Assembly: GCF_009911795.1 (NCBI RefSeq)
Contig: NZ_CP047898.1
Span: 3,472,001 to 3,536,000, forward strand
Direction: 5' to 3'
From: Pseudarthrobacter psychrotolerans
GTDB lineage: Bacteria > Actinomycetota > Actinomycetes > Actinomycetales > Micrococcaceae
DNA: 64,000 nucleotides
This document shows positions 1 through 64,000 of the stretch, piece by piece. The position numbers were made by a program, and so were the translations under genes. The notes under the pieces are model-generated. The model was not told the origin of the DNA, ran no database searches, and saw only the letters and a program-made list of their open reading frames with translations. The number at the start of each line of letters is the position of its first letter. Position 1 is the first letter of the stretch.

Positions 1-2
1 CG

Positions 3-680
3 CTGTTGCTTGAATACCTGGCTCCCGTCCTCATCGTGCTTTGGCTATGGGGAGCCGGCAGGAAGCGGCCACGTGCGTTGACCTTCGGCGGAACAGTGCT
101 GTCCCTCGGCGGCCTGATTCTTGTGCTGGACCTCACCGGAACGGTCAAGATCGACATTATCGGGGTCCTGTGGGGAGTGGCCGCCGCCGTCTGCCTTGCG
201 ATCTACTTCTTCATCACGGCCAAGGAGAACGATTCCCTGCCGCCCATCGTCCTGGCATCCGTCGGGTTGCTGGTGGGGGCCACCGTCATGTGGCTGGCGG
301 CCGCTACGGGGCTGCTTCCCATGGCCTTCAGTACCGCGGATACCAAGCTGGGCCCCTGGGTCACACCCTGGTGGATCTCCCTGGGCGGCCTGGTCATCCT
401 GGCAACAGTCCTGGCGTACGTTTCCGGCATTGTCGCGGCCCGCGCCCTTGGCTCCAAGGTTGCGTCCTTCGTCTCGCTGACCGAGGTGCTGTTCGCCGTG
501 ACCTGGGCCTGGCTGCTTCTGGGTGAGCTACCCGGTGCCATCCAACTCCTGGGCGGGGTCCTTATTGTCGGTGGGGTGGTTTTGGTCCGGCTGGACGAGC
601 TGCGCTCCGGCACCCGTGCAGCTACCGTCGGGACGCCCGCGCCGCTGGACCACGCGAACGACGTCGAACCCGTGCCCTGA
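3..680 (+). CDS. EamA/DMT-family transporter, 5' end outside window
   Basis: This is the C-terminal part of a drug/metabolite-transporter (EamA) family permease, an inner-membrane exporter of small metabolites; the substrate cannot be told. The reading frame is open to the left edge, so the true start lies outside the window and the TTG at 6 is not a convincing start. The visible part has about six or seven hydrophobic segments separated by short polar loops, as in the second EamA repeat (for example the stretch ending in EVLFAVTWAWLLLGE, typical of the last helices). The hydrophilic tail after about residue 205 is not conserved. A strong hairpin follows at 740-771. Confidence 0.85.
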   Translation: MLLEYLAPVLIVLWLWGAGRKRPRALTFGGTVLSLGGLILVLDLTGTVKIDIIGVLWGVAAAVCLAIYFFITAKENDSLPPIVLASVGLLVGATVMWLAAATGLLPMAFSTADTKLGPWVTPWWISLGGLVILATVLAYVSGIVAARALGSKVASFVSLTEVLFAVTWAWLLLGELPGAIQLLGGVLIVGGVVLVRLDELRSGTRAATVGTPAPLDHANDVEPVP

Positions 681-739
681 GTGCCGGCTGCCTTGCTCTG
701 AGGGGCAGGTGCCGCTGTGCCCCTGCTGTTAAATGCCGC

Positions 740-771
740 GGGGCCCGGACACTGTGTTGTGTCCGGGCCCC
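740..771. terminator. Bidirectional hairpin between convergent genes
   Basis: A perfect 13-base inverted repeat (GGGGCCCGGACAC and its complement) with a six-base loop sits between the convergent EamA and WXG100 genes. No long T run follows on either side, so it is a likely but not textbook intrinsic terminator serving both strands. Confidence 0.75.
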
Positions 772-789
772 GGTTTAGTGCGTCTGCGG

Positions 790-1053
790 TTAGCGTGAAG
801 CCTGGTCCTGCTCGTTGGCGTTCTTGGTGGCCTTCTGGCCGGCATCCTTCAGCGCCTGGATGACCTGGTTCAGGGCCGCGGTGTGCGTGCCTGACCATTC
901 GCCGCGGAAGTGGGTGGCGTCCGGGCCTTCCCAGTTGGTGCTGTCCAGCACGCGGGACAGGTTGGACCGCTGCTGCTCGATCTCGCCGGCACCGGCCTGC
1001 AGCTTGCTGCCAAGAGTCCTGAGCTGTTCTACATCTGCGCCCCAAATAGCCAT
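790..1053 (-). CDS. WXG100 family protein (ESAT-6-like)
   Basis: An 87-residue, mostly helical protein carrying the central W-x-G turn (NWEGPDATHF, about residues 44-53) that defines the WXG100 superfamily. Such proteins form helical-hairpin dimers and are exported by type VII (ESX) systems. The ATG at 1053 is chosen because GAGGAG lies six bases upstream; a longer frame from 1128 lacks such a site and would add a non-conserved acidic leader. No EccC-type ATPase or other ESX component is in the window, so this is an isolated substrate-type gene. Function beyond family membership is unknown. Confidence 0.85.
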   Translation of the reverse strand: MAIWGADVEQLRTLGSKLQAGAGEIEQQRSNLSRVLDSTNWEGPDATHFRGEWSGTHTAALNQVIQALKDAGQKATKNANEQDQASR

Positions 1054-1307
1054 CAGTTTCTCCTCGTTGTCTTGGATCCGATCCAGATCGGCATCCCCAG
1101 TGGCCCCCGGTTCATCCGGAAGATCCATTACCTAGAACCTATCCCGGCCCCAAAACACTGTCGATGGGCACCGCTGCCCATGCGGAACAGCATCTCGGTG
1201 GTTGAGCCCGTTGAATCTCGACAAGCCGGTCACCGGCGTTGAAAGACGAGCCCGATCACCGGCGGGCGGGGGTCGATCCGAGGCGTTCCAGAGCCTAGCA
1301 TGGCTGT

Positions 1308-1580
1308 ATGTGCCGGAATATCCGAACCCTCCACAATTACGAACCGCATGCCACCTCCGAGGAAGTGCATGCCGCCGCGCTGCAGTATGTGCGCAAGGTC
1401 AGCGGCAGCACCAAGCCGGCCAAGGCCAACGAAGACGCCTTCGAAGCGGCGGTACACGAGATCGCCCACATCACTCAACACCTGCTGGACTCGCTGGTCA
1501 CCCACGCTCCCGCCAAACACCGGGACGAAGAGGCCGCGAAGGCGAGGGCCCGCGCGGCCGTGCGCTTCGGCACCGCCTGA
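1308..1580 (+). CDS. DUF2277 domain protein
   Basis: A 90-residue protein recognised by its N-terminus (MCRNIRTLHNYEPHAT followed by AALQYVRKVSG), the hallmark of the DUF2277 family of small actinobacterial and proteobacterial proteins. The family has no established function. The whole family length is present and the start methionine belongs to the conserved block, so the start is secure. It converges on copA, leaving only four bases between the two stop codons. Confidence 0.9.
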   Translation: MCRNIRTLHNYEPHATSEEVHAAALQYVRKVSGSTKPAKANEDAFEAAVHEIAHITQHLLDSLVTHAPAKHRDEEAAKARARAAVRFGTA

Positions 1581-1584
1581 GGAC

Positions 1585-4026
1585 CTACTTGCCGAAGCTC
1601 CGCAGCCGGAGCGAGTTGGCCACCACCAGGACGGAACTCGCCGCCATCGCGGCACCGGCAATCATCGGGTTCAAAAGGCCCAGGGCGGCCACAGGAATGC
1701 CGATGGCGTTATAGAAAAACGCCCAGAACAGGTTGGTCTTGATGATGGCCAGTGTCCGCCGGGACAATTCGATGGCCTGGGCCACCTGTCCCAGGTCATT
1801 GCCCATAACGGTGAGGTCCGCCGCCTCGATGGCCACATCCGTACCGGATCCCATGGCGATGCCCAGGTCGGCCTGCGCCAGCGCGGCGGCGTCATTCACG
1901 CCGTCGCCGGCCATCGCCACAATCGCCCCGCCCGCCTGGAGCCGACGGACGGCGTCCACCTTCCCGGCAGGCAGAACACCTGCGTAAACATCGTCAGGGG
2001 AAATGCCGACGGCGGCAGCAACCTGCGTGGCCACCGCGGCGTTGTCCCCGGTCAGCAGAATGGGGCGCAGCCCGAGCTTCTTCAGCTTTGCCACAGCGTC
2101 CGCGGACCCGGGCTTCACGGTGTCGCGGAGACTGATGATTCCGGCAGGCGTGCCGTCCACCGCCACCCAGATGGCCGTGGCACCGGTGGCTTCCGCGTCA
2201 GCCAGCGCCTCCAGCTGCGCGCCGGAAGGGCGGACGCCGTTCTCCGTGAGCCAGGCGGTGCGGCCCGCCAGGATCACGTGCCCTTCAGTGGTTCCCACCA
2301 CTCCGCCGCCGGGTGCCGAACGGAAGTGTTCGACGGCGGGGAGCCGCCCGCCGTCGTCGTGCCCGGTTTGAGCCTCACCAGCCGCGGCCGCGATGGCGTG
2401 GGCGATCGGGTGCTCCGATGCCGCCTCGACGGCGCCGGCGAGCCGCTGGACGTCCTTGCCCTCGTAGCCGTCAAACGCGAGAGTGTTGCCCACGGCGAGT
2501 TTTCCGGTGGTGACGGTGCCGGTCTTGTCGAGCAGGATGGTGTCCACGGTGCGGGTGTCTTCGAGGACCTGCGGGCCTTTGATCAGGATGCCCAGCTGGG
2601 CTCCCCGGCCGGTTCCGGTGAGCAGTCCCACGGGAGTGGCGAGCCCCAGGGCGCACGGGCAAGCGATGACCAGGACGGTCACTGCGGCGGTAAAAGCGGC
2701 CCTGAGCTCGGCAGGCTCAATCACCGGTCCGCTGAACGCGAGCCACAGCGCAAACGTGAGCACGGCGAGGGCAAGAACTATGGGGACAAAGACGGCGCTG
2801 ATCCGGTCGGCGAGGCGCGCAATGGGGGCCTTGCCCGTTTGCGCCTGCGAGACCAGCCGGGCCATCTGTGCGAGCGTGGTTTCGGAGCCCACGCGGGTGG
2901 CCCGGACCAGCAGCCGGCCGGAAGTGTTGATGGTGGCGCCGGTGACTTTGCTCCCGGGCTCCACCTCCAGCGGGACGGATTCGCCGGTCAGCAGGGACGC
3001 GTCAACAGCTGAAATCCCGTCGATCACCTCTCCGTCCGTGGCGATCTTCTCGCCGGGGCGGACCACCACGACATCTCCTACGCGGAGCTGATCGGCCGGG
3101 ACCATATGCTCGACGCCGTGGTGAAGGATGGTGGCGTCCTTGGCGCCAAGGTTCAGCAACGCCCTGAGGGCGTCGCCGGCCTTCTGCTTGGCGTTGGCTT
3201 CGAGGAACCGGCCCAGGAGCAGGAACGTGGTGACCACGGCGGCCACTTCGAAGTACAGCCCGCCGCTTTCCATGCCCTCCATGGCCGGGTGTTCGGTCAT
3301 GCGGGGATCCGCGGCGAGTTGCCACACGCTGAACAGGTAGGCGGCAGCGACGCCAATAGAAACGAGCGTGTCCATAGTGGACGCCAGGTGGCGGGCATTG
3401 ACGGCCGCAGCGCGATGGAACGGCCACGCCGCCCAGCTGACCACCGGAAGCGCCAGGGCCCCGGCCACCCAACCCCAGTTGGGAAACTGCAGTGCCGGAA
3501 CCATCGAAACCGCGAGGACTGGGATGGTGAGCACCGCGGCGAGGATCAGCCTTGGTCTCAGCTGCGCGGCTGCACCGCCGTGGGTCATGTGGTCACCAGG
3601 CGCGGCGCCCTCGGCGCCGCCTTGTTGCAGGTTGTCACCAGGCGCGGCACCGTCGGAGACATGCTCTGCATGCTCGCTCGTGCCTCGCTTAGACGCATGC
3701 TGCCGCATGCCCCCGACGTCGCCGCTTGCGGGCGGCACGTCGAGTGCGTCGGTGCCGGGGCTGGCACTTTGGCTTGGATAGCGCGGGAGCCGGACTGTGG
3801 CCTTGTAGCCCGTTTCGTTGACTGTGTCCACAATCTGCTGGTCCGTGATGCCGGCAGGGACAGTGACGTGGGCCGATTCCAGCGGGAGGTTAACGGAGGC
3901 TTCGACGCCGTCGAGCTTGCCCAGTTTCTTTTCCACGCGGTTCACGCAGGAGGCGCAGGTCATGCCCTCAATATCCAGTTCAACCACCCGGCTTTGAGGG
4001 TGGTGACGGAGATGGTCTGTACTCAT
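1585..4026 (-). CDS. copA: Copper-translocating P1B-type ATPase
   Basis: An 813-residue membrane ATPase that pumps monovalent copper out of the cytoplasm. It has an N-terminal heavy-metal-associated domain with the copper site GMTCASC (Cys24, Cys27), the actuator TGES loop (347-350), the transmembrane metal site CPC (456-458) and the phosphorylation loop DKTGT (500-504), followed by the HP locus (SEHPIAHA) and the hinge GDGVND. The linker at about 92-155 is unusual: it is hydrophilic, rich in His and Met, and contains two copies of GAAPGD. It is the last gene of csoR-copZ-copA, 24 bases after copZ, so CsoR derepression by copper is expected. Confidence 0.95.
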
Positions 4027-4050
4027 GTGGGATCCCCCGATCGGACAGCG

Positions 4051-4281
4051 TTACGCGTCGTTGGCAACAACGAGGTAGCCGGCTTCGGCTACCGCTTCGC
4101 CGATCTCGGACGGCGACAATTCCTGGGTTGAGGTGATGGTGACGGTGGAAATGCCGCCGGGGTTGAGTTCGACGTCGACCGTTTCAACCCCGGCGAGCGA
4201 TTCGATTTCCTCGCTGACAGACGAAATGCAATGGCCGCAGGTCATGCCGGACACGTTGACGGTGGTGGAGGTGGTGCTCAT
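4051..4281 (-). CDS. copZ: Copper chaperone, heavy-metal-associated domain
   Basis: A 76-residue single-domain HMA protein with the metal site GMTCGHC near residue 15. The family binds Cu(I) in the cytosol and delivers it to CopA. The ATG at 4281 has AAGGAG six bases upstream and gives the normal chaperone length; the longer frame to 4440 overlaps the csoR end and is not needed. It lies between csoR and copA on the same strand, as expected for a three-gene copper-efflux operon. Confidence 0.93.
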   Translation of the reverse strand: MSTTSTTVNVSGMTCGHCISSVSEEIESLAGVETVDVELNPGGISTVTITSTQELSPSEIGEAVAEAGYLVVANDA

Positions 4282-4345
4282 GGCTGGCTCCTTGAAAGGG
4301 GGCCGGCGGTGGCCGGCCGTAAATGGATGGTCAGTGGCAGGGTGG

Positions 4346-4693
4346 TCAGCGCAGGAGGCGGCTGATGGCCTCTGTAGCTTCCTTGACCTTGATGTCGATG
4401 GCTTCAGCGCGAAGGGCGGGATCGGGTTCCCCGGCGGCACCCACCACGCAGTGGCCGATGTGCTCTTCCACGAGTCCCAGGCTCACAGCATGAAGGGCTT
4501 TGGTGACAGCGGAGACCTGGGTCAGGATGTCGATGCAGTATTTGTCCTCATCCACCATCCGGGCGATGCCGCGGACCTGGCCCTCGATGCGCTTGAGCCT
4601 GCGCAGGTATGCCTCTTTGTTCGCGGTGTAGCCATGCGGAGGCGCCGGGGCAGTGCCGGCATGTGTGGTCAAGGTTTCCTGCAAAGGTTCCAT
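4346..4693 (-). CDS. csoR: CsoR-family copper-sensing repressor
   Basis: A 115-residue all-helical regulator of the CsoR/RcnR family. The copper ligands of the family are present with the right spacing: Cys53, His78 and Cys82 (25 and 4 residues apart, as in Mycobacterium CsoR), inside the typical RRLKRIEGQVRGI and YCIDILTQ blocks. Apo-CsoR represses; Cu(I) binding releases DNA. It heads the copZ-copA operon and sits about ten bases from two palindromes (4703-4742) resembling known CsoR operators, so autoregulation is likely. Confidence 0.95.
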   Translation of the reverse strand: MEPLQETLTTHAGTAPAPPHGYTANKEAYLRRLKRIEGQVRGIARMVDEDKYCIDILTQVSAVTKALHAVSLGLVEEHIGHCVVGAAGEPDPALRAEAIDIKVKEATEAISRLLR

Positions 4694-4702
4694 GCTGTCA
4701 AC

Positions 4703-4742
4703 ATATACCCGGTGGGGTATATGGCAAGTACCCCTAGGGGTA
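4703..4742. promoter_or_regulatory. Two CsoR-like operator palindromes
   Basis: Immediately upstream of csoR are ATATACCC-4-GGGTATAT (4703-4722) and the perfect palindrome TACCCCTAGGGGTA (4729-4742). Both match the G-tract-containing, AT-flanked dyads known for CsoR boxes. Their centres are about 23 bases apart, roughly two helical turns, so two CsoR tetramers could bind the same face. The placement over the csoR promoter is inferred; no clear -35/-10 pair was assigned. Confidence 0.8.
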
Positions 4743-4805
4743 TCCTAACCAGGGAGGCGCTCCACGAACGAGGGGTAGGCGCGGGTTGCGGGAGAGCACA
4801 AAAAA

Positions 4806-4843
4806 GCTCCGGAGTGCGTTATTGGGGATACGCACTCCGGAGC
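4806..4843 (-). terminator. Intrinsic terminator, minus strand
   Basis: A perfect 14-base inverted repeat (GCTCCGGAGTGCGT and its complement) with a ten-base loop is preceded on the plus strand by an A-run. Read on the minus strand this is a hairpin followed by U residues, a textbook terminator. It would end the universal-stress transcript that stops at 5009. Apart from it and the CsoR boxes, nothing else is visible between 4694 and 5008. Confidence 0.85.
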
Positions 4844-5008
4844 AGCATTTGGGCAGACACACTGGCCGCTGCGGCCGGATCGTTCTGCTTGAATTAGCTT
4901 ACGTGCCGGTACGGCCGTCCGCTACCACCTCGAATAACTACTTTCGCTTTATTATTTCGGTCACCCGAAAACCGCCCCGGATGGGCGAGGCGACGCGTTC
5001 AGGCCGGC

Positions 5009-5527
5009 TCAGGCTTCGTCCTGATGCGCCGGTCTCCGGTAAGGAACCACCAGCACCGGCCGGCTTTGATGATGCGTCAGCCAGAGTCCCACTGATCCGT
5101 TGAGCAGTTCGGAGATCCGGTGCGTCAGGCCCCGCTCCGACGTTCCCACGATGATCATGGGGGAGTTGCTTTCCGCGGCGAGCCGGGCGAGGGCGCGGCC
5201 CGGATCCCCCGCAAGGGTCCGCAATGTCCAGTCCATGGGGGTGCCGGACGCCGCGGCGTCGCCCACCGCTTCCGCGATCACCGCCTTGAGTTCCGTGGTG
5301 ACGGAGCGGATGTCGTCGTCGTCCTTGTCCGGGTGCAGCGACAGCCGGTGCGCGGACCTGGTCGGATCCCATTCCACCAGGTAGCTGGCCTCGTCAACGA
5401 AGGCACACAGCAACGGCGCTCCGAGTTTGGCCGCCAGGGATGTGGCGGTCTTTAGCACCTCCGGATGCTGCTGGGGCAGCACGCCGACCAGCAACGGAGG
5501 CGGGCCACTGAACCGTTCGGAACTCAT
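5009..5527 (-). CDS. Universal stress protein (UspA domain)
   Basis: A single UspA-type nucleotide-binding fold of about 172 residues. The C-terminal ATP-site signature is visible (VGTSERGLTHRISELLNGSVG region: Gly, small residues and a GS pair before the last strand PVLVVPY). An acidic insertion (DKDDDD) lies mid-protein. The ATG at 5527 (MSSERFSG) is preferred over a GTG at 5548, but neither has a strong ribosome site, so the N-terminus is uncertain by seven residues. It is transcribed away from the sortase gene, with its own terminator downstream. The specific stress role is unknown. Confidence 0.85.
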   Translation of the reverse strand: MSSERFSGPPPLLVGVLPQQHPEVLKTATSLAAKLGAPLLCAFVDEASYLVEWDPTRSAHRLSLHPDKDDDDIRSVTTELKAVIAEAVGDAAASGTPMDWTLRTLAGDPGRALARLAAESNSPMIIVGTSERGLTHRISELLNGSVGLWLTHHQSRPVLVVPYRRPAHQDEA

Positions 5528-5587
5528 AGGACCATTCTGTTCCTGCACGTACCGCTTGAACAGGGGGCCGCCGGCGCGCGGACGCTG

Positions 5588-6322
5588 TCAGCCGGCAGCC
5601 GGCGACGCCGAGACCACCACGTTTTTCCCCCACGGGTCTTCCGTGTAGCAGCTGATCAGGACCACACGACTGGGCACCATGTCCCAGATGGGGCTGTCCT
5701 TGAGGCTGTCCTTGAGGTAGGTGGTCACACTGTCCACGCGGTACGGGATGGTGCCGGTTTCCGTGACGACGTCGAACGTATCGCCAACCACGGCAGCGGA
5801 GCTGAGGTGGTTGAACGGGGCGTCCCGCCCCTCCCAGCTGTGACCGATGATGTACGTGGTGTTGCCCGAGCCGTTGCCCGGAGTCCCGAACGGCGTCAGC
5901 CAATACCCGTCCATGGTGGTGGGCGGCACGATCGTCTGGCTTTCGACGGCGCTGCTGTCCGGCGCCAGCGGATGCACGGCCGAGTCCATCGCAGCTTTCG
6001 GATAAACGATCCGCTGCGGGGCCGAAGCCTCCGGGAGGACCGGCCCGCTGGCCACGGGTGCCGCTGCAGCTGGCACGGATGCAGACGGTGCGGCCGGAAG
6101 GCCCGAAACGGCCAGGGGCAACGGCAGTTGGATCGACGAGGTTCCGGAAGAGTAGTCTGCAGTGATTGTTCCCGGTGCTGCGGCCCCATGCTGGTCCAGC
6201 AGCGGTCCACCGAACGTGAAGGACAGGAAGCCCAGGACACCGCAGGCCAGGATGGCGATGTCTCCGCGGTTCAAGCCGCGGGGCCGTTTCGGCACTTCGT
6301 GCCGTCCGGTTTGCTTTGCCAC
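5588..6322 (-). CDS. Class F-like sortase
   Basis: A 244-residue membrane-anchored transpeptidase. An N-terminal transmembrane helix follows basic residues (about 22-40), then a Pro/Ala-rich linker to about residue 120 and the sortase barrel with the catalytic His in IIGHSWEG and the catalytic Cys in LISCYTED. After the Cys no arginine is seen: the usual Arg position reads WGKNVVVSA, so the third catalytic residue is absent or replaced. The GTG at 6322 has GGAGGA five to seven bases upstream. The upstream neighbour on the same strand is a secreted repeat protein with a C-terminal helix and RRR tail, its probable substrate. Confidence 0.85.
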   Translation of the reverse strand: MAKQTGRHEVPKRPRGLNRGDIAILACGVLGFLSFTFGGPLLDQHGAAAPGTITADYSSGTSSIQLPLPLAVSGLPAAPSASVPAAAAPVASGPVLPEASAPQRIVYPKAAMDSAVHPLAPDSSAVESQTIVPPTTMDGYWLTPFGTPGNGSGNTTYIIGHSWEGRDAPFNHLSSAAVVGDTFDVVTETGTIPYRVDSVTTYLKDSLKDSPIWDMVPSRVVLISCYTEDPWGKNVVVSASPAAG

Positions 6323-6359
6323 GATGCTCCTCCGGCCATGGAAAGTGTCCTTACAGGAA

Positions 6360-6390
6360 GGGCGCCCCGCCTTGAGTTGGCGGGGCGCCC
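6360..6390 (-). terminator. Hairpin between surface protein and sortase genes
   Basis: A perfect 12-base stem (GGGCGCCCCGCC and its complement) with a seven-base loop lies between the surface-protein stop and the sortase start. It may end the surface-protein transcript or lower read-through into the sortase. No T run follows. Confidence 0.65.
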
Positions 6391-6423
6391 TGCTTGTCAG
6401 CTCGGCCCAGTCCGAGCTGGGGC

Positions 6424-7129
6424 CTAGTCTGCCTTTGGTTCCAGGGACCTGCGGCGTACGGCCACCAGTGCACCGGCGCCGAGCATCACGCCCAGGCCCG
6501 CGAGCCAGGTAGGAGCACTCTCAGCCCCGCCCACCGCGGTCTGCGCGTTGAAGCCCTGGTTGGTGCCCTGGCTGACAGCCACTGCCCCGGTGCCGGCTGG
6601 CGCCTGGACGGTCGCCGGTGCGGCGGGGGTCTGCACCGTGGGGGTGACTGTTGTGACCGGCGTCTGGACAACGACCGCTGACTCCTCCACCGGCGTCTTC
6701 ACCACGGCCGGCGGGACCACCACGGGTTCTTCTACGGGTGGGACGACGACGACGGGTGGGTCGACTACGACGACGGGTGGGTCGACTACGACGACGGGTG
6801 GGTCGACTACGACGACGGGTGGGTCGACAGGCGGGTAGACCGGAGGTTCTTCACCCGGAGGCAGCGGGGCACAGTTGGCGATGTAGGTTATCTTTCCCGC
6901 GTTCGTCCAGTTCAGCCCCCTGGTATGGACGTGTTCGGCGGAATGATGTCGGAGGGATGCCCGCCGTGGCCGTTCAGGCCGTTCACATTGAATTGAATTG
7001 CTTCCCAGCCCGTTCCGGTTTGTGCGCCGTCGTGGCAGACGATGACCATATTAGGAGCAGCCACGGCTGGTGCTGTCAGACTGATCAGCCCCAGCCCCAT
7101 GACCCCAGTGTTGCTAAGGTACGTTTCAT
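6424..7129 (-). pseudogene. Secreted repeat protein, likely sortase substrate; two frameshifts
   Basis: Reading from an ATG at 7129 (GGGAG seven bases upstream) and adding one base in each of two G runs (plus-strand C4 at 7103-7106 and C5 at 6916-6920) gives about 235 residues. It comprises a signal peptide (MKRTLATLG then VMGLGLISLTAPAVAA), an extracellular domain with the VCH...GHGGHPSDIIPP pattern seen in actinobacterial surface proteins, four PPVVVVD-type repeats, a Thr/Val/Pro-rich stalk, and a C-terminal hydrophobic helix with RRR. There is no LPxTG; the nearest candidate before the helix is NAQTAVGG. The sequence as given cannot encode it in one frame. The two losses look like homopolymer errors, but phase-variable decay is possible. 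Confidence 0.8.
6736..6828. repeat. 21-bp tandem repeat, about four units
   Basis: The unit GGGTGGGTCGACTACGACGAC recurs head to tail with the first copy diverged. On the minus strand it encodes the heptapeptide PPVVVVD of the surface protein stalk. Because the unit is a multiple of three, slippage would change stalk length without breaking the frame. Confidence 0.9.
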
Positions 7130-7347
7130 TGTTTTCTCCCCAGATTGTCTGAAACGGACCATGATGAGGGGGAGTAGCGGTGACTCTGAGTGCCCCAGCA
7201 GCACGGTCAGCTTGCTTGTCTGTTCAGGCTAGGGGCGGCGGACGGGTGCGGTCGCGGGTAGCAGGTACTCGTCTTTTTGCCCCATTGACCTGCGGCGATA
7301 CCTGCGTGTACGCGGAAACGGGAGCCCCTACTGGAGTGTTGCCACCC

Positions 7348-7376
7348 TTGAACGTGGACAGGGCGGCGCCTAACGT
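7348..7376 (+). promoter_or_regulatory. Sigma-70-like promoter
   Basis: TTGAAC (7348-7353) and TAACGT (7371-7376) are separated by exactly 17 bases and lie about 20 bases before the small gene that starts near 7396. A transcript from here would have a very short leader. Nothing else is recognisable between 7130 and 7395. Confidence 0.5.
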
Positions 7377-7395
7377 TGAAGCATACGAAAGGTGC

Positions 7396-7605
7396 GTGAC
7401 CGACATGGAAATCTACATGTGGTGGCTGGATCTGAACCTGCCAACCAAGGAATGGCTGCGGGAAAACCTCCGTGCGGCGGAACTGCCGCTGCCGGTGCTG
7501 CAGGGCATCGCCGAAGCCGGCGGCCCGCATCCGGGTACCCCGGTGGCTGTCCTCACCGAAGCCGACTGGGACTTCATCGAGACGCAGTCCGAATTCGTCG
7601 ACTGA
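7396..7605 (+). CDS. Small protein of unknown function
   Basis: A small acidic protein of 66-69 residues (MEIYMWWLDLNLPTKEWL..., ending ETQSEFVD) that I do not recognise. It has a tryptophan-rich start and a predicted helical middle, and no signal peptide or metal motif. The start could be GTG 7396 or ATG 7405; a GAAAGG box at 7387-7392 is slightly too near the first and slightly too far from the second. A promoter-like pair just upstream and G/C-biased third positions support a real gene. The larger frame from 7180 is not supported. Confidence 0.55.
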   Translation: MTDMEIYMWWLDLNLPTKEWLRENLRAAELPLPVLQGIAEAGGPHPGTPVAVLTEADWDFIETQSEFVD

Positions 7606-7723
7606 CGGGGCGCCGCCGGCACGGCCCATGAGTCCAGTCCGCGCCGGACCAATCCACTAGCCCGAGTCCACAAAGCGAAGAAAAGCGTTGCGGCCCTCCG
7701 GTCGTGGTGGTTGCATGGGGTGC

Positions 7724-8860
7724 ATGGCAACCGCAGAGAACTTTGTTTTAGCGATCGGGACCAAAAAGGGCCTCTGGCTGGCAACCAGCCAGGACCGGAA
7801 GCAATGGTCCTTCTCCGGCCCGCATTTTCTGATGAGCGAAATCCCCAGCATCGGGATCGACACTCGGGAGGGCCATACCCGGATAATGGTGGGCGTCAGG
7901 TCCGAGCACTGGGGCCCTACAGTGGCCCACTCCGATGACCTTGGCGCCACGTGGACAGAACCTGAACAGGGCGCCATCACGTTTCCCGAGGACACCGGCG
8001 CGGCAGTGGAGCGTATCTGGCAGATCTACCCGGACGCAGAGTCGCGGCCAGGGGTGGTGTGGGCAGGTGCCGAACCGATTTCGGTCTGGAAATCCACCGA
8101 CGGCGGTGAGCATTTCGAACTCAACCGCGGGCTGTGGGACCATCCTCATCGCAGAGATTGGGGTGCGGGCTACGGCGGCGCCGCGGCCCACTCCATCGTG
8201 GTGAATAGAGCGGGCGACAACGTCCACATCGCCATGAGCACCGGCGGCGTGTACCGCTCGCTCGACGGCGGGACCTCCTGGCAACCGCGGAACAAAGGGA
8301 TCTCGGTGCGCTTCATGCCTGACCCTTACCCGGAGTTCGGCCAGTGCGTGCACAAGATCGCTGCGGATGCCGTCGTCGAAGGCCGTCTGTATGCGCAGAA
8401 CCACCACGGTGTCTACCGCACGGATGACAGCGGCGAAAATTGGGACTCCATCGCTGAAGGACTTCCGGCCGACTTCGGTTTTGTGATGCTGACGCATCCG
8501 CGGCGGGAAGGCACAGCCTGGGTTGTTCCGCTGAAGGCCGACGGCGAGCGGATCCCCCCGGAGGGACACCTTGCGGTGCATCGGACGGACGACGCCGGCG
8601 GCACCTGGAAGAGGCTCGACGCAGGACTGCCGGAGCACGAGTACAACAGCGTGCTCCGCGATGCCGCAGCGGTTGACTCAGCTGAACCGGCCGGCGTCTA
8701 CTTCGGAACGCGAGGCGGGACGGTGTACGCCAGCGCGGACGAAGGGGAGACGTTTGCTGAAGTTGTCAGCCATCTCCCGGATGTCCTGTGTGTCCGCGCC
8801 GCCGTGGTCGCCGGGGCGGGACAGAGGGTGCCGGAAAATTCAGCGGCCCGCGGTGCCTGA
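7724..8860 (+). CDS. BNR/WD40-like repeat protein (sialidase-fold)
   Basis: A 378-residue cytoplasmic beta-propeller-type protein. Several BNR Asp-box-like repeats are visible: SDDLGATWTE, STDGGEHFE, SLDGGTSWQ, TDDSGENWD, TDDAGGTWK and SADEGETF, spaced as in sialidase and photosystem-assembly-like propellers. No signal peptide is present, so an extracellular glycosidase role is unlikely. The ATG at 7724 (MATAENFVLAIG) is chosen; an in-frame ATG at 7715 is also possible. The last eight bases overlap the MoaD-like gene, indicating translational coupling. The function is unknown. Confidence 0.85.
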   Translation: MATAENFVLAIGTKKGLWLATSQDRKQWSFSGPHFLMSEIPSIGIDTREGHTRIMVGVRSEHWGPTVAHSDDLGATWTEPEQGAITFPEDTGAAVERIWQIYPDAESRPGVVWAGAEPISVWKSTDGGEHFELNRGLWDHPHRRDWGAGYGGAAAHSIVVNRAGDNVHIAMSTGGVYRSLDGGTSWQPRNKGISVRFMPDPYPEFGQCVHKIAADAVVEGRLYAQNHHGVYRTDDSGENWDSIAEGLPADFGFVMLTHPRREGTAWVVPLKADGERIPPEGHLAVHRTDDAGGTWKRLDAGLPEHEYNSVLRDAAAVDSAEPAGVYFGTRGGTVYASADEGETFAEVVSHLPDVLCVRAAVVAGAGQRVPENSAARGA

Positions 8861-9140
8861 CATCAGCGTGGTACTTCCCAGCATCCTCCAGCCGCTGGCC
8901 GGCGGGCAGTCCATCCTGACTGCGCCCGCCGAAGGGACGGTGACGGTGGGAAGCCTGCTGGATTCGGTGACCGGGGGTTACCCGGTGCTGGCCAGGCGGC
9001 TGCGGGACGAAACAGGAGCACTTCGCCGGTACGTGAATATCTACGTGGCCGGTGACGAAGTGCGCCGGCTCCAGGGCCTGGAAACCGAAGTGTTGCCCGG
9101 GCAGGAGGTGCTGGTCATCCAGTCGGTGGCCGGAGGATAA
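8853..9140 (+). CDS. MoaD/ThiS-family ubiquitin-fold protein
   Basis: A 95-residue beta-grasp protein ending in a free Gly-Gly (SVAGG), the feature that lets MoaD/ThiS proteins be adenylated and thiocarboxylated as sulfur carriers. The body has the family's alternating strands and the VLPGQEVLVIQSVAGG ending. The GTG start at 8853 overlaps the preceding BNR gene by eight bases. No MoaE, MoeB or thiazole gene is nearby, so this is a stand-alone carrier whose partner is not evident; the coupled BNR protein is the obvious candidate. Confidence 0.85.
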   Translation: MPDISVVLPSILQPLAGGQSILTAPAEGTVTVGSLLDSVTGGYPVLARRLRDETGALRRYVNIYVAGDEVRRLQGLETEVLPGQEVLVIQSVAGG

Positions 9141-9278
9141 CGCCGAAGCGTTCTGTGAGCGGGCCGGCGGGCAGTCCTGACTGACTGCGCCCGCCGTCGT
9201 GGGTCCGGTTCCGCGTTGCAAGGTTACGGGGTGCAAGGGCACCGCAAGGAGGTTCTGCGCCAGCGGCCCGAAACCGGG

Positions 9279-9515
9279 TCAGGCAATCCGCCAGACGCTG
9301 CATTCGTCCGTATTGATCGCTTTCCGCGAGCCGGTGTGATGGTCCATGATCCAGACAACGCCGATTCCCGGTGCTGTCTCCTGGACGCGGCCGCGGCGGA
9401 TGACCACGTCGTCGTAGCTGGGGCCTACAGAGAGCCGGGCTTCGATTTCATCGCCGCGGTGGAGTTGGTCCAGGGCGCGGACTCTTGTTACATGGGCTTT
9501 GGCTTCCTTCAACAT
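9279..9515 (-). CDS. Small conserved protein of unknown function
   Basis: A 78-residue protein starting at ATG 9515 with AGGAGG five bases upstream, which makes this start much better than the 9557 frame start. The sequence (ALDQLHRGDEIEARLSVGPSYDD..., VVWIMDHHTGSRKAI) suggests a small beta-barrel with a conserved DHHTG stretch and no membrane segment. I do not recognise the family. It faces the MoaD-like gene and is divergent from the DNA ligase. Confidence 0.7.
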   Translation of the reverse strand: MLKEAKAHVTRVRALDQLHRGDEIEARLSVGPSYDDVVIRRGRVQETAPGIGVVWIMDHHTGSRKAINTDECSVWRIA

Positions 9516-9753
9516 CGGGGCCTCCTGGCTGGAGCTGGTGCCTGCGCTTGCCGGCACTTCCAGTGTGGCGGGGCAATGTTGCGCCTGCGTTTCCTCGACG
9601 TTAGGAACCGGTTAGTTCTCCGCGATCGATACGTTTCCGCCGGCATCATGGGATTCAGAGAGTGCCGCGCACCAACCCCGCCGGGGCTTTCAGCTGGGCA
9701 TTGTGCCTGTTCAGGCCTACCGCTGGAGGGTCCCCCGGACAACAATGGGCACT

Positions 9754-10828
9754 ATGCAACTTCCCGTGATGCCCCCGGTCCCGCCCATGCTCGCCAAAGC
9801 CGTCAGCGGGATACCGGACGGGCCCTTGAGCTATGAACCCAAATGGGACGGCTTCCGGTCCATCATTTTCCGGGACGGCGATGAGCTGGAGATCGGCAGC
9901 CGCAACGAAAAGCCCATGACCAGGTATTTTCCTGAGCTCGTGGAAGCCCTGAAGGAGAACCTGCCGCCCCGCTGTGTCCTGGACGGCGAGATTGTCCTGG
10001 TGGGACATCCGGCGACCGGCTGGATTTTGATGCCCTTCAGCAGCGCATCCATCCCGCCGCCAGCCGGGTGAAGCTTCTTGCCGAACAGACCCCCGCCAAG
10101 TTTGTGGCCTTCGACCTGCTGGCCCTGGGCGAGATCGACTACACCGGACGGCCCTTCGCCGAGCGTCGGGCAGCGCTGGAAAGGGCTCTCGCGGGCAGCA
10201 AGGCGCCTGTCCACGTCACGGCCGCGACCCAGGACAAGACGGTTGCTGAGCACTGGTTCGAGCAGTTCGAAGGTGCGGGCCTGGACGGGATTGTGGCCAA
10301 GCCCCTTGACGGCAGCTACCTGCCGGACAAACGCGCGATGTTCAAGATCAAACACGAACGCACGGCTGATTGCGTCGTGGCCGGCTACCGCGTGCACAAG
10401 AGCGGACCGGACGCGATCGGCTCGCTGCTGCTGGGCCTCTACAAGGACGACGGCGGCCTGGCCAGCGTGGGCGTGATAGGCGCCTTCCCCATGAAGCGCC
10501 GGCAGGAGCTGTTCGAGGAACTCCAGGCGCTGGTGACCGACTTCGACGGACACCCCTGGGCCTGGGCAAAGCAGGGGAAGGCGAACGCACCCCGCGCAAC
10601 GCGGAGGGCAGCCGGTGGAGCGCCGGCAAGGACCTGTCCTTTGTGCCGCTCCGGCCCGAACTGGTGGTGGAGGTCAGGTACGACCACATGGAAGGTGAGC
10701 GCTTCCGGCATACCGCCCAGTTTTCACGCTGGCGGCCGGACCGCGATCCCGGATCCTGCACCTTCGAACAGTTGGAGGAACCGGTCAGCTTCGACCTTGC
10801 CTCGGTCCTGGACACCGGCCGGCAGTAG
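9754..10828 (+). pseudogene. ATP-dependent DNA ligase (LigC-like), two frameshifts
   Basis: With one G restored at 10002-10004 and one at 10574-10577 this becomes a 358-residue ATP-dependent DNA ligase. The nucleotidyltransferase motifs are present: the lysine of EPKWDGFR (Lys30, adenylated), RNEKPMTRYFPEL, LDGEIVLV, FVAFDLLAL, DGIVAKPL and MFKIKHERTADCVVAG. An OB-fold ends with RYDHMEGERFRHTAQFSRWRPD. The length matches stand-alone LigC-type ligases used in repair, with no polymerase or nuclease fusion. The start at 9754 (MQLPVMPPV) is by family resemblance; ATG 9745 is an alternative. Both breaks are in G runs, so assembly error is likely. Confidence 0.85.
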
Positions 10829-10961
10829 GCGCCCGGTTCACGGAAGGCACCCAAGCCGCCGCCCGCCGTCGTACGTTCCTACGTTTCTGGCCGTGCGTTC
10901 CAGCCCGGTTGCTTCGCGCCGGCGTCGAACGTTCCAGTCCGCACGCACGGCGGGGCGCGGA

Positions 10962-10996
10962 AAAGCCCGGCGTGTCCTGGGGACATGCCGGGCTTT
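10962..10996. terminator. Bidirectional hairpin terminator
   Basis: AAAGCCCGGC pairs with GCCGGGCTTT and the stem continues inward through TGTCC/GGACA to about 16 base pairs with a three-base loop. A residues on the left and T residues on the right suit termination on both strands, between the convergent ligase and MHS transporter genes. Confidence 0.8.
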
Positions 10997-11063
10997 CACG
11001 TAAGCAACTGGGCAGGAGCGTCCGGGCTGTGACGTCCGAGCTGTAGTCGAGACCAGCGGGTAG

Positions 11064-12383
11064 TTACTTCAGGCCGAGCTGCTTGGTGGGGACGTTGAAG
11101 GTTTCCTTGGCCGTCAGGGCGGAGATGGCCGAGATGCCGCAGATAACGGCGGTGAAGATGCTGATCTGGACCCAGCCGCCGGGCCTGATGCCGCCCATCG
11201 CTGCCACGATCGCCGGGGCGAAACCTGCCATCAGGAAGCCCAGCTGCGTGCCGATCGCCAGGCCGGAGAAGCGGACCCTGGTGCTGAACATTTCGGCGTA
11301 GAACGACGGCCAGACCGCGTTGGAGGCCGCGTAGCCGAAGGAGAAGAAGCCGATGGCCGCGAGGAACATCAGCGGGATGCTGCCGGATTCCAGGCTGAGC
11401 AGGAACACCGGCGTCAGGATGGCGCTGGCCACGGCACCGTAGATGAAGACCGGCTTGCGGCCGATCCGGTCCGCGAGCTTGCCGAACAGCGGCTGGGTGC
11501 CCAAGGCGACCAGGTTTGCGCCGACCACCAGCCAGAGTGTGGTGGTGCCGTCAACGCCGGCGACGGTCTTGGCGTAGCTGATGGCGAGGGTGCCGAACAC
11601 GGTGGAGACGGCGGCGATGAAGGCACAGCAGACCACGCGGAGCACGTCGCGCCAGTGGTCCTTGAGGAGATCGGCGACTGGCAGCTTGGAGATCTGGGCG
11701 GTCTTCTGGGCTTCCTCGAACGCCGGCGGTTCGTGCAGGGTGCGCCGGATAAAGAACGCAACCATCACGACGACGGCGCTGAGCCAGAACGGAATGCGCC
11801 AGCCGATGCCGTACTTGATCTCGTCCGGAAGGGCGAGGACGGGGATAAAGACGAGGGCGGCGAGGATCTGGCCGCCCTGGGTGCCGGTGAGGGTCCAGGA
11901 GGTGAAGAAGGAGCGGCGGTGGTCGGGTGCGTGTTCGAGCGTCATGGATGATGCGCCGGCCTGCTCGCCGGCGGCGGAGAGGCCCTGGCACAGCCGCGCC
12001 AGCACCAGCAGGACCGGAGCCCACCAGCCCACCGTGTTGAAGTCGGGCAGGCAGCCGATCAGGAACGTCGAGGCGCCCATGAGCAGCAGCGTGAACATCA
12101 GGACCTTCCGCCGGCCCACCCGGTCACCGAAGTGGCCCAGGATGACGGCACCCACCGGCCGTGCCACATAGGCGAAGCCGAACGTGGCGAAGGACATAAC
12201 GGCCGCGTTGGCTCCGGCGTCCGGGAAGAACACCGTGGGGAAGATCAGGGCGGCGGCGGAACCGAAGATGAAGAAGTCGTAGTATTCGACGGCGCTGCCC
12301 AGGAAGCTGGCGAGGGCTGCCTTTTTTGGCGTCCCGGCCGGGGCAACAGTGCCCGGCCCGGCGGACGGAAGTGTCTGGCTCAT
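11064..12383 (-). CDS. MHS-family MFS transporter, probably shikimate/aromatic acid uptake
   Basis: A 439-residue twelve-helix major-facilitator permease of the metabolite:H+ symporter branch. The family loop GHFGDRVGRRKVLMFTLL between helices 2 and 3 and a second copy (GKLADRIGRKPVFIYG) mark the two halves. ATG 12383 has AAGGAA four bases upstream; the frame extends to 12578 but that part is not conserved. It is divergent from an IclR regulator and the shikimate/protocatechuate genes, which makes shikimate, quinate or protocatechuate the likely substrate. The shared 231-base spacer carries paired inverted repeats. Confidence 0.88.
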   Translation of the reverse strand: MSQTLPSAGPGTVAPAGTPKKAALASFLGSAVEYYDFFIFGSAAALIFPTVFFPDAGANAAVMSFATFGFAYVARPVGAVILGHFGDRVGRRKVLMFTLLLMGASTFLIGCLPDFNTVGWWAPVLLVLARLCQGLSAAGEQAGASSMTLEHAPDHRRSFFTSWTLTGTQGGQILAALVFIPVLALPDEIKYGIGWRIPFWLSAVVVMVAFFIRRTLHEPPAFEEAQKTAQISKLPVADLLKDHWRDVLRVVCCAFIAAVSTVFGTLAISYAKTVAGVDGTTTLWLVVGANLVALGTQPLFGKLADRIGRKPVFIYGAVASAILTPVFLLSLESGSIPLMFLAAIGFFSFGYAASNAVWPSFYAEMFSTRVRFSGLAIGTQLGFLMAGFAPAIVAAMGGIRPGGWVQISIFTAVICGISAISALTAKETFNVPTKQLGLK

Positions 12384-12500
12384 GGAGTTCCTTAGGTGTG
12401 ACGACGTTGTCGCGGATGGATCTGGAGGGTCGCAGCCGCAGCGGCCTGAGTGGAGCTGGTGCGGTGCGGCTGGAGTCCGTTGAAAGACCCGGACCAGTAG

Positions 12501-12602
12501 CCACATGGTGGGAGCTACTTGTGCGATACAGCAATGATGGCTGTGAGGGCAGTCACTTGTCAAGAAAATAATCACCATCTAGAAATAGTTCCCACGATGT
12601 GG
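12501..12602. promoter_or_regulatory. Paired inverted repeats in divergent MHS/IclR spacer
   Basis: CCACATGGTGGGAGCT (12501-12516) and AGTTCCCACGATGTGG (12587-12602) are reverse complements with two mismatches, 70 bases apart. Each contains a smaller dyad CCAC-3-GTGG (12501-12511 and 12592-12602). The second ends only 12 bases before the IclR start. This geometry suits a regulator that binds twice and controls both divergent genes; the IclR protein encoded next door is the simplest candidate. Confidence 0.55.
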
Positions 12603-12614
12603 CAACATCGACGT

Positions 12615-13430
12615 ATGAGTGTGAATCAAACCACAGCGCCCGACGACGTCGCCGCCGAGCCAAAAGCGCCCAAGGGTGACCGTACGGACATGGTGGGCAA
12701 GGCCCTGGGCCTGCTGGTCCTCCTGGGTGACGAGCCGCGCGGCGCCAGTGCCGCGGAGATCTCGCGCCGCGCCGACCTCCCCTTCAGTACCACCTACCGC
12801 CTGCTGGGATCCCTGACGCGGGACGGATTTGTGGACTATGAGCCGGACGGCCGCCGCTACCACCTGGGCCTGCGGATCTTCCAGCTGGGGCAGCGCGTCT
12901 CCAACCATCACGGATTTGCCGGGACGGCGCTGCCGGTCCTGCGCCGCGTGACCGAACAGACGGGGGAGGCCACCATCCTCAGCGTCCGCGACGGCCACCA
13001 TCACCTCACGGTCAACAAGGTGGACGGCCCGCAGACCTTCCGCGTCACCAGCGATCCCGGACACCTGGGCGCCCTGCACGCGACAGCCGTGGGCAAGGCG
13101 CTGGTGGCTTTTGCCGAGGATGCGGAGCGTGAGGCGCTGCTTGGGGAGCTTGAGCTGGAACCCCTTACCGAACACACCATCACGGACCGTGGCGCCTTCC
13201 GTGCGGAGGTCGAGAAGGTCCGCCGGCAGGGGTATGCCGTCATGGACGAGGAAAACGAGAACGGCATGCGGGCCGTCGCTGTGCCGCTGCTCAATTCGCA
13301 AGGCCACGCCTTCGCATCCCTGGCCACCGCTGTTCCCGTCTTCCGCCTCAGTATGGAAGCACTGCTGGCCCATGTGCCTCTGCTGCAGGATGCGGCGGCG
13401 GAGCTGGCCGCGCGCTTGCCGCAGCGGTAA
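12615..13430 (+). CDS. IclR-family transcriptional regulator
   Basis: A 271-residue regulator with an N-terminal winged helix (ALGLLVLLGDEPRGASAAEISRRADLP..., recognition helix near FSTTYRLLGSL) and a C-terminal GAF-like effector domain with the HATAVGKALVA signature. ATG 12615 is chosen, upstream extension to 12519 being unlike the family; no strong ribosome site is visible. It lies divergent from the MHS transporter and directly before the shikimate dehydrogenase, so it probably senses shikimate, quinate or protocatechuate and controls transporter and pathway. The cluster has a second IclR protein at its far end. Confidence 0.9.
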   Translation: MSVNQTTAPDDVAAEPKAPKGDRTDMVGKALGLLVLLGDEPRGASAAEISRRADLPFSTTYRLLGSLTRDGFVDYEPDGRRYHLGLRIFQLGQRVSNHHGFAGTALPVLRRVTEQTGEATILSVRDGHHHLTVNKVDGPQTFRVTSDPGHLGALHATAVGKALVAFAEDAEREALLGELELEPLTEHTITDRGAFRAEVEKVRRQGYAVMDEENENGMRAVAVPLLNSQGHAFASLATAVPVFRLSMEALLAHVPLLQDAAAELAARLPQR

Positions 13431-13442
13431 ATAACTCTCGGA

Positions 13443-13459
13443 TGTTCGTATGTAGAACA
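13443..13459. promoter_or_regulatory. Candidate IclR operator before shikimate dehydrogenase
   Basis: TGTTCGTATGTAGAACA is a dyad with TGTTC and GAACA half-sites seven bases apart, about 110 bases upstream of the shikimate dehydrogenase start. The form resembles operators of IclR-type regulators of aromatic catabolism. A promoter for the long catabolic transcript is expected between here and 13570 but was not pinpointed. Confidence 0.5.
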
Positions 13460-13569
13460 AGGGTGCGAGAAGTGAACAAGTATTGTACTGTAATCCCAAT
13501 CACCCGACCCGCCGCGGCTGCCTCGAGCGCCGCCGCCCGCCGGGTGCCGTATCAAAAGGAGCTGCCCGG

Positions 13570-14451
13570 ATGAGCAATCGAACTGAGTCCTACCTTGTGG
13601 GACTGGTCGGCGACGGTGTGATGCCGTCCCTCACTCCCCCCATGCACGAACGCGAAGGCGATGTGCTGGGCCTGCGCTACCTCTACCGCCCCATCGACCT
13701 GCTGGAGCTCGGACTTTCCGGCGATGCCGTAGGGGATCTGCTCAAGAGTGCCCGCAGCCTGGGCTTCAACGGCCTGAACATCACCCATCCGTGCAAGCAG
13801 CTTGTGCTGGCGCACCTGGACGAGGTCTCACCGGACGCCCTCAGGCTCGGCGCCGTCAACACCGTGGTCATCGAGGACGGCCGCTTCATTGGCCACAACA
13901 CCGACTTCTCCGGCTTCGCCGCCGCGCTTGCCACCGGCCTTCCGGGCGCGCGGCTGGACCGCGTGGTCCAGCTTGGCGCGGGAGGTGCCGGGTCCGCCGT
14001 CGCCTACGCCCTGCTCACCGCCGGCGTGCAGGCGCTGGACCTGGTGGACGTGGACCCCGCCCGCTGCGCGGCACGCGCCGCAGAGCTGGCGGGTTTGTTC
14101 CCGGGCAGCACCGTCACAGCGCGTACGACGGCGGAGCTGCCGCAGCTGATGCCGATGGCCGGCGGTCTGGTGCACTGCACGCCGGTAGGCATGGCCGCCC
14201 ACCCGGGCGTCCCGCTGGACCTGGACCTGCTGGAAACGCGGCACTGGGTGGCGGACATCGTCTACCGCCCGATCGACACCGAACTGGTCCGCGGCGCCCG
14301 CGCCAAAGGCTGCGAGGTCCTGGACGGCGGCCGCATGGCAGTGGGGCAGGCCGCGGATTCCTTCCGGATTTTCACCGGGCTGGACGCCGACGCGGAACGC
14401 ATGCGCAGCCATTTCCTGGAGCTCGTGGCCAAGGAAGAGGTGGCTGCCTGA
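13570..14451 (+). CDS. Shikimate/quinate dehydrogenase (AroE-like)
   Basis: A 293-residue NAD(P)-dependent dehydrogenase interconverting shikimate and 3-dehydroshikimate. The substrate domain shows GLNITHPCKQ (the catalytic Lys block) and NTVVIEDGRFIGHNTDFSGF; the cofactor domain begins VVQLGAGGAGSAVAYAL (glycine-rich loop). ATG 13570 follows AAAGGAG with eight bases between. It is the first gene of the catabolic run and overlaps the next start, so it most likely works in the degradative direction, feeding dehydroshikimate to the dehydratase. A biosynthetic aroE would be expected elsewhere in the genome. Confidence 0.9.
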   Translation: MSNRTESYLVGLVGDGVMPSLTPPMHEREGDVLGLRYLYRPIDLLELGLSGDAVGDLLKSARSLGFNGLNITHPCKQLVLAHLDEVSPDALRLGAVNTVVIEDGRFIGHNTDFSGFAAALATGLPGARLDRVVQLGAGGAGSAVAYALLTAGVQALDLVDVDPARCAARAAELAGLFPGSTVTARTTAELPQLMPMAGGLVHCTPVGMAAHPGVPLDLDLLETRHWVADIVYRPIDTELVRGARAKGCEVLDGGRMAVGQAADSFRIFTGLDADAERMRSHFLELVAKEEVAA

Positions 14452-16361
14452 TGCGCACCGGAATCGCCACGGTCTGCCTCTCCGGCACCCTGAAGGAAAA
14501 GATGCAGGCCTGCGCCATCGCCGGCTTTGACGGGATCGAAATCTTCGAACAGGACCTGGTTACGTCGCCGCTCACGCCCGAGGACGTCCGCAAGATGGCG
14601 GCCGACCTTGGCCTCACGCTGGATCTTTACCAGCCGTTCCGCGACTTCGACAGCGTGTCCGAAGACCTCCTGGCCGCCAACCTCCGGCGCGCCGAAGCCA
14701 AATTCAAGCTCATGGCGCGGCTGGGCATGGACACCATCCTGGTCTGCTCCAACGTGGCCTCGGCCAGCATCGACAGCGACGACCTCCGGGTGGAACAGCT
14801 CGGCAAACTGGCTGCACTGGCAGTGGACCACGGCGTCAAAGTTGCCTACGAGGCCTTGGCCTGGGGCAAATACGTCAACGACTACGAGCATGCCCACAAG
14901 CTGGTGGAAGCCGTGGACCACCCCAACCTGGGCACGTGCCTGGATTCCTTCCACATCCTGTCCCGCAACTGGGACACCACCCCCATCCAGGCCTTCAACC
15001 CGGAAAAGATCTTCTTTGTCCAGGTGGCAGACGCCCCCAAGCTCTCCATGGATGTCCTCTCGTGGAGCCGGCACTACCGGGTATTCCCGGGCGAGGGACA
15101 GTTCGAGCTCGCCAAGTTCATGGGCCACGTGGTCCGGGCGGGGTACACCGGCCCGGTGTCGCTGGAGATCTTCAACGACGTTTTCCGCCAGTCGGACGTG
15201 GAGCGCACCGCCGTCGACGCCATGCGCTCGCTCATCTGGCTGGAGGAGCAGAGCGCCAAGTGGCTGGAAGCTGCTTCTGACAGTGGCGTCGGCGGTGGTG
15301 CTGGTGGCACTGCTACCGGTGGCACCCAAGCCCCCGGCCGCCGTCGTTATCCGATGGAACTGGCCACGCTCCCGCAGGTGACCGAACCGGCCGGCTACAA
15401 CTTCGCCGAAGTCAGGGCGGCGGACACCAAAGGGCTGGAAACGGTCCTGGGCCAGCTGGGATTTGAGTTCAACGGCAGGCACCGCACCAAGGCCGTGCAG
15501 CTCTGGAGCATGGGCCACGCCCGGGTGATCGTCAACGAGACCGCCCACCTTGAGGGGGACACATCAGCGGAGGATGCCTCACCGGCCATCGCCGCTTTGG
15601 GGTTCGACGTCGACTCCCCGGTGATTGCCTCCGCCCGGGCCCAGCAGCTCAAGGCCCCCGCGGTCCCGCGCAAGAGCCAGGCCAACGAGGAAGTGTTCCA
15701 GGGGTTCGCCGCCCCGGACTCCACCGAGGTCTTCCTGTGCCAGGGCACCTCCGACGGCACCGCGGCCTGGACCCGTGAGTTCGGGGAGGGGCTGGAAAAG
15801 CCCGCCGCCGGACCCTCCGCCGTGATCGACCACGTCAACCTGGCCCAGCCGTGGCAGCATTTCGACGAGGCCGTCCTCTTCTACACGAGCGCCCTGGCCC
15901 TGGAGCCCCAGCCGTTCGCGGAGGTGCCCAGCCCCACCGGCCTGATCCGTTCGCAGGTCATGGCCACCGGGGACCGCGCCGTGCGGCTGGTGCTGAACCT
16001 GGCGCCGCTGAATCAGCAGCGCAAGACCTACCAGGAACATATCGCCTTCGCCGTGGATGACCTGGTGGCCACTGCCAGGGACTGCAAGGCCCGCGGCCTG
16101 GAATTCCTGCAGATCCCGGCGAACTACTACGAGGACCTGGACGCACGCTTCGGCCTGGCACCGGACTTCCTGGCCACGCTGAAGGACCTGAACCTGCTGT
16201 ACGACCGGGACGCGGACGGCGAATTCCTCCACTTCTACACCGCCACCGTGGGCAGTGTGTTCTTCGAAATGGTGGAACGCCGTGGCGCCTACGACGGCTA
16301 CGGCGCCCCCAACGCCCCCGTGCGCCACGCAGTCCAGTACGACCACCTCCAGCACCGGTAA
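14451..16361 (+). CDS. 3-dehydroshikimate dehydratase fused to HPPD-like domain
   Basis: A 636-residue two-domain protein. Residues about 1-275 form a sugar-phosphate-isomerase/epimerase TIM barrel with the metal ligands in VAYEALAW, LDSFH, FVQVAD and SLEIFND; this half dehydrates 3-dehydroshikimate to protocatechuate. A Gly/Ala-rich linker (about 285-300) leads to a vicinal-oxygen-chelate half resembling 4-hydroxyphenylpyruvate dioxygenase (IDHVNLAQPWQHFDEAVLFYTSAL, HIAFAVDDL, FFEMVERRGAYDGYG). The arrangement matches bifunctional QuiC1-type enzymes of Pseudomonas, where the second half has no proven dioxygenase role. It starts at the ATG overlapping the previous stop (TGATG). Confidence 0.9.
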   Translation: MRTGIATVCLSGTLKEKMQACAIAGFDGIEIFEQDLVTSPLTPEDVRKMAADLGLTLDLYQPFRDFDSVSEDLLAANLRRAEAKFKLMARLGMDTILVCSNVASASIDSDDLRVEQLGKLAALAVDHGVKVAYEALAWGKYVNDYEHAHKLVEAVDHPNLGTCLDSFHILSRNWDTTPIQAFNPEKIFFVQVADAPKLSMDVLSWSRHYRVFPGEGQFELAKFMGHVVRAGYTGPVSLEIFNDVFRQSDVERTAVDAMRSLIWLEEQSAKWLEAASDSGVGGGAGGTATGGTQAPGRRRYPMELATLPQVTEPAGYNFAEVRAADTKGLETVLGQLGFEFNGRHRTKAVQLWSMGHARVIVNETAHLEGDTSAEDASPAIAALGFDVDSPVIASARAQQLKAPAVPRKSQANEEVFQGFAAPDSTEVFLCQGTSDGTAAWTREFGEGLEKPAAGPSAVIDHVNLAQPWQHFDEAVLFYTSALALEPQPFAEVPSPTGLIRSQVMATGDRAVRLVLNLAPLNQQRKTYQEHIAFAVDDLVATARDCKARGLEFLQIPANYYEDLDARFGLAPDFLATLKDLNLLYDRDADGEFLHFYTATVGSVFFEMVERRGAYDGYGAPNAPVRHAVQYDHLQHR

Positions 16362-16444
16362 ACCACCTGTCCGCAGTACTACGCATTCTCAACACCGACC
16401 AGCAGCAACAACCAGCAGCAACAACCAGAGAAAAGGAGGCCGCA

Positions 16445-17227
16445 GTGGAGACACAGCAGGATCTCAGTGCAGAGATCAACGCCATGGGCGATGCCTACGC
16501 GCGGGCGCTCAAGGATGGCGCCCCGGCCGAGACCCAGCCACGGCTGGACTATGCGCCCTACCGCAGCAGCATCCTGCGGCACCCCACCAAGAGTCTGCAT
16601 CATGCGGACCCTGAAACCATCGAGCTGTACTCGCCGGCCTTTGGGCACCAGGACGTGCACGCCCTGGAAGCGGACCTGACCATCCAGCACAATGGCGAAC
16701 CCCAGGGCGAGCGGATCATCGTGGCCGGCAAGGTCCTGGACGGCGACGGCCGCCCCGTGGCCGGGCAGCTCGTGGAAATCTGGCAGGCCAACGCGTCCGG
16801 CCGCTACATCCACAAACGCGATCAGCATCCCGCACCGCTGGACCCCAACTTCACGGGCGTCGGCCGCTGCATCACCGGCCCGGACGGCTCGTACCGGTTC
16901 ACCACCATCAAGCCCGGCGCCTACCCGTGGAAGAACCATGTCAACGCCTGGCGCCCGGCCCACATCCACTTCTCCATGTTCGGCACGGAGTTCACCCAGC
17001 GGATCGTCACCCAGATGTACTTCCCCGGCGACCAGCTCTTCCCGTTGGACCCCATCTACCAGTCCATCGTGGACCAGGACGCCCGCGACCGCCTCGTGGC
17101 CACCTATGACCACAACCTGACCGAGCCCGAGTGGGCCCTGGGCTACAACTGGGACATCGTCCTCACCGGCTCCAAGCGGACCTGGACCGAAAACGAGGCG
17201 CTCGGCGCAGCAGGAGACGAGGAATAA
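16445..17227 (+). CDS. pcaH: Protocatechuate 3,4-dioxygenase beta subunit
   Basis: A 260-residue intradiol dioxygenase subunit carrying the non-haem Fe(III) site: Tyr121 (GRYIHKRD), Tyr160 (PGAYPWKNH), His173 and His175 (RPAHIHFS). It cleaves protocatechuate to 3-carboxy-cis,cis-muconate as a complex with PcaG. The GTG at 16445 has a perfect AAAGGAGG five bases upstream. pcaG follows after one base, so the two subunits are made together. Confidence 0.96.
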   Translation: METQQDLSAEINAMGDAYARALKDGAPAETQPRLDYAPYRSSILRHPTKSLHHADPETIELYSPAFGHQDVHALEADLTIQHNGEPQGERIIVAGKVLDGDGRPVAGQLVEIWQANASGRYIHKRDQHPAPLDPNFTGVGRCITGPDGSYRFTTIKPGAYPWKNHVNAWRPAHIHFSMFGTEFTQRIVTQMYFPGDQLFPLDPIYQSIVDQDARDRLVATYDHNLTEPEWALGYNWDIVLTGSKRTWTENEALGAAGDEE

Positions 17228-17228
17228 C

Positions 17229-17792
17229 GTGAGCACAACCACCAAGCTTGTTCCCACACCCGGCCAGACCGTCGGCCCGTTCTACGGGTACGCCCTGCCC
17301 TACGAGAAGGACAACGAACTCCTGGCCCCCGGCTCGCCCGGGTCCCTCCGCCTGCAGGGCACCGTTTATGACGGCGCCGGGGAGACTATCCCGGACGCCA
17401 TCCTGGAGATCTGGCAGCCCGACGCCGACGGCAGGATCGTGCAGCGGACCGGCTCCTTGGTCCGCGACGGCTACACGTTCACCGGCTGGGGCCGCGGCGC
17501 CGTGGGCCACTCCGGCGTGTACACGTTCACCACCGTGAACCCGGGCCCCACTGGACCCGGCGCCGCTCAGTTCATCTCCGTGGCCGTGTTTGCCCGCGGC
17601 CTGATGAACCGGCTTTTCACCCGCGTGTACCTCCCGGAGAATGAGGAAGCCCTCGCCCAGGACCCGCTGCTCAGCTCCCTGGACCCGGAACGCCGCAAGA
17701 CCCTCATTGCCCGCCGCGATCCCGACGGCGGACTCACCTGGGACATCCGCCTGCAGGGCGACGGCGAAACAGTCTTCCTGGACTTCCGGTGA
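17229..17792 (+). CDS. pcaG: Protocatechuate 3,4-dioxygenase alpha subunit
   Basis: A 187-residue subunit with the intradiol fold (QTVGPFYGYALPYE, EIWQPDADGRI, GRGAVGHSGVYTFTTVNPG) but without the Tyr/His iron ligands of PcaH, as usual for the alpha subunit. The GTG at 17229 follows the pcaH stop with a GAGGAA site inside the end of pcaH. Its stop overlaps the pcaB start (GTGA), so translation is coupled. Confidence 0.95.
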   Translation: MSTTTKLVPTPGQTVGPFYGYALPYEKDNELLAPGSPGSLRLQGTVYDGAGETIPDAILEIWQPDADGRIVQRTGSLVRDGYTFTGWGRGAVGHSGVYTFTTVNPGPTGPGAAQFISVAVFARGLMNRLFTRVYLPENEEALAQDPLLSSLDPERRKTLIARRDPDGGLTWDIRLQGDGETVFLDFR

Positions 17793-19267
17793 CGGAGACC
17801 CCCGGCACGGGAGGTACCGTCCGCTTCGGAACCGCCGCGGACGGCGACGTCGGCCTGCTGAGTCCCGTCTCTGCGTCGCCCCTGGTGACGGCGCTGACGG
17901 GTGACCGCGCCGTGCTGGCGGCGATCCTCGCCGTCGAATCCGGCTGGGCCGCCGTGCTGGAGAAGGCGGGCCTGGCGCCTGCCGGTTCCGCCGCCGTCGT
18001 GGCTTCCGCCGCGGAGGCGGGCCGCTACGACGCGGCAGACATCGCGCTCCGGGCCCGGGGCGGTGGCAACCCCGTCATCCCGCTGTTGGGAGACCTGCGG
18101 AAGCACGTCACGGCGCTGGACGGCGCCCGCATCGGCGCAGTGAAGGCGGTCCATACGTCGCTGACCAGCCAGGACGTGCTGGACACGGCCCTGATGCTGC
18201 TCGCGCGCAACACCGTTGAGGCGGTGCTGGCGGATCTGAAATGCACGACGGCGGCGCTCGCCTCCTTGGCGGAAAAGCATGCGGACACGCTGGGCGTGGG
18301 CAGGAGCCTGACCCAGCACTCGCTGCCGTATACGTTCGGGCTGCGGGCCGCGCAGTGGTTCCACGGGTTGGCCGCCGCAGGCCGGCAGCTGGGCAACGTG
18401 CAGTTCCCGGTGCAGTTCGGTGGGGCGGCCGGAACATTGGCTGCCGGAACCGTGCTCACTTCCGGCTCGGCCACCAGCCCGTTTGACCTGGCCGACTCAC
18501 TGGCCCGGCAACTGGGCCTGGCCGCGGCACCGGCACCGTGGCACACGAACCGGTTGGCCGTCACGTCCCTCGGACATGCCTTGGCCTCGGCGCTGGATGC
18601 CGCCGGCAAAATCGCCACGGACGTCCTGTTCCTCAGCCGTCCCGAGGTGGCCGAACTCGCCGAACCGCGGGTCGCCGGCCGCGGCGTCTCCTCTGCCATG
18701 CCGCAGAAGCAGAACCCGGTGCTGTCGGTACTTATCCGTAGCTCCGCGCTCCAGGCGCCCCAGCTGGTGGCCCAGCTGCACCTGGCCGCCGCCAACTTCA
18801 ACGACGAACGCCCCGACGCCGCCTGGCACACGGAATGGCCGGCCCTGCGCCAGCTTCTCCGCCTGACACTCGGGGCGGCCGGGCACCTCCGGGAGCTTGC
18901 CGAAGGCCTGCAGGTTTTCCCCGACGCCATGCGCCGCAACCTGGACCTTGCCGGACCGTTGCTCTTGGCCGAAGGGGTGGGCGCCGCCGTCGCGCCGCTG
19001 CTCGCCGAACAGGATGGCCGCAGCGGCAAGGAGCAGCTCCAGGCAGTGGTGGACCGGACCCTTGAGGCGCCGGCCTCGGAACAGTCGGGCACCTACCGGA
19101 GGCTGCTCCGCGAGGCCGTCCCGGCGCAGACGCTTTCCGATGGGCAGCTGGCGGAACTCCTGGATCCGGCCAATTACCTGGGCCAGGCCGCCGGGATCTC
19201 CCGCCGCATCCTGGCCGCCTTCCCCGACTTTTCAACACCAACCCAGAACGGAGCCAACCGTGGCTAA
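17789..19267 (+). CDS. pcaB: 3-carboxy-cis,cis-muconate cycloisomerase
   Basis: A 492-residue member of the fumarase/aspartase superfamily that converts 3-carboxy-cis,cis-muconate to 4-carboxymuconolactone. The superfamily signature is SSAMPQKQNPV (about residue 300), with the catalytic-loop serine; an earlier conserved block is HTSLTSQDVLDTALMLL. The GTG start overlaps the pcaG stop and its own stop overlaps the pcaD start, so pcaGBD is tightly packed. The length is slightly above typical PcaB because of an Asp/Gly-rich N-terminus. Confidence 0.93.
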   Translation: MTETPGTGGTVRFGTAADGDVGLLSPVSASPLVTALTGDRAVLAAILAVESGWAAVLEKAGLAPAGSAAVVASAAEAGRYDAADIALRARGGGNPVIPLLGDLRKHVTALDGARIGAVKAVHTSLTSQDVLDTALMLLARNTVEAVLADLKCTTAALASLAEKHADTLGVGRSLTQHSLPYTFGLRAAQWFHGLAAAGRQLGNVQFPVQFGGAAGTLAAGTVLTSGSATSPFDLADSLARQLGLAAAPAPWHTNRLAVTSLGHALASALDAAGKIATDVLFLSRPEVAELAEPRVAGRGVSSAMPQKQNPVLSVLIRSSALQAPQLVAQLHLAAANFNDERPDAAWHTEWPALRQLLRLTLGAAGHLRELAEGLQVFPDAMRRNLDLAGPLLLAEGVGAAVAPLLAEQDGRSGKEQLQAVVDRTLEAPASEQSGTYRRLLREAVPAQTLSDGQLAELLDPANYLGQAAGISRRILAAFPDFSTPTQNGANRG

Positions 19268-20078
19268 ACCGACCCTGAAGGCAGTCCTGCTTTCACCCGA
19301 ACGGGCCCTTGGCGAACGTCCCCTGCTGGTGGTGGGACCCTCCCTGGGCACGTCCACCCTCCTGTGGGCCGAGGCGGCAACACTGCTCGGCACTGACTAC
19401 GACGTGGTGGCCTGGGACCTGCCCGGGCACGGCGTCTCTCCCGCCGCCACGGAGACGTTTGACGTGGCCGATCTCGCGGATGCGGTGGTGGACCTCGTGG
19501 ACACCATCGCGTCCGGCTCCGGCTTCCACTACGCCGGAGTTTCCCTCGGCGGCGCCACCGGCCTGCAGCTGGGCATCAAGCACGGCGAACGCCTCAAGAG
19601 CCTGTCCGTCCAGTGCACCGGCGCCAAGATCGGCACCCCCGAAGCCTGGCTGGAACGCGCCGAAACAGTGCGCAGCCAGGGCACTCCCGTATTGATCCAG
19701 GGCTCCGCGGAGCGCTGGTTCGCGCCGGGCTTTATGGACCGTGAGCCCCAGCGGAGCAGCCGGCTCCTACACGCCCTCCGCGACACCGACCGCTTCAGCT
19801 ACGCCTTCTGCTGCGAGGCCCTGGCATCCTTTGACGTCCGCGGGGACCTCGGCAGCATCAGTGTCCCCACGCAGGCGCTGGCCGGTGCGGAGGATACTGT
19901 TGCGCCGCCGTCGATGGCTCAGGAAACCGTTGACGGGATTATAGCCGGCGGCGGCACGGCCAGCGCTGTAACGCTGGGCGGCGTGGCCCACCTGGCCCCG
20001 TTCGAGGCTCCCGGGCATGTGGCCGACCTGCTCCGGAACCTCATCTCCTGGACCGAATCCCGGGGAGCAGCCAAGTGA
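19260..20078 (+). CDS. pcaD: 3-oxoadipate enol-lactone hydrolase
   Basis: A 272-residue alpha/beta hydrolase that opens 3-oxoadipate enol-lactone. The nucleophile elbow is AGVSLGGAT, the acid lies in AGAEDTVAPP and the catalytic His in GGVAHLAPFEAP. GTG 19260 has CGGAG six bases upstream and overlaps the pcaB stop by eight bases; the long upstream frame is a shadow of pcaB. Its end overlaps pcaC. In this organism PcaD and PcaC are separate proteins, not the PcaL fusion found in some actinobacteria. Confidence 0.93.
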   Translation: MAKPTLKAVLLSPERALGERPLLVVGPSLGTSTLLWAEAATLLGTDYDVVAWDLPGHGVSPAATETFDVADLADAVVDLVDTIASGSGFHYAGVSLGGATGLQLGIKHGERLKSLSVQCTGAKIGTPEAWLERAETVRSQGTPVLIQGSAERWFAPGFMDREPQRSSRLLHALRDTDRFSYAFCCEALASFDVRGDLGSISVPTQALAGAEDTVAPPSMAQETVDGIIAGGGTASAVTLGGVAHLAPFEAPGHVADLLRNLISWTESRGAAK

Positions 20079-20539
20079 CCGGCACTGACCTTCCGGGCGC
20101 GGAACGGAACGGCGTCGTCCAGCCGGACGCCACCAGCCAGGAGATCTACGACGGCGGCATGGTGGTCCGCCGCGAGGTGCTGGGCGCCGCGCACGTGGAC
20201 CGGGCCAACGCCAACAAGGACGAGTTCACCGACGATTTCCAGGACATGATCACGCGGATCGCGTGGGGTGGCATCTGGACCCGCCCGGGCCTCACCCGGC
20301 AGATGCGCTCCGCCGTGACCATCACCGCCATGGTGGCGCACGGGCACTGGGAAGAGCTGGCCATGCACATCCGCGCGGCCATCACTAACGGCCTGAGCAG
20401 GGACGACATCAAGGAAATCCTGCTGCAGACCGCGATCTATTGCGGTGTCCCGTCCGCGAACACGGCCTTCAAGACCGCCCAGCAGGTCTTCAAGGAAATG
20501 GACAGCGCAACCATGGACGCCCCGGCCCCGCCCAACTAG
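20075..20539 (+). CDS. pcaC: 4-carboxymuconolactone decarboxylase
   Basis: A 154-residue all-helical protein of the AhpD/CMD family with the conserved blocks DFQDMITRIAWGGIWTRPGL, AHGHWEELAMHIRAA and EILLQTAIYCGVPSAN. It decarboxylates 4-carboxymuconolactone to the enol-lactone hydrolysed by PcaD. The start GTG overlaps the pcaD stop (GTGA), so the two steps are translationally coupled. Confidence 0.95.
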   Translation: MTGTDLPGAERNGVVQPDATSQEIYDGGMVVRREVLGAAHVDRANANKDEFTDDFQDMITRIAWGGIWTRPGLTRQMRSAVTITAMVAHGHWEELAMHIRAAITNGLSRDDIKEILLQTAIYCGVPSANTAFKTAQQVFKEMDSATMDAPAPPN

Positions 20540-20578
20540 CGCCCCACCCACCCACACGCAGAATTCGAGGAAAGCATT

Positions 20579-21787
20579 ATGAACCAGGCTTTTGTTTACG
20601 ACGCCGTGCGCACCCCGTTCGGCAAGTTCGGCTCAGGCCTTGCCGCCGTCCGCCCGGATGACCTGGCCGCGCACGTGATCAGGGAATCCGTGAAGCGCGC
20701 GCCCGGACTCGACCCCGAGCGGATCGATGAGGTGGTGTTCGGCAACGCCAACGGCGCCGGTGAAGAGAACCGCAATATCGCCCGGATGGGCACCCTGCTG
20801 GCCGGCCTCCCGGTCTCGATCCCGGGCACCAGCGTGAACCGGCTCTGCGGGTCCTCCCTGGACGCGGCGATCATTGCCTCGCGCCAGATCAACGCCGGCG
20901 ACGCCGAGCTCATGCTGGTGGGCGGCGCCGAGTCCATGTCCCGTGCCCCCTGGGTCCTGCCGAAGACGGAGAAGCCCTACCCGGCCGGGGACATGACCCT
21001 GGCCTCCACCACGCTGGGCTGGCGCCTGGTGAACAAGGCCATGCCCAAGGAGTGGACCATCTCCCTCGGCGAGGCCACCGAACGGCTGCGCGAAAAGTAC
21101 GGCGTCACCCGCGAGCAGCAGGACGAGTTCGCCGCGAACTCCCACAACCTCTCCGCCGCCGCCTGGGACGAGGGCTTCTACGATAACCTCGTGACCCCGG
21201 TTCCGGGCACCGACCTGGTCCGCGATGAAGGCATCCGCGCCGGTTCCTCCGCGGAGAAGCTCGCCGGGCTGAAGACTGTGTTCCGCACCGAGAACGGCAC
21301 CGTCACCGCCGGGAACGCGTCCCCGCTGTCCGACGGCGCCTCCGCAGCCTGGATCGGCAGCGAAACCGCCGCCGGGCTGCTGGGGCTCGAACCGCTGGCC
21401 CGCATCGCCGGCCGCGGCGCGCACGGCAACGATCCGCAGTTCTTCGGCTACGCCCCGGTGGAGGCCGCGAACAAAGCCCTCGCGAAGGCGGGCATCAGCT
21501 GGGACCAGGTAGGCGCCGTCGAACTTAACGAAGCGTTCGCCGCACAGTCCCTGGCCTGCATCAACGCCTGGGGCATCGACCCCGCCATCGTGAACCGCCA
21601 CGGCGGCGCACTCGCCATGGGCCACCCCCTCGGCGCGTCCGGTACGCGAATCCTGGGCACGCTTGCCCGGAGCCTGCAGGCCTCCGGTGAGCGCTGGGGC
21701 GTGGCGGCGATCTGCATCGGCGTGGGCCAGGGCCTCGCCGTTGTCCTCGAAAACGTCACTGCCGGTACCGGCACAGGAAAGGCATAG
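20579..21787 (+). CDS. pcaF: 3-oxoadipyl-CoA thiolase
   Basis: A 402-residue thiolase that splits 3-oxoadipyl-CoA into succinyl-CoA and acetyl-CoA. The nucleophilic Cys is in NRLCGSSLDA (most thiolases have GSG here), the His in GGALAMGHPLGASG and the second Cys in AAICIGVGQG. ATG 20579 follows GAGGAAAGC. A 39-base gap separates it from pcaC, and pcaIJ follow closely, so it belongs to the same transcription unit. Confidence 0.94.
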   Translation: MNQAFVYDAVRTPFGKFGSGLAAVRPDDLAAHVIRESVKRAPGLDPERIDEVVFGNANGAGEENRNIARMGTLLAGLPVSIPGTSVNRLCGSSLDAAIIASRQINAGDAELMLVGGAESMSRAPWVLPKTEKPYPAGDMTLASTTLGWRLVNKAMPKEWTISLGEATERLREKYGVTREQQDEFAANSHNLSAAAWDEGFYDNLVTPVPGTDLVRDEGIRAGSSAEKLAGLKTVFRTENGTVTAGNASPLSDGASAAWIGSETAAGLLGLEPLARIAGRGAHGNDPQFFGYAPVEAANKALAKAGISWDQVGAVELNEAFAAQSLACINAWGIDPAIVNRHGGALAMGHPLGASGTRILGTLARSLQASGERWGVAAICIGVGQGLAVVLENVTAGTGTGKA

Positions 21788-21790
21788 GGA

Positions 21791-22450
21791 ATGCTGACAT
21801 TTGTTGACTCCGTAAACGAGGCCGTGTCCGGCGTCAAGGACGGCTCCACTGTGATGATCGGCGGGTTCGGCAACGCCGGCCAGCCGTTCGAACTGATCGA
21901 CGCGCTGATGGACTGCGGCGCCAAGGACCTGACCGTGGTGAACAACAACGCCGGCCAAGGCGACCAGGGCCTCGCGTTGCTGATCAAGGAAGGCCGGGTG
22001 AGGAAGATGATCTGCTCCTTCCCGCGGCAGTCCGATTCGTGGCACTTCGACGCCAAGTTCCACGCCGGCGAGATCGAGCTGGAGCTGGTGCCTCAGGGCA
22101 ACCTGGCCGAGCGGATCCGCGCCGCCGGCGCCGGCATCGGCGGGTTCTTCACTCCCACCGGCTACGGCACCATGCTGGCCGAGGGCAAGGAATCCCGCAT
22201 CATCGACGGCCGCGGCCAAGTGTTCGAGACCCCCATCCACGCCGACGTCGCACTGATCAAGGCCCTGAAGGCCGACGGCGTGGGGAACCTTGTGTACCGC
22301 AAGACCGCCCGGAACTTCGGCCCCATCATGGCCGCCGCCGCCAAGCACACGGTGGTCCAGGTGTCCGAGATCGTCCCCACCGGCGGGCTCGACCCCGAAA
22401 ACGTCGTGACCCCCGGAATCTACGTCAACAGCATCGTGAAGGTGGCCTGA
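21791..22450 (+). CDS. pcaI: 3-oxoadipate CoA-transferase subunit A
   Basis: A 219-residue class I CoA-transferase alpha subunit; the CoA-binding signature is GSTVMIGGFGNAGQP near the N-terminus, with GIGGFFTPTGYGT later. With PcaJ it transfers CoA from succinyl-CoA to 3-oxoadipate. It begins three bases after the pcaF stop and is followed two bases later by pcaJ. Confidence 0.94.
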   Translation: MLTFVDSVNEAVSGVKDGSTVMIGGFGNAGQPFELIDALMDCGAKDLTVVNNNAGQGDQGLALLIKEGRVRKMICSFPRQSDSWHFDAKFHAGEIELELVPQGNLAERIRAAGAGIGGFFTPTGYGTMLAEGKESRIIDGRGQVFETPIHADVALIKALKADGVGNLVYRKTARNFGPIMAAAAKHTVVQVSEIVPTGGLDPENVVTPGIYVNSIVKVA

Positions 22451-22452
22451 AC

Positions 22453-23145
22453 ATGAGCGCACAGACCAACAGCCACGCCAGCATTCAGACCCGCGACATG
22501 CCCCTGGGCCGCGACGACCTCGCCGAACTCGTGGCCCGCGACATCGCGCCGGGCTCGTTTGTGAACCTTGGCATCGGCCAGCCCACCCTGGTCTCCAATT
22601 ACCTCAAGCCGGAGCAGAACATCACGCTCCACACGGAGAACGGCATGCTGGGCATGGGCCCCGCGGCTGAGGGCGACGACATCGACGGCGACCTCATCAA
22701 CGCCGGCAAGATCCCGGTCACGGAACTGCCCGGGGCGTCCTACTTCCACCACGCGGATTCATTCGCGATCATGCGCGGCGGCCACCTGGACATCTGCGTG
22801 CTCGGCGCGTTCCAGGTCTCGGCCACGGGAGACCTCGCCAACTGGCACACCGGCGCCCCGGATGCCATCCCGGCCGTGGGCGGCGCGATGGACCTCGCTA
22901 CGGGCGCCAAGGACGTGTTTGTGATGATGACGCTCCTGACCCGCGACGGCGCGTCGAAGATCGTGGACGCGTGCACGTACCCGCTCACCGGCGTGGGCTG
23001 CGTGACGCGCGTGTACACGGACAAAGCCGTCTTCCTCACCGGGCCCGACGGCGTAAGTGTCCGCGAGACATTCGGCTGCACCTTGGAGGAGCTCCAGGAA
23101 CTGGTGCCCGTCCCGCTCAAGGCAGCCACCGCCGTCGCGCTCTAA
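22453..23145 (+). CDS. pcaJ: 3-oxoadipate CoA-transferase subunit B
   Basis: A 230-residue class I CoA-transferase beta subunit containing the catalytic glutamate in TENGMLGMGP and the NLGIGQPTLVSNYL block. ATG 22453 lies two bases after the pcaI stop. It is the last catabolic gene of the run; a long palindrome (23187-23247) follows before the regulator pcaR. Confidence 0.94.
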   Translation: MSAQTNSHASIQTRDMPLGRDDLAELVARDIAPGSFVNLGIGQPTLVSNYLKPEQNITLHTENGMLGMGPAAEGDDIDGDLINAGKIPVTELPGASYFHHADSFAIMRGGHLDICVLGAFQVSATGDLANWHTGAPDAIPAVGGAMDLATGAKDVFVMMTLLTRDGASKIVDACTYPLTGVGCVTRVYTDKAVFLTGPDGVSVRETFGCTLEELQELVPVPLKAATAVAL

Positions 23146-23186
23146 CCCCACCCGGCCGCGAACGGACGCTTAAGCCCCCACACCGC

Positions 23187-23247
23187 CGCGAACTGGCAGC
23201 AGATCCCCTCAAACCCAGGTTTTGAGGGGATTACCTGCCCGTTCGCG
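23187..23247. repeat. 61-base palindrome after pcaJ (terminator or repeat element)
   Basis: Two 27-base arms (23187-23213 and 23221-23247) are complementary at 23 positions around a seven-base loop, with a perfect ATCCCCTCAAA/TTTGAGGGGAT core. The outer ends read CGCGAAC and GTTCGCG, and a third copy of GCCGCGAAC lies just outside at 23155-23163. It may terminate the pca transcript, be a REP-like intergenic repeat of the genus, or hold operator half-sites for the adjacent IclR regulator. The sequence alone does not decide. Confidence 0.7.
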
Positions 23248-23266
23248 ACAAATAGGATTGGTAACC

Positions 23267-24079
23267 ATGACCAACGCACCTGCAGATTCAAGGGCCGCTC
23301 CGCAGGCGAGTGACCAGTACGTGCAGTCGCTGGCGCGCGGGCTGGCCGTGATCCGGGCCTTTGATACCGACCACCCGGTCATGACCCTGACCGAGGTGGC
23401 GGCCCGGACGGACCTGACCCGAGCCACGGCCCGGCGCTTCCTGCACACCCTCGTTGAGCTGGACTACGTCCGGACCGACGGCAAGACGTTTGCGCTCACG
23501 GCCAAGGTCCTGCAGCTCGGCTACGCCTACCTCAGCGGGCTGTCCCTGCCGCAGCTGGCCCAGCCGCACCTGGAGGAACTGTCCCTCAAGCTGGGCGAAT
23601 CCACGTCTGCGGCGGTACTGGACGGCACGGACATCGCCTACATCGCCCGGGTGACCACCCGCCGCATCATGAACGTGGGCATCACCGTAGGCACCCGTTT
23701 CCCGGCCTACGCCACGTCCATGGGCAGGGTGTTGCTCGCGGCCCTGCCGCCCGCCGGACTCAAGGACTACCTGGCAGCGGCAGAGATCAAACCGCTGACG
23801 CCGCGCGCGCTGGGCACGGTCCCCGAGCTGCTGGCGGTGCTGGACACCGTCCGCGCCCAGGGCTGGTGCCTGCTGGACCAGGAGCTTGAGCTCGGGCTGA
23901 TGTCCGTCGCCGCGCCCGTGTACGACGGGCCAATCAAGGTGGTGGCCGCGGTGAACGTGTCCCTCCAGGCCCAGTCGGTGGCGGCCCGGCCGGACCCGGA
24001 GGCGTACCTGGCCTCGGCAGCCCGCGAAATCGTGGCGACCGCGAAGCTCATCTCGGCGGACCTCACCGCGCGGCGCTAG
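23267..24079 (+). CDS. pcaR: IclR-family regulator of protocatechuate catabolism
   Basis: A 270-residue IclR protein: winged helix (LARGLAVIRAFDTDHPVMTLTEVAARTDL with recognition helix TRATARRFLHTLVEL) and effector domain (YATSMGRVLLAALPP, GLMSVAAPVYDG). It is typical of PcaR/PcaU activators that respond to protocatechuate or 3-oxoadipate. ATG 23267 is preceded by AGGATTGG. The stop codon TAG forms part of the CTAG target where an IS701-like element is inserted, yet the protein is intact; sequence that normally follows pcaR now lies beyond 27.84 kb. Confidence 0.88.
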   Translation: MTNAPADSRAAPQASDQYVQSLARGLAVIRAFDTDHPVMTLTEVAARTDLTRATARRFLHTLVELDYVRTDGKTFALTAKVLQLGYAYLSGLSLPQLAQPHLEELSLKLGESTSAAVLDGTDIAYIARVTTRRIMNVGITVGTRFPAYATSMGRVLLAALPPAGLKDYLAAAEIKPLTPRALGTVPELLAVLDTVRAQGWCLLDQELELGLMSVAAPVYDGPIKVVAAVNVSLQAQSVAARPDPEAYLASAAREIVATAKLISADLTARR

Positions 24080-25482
24080 TACTACAGTCGCGTTTATGGG
24101 GTGTGTCCGCGGGCCTTGTAGTGACAGTGCCGGGCGCGGTGCTGGTGTTTTCTTCGCCAGGTTGAGTGTTCCAGGACGTGTTTCGGGCTGGTGGTGCGGT
24201 GCCAGACGAGCCGGACGAGCAGCCGCCTGATTTCCGGCAGTGAGAGCCGGATCAGTTCGCCGTCGGCGGCGGAAGGGCCCCTTTTTTGGAGCGGATCACG
24301 GTCAGGAAGGCCTGGGCGAACATGGAGAGGGTGATGTGCCGGTACCAGCCGGTGTATTGGCGGACCTGGTAGTGGTCCAGCCCTGTTTCGCCTTTGGAGG
24401 TTTGGAAGGTTTCCTCGATCGCCCAGCGGGCGCCGGCGATCCGCACCAACTCGGCAAGGGAGACCCGGTTGGGGCCGTGGCAGATGTAGTAGGCCAGATC
24501 GGTGGGGTCCCTCAGGGACCGGCGGGCCAGCAGCCAATGTTCTCCGGTTTCGGCGGGTCCATTGATGCGGGTCCGTGCCCAGGAGTATCGACGATCGCCC
24601 TTGGTTCCTGCCCCGGCCGTGCGGGTCCGCCAGACATTGCCGCGCAGGGAAGCGATGAGTTTATCCGCGCGCCATTGCTCGCCCGGCCAGGCGGTGGGGG
24701 CGATGATGTTTTGGTTCATGGGAACCGCCAGCACGTAGTGCAGACCTCTGGCTTCCAGACGGCGGCGCAGCCCTGTGTGCTGTCCGTAAACCGCGTCCCC
24801 GGTGGCCCAGCGGGCAGGGATCCCGGCATCCAGGGCGCGGTCGACCATGTTCGCGGCCAGCACCGGTTTCGTGCCGAATTCCCGGGTTTTGGGGATCCCG
24901 GCCCGGGTGCATCTTTCCCGGTCATCGACCCAGGTTTTGGGCAGGTAAAGTTCCCGGTCCAGCAAGGTGCGCCCGGCCGGGGCGGAGTACGTCAGGAACA
25001 CCCCGATCTGGCAGTTCTCCACCCGCCCCGCGGTGCCCGAATACTGGCGTGCGACCCCAGCCGAAGCGGCGCCCTTCTTGAGGAATCCGGTCTCGTCGAT
25101 AATCAGGATCCCGCCGGGATCGCCCAGGTGGCCTTTGACGTAGGTGAACAAATCATCCCGCACAGCATCCGGGTCCCAGTCAGTGGTCGAGAGCAGGCGC
25201 TGCATGCCATCCGGGGTCCCGTGCCCGGCGCGTTCAGACAGGGTCCAGGAATTTTTCCGTTCCTCATCCGAAAGCAGCCCGCGCACATACCCAACAGCAT
25301 TCCGCCGGGGTTCAGACCGGACAAACCGCGGCCCAATAAGATCGCCGATTTCTTCCAGACCTTCGGCCCACTCTTCTACCTCCGCCACACAAATATCATC
25401 ACTCACCACCAACGATTAACAGGCCACGAGCCGAAAGTCCGATTAAACCGCCGAGACTGCCTAAATAAACGCGACTGTAGTA
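24080..25482 (-). mobile_element. IS701-like insertion sequence, copy A
   Basis: A 1,403-base element with terminal inverted repeats TACTACAGTCGCGTTTAT / ATAAACGCGACTGTAGTA, bounded on both sides by CTAG (24076-24079 and 25483-25486), the four-base YTAR-type duplication typical of IS701. It carries one transposase on the minus strand. Copy B, in inverted orientation at 26437-27839, has the same length and differs in the compared coding region by a single base (Ser versus Arg at codon 4). Confidence 0.92.
24252..25412 (-). CDS. IS701-family transposase (copy A), C-terminus frameshifted
   Basis: A 386-residue DDE transposase related to IS701 (DUF4338/transposase-11-like core): IIDETGFLKKGAASAGVARQYSGTAGRVENCQIGVFL carries the first Asp, WATGDAVYGQH the second, ARWAIEETFQTSKGETGLDHYQVRQY the Glu. 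The frame stops at PPPTAN, but the shifted frame continues with conserved IS701 C-terminal sequence (LPEIRRLLVRLVW...HYKARG) to a stop near 24094 in the terminal repeat. One extra C on the minus strand opposite GGG 24275-24277 would restore about 440 residues. The first start is TTG, with GTG codons just inside. Confidence 0.85.
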   Translation of the reverse strand: MVVSDDICVAEVEEWAEGLEEIGDLIGPRFVRSEPRRNAVGYVRGLLSDEERKNSWTLSERAGHGTPDGMQRLLSTTDWDPDAVRDDLFTYVKGHLGDPGGILIIDETGFLKKGAASAGVARQYSGTAGRVENCQIGVFLTYSAPAGRTLLDRELYLPKTWVDDRERCTRAGIPKTREFGTKPVLAANMVDRALDAGIPARWATGDAVYGQHTGLRRRLEARGLHYVLAVPMNQNIIAPTAWPGEQWRADKLIASLRGNVWRTRTAGAGTKGDRRYSWARTRINGPAETGEHWLLARRSLRDPTDLAYYICHGPNRVSLAELVRIAGARWAIEETFQTSKGETGLDHYQVRQYTGWYRHITLSMFAQAFLTVIRSKKGALPPPTAN

Positions 25483-25486
25483 CTAG

Positions 25487-26432
25487 GGTGTGTTGCTAAA
25501 CCGTTGTGGGGTTAGTTTCCGGCAGGCTGGATGCATGGCAGCAAGGCAGGAGATTTCCGACGAGGCATGGGCCGTGATGGCGCCGCATTTCCCGGTATGG
25601 AAGGGTAACGGGCGTCCGATCATGGATATGCGCCGGACGGTCGAAGCTATCGTGTGGCGGTTCCGTACCGGGGCGCCCTGGCGTGATGTTCCTGAGAGGT
25701 TCGGGAACTGGAACTCGATCTATGGTCGTTTCGCGGACTGGTCCAGGGACGGAACGTGGGCAAACGTTCTCGCGGCCGCGCAGGCTGCCGGCCAGCGTGC
25801 CGGTGATGTTGACTGGACAGTATCCGTGGACGCGACGATCACACGCGTGCACCAGCATGGTGCCACCCTTCCGCGCGTCACAGGGGGCCCCGCCAAATTA
25901 CAAGAAACTCGGCGATGAAGAGCCCGCGGACCACGCGATCGGCAAGTCCAGGGGCGGAATGACGTGCAAAATCCACCTTGCCACGGACGGGAAGGGACGG
26001 CCGCTGGGCCTGGTCCTCACAGCCGGTCAGGCCGCTGACACTTCGTTTTTCCAGACCGTACTGGCGAACATCTCAGTCACCGGCGGATCCCGGGGACGGC
26101 CACGCACGCGGCCCGACAGGGTGCTGGCAGACAAGGCCTATACCTCCAGCGCCAACCGCGGCTACCTGGCCAGCAGAGGAATCAAAATCACGATTCCGGA
26201 GCGTTCCGACCAGATCTCAGGACGGGCCCGGCGAGGCTCCAAAGGCGGACGGCCCCGATCCTTCGACAAGGAAGCCTACAAAGGCCGAAACGTCGTTGAA
26301 CGCTGCTTCAACCGGCTCAAGCAATGGCGTGGCATCGCGACCAGAAGCGACAAAACAGCGCGCAGCTACCTCGCCGGCGTCACCCTCGCCTCGGCCCTAA
26401 TCTGGATCAAATCAGTGGTTTAGCAACACACC
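25487..26432 (+). mobile_element. IS5-family (IS427-group-like) insertion sequence
   Basis: A 946-base element with 16-base terminal inverted repeats GGTGTGTTGCTAAACC / GGTTTAGCAACACACC, lying directly between the two IS701-like copies. It is flanked by CTAG on each side (25483-25486 and 26433-26436), shared with its neighbours. It encodes one transposase in two overlapping frames. Confidence 0.9.
25535..26423 (+). CDS. IS5-family transposase in two overlapping frames
   Basis: The first frame (ATG 25535 to stop 25918) encodes the N-terminal domain (EISDEAWAVMAPHFP, WRFRTGAPWRDVPERFG, and the first catalytic Asp in WTVSVDATITRVHQHG). The second frame, open to 26423, carries the rest (EPADHAIGKSRGGMTCKIHLA, VLADKAYTSSANR with the second Asp, RNVVERCFNRLKQWRGIATR with the Glu). 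The second frame is +1 relative to the first and the switch must occur around CACAGGGGGCCCCGCC (near 25880-25895). Such split frames joined by ribosomal slippage are common in this group. The required direction here is +1 (or -2), the opposite of the single-base deletions seen elsewhere in the window. Confidence 0.85.
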
Positions 26433-26436
26433 CTAG

Positions 26437-27839
26437 TACTACAGTCGCGTTTATTTAGGCAGTCTCGGCGGTTTAATCGGACTTTCGGCTCGTGGCCTGT
26501 TAATCGTTGGTGGTGAGGGATGATATTTGTGTGGCGGAGGTAGAAGAGTGGGCCGAAGGTCTGGAAGAAATCGGCGATCTTATTGGGCCGCGGTTTGTCC
26601 GGTCTGAACCCCGGCGGAATGCTGTTGGGTATGTGCGCGGGCTGCTTTCGGATGAGGAACGGAAAAATTCCTGGACCCTGTCTGAACGCGCCGGGCACGG
26701 GACCCCGGATGGCATGCAGCGCCTGCTCTCGACCACTGACTGGGACCCGGATGCTGTGCGGGATGATTTGTTCACCTACGTCAAAGGCCACCTGGGCGAT
26801 CCCGGCGGGATCCTGATTATCGACGAGACCGGATTCCTCAAGAAGGGCGCCGCTTCGGCTGGGGTCGCACGCCAGTATTCGGGCACCGCGGGGCGGGTGG
26901 AGAACTGCCAGATCGGGGTGTTCCTGACGTACTCCGCCCCGGCCGGGCGCACCTTGCTGGACCGGGAACTTTACCTGCCCAAAACCTGGGTCGATGACCG
27001 GGAAAGATGCACCCGGGCCGGGATCCCCAAAACCCGGGAATTCGGCACGAAACCGGTGCTGGCCGCGAACATGGTCGACCGCGCCCTGGATGCCGGGATC
27101 CCTGCCCGCTGGGCCACCGGGGACGCGGTTTACGGACAGCACACAGGGCTGCGCCGCCGTCTGGAAGCCAGAGGTCTGCACTACGTGCTGGCGGTTCCCA
27201 TGAACCAAAACATCATCGCCCCCACCGCCTGGCCGGGCGAGCAATGGCGCGCGGATAAACTCATCGCTTCCCTGCGCGGCAATGTCTGGCGGACCCGCAC
27301 GGCCGGGGCAGGAACCAAGGGCGATCGTCGATACTCCTGGGCACGGACCCGCATCAATGGACCCGCCGAAACCGGAGAACATTGGCTGCTGGCCCGCCGG
27401 TCCCTGAGGGACCCCACCGATCTGGCCTACTACATCTGCCACGGCCCCAACCGGGTCTCCCTTGCCGAGTTGGTGCGGATCGCCGGCGCCCGCTGGGCGA
27501 TCGAGGAAACCTTCCAAACCTCCAAAGGCGAAACAGGGCTGGACCACTACCAGGTCCGCCAATACACCGGCTGGTACCGGCACATCACCCTCTCCATGTT
27601 CGCCCAGGCCTTCCTGACCGTGATCCGCTCCAAAAAAGGGGCCCTTCCGCCGCCGACGGCGAACTGATCCGGCTCTCACTGCCGGAAATCAGGCGGCTGC
27701 TCGTCCGGCTCGTCTGGCACCGCACCACCAGCCCGAAACACGTCCTGGAACACTCAACCTGGCGAAGAAAACACCAGCACCGCGCCCGGCACTGTCACTA
27801 CAAGGCCCGCGGACACACCCCATAAACGCGACTGTAGTA
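26437..27839 (+). mobile_element. IS701-like insertion sequence, copy B
   Basis: The same 1,403-base element as copy A in opposite orientation, flanked by CTAG at 26433-26436 and 27840-27843 and with the same terminal repeats. The right flank (GGGCCCGTCACGG) would join directly to the pcaR stop if the whole 3.76-kb block were removed. Confidence 0.92.
26507..27667 (+). CDS. IS701-family transposase (copy B), C-terminus frameshifted
   Basis: It encodes 386 residues identical to copy A except Arg4 for Ser4. The same apparent base loss occurs in the G4C3 stretch at 27638-27644; with one C restored the protein would run to a stop at 27825 inside the right terminal repeat. That both copies share the break means it is inherited within the family, a reproducible context-dependent sequencing error, or a programmed site. 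Confidence 0.85.
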   Translation: MVVRDDICVAEVEEWAEGLEEIGDLIGPRFVRSEPRRNAVGYVRGLLSDEERKNSWTLSERAGHGTPDGMQRLLSTTDWDPDAVRDDLFTYVKGHLGDPGGILIIDETGFLKKGAASAGVARQYSGTAGRVENCQIGVFLTYSAPAGRTLLDRELYLPKTWVDDRERCTRAGIPKTREFGTKPVLAANMVDRALDAGIPARWATGDAVYGQHTGLRRRLEARGLHYVLAVPMNQNIIAPTAWPGEQWRADKLIASLRGNVWRTRTAGAGTKGDRRYSWARTRINGPAETGEHWLLARRSLRDPTDLAYYICHGPNRVSLAELVRIAGARWAIEETFQTSKGETGLDHYQVRQYTGWYRHITLSMFAQAFLTVIRSKKGALPPPTAN

Positions 27840-27843
27840 CTAG

Positions 27844-28126
27844 GGCCCGTCACGGTCAGGTAGCGTCGAGCGGCCGCCGTCTGGCTCATTTTCAGGTCGA
27901 AATCCCGCCGGGCTTTTGCATGGCGGCGGCGACGCCGGGACGACGAGCCTGCGGGTCCAGCTGCAAGAACCTCCAAGGCGCGAGCCTGTTCGGCAGGAGG
28001 ATCCACCAATTTGCGAAATTCTCTTGCAATTGTTTTTGCCACGTCGGATGATCATCTTGTGCTCGATGGGGGGCGCGAAGTTGCTCGCTTGGGAGCACCT
28101 GGAAATGGGGGGGGGCGGCATGTCTG
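27844..28126. other. No convincing gene between IS block and DUF4288 ORF
   Basis: This stretch contains only short overlapping frames on both strands with no family resemblance, and a run of nine G residues at 28107-28115. A minus-strand frame from GTG 28042 has plausible composition but no ribosome site and runs into the insertion element, so it may be a remnant truncated or frameshifted near the insertion. Confidence 0.5.
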
Positions 28127-28432
28127 TTGCGCGCACTTTTCTGTCCGGTCTCATCGTTTCTGCTGGTCGTCTTCCGTGCCGAGGATTTCTCCGAGGCCAA
28201 GCAGCGGGCCATCGACCTTGGACGAACCATGGAGTCTACCTATCGAGGCGGGACGGGCCAGGAAGTTCGCTGGCGACTCGAAGCGATCGAGACTCTGGAT
28301 CTGCTCGGCGATGCCATTACAGATGGGCGGGAGGTCTACTCCGAGCCAATGGAACTCCGTGCCGCGCGGACCATCCCGTTCAATGCGGAGTTCGACCCAT
28401 CCAACTCGGCCCCCGGCCAATCAGGCGTGTAA
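28127..28432 (+). CDS. DUF4288-like protein, N-terminus uncertain
   Basis: About 101 residues whose middle (AEDFSEAKQRAIDLGRTMESTYRGGTGQEVRWRLEAIETLDLL... DGREVYSEP) matches the usual DUF4288 pattern: an acidic-helix stretch, a Gly-rich turn, then W-x-L and an aspartate-rich end. The family has no known function and is often found as a cytosolic neighbour of polymorphic-toxin or repeat-protein loci. The TTG start lacks a ribosome site and the family's normal N-terminal strand is missing, so the gene may be 5'-damaged; the G9 tract just upstream is a likely indel site. Confidence 0.5.
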   Translation: MRALFCPVSSFLLVVFRAEDFSEAKQRAIDLGRTMESTYRGGTGQEVRWRLEAIETLDLLGDAITDGREVYSEPMELRAARTIPFNAEFDPSNSAPGQSGV

Positions 28433-28681
28433 CCATGACACGAGGGTCGGGGTGGCGGGCACCCCTGTCCCCTTTCAGGTCATCACACTGGTTGCATTCG
28501 ACCGAACAGACGTTTGTGGACAACTGCGCTGGCCACGTTTCAATTCCGGTCAGGCCTCATCGCGGAGGGCAGCGTCCTGCAGGGCCTCAGCTGGCGACTG
28601 GCCGGCGTCGCCGGGGAACGGTAGCGGCCGAGGGAGCTCGGTTCCGGATCATGCCCAACCAGCCCTACAGCAGGTGATCCA

Positions 28682-29593
28682 GTGTTCTCAAATTCTCAAA
28701 CGGACTCCTTCCTGATTCATGACGACGAAGGCGGCTGGAGCCTGGATGTCGTGGGCGACTGGACGCGTCAGGCGGCCGGTGTCTTGGAGCGCGGTGAAGC
28801 CGATGGACTCATCCTCAATTACGCGCGTGGCTTCCGTGAACGAAACCTGGACTTCCTGCAGGGTTGGCCGCTACGCCGGCTGACGATTCTGGCCCGGACC
28901 ATCACTGACCTGGAGCCGATCTACCGCCTGGCCGAAACCCTGGAGCACCTCGATCTCACCTCGTCCGACAGGGCCGCGGTCGACCTCACCAGGCTTCCGC
29001 TGCTGAAACACCTCTCCTGCGAAAACTGGAGCCAGATCGAACCCACCATCGCGGCGTGCACCTCACTGGAATACCTCTACGCCGGCTCTTACACGCCAGG
29101 GGACCTCCTGCCACTCGCAAACAACCGCAACCTGACCACGATCAAAATGAAGGACCGTCCACGCCTGGAGTCACTGAACGGGGTCGACGCATTCGCTGCA
29201 TTGGAGGAACTCGGAATCTTTGGTGCTCTCCTGCTGAAGGATGTTGTGGACCTTGGCTCAGCCTCCGCGCCCAAGAAGCTGCGGACGTTGGAGCTGGAAT
29301 TGTGCCGCGGAGTGTCCTCACTCGGTGAAATTGGCCGTCTCACTGGGCTGACCTACCTGAACATTGGTGATTGTGGTGACATTGCATCGTTCACGCCGTT
29401 GGCCAACCTTCGCCATCTGAGAGAGGTCTATGCGTACGGAACCACGCGGGTGGTCGATGGTGACCTGTCAGCCCTCATGGGGCTGCGGGAACTCACCGAC
29501 CTGCGTATGCAGAACCGGCGTGACTACCATCCGTCAGTGAAGTCCATCACGGAACAGGTAGAACGCCGGCTCCTGGCGAGCCGCGTCAGCTGA
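28682..29593 (+). CDS. Leucine-rich-repeat protein
   Basis: A 303-residue protein without a signal peptide or membrane segment, made mostly of irregular LRRs about 21-23 residues long (LRRLTILARTITDLEPIYRL, LEHLDLTSSD, LLKHLSCENWSQIEP, LEYLYAGSYTPGDLLPL, LTYLNIGDCGDIASFTPL, LREVYAYGTT). These form a curved binding surface; the partner is unknown. The start is GTG 28682. It is two bases from the HEAT-repeat gene, so the two are probably co-transcribed. Cytosolic LRR proteins next to HEAT and DUF4288 genes resemble immunity-type clusters, but no toxin is visible here. Confidence 0.8.
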   Translation: MFSNSQTDSFLIHDDEGGWSLDVVGDWTRQAAGVLERGEADGLILNYARGFRERNLDFLQGWPLRRLTILARTITDLEPIYRLAETLEHLDLTSSDRAAVDLTRLPLLKHLSCENWSQIEPTIAACTSLEYLYAGSYTPGDLLPLANNRNLTTIKMKDRPRLESLNGVDAFAALEELGIFGALLLKDVVDLGSASAPKKLRTLELELCRGVSSLGEIGRLTGLTYLNIGDCGDIASFTPLANLRHLREVYAYGTTRVVDGDLSALMGLRELTDLRMQNRRDYHPSVKSITEQVERRLLASRVS

Positions 29594-29595
29594 CA

Positions 29596-30219
29596 ATGGT
29601 TATCCAGGACGACTCATCCGCCTCGAGGGGGCGCAATTCTTCACACGCTATGAGCGGGGTGCTGTCAGAGTTGGCCGATGCAGGCTACCCGGTCGCCTCT
29701 GTCTCGGATCTGCGGAACTCGGGACTGCGGTACGAAGCTGCGGTGCCGGTGCTGCTCAAGTGGCTGCCCAAGGTCGCACTGAGGGAGATGGAGAGCATTG
29801 TCCGGGCACTGTCAGTCCCCTGGGCAAAGTCCCAGGCGCTGGACCCGCTCATCGCTCTGTTCCAAGCGGATCCCGTCCCGTCGGACGCGATGGGCGAATT
29901 GCTGAGATGGGCAGTAGGGAACGCCCTGGAAGTCCTATGGGACGACACTCGATTCGACGAATTGGTGGCGCTGACGAAAGATAAGCGTTTCGGCAAGGCC
30001 CGCGAGATGGTCGTCCTCGGCTTTCGGCGGTCCAAGCTGCCCAAGGCAGTGGATGTTCTGATCCGTCACCTCGACGATCCGGAGGTCAGCGGACACGCAG
30101 TAATAGCCCTCGGAAAGCTGCGCGATCCCCGAGCACGTGCCGGACTTGAATCAATGACATCAGATCAGCGCACCTGGGTTCGCAAAGCCGCTGAAACGGC
30201 CTTGTCCAGGCTTCGATGA
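29596..30219 (+). CDS. HEAT-repeat protein
   Basis: A 207-residue helical-repeat protein. The C-terminal part has recognisable HEAT-like pairs (KAVDVLIRHLDDPEVSGHAVIALGKLRDPRARAGLESM and WVRKAAETALSRL), and the N-terminal half is also helical. ATG 29596 follows the LRR stop by two bases; an internal ATG at 29650 (MSGVLSELADAG) is a possible alternative. There are no catalytic motifs. It is probably a scaffold or binding protein acting with the preceding LRR protein. Confidence 0.75.
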   Translation: MVIQDDSSASRGRNSSHAMSGVLSELADAGYPVASVSDLRNSGLRYEAAVPVLLKWLPKVALREMESIVRALSVPWAKSQALDPLIALFQADPVPSDAMGELLRWAVGNALEVLWDDTRFDELVALTKDKRFGKAREMVVLGFRRSKLPKAVDVLIRHLDDPEVSGHAVIALGKLRDPRARAGLESMTSDQRTWVRKAAETALSRLR

Positions 30220-30321
30220 GTAACTCACCAAACAGACGGGATATCCCTCACAAAATAGCCACCGCATCCCCTCAAAGCGCCATAGACTCGAGCCAACTAC
30301 GTCCGTAAGGGAGTTGGCGGT

Positions 30322-31560
30322 TTGAAACTGGGCATACCGCGGGAACGTCATGAGGGTGAGCGGCGTGTGGCCGCCACACCGGATACGGTCAAGCAGCTGG
30401 CGGGGCTGGGCCTGGACGTCCTGATCGAGGCAGGAGCCGGGGCCGCCGCCGGCCACTCAGACCACGATTACGCCGACGCCGGCGCCCGGATCGTCCAGGA
30501 CCTGGATCCCGGCGACCTGAACGTCCTGGTCCACGTCCGCCCGTTGGACCCCCCGACGGCGGCAGCCCTGAAAAGGGGCGCCGTCACCGTTGGCCTTGCC
30601 TCGCCGTCGTCCGAACTCGCCACCGTGCAGGCGCTCGTGGAGGCCGGCGTCACCGCCTTCGCCTTGGAACTGGTGCCCCGCATCTCGCGCGCCCAGTCCA
30701 TGGATGCGCTCAGCTCCCAGGCCCTGGTGGCCGGCTACCGCTGCGTGCTGGAAGCCGCCATCCGGCTGCCGCGCTTCTTCCCGCTGTACATGACCGCCGC
30801 CGGTACCGTCCCGCCTGCCCGGGTTCTGGTGCTCGGCGCCGGGGTTGCCGGGCTGCAGGCCATCGGCACCGCGAAACGGCTGGGCGCCCGGGTCTCCGCC
30901 AACGACATCCGGCCCGCCTCCGCAGACGAGGTCGCGTCGATGGGCGGTACGTTCATCAAATTGGATCTGGAAACGGCAGAGGCCTCCGGCGGCTACGCCC
31001 GCGAACTCAGCGCCGACCGCGGCGCCCTCCAGCGTGAACTTCTCGCCCCGCACGTTGCCGCGGCGGATGTCCTGATTACGACGGCGGCTGTCCCCGGCAG
31101 GCGCGCACCGCTCCTCGTCAGCCGCCAGATGGTGCAGGGCATGCGCCCCGGTTCCGTCGTCGTCGACCTTGCCGCTGAGTCCGGCGGCAACGTGGAGGGT
31201 GCCATTCCCGGCGAGGACATCCTGGTGCCCACCGCTGACGGTCAGGGCCACGTCACCCTGGTGGGGCTGAAGGACGCGCCCTCCGCAATGGCGCAGGACG
31301 CGTCCCGGCTGTATGCCAAGAACGTGGCCAACCTGCTCGCCCTGATGGTCCGGGAAGGTACCGTCGCCCCCGATTTTGACGACGAGGTGATCGCGGGTGC
31401 GTGCCTCACGCACGACGGCGCCGTGCGGCACCTGCCCACAGCTGAGGCTTTGGCGGCACTTGTCCCCGCCCTGCCAGACCACGCGCCCCGGGTCCGGAGT
31501 GATGCGTTCCGGAACGACGGCGTCCAGAACAACCGGGTCCAGAACGAGATGGGATTCTGA
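30322..31560 (+). CDS. pntAA: NAD(P) transhydrogenase subunit alpha, part 1
   Basis: A 412-residue NAD(H)-binding domain I of the proton-translocating transhydrogenase. The PntA/alanine-dehydrogenase start (KLGIPRERHEGERRVAATPDTV), the Rossmann loop VLVLGAGVAGLQAIGTAKRLGA and the conserved RPAS..E segment are present. The start TTG at 30322 follows GGGAG. The alpha subunit is split (AA plus AB), as in many actinobacteria. The stop overlaps the start of pntAB (TGATG). The enzyme transfers hydride from NADH to NADP+ driven by the proton gradient. Confidence 0.93.
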   Translation: MKLGIPRERHEGERRVAATPDTVKQLAGLGLDVLIEAGAGAAAGHSDHDYADAGARIVQDLDPGDLNVLVHVRPLDPPTAAALKRGAVTVGLASPSSELATVQALVEAGVTAFALELVPRISRAQSMDALSSQALVAGYRCVLEAAIRLPRFFPLYMTAAGTVPPARVLVLGAGVAGLQAIGTAKRLGARVSANDIRPASADEVASMGGTFIKLDLETAEASGGYARELSADRGALQRELLAPHVAAADVLITTAAVPGRRAPLLVSRQMVQGMRPGSVVVDLAAESGGNVEGAIPGEDILVPTADGQGHVTLVGLKDAPSAMAQDASRLYAKNVANLLALMVREGTVAPDFDDEVIAGACLTHDGAVRHLPTAEALAALVPALPDHAPRVRSDAFRNDGVQNNRVQNEMGF

Positions 31561-31910
31561 TGGACGCCATGAGCCTGCTGACAGTCACCGTGCTGGCCGT
31601 GTTTGTGGGATTCGAAGTGGTTTCCAAGGTCTCCAGCACCCTGCACACCCCGCTGATGTCCGGAGCCAACGCCATCCACGGCATTATCCTGGTGGGCGCC
31701 ATCATCGTGGCCGGCCAGGCCTCTGACCCGTGGATTCTGGCCGTGGCGCTGCTCGCCGTGGTGCTGGCCACCGCCAACCTGGTGGGCGGCTTTGTGGTGA
31801 CGGACCGGATGCTGCACATGTTCCGGGCGCGCAAGGAAGTCGCCCGCAAGGAAGCCACGGCCAAAGAAGCGGTGGCCAAGGAAACAACCGGCAAGGAGGA
31901 AGCAAAGTGA
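31560..31910 (+). CDS. pntAB: NAD(P) transhydrogenase subunit alpha, part 2 (membrane)
   Basis: A 116-residue membrane subunit with three transmembrane helices and the conserved stretch VSKVSSTLHTPLMSGANAIHG. The last third is a Lys/Glu/Ala-rich hydrophilic tail (repeats such as ARKEATAKEAVAKE) that is longer than usual and probably extends into the cytoplasm. Translation is coupled to pntAA at the front and overlaps pntB by four bases at the end. Confidence 0.92.
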   Translation: MDAMSLLTVTVLAVFVGFEVVSKVSSTLHTPLMSGANAIHGIILVGAIIVAGQASDPWILAVALLAVVLATANLVGGFVVTDRMLHMFRARKEVARKEATAKEAVAKETTGKEEAK

Positions 31911-33280
31911 CCATCCTCGACCCGGTCTGGACCTCGCTCCTTTACCTCGCCGCCGCGGTGTTCTTCATCCTGGCGCTCCGCGGCCTCAGCTCGCCCCGGA
32001 CTGCCCGGCGTGGCAATCTGATCGGCGCCTTCGGTGCGCTGCTCGCCGTCGTCACGGTCTTCCTTTCCGCCCGGCTGGACAACATCCCCTGGATCATCGG
32101 TGCCATCGCGGTGGGGACCGCGGTGGCGGCACCGGTGGCCCGGCGCGTGCAGATGACCCAGATGCCCCAGCTCGTCGCGCTGTTCAACGGGGTGGGCGGC
32201 GGCGCCGCAGCCCTGGTGGCGCTGCTGGAACTCAGCCACACCGCCGACCCCTGGGTCCGGCTGGCCATCGTGTTTACCCTCTTGGTGGGGGCCGTGTCCT
32301 TCGCCGGATCCGGGGTCACCTTCGCCAAGCTCCAGGAGCTGATGACCACCCGCCCCGTCGTTTTTCCGGGCCTCCCCGTGGTGATGGCCGCGGTGCTGCT
32401 CGCAGCGGTGGGCACCGCCGTCGCCGTCGTCCTGACCGGGTCGGTGGCGCTCGCGGTGCTGCTGATGGTGCTGGGCCTTGTTGCCGGCGCACTGCTGGTG
32501 CTGCCGGTGGGCGGCGCCGACGTGCCCATCGTCATCTCGCTCCTGAACGCGTTCACCGGCCTCGCCGTTGCGGCCTCGGGCGTGGTGCTGGGCAACGTGC
32601 TGCTGGTGGTGGCGGGCACGCTGGTGGGGGCCTCCGGTACCATCCTCACCCGGGCGATGGCGGCCGCGATGGGCCGAAAGGTAACCGGCATCCTGTTCGG
32701 CGCCTTCAAGGGAAGTTCGACGGCGGGATCCACCGCCGTGAGCGAACGCCCGGTCAGGTCCTCGAGCCCGGAGGACGTCGCCGTGCTCCTGGGCTACGCG
32801 CAGCGGGTGATCATTGTGCCCGGCTACGGCCTGGCCGTGGCGCAAGGCCAGCACACCGCGGCCGAGCTGGCCCTGGCCCTCGAGGCCCGCGGCGTCGAAG
32901 TGGACTTCGCCATCCATCCCGTGGCCGGCCGGATGCCAGGTCACATGAACGTGCTGCTGGCCGAGGCCAACGTGCCGTACGAATCGCTCAAGGAGATGGG
33001 CGAGATCAACTCCGAGTTCCGGACGGCTGACGTGGCTTTGGTGGTGGGCGCCAACGATGTGGTGAACCCGGCAGCGAAGACGTCCTCCGGCTCGCCGATC
33101 TACGGCATGCCAATCCTGGAAGTGGCCGACGCCCGGCAGGTGATCTTCCTGAAACGCTCCATGCGGCCTGGATTCGCGGGGATTGAGAACGAACTCCTGT
33201 ACGAGCCGCAGACCTCGCTGCTCTTCGGCGATGCCAAGGATTCCCTGGCGAAGGTGCTGGGCGCGGTGAAGGCGCTGTAG
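31907..33280 (+). CDS. pntB: NAD(P) transhydrogenase subunit beta
   Basis: A 457-residue subunit: about nine transmembrane helices forming the proton channel, then the NADP(H)-binding domain III with VIIVPGYGLAVAQGQHTAAEL, HPVAGRMPGHMNVLLAEA and VVGANDVVNPAA. GTG 31907 overlaps the pntAB stop and has AAGGAGG upstream within pntAB; the longer frame beginning at 31730 is a shadow. Confidence 0.94.
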   Translation: MTILDPVWTSLLYLAAAVFFILALRGLSSPRTARRGNLIGAFGALLAVVTVFLSARLDNIPWIIGAIAVGTAVAAPVARRVQMTQMPQLVALFNGVGGGAAALVALLELSHTADPWVRLAIVFTLLVGAVSFAGSGVTFAKLQELMTTRPVVFPGLPVVMAAVLLAAVGTAVAVVLTGSVALAVLLMVLGLVAGALLVLPVGGADVPIVISLLNAFTGLAVAASGVVLGNVLLVVAGTLVGASGTILTRAMAAAMGRKVTGILFGAFKGSSTAGSTAVSERPVRSSSPEDVAVLLGYAQRVIIVPGYGLAVAQGQHTAAELALALEARGVEVDFAIHPVAGRMPGHMNVLLAEANVPYESLKEMGEINSEFRTADVALVVGANDVVNPAAKTSSGSPIYGMPILEVADARQVIFLKRSMRPGFAGIENELLYEPQTSLLFGDAKDSLAKVLGAVKAL

Positions 33281-33329
33281 CGAAGTACGCTGTCCCCAAG
33301 GCCCGATTCCCATGTCAGCGAAGGACACC

Positions 33330-34247
33330 ATGACAGCCAACAGCTCCACTTCCCCCAAGCGCCCGGCCATCATCATCAATCCTGCCAAGCCGGTGGACAT
33401 CGACGTACGTGCCCTGGCGGCCAAGCACTGCTCGGAGAATGGCTGGGGCGATCCCATCTGGCTGGAAACTACCAAGGAGGACCCCGGCGTCGGCCAGGCG
33501 AAGGAGGCACTCAAACAAGGAGCCGACGTCGTTATTGCTGCCGGCGGCGACGGTACCGTGCGGTGTGTGGCCGAGGTCCTTGCCGGCGGGGACGTGCCCA
33601 TGGGGCTGCTTCCGTTCGGCACGGGGAACCTGCTGGCCCGGAACCTGGGCATGGACGTCACGGACTTTGACGGGGCCATGGCCGGGGCGCTGGCGGGCAC
33701 GGAGCGGAAGATCGACGTTGTCCGGGCCGCCCGCAATGATCCGGACAAGGAGCAGGTCTTCCTGGTCATGGCCGGCGTGGGCTACGACGCCACCATCATG
33801 GCCGACACCAATGAGGACCTCAAGGACAAGGTGGGCTGGCTGGCTTACGTGGACGCCGGCATCCGGAACCTGCCCGGCAAGCCGGTGAAGGCAACCATTG
33901 TCCTCGACGGCAAAACAGTGGTGCACCGCGGGGTCCGCAGCGTGATGGTGGGGAACTGCGGCAAGGTCCAGGGCGGACTGGAGATCTTCCCGGACGCCAA
34001 GATGGACGACGGCCTGCTGGACGTGGCGGTGCTGGCCCCGCGGGGGAAGCTGGGGTGGTTCTCCGTGGTCGCCGGGATGATCGGCAAAGGCCGGGGCAAG
34101 GACACGTCCGTGGAGTACTACCAAGGTAAGTCCGTGGAAATCACGCTGGAGCACAACGACGATTACCAGATCGACGGCGACCACGAAGGCGAAGGCAAGC
34201 ACGTCCTGATGACCATTGAGCCCGGCGCGCTGACCATCCGGATGTAG
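33330..34247 (+). CDS. Diacylglycerol kinase-family lipid kinase
   Basis: A 305-residue member of the DAGK-catalytic/sphingosine-kinase-like family. It has the nucleotide-binding GGDGT loop (IAAGGDGTVRCVAEVL), the LPFGTGNLLARNLG block and the C-terminal beta-sandwich with the acidic DGDHEGEGK segment. It probably phosphorylates diacylglycerol or a related lipid at the membrane. ATG 33330 has AAGGA four bases upstream and is preferred to ATG 33312. A hairpin repeat follows at 34261-34300. Confidence 0.88.
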   Translation: MTANSSTSPKRPAIIINPAKPVDIDVRALAAKHCSENGWGDPIWLETTKEDPGVGQAKEALKQGADVVIAAGGDGTVRCVAEVLAGGDVPMGLLPFGTGNLLARNLGMDVTDFDGAMAGALAGTERKIDVVRAARNDPDKEQVFLVMAGVGYDATIMADTNEDLKDKVGWLAYVDAGIRNLPGKPVKATIVLDGKTVVHRGVRSVMVGNCGKVQGGLEIFPDAKMDDGLLDVAVLAPRGKLGWFSVVAGMIGKGRGKDTSVEYYQGKSVEITLEHNDDYQIDGDHEGEGKHVLMTIEPGALTIRM

Positions 34248-34260
34248 CCCAACTGGCTCG

Positions 34261-34300
34261 CACTTAACGTCGTCAAGCGCGGAAATGACGACGCTAAGTG
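34261..34300. repeat. Palindromic intergenic repeat / bidirectional terminator
   Basis: CACTTAACGTCGTCA (34261-34275) and TGACGACGCTAAGTG (34286-34300) are complementary with one mismatch around a ten-base loop. It lies between the convergent lipid-kinase and ACT-domain genes and includes the last codon region of the latter. The sequence resembles short palindromes scattered in Arthrobacter-type genomes and can act as a terminator. Confidence 0.7.
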
Positions 34301-35139
34301 CCAGGCACTTGGGCGGGCGACGGCCGGTGGGCCAGGATTTCGGCGAGCTCGGCGAGCCGGTGTGCACGGGCTGACTCGGCGGGTGTGAACGGTTCGCCGG
34401 GACGGGCGAACATGATGGGTCCGTGCCAGGCGGTGGGGATCTTAAGTCGGGTGCCGGCGTCGTGCTTTTCCAGGACCGCCTCTGCGGGGGTGAGGATGCG
34501 GGCGCGAAGCAGTTCGGCGACTGCCAGCGGAAGCTCGTCCGGGGCATCGGCGATCCTGGCCGCCAGGCTCAGCGCTTTCGTCTGGCCGTCCGCCATGGCC
34601 AGGGCGGTGGTGGGCCAGACCCGCGAACCCGAGCCCCCGCCGTCGTGCAGTGCTTCCAGCAGGTGCCGCTCGCTGAGGTTCCCGGGCGCCGAAAGCACAA
34701 ACTCGTCCAGCACGCCGCCGGCAACGGGGTGCACGTGGATGCTGAGGATGTTGGTGTCCAGGCGGGCCAGCGCCCGGGTGATCTTCTGCAGCGAACCCGG
34801 TTGGTCCTGGAGCACCGTGCGCGCCCGCCACAACGCCGGTGCGCTGCCCAGCTTCCTGCGGTGCCGGAGCGCCGGCGCGTGCAGCCAGCCGCGGAGCATC
34901 CGGGCGGCGGAGGGCTCCGCCACCCAAATCACCAGCACGGTGGCCGTGAGCGTGAGGACCAGCACTTTGGCAAGATACGGCAGGTGCGTTTCCACCACGA
35001 GGGCATGGACCAGCAGTTCGATCGGGAGCATGACTGCCACGTTGGCCACGGTCAGGCGGGTCTTGGTGGGTTCCGGCATCAGGCCGCAGACTTCACAGCT
35101 CAAGTCAGCCTCGGCAGGGTTCCTTGCAGTGGGCTTCAT
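34294..35139 (-). CDS. Membrane protein with cytosolic ACT domain
   Basis: A 281-residue protein. Two transmembrane helices (about 33-48 and 57-75) near the N-terminus are followed by a basic stretch and an ACT-type ligand-binding domain (ARTVLQDQPGSLQKITRALARLDTNILSIHVHPVAGGVLDEFVL), then a helical C-terminus I do not recognise (LPLAVAELLRARILTPAEAVLEKHD). ACT domains bind amino acids; with a membrane anchor it may be a sensor. A CEVC motif near residue 15 could bind metal. It is divergent from an FUSC-family gene, so the two may be functionally linked. Confidence 0.75.
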   Translation of the reverse strand: MKPTARNPAEADLSCEVCGLMPEPTKTRLTVANVAVMLPIELLVHALVVETHLPYLAKVLVLTLTATVLVIWVAEPSAARMLRGWLHAPALRHRRKLGSAPALWRARTVLQDQPGSLQKITRALARLDTNILSIHVHPVAGGVLDEFVLSAPGNLSERHLLEALHDGGGSGSRVWPTTALAMADGQTKALSLAARIADAPDELPLAVAELLRARILTPAEAVLEKHDAGTRLKIPTAWHGPIMFARPGEPFTPAESARAHRLAELAEILAHRPSPAQVPGT

Positions 35140-35287
35140 GCCTCAAGGATCACAGGGTGGTGTTTCGGCGGCGTTGCCCTGCCGTTCCGATTGTGGGAAC
35201 AGGCTGCGGCGTAGGATCGATGGGGACGTCAGCGCGGCCGCCCGTCAGAGATGTACCGGTTGTACTGCAGGAAGGCGCCATCAGCAC

Positions 35288-36349
35288 GTGAAGATCCTCG
35301 CTGAGATGTTCAGCATCGCTCCGGCAAACAAGGACCACCAGCCGGCGCTCCGGTGCGCCGTGGGCGTGTTTGTTCCGCTCCTGACCCTGGTGCTGCTGGG
35401 CCGGCTGGACTTGGCGATCTTCGCCTCTTTCGGCGCCTTCACCGGGATCTACGGCCGCGGCGAGCCCCATGGATCCCGCTTCTTACTTCAGCTCCGGGCC
35501 GGCCTGCTGATGCTGCTTGTCATCTTGCTGGCAGTTCTCGCGGCCCGCGCCGGCGCGGCCTGGGGACTGGACGGGGCCGGAGCCACCTGGCTCCTGGTCC
35601 TGGCCACCACGTTGGTGGCGGGCGGTTGTTCGGTGGCCATCTCCTGGCTTCGGCTGCGGCCCGCCGGGTCCCTGTTCCATATCTTCGCCTTCGCAGCCAT
35701 TGCCTCGATCCCCAACCAGCCGCCGCTCCTGGAAGGCATGCTGGTGGCTGTCCTCACCACCGCCTTCTGCCTGCTGATCGGCTTCTCTGCACGGGTGCTG
35801 CCCAGCCACCGCACACCCTGGGTCCGGCCGCGCCCGCTCCGCCGCACTCCGGACGAGCGGCGGGCGGCCTGGCTGGAAGGCCTGGGCTATTTTGTGGCAG
35901 CCGGGCTGGCCGGTTCGCTGGCGACCCTGGTGGGGCAACGCCTGGGCTTTGGCCACAACTACTGGGCCATGGTGGCGGCGGTGGTGCCGCTGGTGGGGCA
36001 CACCACTGTGCACCGCGTCCGCCGCGGCGTGCAGAGGATCATCGGCACAGTTCTGGGGCTGGCTGTGCTGGCCGGGATCCTGCTGCTGGGCCTGGCACCG
36101 TGGCAGACGGTGCTGGTGATCGCGCTGTGCCAGTTCGGCGCCGAGTTGTTCATCGCCCGCCAGTACGTGCTGGCGCAGCTCTTCGTCACGCCGCTGGCCT
36201 TGATCTCCACGCTGCTCGTGGTGCCGGCGTCGCCCACCATTCTGCTCCGGGACCGGATCGCCGAGACGGTGATCGGCGCCGCCGTCGGCATTGCCGTGGT
36301 GCTGGCACCTGTCCTCTGGCGGCGGGTGCTGCGGCCGCGCCTGGTGTAA
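35288..36349 (+). CDS. FUSC-family membrane protein
   Basis: A 353-residue integral membrane protein with two blocks of five to six hydrophobic helices separated by a cytoplasmic loop rich in Arg/Pro (VRPRPLRRTPDERRAA). The second block has the FUSC/aromatic-acid-exporter feature (NYWAMVAAVVPLVGHTTVHRVRRGVQRIIGTVLG). Such proteins are thought to export aromatic acids or similar compounds. The start is taken as GTG 35288; an in-frame ATG at 35306 is possible. The frame extending further upstream overlaps the ACT gene and is a shadow. Confidence 0.85.
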   Translation: MKILAEMFSIAPANKDHQPALRCAVGVFVPLLTLVLLGRLDLAIFASFGAFTGIYGRGEPHGSRFLLQLRAGLLMLLVILLAVLAARAGAAWGLDGAGATWLLVLATTLVAGGCSVAISWLRLRPAGSLFHIFAFAAIASIPNQPPLLEGMLVAVLTTAFCLLIGFSARVLPSHRTPWVRPRPLRRTPDERRAAWLEGLGYFVAAGLAGSLATLVGQRLGFGHNYWAMVAAVVPLVGHTTVHRVRRGVQRIIGTVLGLAVLAGILLLGLAPWQTVLVIALCQFGAELFIARQYVLAQLFVTPLALISTLLVVPASPTILLRDRIAETVIGAAVGIAVVLAPVLWRRVLRPRLV

Positions 36350-36433
36350 TTTGCGCCGGATGCAACCTGCGCCCGGTGTAAACGGCGACAAAATTTGGCC
36401 CCTCGAAGGCTCAAAGGATGGAGCGGCGGGGCG

Positions 36434-37060
36434 TCAGGAACCCAGCCGGCCGCCGGACTCCTCGAGGTAGCAGGAGCCGCACAGGGATTCGTACCAGACG
36501 TCCTGGCCGTCGATGGCCACCTGGTCGCCGTCGAACACAACTTTGTTGCCAACGCGCCGGGTGTTGAAGATGGCCTTGCGCCCGCACCGGCAGATGGTCT
36601 TGAGCTCTTCCAGCGTGTGGGCGACCTCCAGGAGCCGGCGTGATCCCGGGAACGCGTGGGTCAGGAAGTCCGTCCTGATGCCGTAGGCGAGTACCGGGAC
36701 GTTGTCCAGGACGGCGATGCGGAACAGGTCATCCACCTGGTCCGGGGTCAGGAACTGTGCCTCGTCCACTAGAAAGCAGGCCACCGGCTTCTGGTCCACG
36801 TGCTCCAGCAGGGCATCCGGGTCATCGCCGGCAGCATGGGCGGCGAAGAGCTCACGCACCGGGGTGGTGGCAGAGAGAAGAAAGTCCACGGACCGTGTCA
36901 TGCCCAGCCGGGACACAATGTCGGTATCGCCTTTGGTGTCCACGCCGGGCTTGGCCAGCAGGACACGCTGGCCCCGCTCCTCGTAATTGAAGGCGGCCTG
37001 CAGGAGCCCGGTGGACTTTCCTGAGTTCATGGCGCCGTAGCGGAAGTAGAGCTTGGCCAA
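36434..37060 (-). CDS. tdk: Thymidine kinase
   Basis: A 208-residue type II thymidine kinase. Walker A is GAMNSGKST near the N-terminus, with the DEAQFL catalytic-base motif and a zinc site made of CRCG and CGSC near the C-terminus. The start is TTG 37060 with AAAGGAC a few bases upstream, giving the usual N-terminus (AKLYFRYGAMNSGKST); the longer frame to 37123 is not supported. It phosphorylates thymidine for salvage. Confidence 0.92.
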   Translation of the reverse strand: MAKLYFRYGAMNSGKSTGLLQAAFNYEERGQRVLLAKPGVDTKGDTDIVSRLGMTRSVDFLLSATTPVRELFAAHAAGDDPDALLEHVDQKPVACFLVDEAQFLTPDQVDDLFRIAVLDNVPVLAYGIRTDFLTHAFPGSRRLLEVAHTLEELKTICRCGRKAIFNTRRVGNKVVFDGDQVAIDGQDVWYESLCGSCYLEESGGRLGS

Positions 37061-37185
37061 GAGGGTCCTTTCAATGGGTCCGGCTATCGATCCTATGCCG
37101 TACGCCCCTGGGATCCATGGCACGCGGCTGCCGCCCGTCCCGCGGACGTTGCCCCGCCGCCGTCGGACCTTGTTCCGCGGGCCGG

Positions 37186-39003
37186 TTAGCGCACGGTAGC
37201 CGCAGGCTCCTTGTTGCCCGCGACGTTGCCTGAAAAATCAGCCAACGAGGAACCCGAAACCGGTGTGGCCGGGATCCCGCGGGGGCGCTTCCGCGTGGTG
37301 CGGCGCCCGCTCGTTCGGCCGTAGACCAAGTACATGGTCAATCCGGTGATGACCATCAACAGCACTGTGTACACGAACGTGTTGGCCACGCCGGCCACGC
37401 CCTCGGCGCCGTCGGTGTTGGCCTTAATGACCAGTCCCAGCGGCTGGAACAGGGGGTGGGCCAAGAAGATCGCCGTGTCGTAGTCGTCCAGCATGCCGTT
37501 GAAGTTCAGGGCCGTAATGGCGGCGGCGGCCGGGAACACCAGGGGCAGCAGGATGCGGCGGAACACGTAGAGGGTCTTGGCGCCCATGATGGCCGCCGCT
37601 TCCTCCAGCGATGAGTTCACCGAGGCGAAGGATGCCTTGAGCATGCGGAGGGTGAACGGGATCTTGACGGTCACGAACGCGATCAGCAGGATCACGGTGG
37701 TGCCGGTGAGTACCGCCCCGCCCACCAGCGGATTGGGGTGGTCGTAGCTGATGATCAGGCCCAGTGCGAGGAGCGCGGACGGCAAGATCCACGGGATGTG
37801 GAGCAGATACTCGAACACCGTGGTGACCAAGTTCTTGTACTTCTGCAGCAGCCGGGCCACAAACAGGAGCCCGCCCACCGCGATGATGGCGGCGAGGGCG
37901 CTGTAAACGACGCTGATGATGAACGGCCGGAGCCCCGACGGCTGGGCCAGGACCCGCGCGTAGTTGTCCAGGGTGAGGCTGCCGAGCGAGATCTGCCCGG
38001 TTTGGATGGCGGCGCCGTCGGCAAACGAGTACACCACGATCAGCACCACCGGCAGCGTGTACACAGCGAACAGCAGATAGGCGATGCCGTGGACCACAGC
38101 ATTGGTCACCGGGTTAGTGATCCGCTGCTTCTGCAGGGCCGAGGAAACTTTGGAGACCGAGAAGTACGTGCCGCCCTTTTCCAGCCGGGACATTACCGCG
38201 AGCATCAGGATCGTGGCCACACCAAGAATGACGGCAAGGAGGGCTGCCAGGTCCCGGGACGTGGGACTGTTGGTGAAGGTCAGGATCATGGGAGTGATGG
38301 TCTGGAAATCCCTTCCACCCAGCACCTGGGGGGCACTGAGGGCACCCAGGCCAGTGAGGAAGGACAGGATGGTGACGGCGAACAGCGTGGGCTTGAGCAT
38401 GGGCAGGACAACGCGGCGCAGGATCGTCCAGTCGGAGGCGCCGAGGTTCTTGGCGGCCTCGATGGTCTGGTAATCCACGCCTTTAAGCGCGTTGGCCACG
38501 AAGAGCATGTGGTTGGTAGTGGTGGCAAAGGTCATCACCACCAGTACGGCAAAGAAGCCGGAGAACCACGCCGGATCCATGGTGGGAAAGACCTTCACCA
38601 GCAGGGACGTGACGATGCCTTTGTCCCCGTAAATGAACTTGTAGCCTGCGGCCAGCACGATTCCGCCGTAGATGAACGTGGAGGCGTAGCCCAGGAACAG
38701 AATTCGAGATCCGCGGATCCTGAAGTACTGCGTGACCAGCACAATGAAAATCCCCACCACGTTGACCGTGACGGACAAGGCCAGGGCCAGTAGGAAGCTG
38801 TTGCCCAGGGACTTCATGGCCCGCTGCGAGGAGAACAACTTTTCGGCGGCGCGGCCGGAGAAACTGCCGTCCGGAAAGAAGGTGGCGATCAGGACATTCA
38901 GGTTGGGCCACACCAGGAATGCGGCGATGAACCAGGTGAGGACCACCCCCACTGTCAGGACGAACGGGGAGCGGAACATGCTCTTGGCGGACGGAGCGCT
39001 CAT
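37186..39003 (-). CDS. ABC transporter permease, two fused permease domains
   Basis: A 605-residue protein with twelve or so transmembrane helices and two binding-protein-dependent permease domains. The EAA loops are AAKNLGASDWTILRRVVLPMLKP in the first half and AAAIMGAKTLYVFRRILLPLVFP in the second. Fused permeases of this form occur in Fe(III)- and phosphonate-type importers (FbpB-like). The stop of the upstream ATPase overlaps its ATG start (4 bases). The C-terminus after about residue 560 is a basic, non-conserved tail. Confidence 0.9.
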   Translation of the reverse strand: MSAPSAKSMFRSPFVLTVGVVLTWFIAAFLVWPNLNVLIATFFPDGSFSGRAAEKLFSSQRAMKSLGNSFLLALALSVTVNVVGIFIVLVTQYFRIRGSRILFLGYASTFIYGGIVLAAGYKFIYGDKGIVTSLLVKVFPTMDPAWFSGFFAVLVVMTFATTTNHMLFVANALKGVDYQTIEAAKNLGASDWTILRRVVLPMLKPTLFAVTILSFLTGLGALSAPQVLGGRDFQTITPMILTFTNSPTSRDLAALLAVILGVATILMLAVMSRLEKGGTYFSVSKVSSALQKQRITNPVTNAVVHGIAYLLFAVYTLPVVLIVVYSFADGAAIQTGQISLGSLTLDNYARVLAQPSGLRPFIISVVYSALAAIIAVGGLLFVARLLQKYKNLVTTVFEYLLHIPWILPSALLALGLIISYDHPNPLVGGAVLTGTTVILLIAFVTVKIPFTLRMLKASFASVNSSLEEAAAIMGAKTLYVFRRILLPLVFPAAAAITALNFNGMLDDYDTAIFLAHPLFQPLGLVIKANTDGAEGVAGVANTFVYTVLLMVITGLTMYLVYGRTSGRRTTRKRPRGIPATPVSGSSLADFSGNVAGNKEPAATVR

Positions 39004-40067
39004 GGCAGGGACACTGCCTGGTCCTGCCTGTCGAGTGCCTTGCCGCTGTCCGGGTGGTACTGCAGGATGTGCCCGGGCTGGACGTAAAGCGTGGTCGCGG
39101 CGCCGGCCACCGGGTGCACGCCGCCGTCCTCCTTGACCAGCAGCCGGATCTCCGCGCCGTGGCTGCGCACAACATAGCGGCTGTGGAGGCCGTGGTAGGT
39201 GCGTGACACCACTGTCCCGGAAAGGCCGACGGCGGTGCCTCCGTCCGCTGGCGGGACCAAGGACGCCTTTTCCACACGGAGGTAGGAGTTCGCTGCGAGG
39301 CTGAGCCCGGCGCCGGAGTTCCGGTTCACTTCGGCCATGAACTCGGGAGTGAGGGCGGAACTGTCGCCGATGAAGTTGCAGACAAATTCCGTGGCTGCCT
39401 GATCGTAGATGCTCTGGGGTGTTCCCACCTGCTCCACCACGCCCTTGTTGAAGACGGCCACGCGGTCGCTCATGGCCAGGGCCTCATCCTGGTCGTGCGT
39501 TACATAGACCGTGGTGATCCCGAACTCGGTTTGCAGGTCCTTGAGCTGCTGGCGCAACTGGTGCCTGAGTTTCGCGTCGAGATTGGACAGCGGTTCGTCC
39601 AGAAGCAGGATCTTGGGCTTGAGTACCAGGGCGCGGGCAACTGCCACGCGTTGCTGCTGGCCGCCCGAAAGCTCCGCGACGTTCTTGTGCAGCTGTTCAT
39701 CGCTCAGGTCCACGCGGTGCGCGATATCGCGCACCAGGCGGTCGCTTTCGGCTGATTTCTCCTTCCGGACTCGGAGGCCGAACGCGATGTTTTCCCACAC
39801 GCTCATGCTGGGGAACAGCGCATAGTTCTGGAACACCATACCCACCTGGCGTTTGTCGCTGGGGAGCTTCGTGACGTTCTTCCCGTCCACCTGCACGGTT
39901 CCCCTGGAGGGCGCAATGAACCCGGCCAGCGTACGCAGCGCCGTCGTTTTTCCGCAGCCGGATGGACCCAGCAGGGTGAAGAATTCCCCTGGCCTGACAT
40001 GGAGGTCAAGGTTGGGGATGGCAGTGAAATCACCGAACGTGACTTCGATGTTGTCCAAGCGGATCAT
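39000..40067 (-). CDS. ABC transporter ATP-binding protein (FbpC/PotA type)
   Basis: A 355-residue ATPase with Walker A GPSGCGKTT, Q-loop FQNYALFPSMSV, signature LSGGQQQRVAVARAL, Walker B ILLLDEPLSNLDA and the switch His in THDQDEALAMSDR. A C-terminal TOBE-like regulatory domain follows. ATG 40067 (MIRLDNIEVTFG) is chosen because the extra N-terminal residues of the longer frame are not conserved. It lies between the binding protein and the fused permease, completing one importer. Confidence 0.93.
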   Translation of the reverse strand: MIRLDNIEVTFGDFTAIPNLDLHVRPGEFFTLLGPSGCGKTTALRTLAGFIAPSRGTVQVDGKNVTKLPSDKRQVGMVFQNYALFPSMSVWENIAFGLRVRKEKSAESDRLVRDIAHRVDLSDEQLHKNVAELSGGQQQRVAVARALVLKPKILLLDEPLSNLDAKLRHQLRQQLKDLQTEFGITTVYVTHDQDEALAMSDRVAVFNKGVVEQVGTPQSIYDQAATEFVCNFIGDSSALTPEFMAEVNRNSGAGLSLAANSYLRVEKASLVPPADGGTAVGLSGTVVSRTYHGLHSRYVVRSHGAEIRLLVKEDGGVHPVAGAATTLYVQPGHILQYHPDSGKALDRQDQAVSLP

Positions 40068-40108
40068 GGCAAGACCTGTCTGAGTGGGACTGGGCGGGCA
40101 GGGACGAT

Positions 40109-41185
40109 TTACTGCATGTACTCCAGCTCGATTTTCTCCACCCACGAACCCATGTTTTCCTGGACGAATTCCCAGTCAATGTCCTGCTGCTTGAGGTCGG
40201 AGAAGAAGTCCACCACGTCAGGGTTCGCCTGCGCAGCGGCACTCTTGTTCACAGGCATCGAATTGAACTGCTTGGCCCAGGCGCCCTGCACGTCCGCGCT
40301 GCCGAACCAGTCGATGAACTTCTGTGCTTCTTGCTTCTTGTCTGTCCCCTTGACGAGGGCCACCTGCTCTACAGCAAGGGGAACGCCGACCGACGGTTTG
40401 ACGGTCTCCACGTTGACCTTGAAGGTCTTCTCACGTTCGGCGACGATGGACGACGGCATCTGGCCCATATCCGTCTCGCCGCTGGCGATGCGGGCAAACA
40501 GGTCCGTCTTGGGCACGGCCGGGCTGCCGTGCTGGAAGTACTGCTCCGCCTGCTTCCAGCCTTCATCGGAGATACCGAGGTCGCCGGAGTCGTCCTTGTA
40601 GCGGGTGAGGATACCGGCGAAAACCAGCTGCGCCGTGGCTGTACCCATGCCCGTGACCCGTTCGTAGCGGTCCTTGAATTCATCCTTGGTCCAGAGGTCC
40701 GTCCAGTCTTTGGGCGCGGCGTCGGCGGCGACCTTGTCCGAGTTGTAGCCCAGGAGGATGGCCTGCTTTACCAGCGGCCAATAGGCTTCGCCGTCACCGA
40801 GTGCCTGGTCAACTTCGCCTGCCCAGGCCGGTTTGTAGGCCTCAAGGGCGTCCGCGGCCTTGATCTGTGCGAAGTACATGTTGTTCAGTCCAAACGCCAC
40901 ATCAGCAATCGGGTTGTTCTTTTCGGCGATCAGCTTGTTGGTGGCGTCTGCTCCGCCGGCGCCTACAACTTCGACCTTGTAGCCCGCTTTCGCGGCCTCA
41001 GCGGTCAGCCACTCCCCCCGGCCTTCGCCATTGGAATTGGTGTAGATCACGAGGGTTTCGCCGGAACCTCCCGCTGGTGCGGAGGAGGAATCACCGGAGG
41101 CCGCGGGGGTGGGTGTTCCTCCGCCGCAACCGGCAAGCAGGGTGATGGCGAGGACGGCGGCGGCCAGGGTTTGGACTTTACGCAC
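40109..41185 (-). CDS. ABC transporter substrate-binding lipoprotein
   Basis: A 358-residue periplasmic-type binding protein anchored as a lipoprotein: signal peptide with lipobox LLAGC (Cys20), a Gly/Ser/Pro linker, and a bilobed type II fold (VIYTNSNGEGRGEWL, FGLNNMYFAQIKAADALE, FIDWFGSADVQGAWAKQFNSMPVN). The family includes Fe(III)- and 2-aminoethylphosphonate-binding proteins; which ligand applies here cannot be told. The start is GTG 41185. It heads the operon with the ATPase and fused permease downstream. Confidence 0.9.
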   Translation of the reverse strand: MRKVQTLAAAVLAITLLAGCGGGTPTPAASGDSSSAPAGGSGETLVIYTNSNGEGRGEWLTAEAAKAGYKVEVVGAGGADATNKLIAEKNNPIADVAFGLNNMYFAQIKAADALEAYKPAWAGEVDQALGDGEAYWPLVKQAILLGYNSDKVAADAAPKDWTDLWTKDEFKDRYERVTGMGTATAQLVFAGILTRYKDDSGDLGISDEGWKQAEQYFQHGSPAVPKTDLFARIASGETDMGQMPSSIVAEREKTFKVNVETVKPSVGVPLAVEQVALVKGTDKKQEAQKFIDWFGSADVQGAWAKQFNSMPVNKSAAAQANPDVVDFFSDLKQQDIDWEFVQENMGSWVEKIELEYMQ

Positions 41186-41409
41186 GATCAGGACTCATTT
41201 CTTCACTGGAACGAACCGGAGCATATTCCGGCAACTCTATAACCGGACCGGTCAGGTAAGGGCTTTAAATGCTATCGATTTGATAAACAGCCCGGCTGAC
41301 TAGTCTTGTCCGGTCAAGGGAACATCCAGCGCACGGTTCATTAACTGGCCGTGAACGTTGAGGGACCTGCTCCTGACGTGTCAGTGACGGATGGCCGACA
41401 CGTCCCGCC

Positions 41410-41844
41410 TCAGTCCTGAACGAGGGTTTCGGTCAGGTGATGGGTGGGAATCCGGTCCCGCTCATACGTGATTTCGGTGTAGCCGTGCGGCTCGGGTTTG
41501 CCGGCCGGGCTGAGGTTCACAAAGACGATCTCTTCGATGGTGAGGATGCTTTGGCGGGTGATCATGTTGCGGACTTCGGCGCGCATGGTCAGTGACGTCC
41601 GGCCGAAGCGCGTTGCCGTAAGGCCCATTTCCACCAGGTCTCCCTGCACTGCGGAGCTCACGAAGTTGATCTCCGAGATGTACTTCGTGACCGCTCGGCC
41701 GTTGCCAAGCTGGAGGATGGCGTAGATCGCGGCTTCCTCATCGATCCATTTCAGCAGGCTTCCGCCGAAGAGGGTCCCGTTGGCATTCAGGTCCTCCGGC
41801 CGGATCCATTTGCGGGTGCGGAAAGTGATGTCAGTGGATTCCAT
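41410..41844 (-). CDS. Acyl-CoA thioesterase (hotdog fold)
   Basis: A 144-residue hotdog-fold thioesterase of the YciA/cytosolic acyl-CoA hydrolase group: RPEDLNANGTLFGGSLLKWIDEEAA carries the conserved Asn/Gly/Asp-bearing helix start. It probably hydrolyses short or medium acyl-CoAs in the cytosol. No strong ribosome site precedes ATG 41844, so the transcript could be leaderless. Confidence 0.85.
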   Translation of the reverse strand: MESTDITFRTRKWIRPEDLNANGTLFGGSLLKWIDEEAAIYAILQLGNGRAVTKYISEINFVSSAVQGDLVEMGLTATRFGRTSLTMRAEVRNMITRQSILTIEEIVFVNLSPAGKPEPHGYTEITYERDRIPTHHLTETLVQD

Positions 41845-41921
41845 ATGGCGAGGTTAGCGTGCCGCGGCGCACGTTACGTCGTTGCTTGTTGTTGTGTAAC
41901 GGACCGCCGCCCGGATTTGGC

Positions 41922-42425
41922 TCAGGCCATCGCAGTGTGGGCGGCGCTATGCGAGTCAATCGACTTGGCGTAGCAGTACGAATGCTCCACGCCGACGTAA
42001 GCGCCAAAGTTGGGGACGGATTCGAAGCCGGAGTTCTGGTAGAAGTTCCGGCCGTCCGGCTGCGCCGAGCCTGCTTCGGCTTTTATACGCGTGATCCCCT
42101 GCTTGTGCGCCTCGGCTTCGAGGGCAGCCAGGATGGAGCTGGCCACGCCCGATCCCCGTGTATACGGGAGCACGTATAGCCGCTTGATTTCGGCCGTGGC
42201 GCTGTCCAGGAGCCTGAGTCCGCCGCAGCCCACGGGCTGTCCCGAGCCTTTGTCGTACGCCACCAGGAACACGGCACAGTCAGCGCCCGACGGCGGGGTC
42301 CCCCGTTCGTGGTCAGGCGTGCCAAAGCGGGCGTCCAGTTCGGCCTGCTGGGCCCTGCGCAGATCGGCGCCCACGGGGTTGGACCACGTGACGGACCTGA
42401 TGTTGAGCCGCGGATTGGTCTGCAT
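41922..42425 (-). CDS. GNAT-family N-acetyltransferase
   Basis: A 167-residue acetyltransferase with the GNAT acetyl-CoA site in LYVLPYTRGSGVASSILAALEAEAHKQG (Q/R-x-x-G-x-G/A variant) and the later beta-bulge region FYQNSGFESV. ATG 42425 has GAGGC six bases upstream. The acceptor substrate is unknown. Confidence 0.88.
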   Translation of the reverse strand: MQTNPRLNIRSVTWSNPVGADLRRAQQAELDARFGTPDHERGTPPSGADCAVFLVAYDKGSGQPVGCGGLRLLDSATAEIKRLYVLPYTRGSGVASSILAALEAEAHKQGITRIKAEAGSAQPDGRNFYQNSGFESVPNFGAYVGVEHSYCYAKSIDSHSAAHTAMA

Positions 42426-42522
42426 GACTGCCTCGTTTCGCCGAAGGGTGATGCAGATTAAGCGTACGGGCGTGCGGTTAACGCCGTGTTACCGGTGCGT
42501 AAGGGAACGAAGAACTTGCCTG

Positions 42523-43193
42523 TTACCCCCGGGCGCCGGTGGGGTCCTCGGCGGTCGGATCTGCAAGAGCGAGGCCGCCCACCGGGCTCCCGTCCCAATG
42601 GATCAACTTCCAGCCGGCGCCGGGGTCCCCTTCCAAGGCCACGATGCCGGTGTTGGACAGGACATGCCGGGCCGCGAACTCATGGTCGGCGCCGGCGGCG
42701 CGGAGCCCTGTCCAGGTGCGGATGGCGGCGCCATGACTCACCACGGCCGCGACGGCGGAGTTCCCGTTGCTCGCCGCGCGCTCGGCAATCCGGGTGATGG
42801 CGGCGTCGAACCGCTCAAAAAATTCGTGGCCGTCCGTGCCCGCCGGCATCCGGCGGTCCAGGTCACCGGCTGCCCACGCGAACACCGTGCCCATGTAGCG
42901 CATGTGCGACTCATGATCGGTCAGTTTCTCCAGTGCCCCTGCTTCGATTTCGTGCAGACCGTCCAGGACTTCAACGTCAAGCCCGTGGAGCCGTGACAGC
43001 GGGGCGGCCGTGATCTGGGTCCGCAGAAGCGTCGATGCGTACAGTGCCCCTATCTGCTCGTTCGCCAGGGACCGCGCCATGGCCTCGGCCTGGCGTTCGC
43101 CCAGCTCGGTCAGCCCGGGCCCTGGGTGGGCAGTGTCCAGCTGGCCGAGTACGTTGCCGGGGTCTGTCCGTGGCGGATGAGCAGCAGCTTCAT
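42523..43193 (-). pseudogene. Histidine phosphatase family protein, frameshifted near N-terminus
   Basis: The N-terminal catalytic motif LLLIRHGQTPA is encoded from ATG 43193 (TGGAG upstream), but the frame is lost at about 43153-43158. The rest continues in another frame: NVLGQLDTAHPGPGLTELGERQAEAMARSL, the second catalytic region VSHGAAIRTW and the C-terminus. Adding one base between the codons for Pro-Ala and Asn restores 223 residues of a typical phosphoglycerate-mutase-like phosphatase. The break may be a sequence error. Confidence 0.85.
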
Positions 43194-43285
43194 GACTCCA
43201 GTTTCGCATCCGGCGGCGCGATCCGGCATCTGCGTGCCGGGCCGACGTCGAACAGGGCGCGGCACCGCCGTCGTGCGTTTATGGT

Positions 43286-43312
43286 CGGTGGTTGCTGCAC
43301 GCTCAACCACCG
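43286..43312. terminator. Hairpin after purB
   Basis: A perfect 9-base stem (CGGTGGTTG and CAACCACCG) with a nine-base loop lies just downstream of the purB stop on the minus strand. There is no clear U run, so it could instead be one of the GGTGGTTGAGC-type intergenic repeats. Confidence 0.5.
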
Positions 43313-43318
43313 AGCTGC

Positions 43319-44761
43319 CTACTTGAGGTGGTCCACCAGCTGGTCTGCAATGCCGGTGTACTTGCCCGGAGTGAGCGCGAGCAGCCGCGCCTCTGCCTCG
43401 GGGGAGAGACCCAGGCTCTGAACGAATTCCTGCATGCGGGCGGCATCCACACGCTGGCCGCGGGTGAGGTCCTTGAGCCGCTCGTACGGGTTTTCCATGC
43501 CTTCGACGCCGGCGATCGCCTCGGCGCGCATGACCATCTGGATGGCCTCGCCCAGGACTTCCCAGTTGGTGTCCAGGTCAGCGGCGAGCACGTCTTCGGC
43601 AACGTCGAGACGGTCCAGGCCCTTGGCCACGTTGGAGATCGCCAGGAGGGAGTGGCCGAACGCCACGCCGATGTTGCGCTGGCTGGAGGAGTCGGTGAGG
43701 TCGCGCTGCCAGCGGGAGGTCACCAGCGTTGAGCCCAGCACGTCCAGGAGGCCGGAGGAGATTTCCAGGTTGGCCTCGGCGTTCTCGAACCGGATGGGGT
43801 TGACCTTGTGCGGCATGGTGGAGGATCCGGTGGCGCCGGCCACGGGGATCTGGGCGAAGTAGCCGATGGAGATATAGCTCCACATGTCCGTGCAGACGTT
43901 GTGCAGGATCCGGTTGAACCGCGCGACGTCGGCGTAAAGCTCGGCCTGCCAGTCGTGGCTTTCGATCTGGGTGGTCAGCGGGTTCCAGGTCAGGCCCAGG
44001 CCCTCGACGAAGGACTTGGCCACGTGCTGCCAGTCAGCGCCGGGAACGGAAGCGACGTGCGCTGCATAGGTGCCGGTGGCGCCGTTGATCTTGCCCAGGT
44101 ATTCGGTCTTGGCGATCCGGTCCAGCTGGCGGGTCAGGCGGTGCGCGATGACGGCCAGTTCCTTGCCCAGGGTGGTGGGCGTGGCGGGCTGGCCGTGCGT
44201 GCGGGACAGCATGGGGACCGCGCGGTTGTCCTCGGCCATCTTGCTGATCTGGGCAACGAGGGCGCGTGCGGCGGGCAGCCACACGTCCTCCACAGCACCC
44301 TTGACGCCCAGTGCGTAGGAGAGGTTGTTGATGTCCTCGGACGTGCAGCCGAAGTGGACCATGGCGGTCAGGTTCTCAAGGCCGACGGCGGGCAGGCGGC
44401 GGCCGATGTAGTACTCCACGGCCTTCACGTCATGGACGGTCACGGCTTCGATTTCGGCGAGCTCGGACACCGAGGCGGAGTCGAATTCGGTGACGATCGC
44501 GCGGAGCTTTTCCTGCTGTTCCGCGGTGAGCTGGCCTGCGCCTGGGAGGACGTTGTTGCTGGTCAGGTGGATGAGCCACTCGACTTCCACGGCCACGCGG
44601 TCACGGTTCAGGGCTGCCTCGGACAGGTAGTCAACGAGGGGCGCGACGGCGGACTGGTAACGGCCGTCCAGCGGGCCCAGGGCGATCGGCTCCGGTGACG
44701 CGGCAAGGGCCAGGCGTCCGGAGGGCGTGCGGGTATCAGCTGTGGCGGCAGTTTCAGGCAT
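43319..44761 (-). CDS. purB: Adenylosuccinate lyase
   Basis: A 480-residue member of the fumarase superfamily with the lyase signature GSSTMPHKVNPIRFENAEAN and the HFGCTSEDINNLSYAL and SRTHGQPATPTTLGKELAV catalytic blocks. It acts twice in purine synthesis (SAICAR to AICAR and adenylosuccinate to AMP). The ATG at 44761 is preceded by a weak GAAAG. It stands as a single gene on this strand. Confidence 0.95.
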   Translation of the reverse strand: MPETAATADTRTPSGRLALAASPEPIALGPLDGRYQSAVAPLVDYLSEAALNRDRVAVEVEWLIHLTSNNVLPGAGQLTAEQQEKLRAIVTEFDSASVSELAEIEAVTVHDVKAVEYYIGRRLPAVGLENLTAMVHFGCTSEDINNLSYALGVKGAVEDVWLPAARALVAQISKMAEDNRAVPMLSRTHGQPATPTTLGKELAVIAHRLTRQLDRIAKTEYLGKINGATGTYAAHVASVPGADWQHVAKSFVEGLGLTWNPLTTQIESHDWQAELYADVARFNRILHNVCTDMWSYISIGYFAQIPVAGATGSSTMPHKVNPIRFENAEANLEISSGLLDVLGSTLVTSRWQRDLTDSSSQRNIGVAFGHSLLAISNVAKGLDRLDVAEDVLAADLDTNWEVLGEAIQMVMRAEAIAGVEGMENPYERLKDLTRGQRVDAARMQEFVQSLGLSPEAEARLLALTPGKYTGIADQLVDHLK

Positions 44762-44947
44762 GTGCTGATTCTTTCATGAACTTTTCACTGCCGCTTAAGC
44801 CGTCCGTCTGATGTGCACAACGGGGGGACTTGTCCACATAGCCGACGGCGGTGCTTCCGCCGTGTGGGCGGCTTTCCGTAGCGTCGGGGTTCAGGGCTTG
44901 GCCTTGACGGATCAGATAGTCATACGGGTAGCCGGAGGGGGACGGGC

Positions 44948-45248
44948 ATGGGCAGTGACGTGACGGCAGCCGACATGGCGGCATGCATGTCCCGCGGTTA
45001 TGAGGTTCAGCAGTTGGCGGCCCGGGTTGACCTTTGCTTGGGGAGGGTGGAAAAGGTCCTCGGCGGCTTTCGCGAGATCCAGCTCCTGGACTGGCAGTCT
45101 CCCGCGGGCGGGCCTACCGGAATTCGGTAGCCCTCCAGGAGGCGGCGCTTGGAAGGGCGCGCGTCAGGCTCGAGGACGCGTTGGCTTCGGTGCGACGCCA
45201 CGCGCAGGCGGTGGGAGCTTCGGCCGGCAACCCGGCGGGCGGTACTGA
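44948..45248 (+). pseudogene. WXG100-like protein, frameshifted
   Basis: The first 50 codons encode a helical N-terminus (EVQQLAARVDLCLGRVEKVLGGFREIQLLDWQSPAG); the next part, in another frame, reads RAYRNSVALQEAALGRARVRLEDALASVRRHAQAVGAS, a second long helix. Restoring one C near 45106-45112 joins them into a helix-turn-helix hairpin with Trp at the turn. A second loss before 45246 would put the stop TGA exactly over the next start (TGATG) and give 100 residues, the classic size. The second loss is my inference. It probably partners with or escorts the following hydrolase protein for type VII export. Confidence 0.55.
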
Positions 45249-46687
45249 TGGCCGAGGTGACCCCGTCCGGGAGTGGCGGACCCATCCAGCTGACCGGGCC
45301 CGCTGCGGACGGCTTCTTGGAAATCCGGGGTGGTGTCGGTGGCATTAGTTTTCAGTTGGAGGAACTGATAAGCGGCGCGGAGAAGCTCGACGCCGCTGCG
45401 GGGGAGCTGGCTGGCGTGGAAGTGGAGGTTCGCCGTATCTGGGAAGACCTGTGCCTCTACCAGGAGGAAGCGCGTCCCACCGGCACGACAGCCCTGATGG
45501 GCGTCGGAGAGGCGCAGTGGAGCGTCCAGGCCGTCCGTGTGGAGCTGCAGCGAATCAGCCAGCAAGTACGGGACTGCAAATGGGATTACGAGACGGCGGA
45601 AGCATGGGCGGGTTTCTCGCGCGGAATTGGCGGCGGCCTGACCAGCGCCGAAACTCTCGGTCGGCAGGCGGGAGATCTCGGGTTGGGCTTTGTTCCCAAC
45701 AGGGAAGTCGCGGAACTCGCCACGGGCCCCCTGGCCATGTTGGCCTTGCTCGCAGTCGCGCCGGAGCGCTTTTTGGTAGCGCTCGGGGCAGACATTGTGG
45801 CCGGCAGGCACGTCGCGGCGGCCGTTCCCATGCTCAACGGCGCGGCAGGGAGTTCCCTCCGCATTCTGCAACCGCGTCCGGTCACGGCGGACCGGAAGGA
45901 AACGCTTCCTATTGAATTCGACGGCTCTCCGGCTGCGTTGTTGGCACGGGCGCAGATCATCGATGAACGCGGTGAAGGCTACATCGAAGTCGTCGAAGTG
46001 GATAACGGGGGACAGAAGGCCTACGTTGTGGTCATTCCCGGAACGCAGACGGGCGGCGAAATGGGCGGAGTGAATCCCTTCGATGAAGCCGGAATCGTTG
46101 AAGGGCTGGGTCACAACTCCGCAGAAATCAACGCGGCGGTCTTGCGGGCCTTGCAGGATGCCGGCGCAGAAAAGGGTGCGCCCGTAGTTGCCGTGGGTTA
46201 CAGCCAAGGTGGAATCCATGCCATGAACCTTGCGGCCGACGAACTGTTCCTCAACGAGTACGACATGAAATATGTGCTCACTGCAGGGTCTCCCGTAGGT
46301 GGCATTGTTCCGGACGCAGACGTCACTGCTCTGCATCTGGAGCATAGGCAGGATTGGGTGCCCGGAACTGACGGGACGCCGAACCCGGACGCCAGAAACC
46401 GGGTTACGGTGACCCTCAACAGCCCGGTAACCACTCCCGAAGGTGGCGAATTCGGTATTGGTCCGGGGCACCGGCTCAGCAACTACACGGGCGGCGCACG
46501 GCTCGTCGCGGAGAGCGACGATCCTTCGCTCACGGCGTCAACCGCGGTTCTTGCCGGCGTGCTGGGAGCCGGCGGCACGGCAACAGCCACCCGTTTTGCG
46601 CTGACACGCGCGAAGCCACCTGAAGCTCTTCCGAGGCTCAAGCCAGACCCACCACCGCGGGCCTCTCAGATCGGCCGGGCGAGGTGA
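45248..46687 (+). CDS. Putative type VII secreted serine hydrolase (lipase-like)
   Basis: A 479-residue protein. The N-terminal part (about 30-140) is helical and WXG-like, and the C-terminal part has an alpha/beta-hydrolase core: YVVVIPGTQTGG (oxyanion strand), a nucleophile elbow VAVGYSQGGIHAMNLA and a later Asp/His region (TALHLEHRQDWVPGTDG, PGHRLSNY). There is no Sec signal. An N-terminal helical-hairpin domain on a hydrolase, coupled to a WXG100-like gene, is the layout of type VII effectors. The start ATG 45248 overlaps the inferred stop of the partner gene. The substrate is unknown. Confidence 0.65.
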   Translation: MAEVTPSGSGGPIQLTGPAADGFLEIRGGVGGISFQLEELISGAEKLDAAAGELAGVEVEVRRIWEDLCLYQEEARPTGTTALMGVGEAQWSVQAVRVELQRISQQVRDCKWDYETAEAWAGFSRGIGGGLTSAETLGRQAGDLGLGFVPNREVAELATGPLAMLALLAVAPERFLVALGADIVAGRHVAAAVPMLNGAAGSSLRILQPRPVTADRKETLPIEFDGSPAALLARAQIIDERGEGYIEVVEVDNGGQKAYVVVIPGTQTGGEMGGVNPFDEAGIVEGLGHNSAEINAAVLRALQDAGAEKGAPVVAVGYSQGGIHAMNLAADELFLNEYDMKYVLTAGSPVGGIVPDADVTALHLEHRQDWVPGTDGTPNPDARNRVTVTLNSPVTTPEGGEFGIGPGHRLSNYTGGARLVAESDDPSLTASTAVLAGVLGAGGTATATRFALTRAKPPEALPRLKPDPPPRASQIGRAR

Positions 46688-46695
46688 TCCGCCCG

Positions 46696-47124
46696 TTAGC
46701 GCCGGCGGCCGCCCGGCACCCGGCCCGCCACCAGCGAAATGAGCGTGATGATGATGGCCGCGAGGACCGCAGTCCAGAAGAACGAGTCGATGGTGAAATG
46801 CACCGGCGTGTAACTGCTGAGCCAGGACGTCAGATACAGCATGGCGGCGTTGATGACGATAGTGAACAGCCCCAGCGTGAGGATGGTGATGGGCAAGGAC
46901 AGGAAACTGACCAGGGGGCGTACAAACGCGTTCACCACACCGAAGATCAACCCGATGAACAGGTACGCGAGAATGATGCCGACGGTCTCCGTGCCCTGCG
47001 TTACGCCCGTGTTGGCCACCACCTCGGTAGTGGCCGAAGTAGAGATATCCAGGCCCGGTAGTATCCAGCTGGCAATCCAGAGGGCCAGCCCGTTGATGAG
47101 GACTCGAACAATAAAAGAGCGCAT
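46696..47124 (-). CDS. Phage-holin-superfamily-IV-like membrane protein
   Basis: A 142-residue integral membrane protein with four predicted helices and the NAFVRPLVSFLSLPITILTLGLFTIVINAAMLYL core typical of the mycobacterial four-TM holin-like family (PF04020). Such proteins are chromosomal and not evidence of a prophage. It ends in basic GGRRR and starts at ATG 47124. It converges on the hydrolase gene, leaving eight bases between stops. Confidence 0.85.
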   Translation of the reverse strand: MRSFIVRVLINGLALWIASWILPGLDISTSATTEVVANTGVTQGTETVGIILAYLFIGLIFGVVNAFVRPLVSFLSLPITILTLGLFTIVINAAMLYLTSWLSSYTPVHFTIDSFFWTAVLAAIIITLISLVAGRVPGGRRR

Positions 47125-47207
47125 ACGCCCATGCTGTCACATTGCCCTTGAGCCCCGCCTGGGCACCCGCCCAATCCGTGGCGTTCAGGCGAAGTAGGCT
47201 AGTTTGC

Positions 47208-48326
47208 ATGACTTCTTCAGAGATCCTGCCTGGCGAAATCCGGCCGCGCCCCGTGGTTGGCCGGCTTCCCCGCTACGCCGCAGGAAAGCCTGCCGTCGCC
47301 GTGGATGGGCTGGCCAGCTACAAGCTCTCCTCCAATGAGAACCCCCTGCCCCCTCTTCCGGCGGTGCTGGAGGCGATTTCCAACCAGACGGACTTCAACC
47401 GCTACCCCGACCCTCTCAGCAGCAAGCTTCGTGCTGCGCTCGCCGGGTTCCTGGATGTGCCGGCCGAGGATATCGTCACGGGAGCTGGAAGCCTGGGCGC
47501 CCTGAACCAACTGCTGTCCACGTTCGCGGGCCAGAACGAGGACGGCAAAGCGGACCAAGTGATCTATGCGTGGCGGTCCTTCGAGGCCTATCCCATCAGC
47601 GTTGGCCTGGTGGGCGCGGAAAGCGTCCGCATCCCGCTGACTGCAGACGGACGCCACGACCTTGACGCCATGGCTGCAGCCGTCACGGTCCGGACCCGGG
47701 TCATCCTGCTCTGCACTCCGAACAACCCCACGGGGCCCATCCTGACCACTGCCGAAACGGAGCGGTTTATCCAGGCGGTCCCGGCCGACGTTGTGGTGGT
47801 CATTGACGAGGCCTACCAGGAGTTCGTCCGCTTCGAAGACGCCGTGGACGGCATCGCGATGTACCGCAAATACCCGAACGTTGTGGTGCTCCGGACGTTC
47901 TCCAAGGCGCACGGGCTGGCGGGCCTGCGCGTGGGCTACAGCGTCTCGAACCACGGGCTGACCCAGCACTTGCGCGTCGCGGCCACGCCCTTCGCCGTGT
48001 CACAGATCGCCGAACAGGCCGCCATTGTTTCACTGCAGAATTACCCACAGGTTGTAGAAAGGGTACAAAGCATTGTGGACGAACGCACCCGCGTAACCTC
48101 CGGGCTCCGTGAGCTGGGCTGGTTTGTGCCCGAGGCGCAGGGCAACTTCGTCTGGTTGAACCTCGGCGAAAACAGCTCGGAATTTGCCGAGCTGGCGGGC
48201 GCGCAGGCGCTTTCGGTGCGCACTTTCGGCAGTGAAGGCGTGCGGGTCAGCATCGGCGAGCCGGAGGCCAACACGCGTTTCCTCAAGCTCTGTGCGAACT
48301 ATACAAAGGCGCCACGACGTTCCTAG
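47208..48326 (+). CDS. Histidinol-phosphate/aromatic aminotransferase
   Basis: A 372-residue PLP enzyme of the HisC type: KLSSNENPLPPLPAV start, VIDEAYQEFV with the PLP-nitrogen Asp, and the Schiff-base lysine in LRTFSKAHGLAGLRVGY. ATG 47208 is chosen because MTSSEILPG begins the conserved part. It could be biosynthetic HisC or an aromatic amino-acid aminotransferase (Pat); a lone copy outside a his operon favours the second. Confidence 0.85.
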   Translation: MTSSEILPGEIRPRPVVGRLPRYAAGKPAVAVDGLASYKLSSNENPLPPLPAVLEAISNQTDFNRYPDPLSSKLRAALAGFLDVPAEDIVTGAGSLGALNQLLSTFAGQNEDGKADQVIYAWRSFEAYPISVGLVGAESVRIPLTADGRHDLDAMAAAVTVRTRVILLCTPNNPTGPILTTAETERFIQAVPADVVVVIDEAYQEFVRFEDAVDGIAMYRKYPNVVVLRTFSKAHGLAGLRVGYSVSNHGLTQHLRVAATPFAVSQIAEQAAIVSLQNYPQVVERVQSIVDERTRVTSGLRELGWFVPEAQGNFVWLNLGENSSEFAELAGAQALSVRTFGSEGVRVSIGEPEANTRFLKLCANYTKAPRRS

Positions 48327-48386
48327 CGCTTAACATGCATCAGGAGCGGCACCTACTGAAGATAAAGTAAGGACCAGAAAGCCAAT

Positions 48387-48428
48387 ATATATGCCAACAG
48401 GGGAATGCATTCCTCGGGCGGCATATAT
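48387..48428. promoter_or_regulatory. Nested dyad upstream of the 2-oxoacid dehydrogenase operon
   Basis: A perfect palindrome GGAATGCATTCC (48402-48413) lies exactly at the centre of outer arms ATATATGCC (48387-48395) and GGCATATAT (48420-48428); both share the centre 48407.5. The 42-base dyad ends about 47 bases before the E1-alpha start, where an operator would cover the promoter. No regulator gene is adjacent; Lrp- or TetR-type control would fit the operon. More dyads (CCGCATGCGG) follow up to the start. Confidence 0.6.
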
Positions 48429-48475
48429 CCCAGCGACATTGCAATGCATCCGCATGCGGCAAGCAAGGAGACGGT

Positions 48476-49772
48476 ATGGGCGCCACACATCTGCCCTCCA
48501 CCGAGTTCGATGAGACAGCGGCAGACGACCAGCTCGAGGCTGCGGCCGAGGCCCAACTGGGCGGCCCGGCCGAGCCTATGGTGCAGCTGTTGGCGCCTGA
48601 CGGGACCCTGGGGACAGACCCGGTCTTCTCTGCGTATGCGGATCGGCTGGACGGTGAAAAGCTGCGCGGCTTCTACGCTGACATGGCCAAGATCCGCCGC
48701 TTTGATGTGGAGGCAACCGCGCTCCAGCGCCAAGGCCAGCTAGCCCTGTGGGTCCCGCTGACCGGCCAGGAGGCTGCGCAGATCGGCTCCGGGCGGGCCA
48801 GCCAGCCTCAGGACTACATCTTCCCCACGTACCGCGAGCATGGCGTGGCGCTGACCCGCAATGTGGACCTCGCGGAGCTCCTGCGCCAGTTCCGCGGCGT
48901 CTCGAACGGTGGCTGGAACCCGAAGGACACCAACTTCCATCTCTACACCCTGGTCCTCGCCGCGCAGACACCGCACGCTGTCGGCTACGCCATGGGAATC
49001 CAGCGGGACCAGAAGCTCGCGGCCGCTGCAGTCGCCGCGGGCGGGGCGGCGGACGGGCCGGCCGAGCCCAAGGCCGCCGTGATGGTCTACTTCGGTGACG
49101 GTGCCAGTTCCGAGGGCGACGTCCACGAATCCATGGTGTTCGCCGCCTCCTACAACGCGCCGGTGGTGTTCTTCTGCCAGAACAACCACTGGGCCATCTC
49201 TGTTCCCAGCTCGGTGCAGACCCGCATTCCGCTGTCCAACCGTGCCAAGGGTTACGGTTTCCCGGGAATCCGGGTGGACGGCAACGATGCGATCGCCGTC
49301 CACGCCGTGACCGAGTGGGCGCTCGAACACGCCCGTGAGGGCAAGGGCCGGTGCTGATCGAGGCGTTCACTTACCGCGTCGGTGCGCACACCACGGCTGA
49401 TGACCCCACGAAGTACCGGGAATCCGCCGAGGAAGCCCTATGGCGGGCCAAGGATCCGCTGGACCGCCTGAAAAAGTACCTGCGGGCCGAGGGACTGGCC
49501 GACGACGCGTTCTTTGAACAGGTTAAGGCCGACGGCGACGAACTCGCCGCCTACGTCCGCAAGACCACCTACGATTTTGAGACCCCGGACATCCGGACCG
49601 CCTTCGCCAACACCTATGTCGAGGCCCACCCCTGGTGGCCGAGGAACTGGCCTGGTTTGAGGAATACAGCGCAGGGTTCGCCGAAACGACGGAGCGCGAC
49701 AGCGCTGGACCTGACAGTGCTGGACCCGGCAGCCCGGACCCCGATGAAGCAGCGACAGGAGTGGCCCGCTGA
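48476..49772 (+). pseudogene. 2-oxoacid dehydrogenase E1 alpha subunit, two frameshifts
   Basis: This gene encodes the thiamine-diphosphate subunit of a pyruvate or branched-chain 2-oxoacid dehydrogenase. The ThDP motif is GDGASSEGDVHESMVFAAS...NNHWAIS. The frame ends prematurely at GKGRC; adding one C at 49348-49349 gives GKGPVLIEAFTYRVGAHTT, and a second C in the C4 run at 49629-49632 gives HPLVAEELAWFEEYSAGF. The restored 432-residue protein ends at a TGA overlapping the E1-beta start. ATG 48476 follows AAGGAG. Loss of an operon-leading subunit of an intact complex is unlikely, so sequence error is favoured. Confidence 0.88.
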
Positions 49773-50752
49773 TGACCACCATGACCATAGCCAAGGCCAT
49801 CAACGAGGGCCTGCGCGCCACCCTGGACAACAACCCGCGGACCCTGCTCATGGGCGAGGACATCGGGGCCCTGGGCGGCGTCTACCGCGTCACCGACGGC
49901 CTCCTTGCGGAGTTCGGCGCCGACCGTGTGGTGGACACGCCGCTCGCCGAGTCCGGCATCATCGGCACGGCCATCGGCCTTGCCCTGCGCGGCTACCTGC
50001 CCGTCTGCGAGATCCAGTTCGACGGGTTTGTGTTCCCCGGCTTCAACCAGATCACCACCCAGCTGGCCAAGATGCACGCCCGCAGCAACGGCAACCTCAC
50101 CGTTCCCGTCGTGGTGCGGATCCCTTATGGCGGCGGCATCGGCTCCATTGAGCACCATTCGGAATCACCGGAGGCGCTGTTCGCCCACACTGCAGGCCTG
50201 CGCATCATCACACCGTCCAACGCCCACGACGCCTACTGGATGATCCGGCAGGCAGTGGAGTGCCAGGACCCTGTGATCGTCTTCGAACCGAAGCGCCGCT
50301 ACTGGCTCAAAGGCGAGGTTGATACGGATTCACCAGGCGCGTCGGCCGATCCGTTCAAGGCTCACGTTCTCCGCGTGGGTACTGACGCCACGGTTGTGGC
50401 CTACGGACCGCTCGTGCCGGTGGCCCTTGCCGCTGCCGACGCCGCTGCCGAAGACGGTCACAGCATCGAGGTCATCGACCTGCGCTCCATTTCACCGATC
50501 GACTTCGACACCGTCACGGCGTCCGCCAAGAAGACGGGCCGGCTTGTTGTGGCGCACGAGGCGCCGACGTTCGGCGGCATCGGCGGCGAGATCGCAGCCC
50601 GGATCAGCGAACGGGCGTTCCTCTCACTGGAGGCTCCCGTGATCCGGGTGGGTGGCTTCCACATGCCGTACCCGGTGGCGAAGGTCGAGGAAGACTACCT
50701 CCCCGATATCGACCGCATCCTCGAGGCGCTGGACCGCGCCCTGGCCTACTAG
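49772..50752 (+). CDS. 2-oxoacid dehydrogenase E1 beta subunit
   Basis: A 326-residue transketolase-like pyrimidine-binding subunit: [52 protein letters not shown] and the C-terminal domain [15 protein letters not shown]. It pairs with E1 alpha to decarboxylate the 2-oxoacid and acetylate or acylate the lipoyl group of E2. The start ATG 49772 overlaps the restored E1-alpha stop. Confidence 0.93.
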
Positions 50753-50810
50753 GCGCAGGCACCTTCCCCGCTCACGCTTGCCGCTCACGCTTCCCGCGAA
50801 AGAGGACACC

Positions 50811-52277
50811 ATGACTCTGAACAAGTTCAACCTGCCCGACGTGGGCGAAGGCCTCACCGAGGCGGAAATCGTCTCCTGGAAGGTCAAACCGGGGGACACC
50901 GTCGCCATCAACGACGTCCTGTGCGAGATCGAGACCGCCAAGTCGCTCGTTGAGCTGCCATCCCCTTACGCCGGCACCGTGACCGAGCTGCTGGTCCCCG
51001 AGGGCGTGACCATCGACGTCGGAACCGCCATCATCAGTGTCTCCGATGTCGTCTCCGGTGATCCGACGCCGGCCGATGTCCCGGCCCCTGAAACTCCCGT
51101 CCAGCCCCTGTACGGCAAGCTTCCAGCGGACGACGGCGGCACCACAGGCAGTGCCCTGGCCGGCGGTCCGCTGGTGGGATCGGGTCCTAAGGCCGACGCC
51201 GTCAAGCGCCGTCCCCGGAAGGCGGCACCCGCAGCGCCCGCCGGGTCAGCCGGCGCCCCGGTGGTCGAGACCGTCGTGACCGTCCCGGTGGTCGAGCCTG
51301 TCGAGATTTCGACGAGCTCAATCACCGAAGCCGTCGATAACCGGCCCACCCTCGGCGGAACGATCACAGGCCTCGTGAACCGCGTCCTGGCCAAGCCACC
51401 CGTCCGCAAGATCGCCCGGGATCTGGGGATCGACCTCGCCGATGTGGTGGCCACCGGTTCCCGCGGCGAAGTCACGCGCGAGGACCTGGTCAGCTACCAG
51501 TCCCAGCGCGATGCAGAGCTGGATCAGGCCGAGGGCTTCTGGGGCAAAGCGGGCAAGCCCCAGGACCAGCGGATTGAACGGATTCCGGTCAAGGGCGTCC
51601 GCAAGGCAACGGCCAAGGCCATGGTGGAGTCGGCATTCTCGGCGCCGCATGTGAGCATCTTTGTTGATGTTGATGCCAGTCGGACCATGGAATTCGTCAA
51701 GCGCCTGAAGGCTTCACGCGACTTTGAGGGAATCAAGGTTTCCCCGCTGCTGATCCTTGCCAAGGCTGTCATTTGGGCTGCAGCCAGGAACCCCAGCGTC
51801 AACGCCACCTGGGTGGACAATGTGGACGGCACCGACGCCGCGGAGATCCAGGTCAAGCACTATCTGAACCTGGGCATCGCCGCGGCCACCCCGCGGGGGC
51901 TGATGGTTCCGAACATCAAGGACGCGCAGGACCTGTCGCTCAAGGAGCTGGCGCTGGCGCTGAACAACCTGGCCACCACCGCCCGGGCGGGCAAGACCCA
52001 GCCCGCCGAAATGCAGGGCGGAACGCTCACCATCACCAACATCGGGGCGCTGGGGATCGATACCGGAACGCCGATCATCAACCCGGGCGAAGTGGCCATC
52101 GTGGCCTTCGGAACGATCAAGCAGAAACCGTGGGTTCTGGACGGCGAAGTCATTCCGCGCTGGATCACCACACTCGGCGGCTCCTTTGACCACCGGGTAG
52201 TGGACGGGGACCTGTCCGCCCGCTTTATGGCCGACGTCGCCGCCATCCTTGAGGAGCCGGCGCTGTTGCTGGACTAG
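50811..52277 (+). CDS. 2-oxoacid dehydrogenase E2 (dihydrolipoamide acyltransferase)
   Basis: A 488-residue E2. One lipoyl domain (lysine in [12 protein letters not shown], about residue 44), a long Pro/Ala/Val linker, the peripheral-subunit-binding domain ([31 protein letters not shown]) and the acyltransferase core ending in the catalytic [13 protein letters not shown] 50811 has AGAGGA five bases upstream. The linker contains a palindromic DNA repeat in frame (51287-51326). The single lipoyl domain and gene order E1a-E1b-E2 without E3 resemble actinobacterial branched-chain complexes, but a pyruvate role cannot be excluded. Confidence 0.92.
51287..51326. repeat. GGTGGTCGAGC-type palindromic repeat inside E2 gene
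   Basis: GGTGGTCGAGCCTGTCGAGA pairs imperfectly (15 of 20) with TTTCGACGAGCTCAATCACC. This resembles the common GTCGAG/GAGCTC-type intergenic repeat of Micrococcales, here inside the coding sequence of the flexible linker, read as [17 protein letters not shown] relative may occur at 1197-1230 and 43286-43312. Confidence 0.55.
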
Positions 52278-52914
52278 GGACGCCGGGACCAAGAACATCA
52301 AAACCGAGAACCAAGCTGCCATTCGCGCAAGGAACCGAACAGCCAGATGGCTGACAGAGGTGTTCCAGCCGCCGGTGGTGGTGACGATTCAGCTGCTGAT
52401 CAGCCCAGTGATCGAGGCCGGGTTCCCCGGCACCATCGGATATGGAGCCTTGGCTGCTTTGTTCGTGTGCGTGCTGCCGTTGGTCGCGCTCCTCGTGCTC
52501 GTGAGGATGGGCAGGGTCACGGACCACCACGTCAGCAACCGCAAACAGCGCGCGCCCGTGCTGCTGATGGCGCTAGGGTTTGTGATCGCAGGCCTGGTGG
52601 TGTTGCAAGCCACCGGTGCGCCGCGAAGCGTGCTGGTCATGGTGCTGGCCATCGTCGCCGGCATCATTGTGCTGGCCGCCGTGAGCCCCTTCTGGAAGAT
52701 CAGCGGCCACGCGGCCGCGGTATCGTCGGCAGCGGTTATTTCCGTCCTGATGATGGGGCCGGCGTGGCTGCCACTGGTGCTGTTGGTTCCCGCTGTCGGC
52801 TGGTCCCGCGTAGTGCTTCGTGCACATACGTTGGCGCAGGTAGTGGCCGGTTCGCTTTTCGGCGGCCTGGTGATGGCCGGCCTGTGGTGGCTCCTGCGCG
52901 GCTGGATCCTCTAG
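52249..52914 (+). CDS. PAP2-like membrane phosphatase
   Basis: An integral membrane protein of up to 221 residues with about five helices and degenerate phosphatidic-acid-phosphatase type 2 motifs: [10 protein letters not shown] (motif 2) and [20 protein letters not shown] (motif 3, with the catalytic His). The N-terminal KxxxxxxRP motif appears as RKQRAPVLL. The start is uncertain: TTG 52249 overlaps the E2 end by 29 bases and GTG 52360 would give a shorter protein. Neither has a clear ribosome site, so a nearby sequence error is possible. Confidence 0.65.
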
Positions 52915-52929
52915 CAGTAACCCTGCGTG

Positions 52930-53277
52930 TCAGTAACCGTAGGCGGAGTAGGCCGTCAGCATCTCGACCATCTCGGGATTCCCGCCCATGGCGCCCGCCC
53001 AGGCGGCGTATGTTGCGAAAGCCAGGCCACCGAGGATCAGGGCAATGCCTGAGACGGCCCCGAAGAATTTCCAGTCCTCGCGCAGGACACTCTCCAAGGT
53101 CTCCGGCAGGCGCAGTCCCGGCGCGATGAGGTTGGGTGCGCTGTCCACGGAGCCGTCATCCAGCAGGGCAATGACGCGGCCGTTGCCGCGGTCCACCCGC
53201 ATGGAGCAGATGTGGTTGCCGTGGCGGGCCAGAAGGATGTCATGGCCTACGAGTTGGCGGCGCTGAAGAGTAATCAA
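52930..53277 (-). CDS. Small protein with one C-terminal-half membrane helix
   Basis: About 115 residues starting at TTG 53277 with AGGGG upstream. The N-terminal half is hydrophilic with a short beta-rich stretch (HICSMRVDRGNGRVIALLDDGSVDSAPN); one hydrophobic helix (FFGAVSGIALILGGLAFATYAAW) follows, and the end is tyrosine-containing (YSAYGY). I do not recognise the family. The longer frame from 53703 overlaps the universal stress gene in antisense and is rejected. Confidence 0.55.
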   Translation of the reverse strand: MITLQRRQLVGHDILLARHGNHICSMRVDRGNGRVIALLDDGSVDSAPNLIAPGLRLPETLESVLREDWKFFGAVSGIALILGGLAFATYAAWAGAMGGNPEMVEMLTAYSAYGY

Positions 53278-53432
53278 GGGGGCCCCTATGGCTGGAGTGG
53301 AGAGTGGTTGTCCGCTCCGTTGAGGGCACTCCCATTTTATCGCCTGGCCGGTGCTGAAACCGGCCTTTGAGGGGTGAGAACGGACACCATGCACTGTCCC
53401 GGTGCGGCCGGTGCACGGTGTCCCGTTGTCAG

Positions 53433-53861
53433 TTAGTCGGCGTCGTAAGTGTTGGCGATGTAGACGTCGCACGTGGCATTGTGGGCCACGCTGTTGGCCA
53501 CGCTTCCCAGGACCCGGCCGATGCCGCGCATCCGCCGGTTGCCCACCACGATCATCTTGGCGTCCAAGCGCTCGGCTTCTTTGATGAGCGCTTCGGCAGG
53601 CTTGCCACGGGCGGCCGAATACGTGACCTTGATCGAGCCGGCCAGCGCCTCGGCCACTGTCTTGGCAACATGCTCGGCACCGTCGGCGTCGGAAACGATC
53701 CACTGGTCGCTGCCCGAGCCGAAGATCTCGGTGCGGTCGCTGTCGAAGGCTGAGACGACGTGCAGCGAGGCGCCCACGGCGGCGGCAAGATCCCGGGCCG
53801 ATTCGGCGGCCTTCTTGGCGGTGCCGCTGCCGTCAACCCCCACAACAATAATTCCGCTCAT
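53433..53861 (-). CDS. Universal stress protein (UspA domain)
   Basis: A 142-residue single UspA domain: IIVVGVDGSGTAKKAAESA start with the nucleotide-contacting Asp, and GNRRMRGIGRVLGSVANSVAHNATCDVYI carrying the ATP-binding G-x2-G-x9-G-S pattern. ATG 53861 has AAGGAG eight bases upstream. This is the second Usp in the window and is not an obvious paralogue of the first. Confidence 0.92.
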   Translation of the reverse strand: MSGIIVVGVDGSGTAKKAAESARDLAAAVGASLHVVSAFDSDRTEIFGSGSDQWIVSDADGAEHVAKTVAEALAGSIKVTYSAARGKPAEALIKEAERLDAKMIVVGNRRMRGIGRVLGSVANSVAHNATCDVYIANTYDAD

Positions 53862-53914
53862 GCTTTGTACTCCTTGTTCAGTATCAATAGTGGCCACACT
53901 CAGTCCGGCCAACG

Positions 53915-55218
53915 TTACAGCGCTGCAAGGGCTTCTCGCAGTACCGGGGCCAAACGGCGGACACCTTCCTTGATAGCGTCCGGCGGCACCGCGCTGAACG
54001 CGAGCCGCAGTTTATTGGACGGCGCATCAGACGTGGTGAAAGCAGCCCCGGGGATAAAGACGACGCCGGCATCGATCGCTTTCTGCAGCAGGGGATAGGT
54101 ATCCACGCCTTCGGGCAGGGTGACCCAGACGAAGAAGCCGCCCTCCGGGCTGGTCCACCTGGTGCCGGCGGGCATGTGTTCGTCCAGGGCTGCGAGCATT
54201 GCCGTGCATCGTTCGGCGTAAAGTCCGCGGTAGGTCTCGATCTGGCCCTTCCAGTCATAGTCCCTGAGGTAGGCGGACACCAGCATCTGGTTCAGCGTCG
54301 GAGGGCAGAGCGTGACAGATTCGGATGCCAGGTAGTAGCGCCGCTGGAGGTGCTCCGGAACCAGCGCCCAGCCGATGCGCAGACCAGGGGCAAAGATCTT
54401 GGAGAAGGACCCCATATAGATGACATCCGCCGGGTTGGCCGCGCGGAGCGGTTCCAGCGGCTCACCGTCGAACCGCAGGAGCCCGTAGGGGTTGTCCTCC
54501 AGTACCAGAATATTCGCGTTCCGGCATATATCAACCACACGCTGACGGCGTTCCCGGGCCAGGGTAATGCCGGAGGGGTTATTGAAGTTCGGGATGGTGT
54601 AGAGGAACTTGATGTTCTTCCCGGCCGTCTGGAGCGCGGCGATCCTGGCCTCCAGAAGCTCAGGCACCAGGCCGTCGTCGTCCATTTCCACGGTGGCCAC
54701 CTCCACCTGGTAAGCCTCAAACGTATTGAGGGCGCCCACATACGTGGGGTTCTCCACCAGCACCACGTCCCCCGGGTTGCAGAAGACCTTGGTGGCCACA
54801 TCCTGGGCGGACTGGGAGCCTGCCGTGATCACCACGTTCTGCGGGATCGCGTCCAGAATTCCTTCTGCCGCCATCACCTCGCAGATCTGGGTGCGCAGTT
54901 CTTCCGTGCCCTGCCCGCCGCCGTACTGCAGGGCGGTGAGCCCTTCGTCGGCGATGATGCCGGCAGCCGTGGCGGCCAGCCGCTGAAGCGGAAGGGATTG
55001 CAGGTACGGGCTGCCCCCGGCAAGGGACACCAGTCCGGGGCGCATCGAGATGTCAAAAACGTCCCGCACCGCTGATTGCTTAATGTTCGCTGCGCGCTCC
55101 GAAAACAGCGCCTCGTGGGATGGGCGGCGCGATGGGCGGACGTGGCCGCGCGCTCGATGGCATCAATGGCTTCGGCCGGTAGCTGCACTGCGCCGGCATC
55201 AATTGTTTCGTGGCTCAC
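53915..55218 (-). pseudogene. PLP-dependent aminotransferase (MocR/KAT-II-like fold), frameshifted N-terminus
   Basis: A fold-type I aminotransferase of the 2-aminoadipate/LysN group: LVSLAGGSPY, GGQGTEELR, ITAGSQSAQDV, YTIPNFNNPSG (cofactor Asn/Pro), and the Schiff-base lysine in YMGSFSKIFAPGLRIGW. The main frame starts at 55069, but conserved N-terminal sequence (HETIDAGAVQLPAEAIDAIERAA...) lies in another frame. One C restored at plus-strand GGG 55117-55119 joins them as AAHPHEALFSERAANIKQSAVRD and gives 434 residues from GTG 55218. It is not a MocR regulator because no winged helix precedes it. Confidence 0.85.
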
Positions 55219-55274
55219 ATTCTCAGGATACAGCCGACAGTTGCCGATCAGGCAACATCTGTTGATCAATCACG

Positions 55275-56133
55275 CTACTTGAGGCTCAGGGCTTCGGTCA
55301 GCCCCACGCCGTTGATGTAGACCTCGGCGCGGATGGCACCAACCGAGGCGACGGCAGTTTGTGTGAGCTGGGCCTCGATGCGGGGGATGTCGCACACCCC
55401 CGCCGGGCGGATCGAGCCGGACAGGTACGCGGTCACGGTGCTGCCGTCGAAGGTGCCGGACAGGAATGTGAGAGTGGAGCCGGACAGGGCGTTGTACAGC
55501 CCGGGTGCCGGCTTTGCTGATCCGTCCAGCAATGCGCGCATTGCGGAGGCGAGGGGCTCCGTGGATCCGGGCATGGACCTGCGGACCCCGGCCAGGCTGT
55601 CATTGCAGCCAAAGCGCACCCCTCCGGCGCCGCCGTCGTCGAGCAGTACGTAGTAGGCCGTCACCGTCTGGGTACCGGGGGCTGGCCAGCGGCCGGCTCG
55701 GCTGGCGGCGGCGCCGAAGGCTCCGCGGCCGGCGATGGGCTTACCCCAACGGCCGTAGTCGTACCGGCTACCGTTCCGCCGCCGGGAGCGGGAGTCCCGG
55801 GCGCGCCCGTCCCGGACCCTGGAGCGTTGACCGGGCTCCGCTCCGATGTTGCCCGCGCCCCGCCGGACGCTTCGCCTGAAGGCTCGGGGATGGAGGGGCG
55901 GACGGACTGGTGGCTTCGGGGGGCCCAGCGGTGGCCGGCGGCGGTGCTTGTGGCTGGGGAATTGGAACCAGGGGCGGCTGGGCGGGGTCGTAGCGTTCTA
56001 TGGAGGTTGCGCCGGCCGGGACGCCGCTGCCGGCAGGCGGGTTGGAGGCGGGGGCGCAGCCTCCCAGCCACAGCGGAAGCGTTAGTGCTGCCGCCGTCGC
56101 CATCAGCTTTCCGGCGCTCCGCCTGCCTGCCAT
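55275..56133 (-). pseudogene. GerMN-like domain lipoprotein, two frameshifts
   Basis: The start at ATG 56133 encodes a lipoprotein signal (LTLPLWLGGCAPAS, lipobox Cys26) and a long Pro/Ala/Ser-rich linker. After one base restored in the G6 run 55918-55923 the linker continues (SVRPSIPEPSGEASGG, VNAPGSGTGAPG). After one more in the G5 run 55677-55681 it enters a C-terminal domain (GTQTVTAYYVLLDDGGAGG, MRALLDGSAKPAPGLYNAL, RAEVYINGVGL) resembling GerMN. GerMN lipoproteins occur widely outside spore formers and are unassigned. The restored length is 286 residues. Confidence 0.75.
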
Positions 56134-56283
56134 GTCCGCACCGCGTTCCCGTGCCTAATGCTGTCCGTGCATTAAACGTTACGGCGGTCCCTCAACCCTG
56201 AACATGCCCGCGCGGTACCGGTTGGAACAAGACTTGGTCACGTACGCGGGCCCTGGACCCATTCGTGCTCACGGCGAGATAAC

Positions 56284-56319
56284 AAATGCCCCGGACACCT
56301 TTCGGTGCCCGGGGCATTT
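56284..56319 (-). terminator. Hairpin terminator after FMN reductase gene
   Basis: A 15-base stem (AAATGCCCCGGACAC against GTGCCCGGGGCATTT, one mismatch) with a six-base loop; A residues to the left give U residues in the minus-strand transcript. It ends the reductase transcript that stops at 56348. Confidence 0.8.
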
Positions 56320-56347
56320 GGATGCCTGGCGCTGCTGCGAGGCTGCC

Positions 56348-56904
56348 TTACGCTGCCGGCTGCGCGGCGGCGAGTGCGTCGAAGACGCCCTTGATCTGCT
56401 CCACAACCTCGGCGTCGTCCTTCGGGTGCAGTTCTGCAAAGCGGACCATGGAGCCCGGGACGGCGAGCTTGACGTCCTCAAGCACCCGGGCGCCGGCAAT
56501 GCCCACTGCCTTGCGGGCTTCGTCCTGGGCCCACACGCCACCGAACTGGCCAAATGCGGTACCGACGACGGCGGTGGGCTTGCCGGAGAGGGCGCCGGCG
56601 CCGAAGGGGCGGGACAGCCAGTCGATGGCGTTCTTCAGCGATGCGGGCACCGTGCCGTTGTGCTCCGGGGTCACCAGGAGGAGGGTGTCTGCTTCATTGG
56701 CGGCGGCGCGGAGGCGGCGGCAGCGGCGGGAACCTGGCCCTCGACGTCGATGTCCTCGTTGTAGAACGGGATGTTGCCCAGGCTTTCGTGGATGACCACT
56801 TCAATCTGCTCGGGGGCGTTCAGCTGGATGGCTTCGGCCAGCTTCTGGTTGGTGGATTCGGCGCGGAGGCTGCCAACAAGGGTAAGGACGGTGCTTTTCG
56901 ACAT
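56348..56904 (-). pseudogene. NAD(P)H-dependent FMN reductase, frameshifted
   Basis: A flavodoxin-like NADPH-FMN reductase: TLVGSLRAESTNQKLAEA (FMN phosphate loop), NIPFYNEDIDVEGQVPAAAAA, then after the shift TPEHNGTVPASLKNAIDWLSRPFG and AVVGTAFGQFGGV. One base restored at GG 56713-56714 (plus strand) makes 185 residues with LRAAANEADTLLLVTPEHN in one frame. ATG 56904 follows AAGGAG. It is divergent from a TetR regulator with a palindrome between them, so control by that repressor is likely. The first-frame fragment alone would not be functional. Confidence 0.85.
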
Positions 56905-56981
56905 ACGGACTCCTTTAGTGGGGCTGCGGCTGGGCCGCTGGCCGGTGGAAGGGTGGAGGCTTGGTGCCTTCATGGACTAAA

Positions 56982-56995
56982 CGGACCGTAGTCCG
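56982..56995. promoter_or_regulatory. Candidate TetR operator in divergent spacer
   Basis: CGGAC-CGTA-GTCCG is a dyad in the 121-base spacer between the FMN reductase and tetR genes, about 30 bases before tetR. Additional GGACTA/TAGTCC-like half-sites flank it (56974-56979 and 57010-57015). The position fits autoregulation and control of the reductase. Confidence 0.5.
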
Positions 56996-57025
56996 ATTAT
57001 TATTCCCGGGACTAGGATATGGACT

Positions 57026-57634
57026 GTGAGCTTTATCCCGCTGCTGCCCGGTTCGCTCGCCGGTCCGCCCGCTGAGCGCAGTGACGCTGCGCGGAACCGT
57101 GCGCGGTTGTTGGGCGCGGCGCGGGAGCTGATTGCCGAGTGCGGGGCGGACGCCCTAACCATGGACAGGCTGGCCGAGCGGGCCGGCGTGGGCAAGGGCA
57201 CGGTCTTCCGCCGGTTCGGCAGCCGCGCCGGGCTGATGATGACCTTGCTGAGCGATTCCGAGGCCGCGTTCCAGGCGCGCTTTATGTTCGGCCCGCCGCC
57301 GTTGGGGCCAGGCGCCCCGGGGCTGGAGCGGCTGATCGCCTTCGGCGCGGAGAGGGTCGCCTACGTGATGGAACATGGGGACCTGGCGAGAGCTGCTGAG
57401 TCTTCGGCCCACAGCCGCTACGAGGTCCCGGCAGTCATGCTGTGGCAACGCCATGTCGAGCACCTCCTCCGTGAAGAAGGCATGGACGCGGACCCGTTGC
57501 TGATGGCCATGTCCCTGACCGCAACGCTGGATCCGGACCGGCTCCTGCACGCCGTCCGCGTCCAGGGCCTGGCGCCCGAGCGACTGGCCGACTCCTGGCG
57601 GGAGCTTGTCACGCGCGTGGTCCGCGGACCGTAG
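57026..57634 (+). CDS. TetR-family transcriptional regulator
   Basis: A 202-residue regulator with an N-terminal TetR helix-turn-helix (RNRARLLGAARELIAECGADALTMDRLAERAGVGKGTVFRRFGSRAGLM) and a ligand-binding C-terminal domain with an unassigned inducer. GTG 57026 is chosen; an AGGAT site lies about eight bases upstream. It is divergent from the FMN reductase gene, which it probably represses in response to quinone or electrophile stress. Confidence 0.9.
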   Translation: MSFIPLLPGSLAGPPAERSDAARNRARLLGAARELIAECGADALTMDRLAERAGVGKGTVFRRFGSRAGLMMTLLSDSEAAFQARFMFGPPPLGPGAPGLERLIAFGAERVAYVMEHGDLARAAESSAHSRYEVPAVMLWQRHVEHLLREEGMDADPLLMAMSLTATLDPDRLLHAVRVQGLAPERLADSWRELVTRVVRGP

Positions 57635-57995
57635 GATACGCCTAAATCCTGCGAGTCGTCCAGTCAAATCAATTCCACAGAATTATTCATAACAATCTGA
57701 TACGGAGCGCGCGGATTCCGCTCAGGTGGCCGCATTTCGGACGCTACTCTGTGGTAGTTTCCTCTGGAATGTGACCCGCAACATAGTCCACCCGGACCTA
57801 TTCTGCGCTGGTCGCGGGAGACCGGCTACACGCTGGTGAAAACCCGGTGGCGGCGAGACCCGTTGCTGGCCGGGGAAATCGGAAGGATCTGGAACGTGGA
57901 TGTAGTTATGGCAGGACAACCGTTGCCAGCCCAGGGTGATCCCCTGGAGTGTTCGTCCATAGTTGTGGTGGCAAAGATCCTGAAGTAGCTGCCAC
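57635..57995. other. Leader region of the peptide-importer operon
   Basis: The 361 bases between tetR and the first permease gene hold no supported open frame. The left part is AT-richer with AATTATTC and AATCTGATAC stretches and could contain the promoter. From about 57795 to 57900 there are several short complementary segments (for example GGTC/GACC around 57808-57822, CACGCTGG near CCCGGTGG) compatible with a structured leader RNA. It matches no riboswitch I can name. A GGAAGG stretch at about 57880 and a GTAGCTGCCAC stretch at the end precede ATG 57996. Confidence 0.4.
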
Positions 57996-58979
57996 ATGAT
58001 CAGGTACCTCGCCAAGCGCGGCATCACCTACGTCTTTATGATTTTCCTGACCACGTCTGCCGGCTATTTCCTGGCGGTCAGTTCGCTCAAGCCGGCGCTC
58101 CTCGAACAGGAACGGATTCCCCGTCCCACACCCGAGCAGGTCTCCAATTCCATGCGCCTGAAAGGCCTGGACCCGGACCTCGGCCCGTGGGAGCGCTACG
58201 TTGAGTGGCTCACCGGGATCGTGACCCGCTGGGACTGGGGACGCAGCCCTAACGGCGCCTTCATCAACGCTGAATTCGGGGACCGCGTCTGGATCTCCAC
58301 CCGGCTCTTCCTCGCAGCCATCATCCTGACGCTGGTCATCGGCGTCGCCCTTGGGGTGTATTCGGCGGCCCGGCAGTACAAGTTCCAGGACCGGGTGATC
58401 ACCTCCTACAGCTACCTCGCGTACATCGTGCCGGCCCCCATTGCCTACTTCCTGGTGCAGCTCGGGGCGATCAATATCAACGAGACCGTCGGGGAGAGAA
58501 TCTTCTTCGTGACGGGCATCTCCACGCCAGGCATGCAACCCGGGTGGGCGCAGTTTGTCGACATGGTGGCCCACTATGCAGTCCCCACGATCGCGATCAC
58601 CCTGGTCGGCTGGGGTTCGTACCAGATCGCGCAGCGCCAGTACCTGCTGGATAACGTCAATGCGGACTTCGTCCGGACGGCACGCGCCAAAGGGCTGACG
58701 CGCAACCAGGCCATCACCCGCCACGCCCTCAGGGTTTCCTTCATCCCGGTCGCCCAAAGCATCGCCTTCACCATCCCGGCCATCTTCGCCGGCGGCTTCT
58801 TCGCCGAGAAGATCTTCGCCTGGCCCGGGGTGGGGTCCTGGAGCATTGACGCCATCTCGCTGCAGGACGTTAACGCGGCCACGGCCACCCTCGCCTACGG
58901 CTCGGTCATCTTCGCCCTCGGCGCCATCCTGGCCGACTTCGCCACCACGCTTGTGGACCCGAGAGTGAGGGTGCAGTAG
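57996..58979 (+). CDS. Peptide/nickel-type ABC transporter permease 1
   Basis: A 327-residue DppB/OppB-like permease with an N-terminal helix, a large extracytoplasmic loop (about 40-95) and five further helices. The EAA loop reads TARAKGLTRNQAITRHALRVSFIP and the C-terminus VDPRVRV is typical. It starts at ATG 57996. It forms the channel with the next gene; the substrate is inferred as a di- or oligopeptide. Confidence 0.92.
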   Translation: MIRYLAKRGITYVFMIFLTTSAGYFLAVSSLKPALLEQERIPRPTPEQVSNSMRLKGLDPDLGPWERYVEWLTGIVTRWDWGRSPNGAFINAEFGDRVWISTRLFLAAIILTLVIGVALGVYSAARQYKFQDRVITSYSYLAYIVPAPIAYFLVQLGAININETVGERIFFVTGISTPGMQPGWAQFVDMVAHYAVPTIAITLVGWGSYQIAQRQYLLDNVNADFVRTARAKGLTRNQAITRHALRVSFIPVAQSIAFTIPAIFAGGFFAEKIFAWPGVGSWSIDAISLQDVNAATATLAYGSVIFALGAILADFATTLVDPRVRVQ

Positions 58980-58981
58980 CC

Positions 58982-59952
58982 ATGACCAACCTCAACGCCA
59001 TTGATCCGGCAGCGGTCGCGCAGGAAGCGCACCTCGAAAGCGCCGATGTGGTGATCGCCAAGTCCACCATCATTTTCCGCCGTTTTATGCGGAACAAGAC
59101 AGCCGTCGCAGGGCTGGCGGTCTTCCTGGGCCTGACCCTCTTCTCCTTCGTCGGCGGGTTCTTTACTCCTTGGGACAAGGAAACCCTCGACCCCTTCAAC
59201 ATCGGCATGCCGCCGTCCGGTGACCACTTCCTGGGCACGTCGCAGGCCGGCATAGACCTCTACGCCATGACCGTCGAAGGCACCCGGATCTCCATCCTGA
59301 TCGGCCTGATTGTGGGCCTCGTGTCCGTCCTGGTCGCCGCGGTCTACGGCTGCACCATGGCCTACTTCGGCGGAAAAGTGGACAAGGTGATGCTCTTCGT
59401 CCTGGAGGCGCTCATCATGATGCCTGCCCTGCTGGTGGTGGCAGTGGCCACCAGCGGCGGAGGGGACGGCCTGAAGAAGAACCTCCCCAGCTGGCTCCTG
59501 CTGATTATCGTGCTCCTGGTGTTCAGCTGGATGGGGACCGCGCGGCTTATCCGCTCGATGTCCATGTCGCTGATGCAGCGGGACTTCGTCAAGGCGGCCC
59601 AGTACATGGGCGTCCCGCCGCGGCGCATCGTGTGGCGCCACCTGGTCCCCAACATAGGGTCACTGTTGGTCCTGGACATCACCCGCGGCGTCACCGGGGC
59701 CATCCTGGCCGAAGTGGCTTTCTCCTTCATCGGCATCGGCATCAAGGTGCCGGATGTGAGCCTCGGCGTGCTGATCGGCGGCGCCACGTCCCAGGTCCAG
59801 ACGTTTCCCTGGATGTTCTGGGTTCCGCTCACCGTGATGTTCCTGCTCACGGGGTCCCTGGCCATGATGAACGATGGCCTGCGTGACGCCTTTGACCCGA
59901 GCTCCAGCTCGGTTGGCCGGGCCAAGAAGAACAGCACAGAGAAGAAGAGCAA

Positions 59953-59956
<4 letters not shown>
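58982..59956 (+). CDS. Peptide/nickel-type ABC transporter permease 2
   Basis: A 324-residue DppC/OppC-like permease with an N-terminal cytoplasmic stretch, a helix at about 38-58, and the EAA loop KAAQYMGVPPRRIVWRHLVPN. The C-terminal tail is Ser/Lys-rich. The ATG lies two bases after the previous stop, and its stop overlaps the ATPase start by four bases. Confidence 0.92.
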
Positions 59957-62184
<2,228 letters not shown>

Positions 62185-62233
62185 ATTTTTTCGACCCATC
62201 ACAAGCATCACCCGCACCTATGAAGGGAAAACA

Positions 62234-63952
62234 ATGAGGAATCTGACCAAGATCGGCGGCGCAGCGGCCATTGCCGCAGCCCTGACGCTGACGGCTTGCG
62301 GCGGTGGAGGAACACCCACCGGACCGGAGACCGCCAAGGGGCAGGGGGCAGGCAGCGACCTGGCCAAGCTCATCAGCATCAATGAGAAGCCGGCCGCGGA
62401 TCTTCAGCCCGGCGGCAAGGTCACCTTGCCGCTTGGCAGCATCGGGCCGGATTTCAACGGATTCTCCAACAACGGCAACAGCTCGGACAACTCCGCACTG
62501 ATGGCCCCGATAAATCCGGTCGCCGTCACCGGTGGCGGCATTGGCGGCTGCTGGAAGGTGGACTTTGCGGGTAAGGTCACGCCGAACAAGGATTTCTGCG
62601 AGTCGGTGGACAGCAAAGTGGTGGACGGCAAGCAGACCATCACCATCAAGGTCAATGACAAGGCCACGTTCAACGACGGCACGCCGATCGATGTGAAGAC
62701 TTTCCAGAACACCTGGAACATCCTGAAGAGCCCGGACGCCGGCTATGACATTGTCAGCTCCGGAGGATACGAGTTTGTTGAATCGGTGGAAGCCGGCAGC
62801 AGCGCCAAGGAAGTCATCGTCAAGACCAAGCAGCCGGTCTACCCCGTTGACTCACTCTTCTTCGGCCTGATCCACCCGGCCGTGAACACCCCCCAGATCT
62901 TCAACGAAGGCTTCACCGGCAACATGCACCCGGAGTGGATGGCCGGCCCCTTCAAGCTGGACAAGTACGACGCTGCCGCCAAGACGGTCAGCCTGGTGCC
63001 CAACGACAAGTGGTGGGGCACCAAACCCGTTCTGGAAAGCGTAGTCTTCCGCCAGTTGGAGACGAGCGCCCAGGTTGCCGCCTTCAAGAACGGCGAAATC
63101 GACGGCATGTCGGCCAATACCATCGCCCTCTACAAGCAGCTGGACGGCACCAAGGATTCCGAGGTGCGCCGCGGCCAGCGCCTCTTCGCCGGCGGCATGA
63201 ACATCAACGCCAAGAAGATCACCGACGTGGCCGTCCGCAAAGCCATGTTTGCCGCCGTCGACCGCGACGCCCTGCGCAAGGTCCGTTTCAACGGGCTGAA
63301 CTGGGAGGAGCCCAGCTCCGGTTCCATGATGCTCCTGCCCTTCTCGGCGTACTACCAGGACAACTACCCCGTGAAGGAAACCGGCCCGGACGCCGCCAAG
63401 AAGGTGCTGACCGACGCCGGTTACACCGCCAACGCTGCCGGCATCATGGAGAAGGGCGGCAACCCCGCAGCCTTCAAGATCAGCAACTTCGGCGACGATC
63501 CCACCACCCTGGCCTTCACCCAGACGCTCCAGAAGCAGCTGCAGGCAGGCGGCATGGACGTCGGGATCGACCAGCGCGCCTCAGCCGATTTCGGCAAGGT
63601 TGTAGGGTCCCGCGATTTCGACGTCAGCGTGTCGGGCTATACGGTGGGTCCGGACGCCACGGACGCGGTCAAGCAGTACTACGACTCCAAGACCGACCTG
63701 AACGGCTTGGGCGATGCCGAGCTGGACAAGAAGATCGCCGCCCTGGCCTCCATCGAGGACAACGCCGAGCGCAACAAGGCAGCCATGGACGTTGAAAAGG
63801 AGCACATGGCGAAGTACTTCTCCATGGGTGTTGTCATGAACGGCCCGCAGATCTCCTTCGTCCGCACCGGCCTGGCCAACTACGGCCCGTCCCTGTTCCA
63901 GAGCCTCTCCCAGGTTCCGGACTGGTCCACCCTGGGCTGGATCAAGAAGTAA
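62234..63952 (+). CDS. Peptide ABC transporter substrate-binding lipoprotein
   Basis: A 572-residue family 5 extracellular solute-binding protein. The signal peptide ends in a lipobox (LTLTACGG, Cys23), followed by a Gly-rich linker. The family core is visible (YEFVESVEAGSSAKEVIVKTKQPVYPVDSLFFGLIHPA, AGPFKLDKYDA, RRGQRLFAGGMNINAKKITDVAVRKAMFAAVDRD). ATG 62234 follows AAGGGAAAACA. Being last in the operon rather than first is less usual. It captures the peptide for the upstream permease/ATPase genes. The sequence after 63952 holds nothing visible. Confidence 0.93.
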   Translation: MRNLTKIGGAAAIAAALTLTACGGGGTPTGPETAKGQGAGSDLAKLISINEKPAADLQPGGKVTLPLGSIGPDFNGFSNNGNSSDNSALMAPINPVAVTGGGIGGCWKVDFAGKVTPNKDFCESVDSKVVDGKQTITIKVNDKATFNDGTPIDVKTFQNTWNILKSPDAGYDIVSSGGYEFVESVEAGSSAKEVIVKTKQPVYPVDSLFFGLIHPAVNTPQIFNEGFTGNMHPEWMAGPFKLDKYDAAAKTVSLVPNDKWWGTKPVLESVVFRQLETSAQVAAFKNGEIDGMSANTIALYKQLDGTKDSEVRRGQRLFAGGMNINAKKITDVAVRKAMFAAVDRDALRKVRFNGLNWEEPSSGSMMLLPFSAYYQDNYPVKETGPDAAKKVLTDAGYTANAAGIMEKGGNPAAFKISNFGDDPTTLAFTQTLQKQLQAGGMDVGIDQRASADFGKVVGSRDFDVSVSGYTVGPDATDAVKQYYDSKTDLNGLGDAELDKKIAALASIEDNAERNKAAMDVEKEHMAKYFSMGVVMNGPQISFVRTGLANYGPSLFQSLSQVPDWSTLGWIKK

Positions 63953-64000
63953 TACCCCGGGACGCTCTCTCACATCCTGCAGGTTTTTCCGCAACGCTCT

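Follow-up and report, generated by a model that had tools for sequence, protein, structure and literature searches.

The window analysed here is a stretch of 64,000 nucleotides from Pseudarthrobacter psychrotolerans, corresponding to positions 3,472,001-3,536,000 of the main contig (4.96 Mb) in a genome that totals 5.17 Mb (three contigs, 65% GC). A preliminary description, made from the letters alone, held that at least eight genes in it are broken, and a frame change is indeed present in the given sequence of all eight that it named. They encode a secreted surface-type protein, an ATP-dependent DNA ligase, a histidine phosphatase superfamily protein, a small protein, a pyruvate/2-oxoacid dehydrogenase E1 alpha subunit, a class I/II aminotransferase, a putative lipoprotein and an NADPH-dependent FMN reductase. 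The window also contains two 1,431-base insertion-sequence-like copies (24072-25502 and 26417-27847), which are 100% identical, inverted and each equipped with a DDE transposase frame; the 914-base stretch between them contains part of another transposase.

The best-matching named relatives of the source genome are Arthrobacter and Pseudarthrobacter, which places it in Arthrobacter sensu lato, and the top match in the ligase search, at 87%, was Arthrobacter sp. Hiyo4 (G044, AP014718.1). A 20,977-base segment of the AP014718.1 record is present in G044 without a mismatch. Coding-like frames from 25 relatives were mapped to the window, giving 44 ortholog groups; the surface protein and the small gene were examined separately. 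In four groups, namely the ligase, E1 alpha, aminotransferase and FMN reductase, almost every relative is split over two or three frames; a few other groups are split in single relatives (1/3, 1/2, 1/13 and 3/21). Twelve sites had been proposed as single-base losses and ten of these were confirmed by comparison with relatives, the remaining two being those of the putative lipoprotein gene. The ligase gene (9745..10828, forward strand) falls into three frames against 15/15 mapped relatives and, in an alignment of 17 sequences that includes 16 relatives, its frame changes near 10004 and 10575 lie at 10004-10005 and 10575-10576 (first placed at 10002 and 10574). E1 alpha (48476..49769, forward) occupies two or three frames against 21/21 mapped relatives, with changes at 49344 and 49631 in an alignment of 22 sequences (first placed at 49348 and 49629). 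The aminotransferase (53915..55224, reverse strand), which matches PF00155, is in two frames against 18/19 mapped relatives, and an alignment of 21 sequences puts the change at 55118-55130, near the gene start (first placed at 55117). The FMN reductase (56342..56904, reverse) is in two frames against 18/18, and its change at 56713 was recovered exactly where it had been predicted (alignment of 21 sequences). Fragments flanking the breaks hit one and the same family in the ligase (DNA_ligase_A_M on both pieces), E1 alpha (E1_dh on two pieces) and FMN reductase (PF03358 on both pieces), and the copies in the relative G004 score above the NF006078 cut-off for the ligase and the TIGR03181 cut-off for E1 alpha. 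The histidine phosphatase (42523..43194, reverse), whose longer piece carries PF00300, is split in only 1/19 in the frame mapping because its break comes about 11 codons into the gene; the change is clear at about 43162 in an alignment of 22 sequences (first placed at 43155).

The other three genes carry weaker labels. The surface-type protein (6424..7129, reverse) has, by eye, a signal-peptide-like start, Pro/Val-rich repeats and an anchor-like end, and its frame changes near 7103 and 6916 were both confirmed by pairwise alignment with 6 of 8 matching relatives, each with a single open frame here, alongside tblastn pieces. For the small gene (44939..45243, forward), which had been called WXG100-like, the loss expected at 45108 was found at 45106-45109, and the frame change is spanned by tblastn pieces of relatives' proteins including those of G004, G044, G015, G013 and G016. 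A tentative second break at 45239 was rejected, as the small gene ends there and the next gene starts. In the putative lipoprotein (55275..56133, reverse), described as GerMN with losses at 55677 and 55918, tblastn pieces show a net frame change between the 5' and 3' parts, which two losses fit, and support the break itself rather than its exact sites. Codon statistics in the middle of the gene favour the frame that two losses require by about 8 log units; because this middle is of low complexity, a single gain is a possible alternative. The intact G004 copies of the surface protein, lipoprotein and small protein are without Pfam or NCBIfam match, as are the pieces of the surface protein and lipoprotein scanned against Pfam in the source genome, so that these three names are weaker than first claimed.

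The breaks share a direction and a context. Each of the 14 events confirmed in coding sequence is a loss, in agreement with the earlier claim that the direction is always a loss, and no in-frame gain was confirmed; the 14 comprise the ten in the window and four elsewhere (L097:978, L097:3948, L097:16057 and L104:2738). Omitted from this set were L097:1134 and L097:5443 (ragged alignment), L104:425, L104:4411 and L104:4608 (upstream of starts), window positions 9517 and 16423 (near gene starts) and 45728 and 49705 (variable stretches), together with the lipoprotein pair. Nearly all the sites had also been described as lying in or next to short G or C runs, and 13 of the 14 touch a G/C run of at least 3, the sole exception being 56713 with a run of 2. 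Of 20,000 positions drawn at random from the window genes, 14.9% do so (p 2e-10); with a tolerance of 3 bases the proportion rises to 31.6% (p 3e-6). Runs of at least 4 are touched by 7/14 confirmed losses versus 3.8% of random positions in window genes.

Losses are also more frequent in the source genome than in the control genomes. A first, looser count was noisy (12 losses and 8 gains in the source genome, 40 and 7 in Hiyo4, 1.1-7.3 events per 10 kb in other relatives), and a strict filter, applied alike to all genomes and with an edge rule of 45 columns on each side, was therefore used instead. The loose-count gains of the source genome lay upstream of a start (13534, 13553), in a neighbouring-gene overlap (22449, 22451), at a gene start (47141), within the lipoprotein gene (two) or in a ragged stretch (6083). 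Under the strict filter, three stretches of the source genome, together 56.5 kb of aligned columns, contain 12 losses and 4 gains: 6 and 2 in the window (29 genes, 27.2 kb), 4 and 1 around hisF, and 2 and 1 around nadE, the last two stretches having been selected via scan hits in those genes and thus giving no unbiased rate. By inspection 10/12 of the losses are clear, L097:5443 being in ragged alignment and L104:4411 upstream of a start, while all 4 gains are upstream of start codons. The histidine phosphatase site itself fails this filter by the edge rule. For the 24 control genomes pooled, 596.8 kb of columns contained 21 losses and 15 gains, a rate about one fifth of that in the source genome and without strong direction.

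The breaks are not local to the window, and similar ones occur genome-wide. An alignment-free frame-switch scan of 944 kb of the source genome (734.9 kb predicted coding; window and plasmid pieces included) returned 40 losses and 6 putative gains. The same scan of the 24 control genomes returned 6 losses and 10 gains in 697 kb (613.6 kb predicted coding), with the caveat that the scan was trained on control-genome genes, a bias that favours the controls. Sensitivity was low: only 3/10 confirmed window losses were reported as non-natural switches (10005, 10550 and 56713), and 49350 was labelled a natural overlap. Since most known window sites were missed, the scan undercounts.

The breaks are almost certainly assembly errors, and the genes intact in the organism. 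The consensus would count short G/C runs one base too few, and each undercounted run would shift the reading frame so that the gene looks broken; with three contigs and a 4.96 Mb chromosome, the cause would presumably lie in the reads or the consensus of a long-read assembly. Systematic homopolymer undercalling, as first proposed, is thus supported by the one-way losses, their G/C-run context, their occurrence across the genome and the fact that essential genes are split too, as described below. At the window sites where it was aligned, Hiyo4 has a full frame.

That the genes are real pseudogenes, lost via one-base deletions under, for example, a raised deletion rate, is very unlikely. True slippage also happens at G/C runs, and the ligase, FMN reductase and surface protein could perhaps be dispensable, but the scan's 40 losses against 6 gains and the identity of further broken genes argue otherwise. 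Four of these genes, all picked from scan hits, were followed across the relatives. nadE, encoding NAD synthetase, is in two pieces in the source genome and in one piece in 24/24 relatives; the only other nadE match in the source genome is a weak one that falls short of the family cut-off and also has its counterparts among the relatives, and the nicotinamide phosphoribosyltransferase domain NAMPT_N, a mark of nadE bypass, has no match there. mraY is likewise in two pieces versus one piece in 24/24 relatives (G024 has two copies), and its only other match in the source genome is below cut-off. Both nadE and mraY are essential, the latter being required for the cell wall, and their splitting therefore indicates that the breaks are not real losses. 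Meanwhile, hisF is split in the source genome and whole in 24/24 relatives, and asd is split and whole in 23/24. The exception is G018, where asd is in two pieces (G018:C1:1514996-1516103) in a single-contig 3.6 Mb assembly that may carry similar errors. Furthermore, the relaxed selection expected in pseudogene decay was not seen in the five broken window genes tested, whose dN/dS values of 0.05-0.12 versus G015, G004 and G013 equal those of intact genes (median 0.10-0.11; 22, 21 and 18 genes against the three relatives; a single intact gene had an implausible value of 6.2 versus G015, probably through an alignment fault). The broken genes tested are still under as much purifying selection as their intact neighbours, which pseudogene decay does not explain; from the letters alone, too, the pattern had been called unlike scattered pseudogene decay.

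Full proteins could in principle still be made from the given sequence if -1 frameshifting were programmed or tolerated, or if transcription slipped at G/C runs. The confirmed steps do run in the direction that a slip by -1 could correct, as do the switches of transposases in the same scan. Programmed frameshifting is known in the IS3 group, and 3 of the 40 scan losses are copies of one transposase (L086:214, L189:14356 and L276:9449; HTH_Tnp_1 followed by rve) that switch at the same motif, which is probably ordinary programmed -1 frameshifting of this kind. As an account of the other breaks it is exceedingly improbable, since in the relatives a single open frame runs through these places, leaving no conserved signal, and the affected genes are functionally unrelated. 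Were the sequence true, both the source genome and Hiyo4 would carry hundreds of -1 breaks at short G/C runs, essential genes included, and would need genome-wide slippage to restore the frame in transcription or translation, a state of affairs that is scarcely credible.

Two results do not favour assembly error. The run-length spectrum of the source genome is within the spread of the relatives and not clearly depleted of long G/C runs, and the five rRNA loci, each compared over 3,026 bases, are free of indels, where a density of 1-3 losses per 10 kb predicts 1.5-4.5 of them. The intact rRNA genes may reflect the pooling of reads from identical copies. Both results are compatible with sparse errors and a pooled repeat consensus, yet lend assembly error no support. 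Users of this assembly would wrongly score many genes as lost, by extrapolation hundreds if the 944 kb scanned are typical.

Gene-fragmenting indel errors of long-read assemblies are the subject of Kastor (PMC12007338), which concerns nanopore R9.4 data. The errors it describes resemble those found here in being single-base deletions that fragment genes, mostly in homopolymers of 2-8 bases, and in being detected via relatives. They differ in that A/T runs are the commonest context despite 59% GC, whereas in the source genome (65% GC) the losses are at G/C runs.

Another counterpart is the related Hiyo4, whose report (PMC4712596) describes an assembly of PacBio RS II reads by the Sprai pipeline. 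In the window genes (28 genes, 26.1 kb) the strict filter found 24 losses and 0 gains in Hiyo4, 20/24 of the losses being at G/C runs of at least 3, and the frame-switch scan returned 17 losses and 4 gains. The two genomes thus share losses at G/C runs, those of Hiyo4 being losses only (24/24 under the strict filter), and differ in density, Hiyo4 losses being about four times denser (24 in 26.1 kb versus 6 in 27.2 kb, strict filter). The same error in Hiyo4 bears on a published claim of adaptive loss: in PMC4712596, nonsense mutations in Hiyo4 desA and desB, together with siderophore-gene loss in three other strains, were interpreted as adaptation to iron-rich, tsunami-flooded soil, the cluster being said to be absent from Hiyo1, Hiyo6 and Hiyo8. 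The main text of PMC8171050, which names Hiyo4 or Hiyo8, contains neither 'frameshift' nor 'sequencing error'.

At the Hiyo4 locus (L266:4191-7240) one-base-type losses were found once in desA and twice in desB, one of the three within a four-column gap, and the published nonsense mutations coincide with these three losses. No break in the des genes of five other aligned genomes passes the strict filter, and the G004 copies of the four genes match Pyridoxal_deC, Lys_Orn_oxgnase, Acetyltransf_8 and IucA_IucC. Three losses in 3.07 kb of gene match the 2.8 expected from the Hiyo4 background (24 in 26.1 kb), so the published desA/desB loss is probably an assembly artefact, a reading that applies to Hiyo4 only and leaves Hiyo1, Hiyo6 and Hiyo8 aside. 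desC and desD are whole, and dN/dS of the Hiyo4 genes versus three genomes is 0.11-0.17 for desA and desB and 0.12-0.25 for desC and desD. PMC4712596 also reports exceptionally large CDS counts (5,120 in 3.78 Mb), such as fragmented genes would yield.
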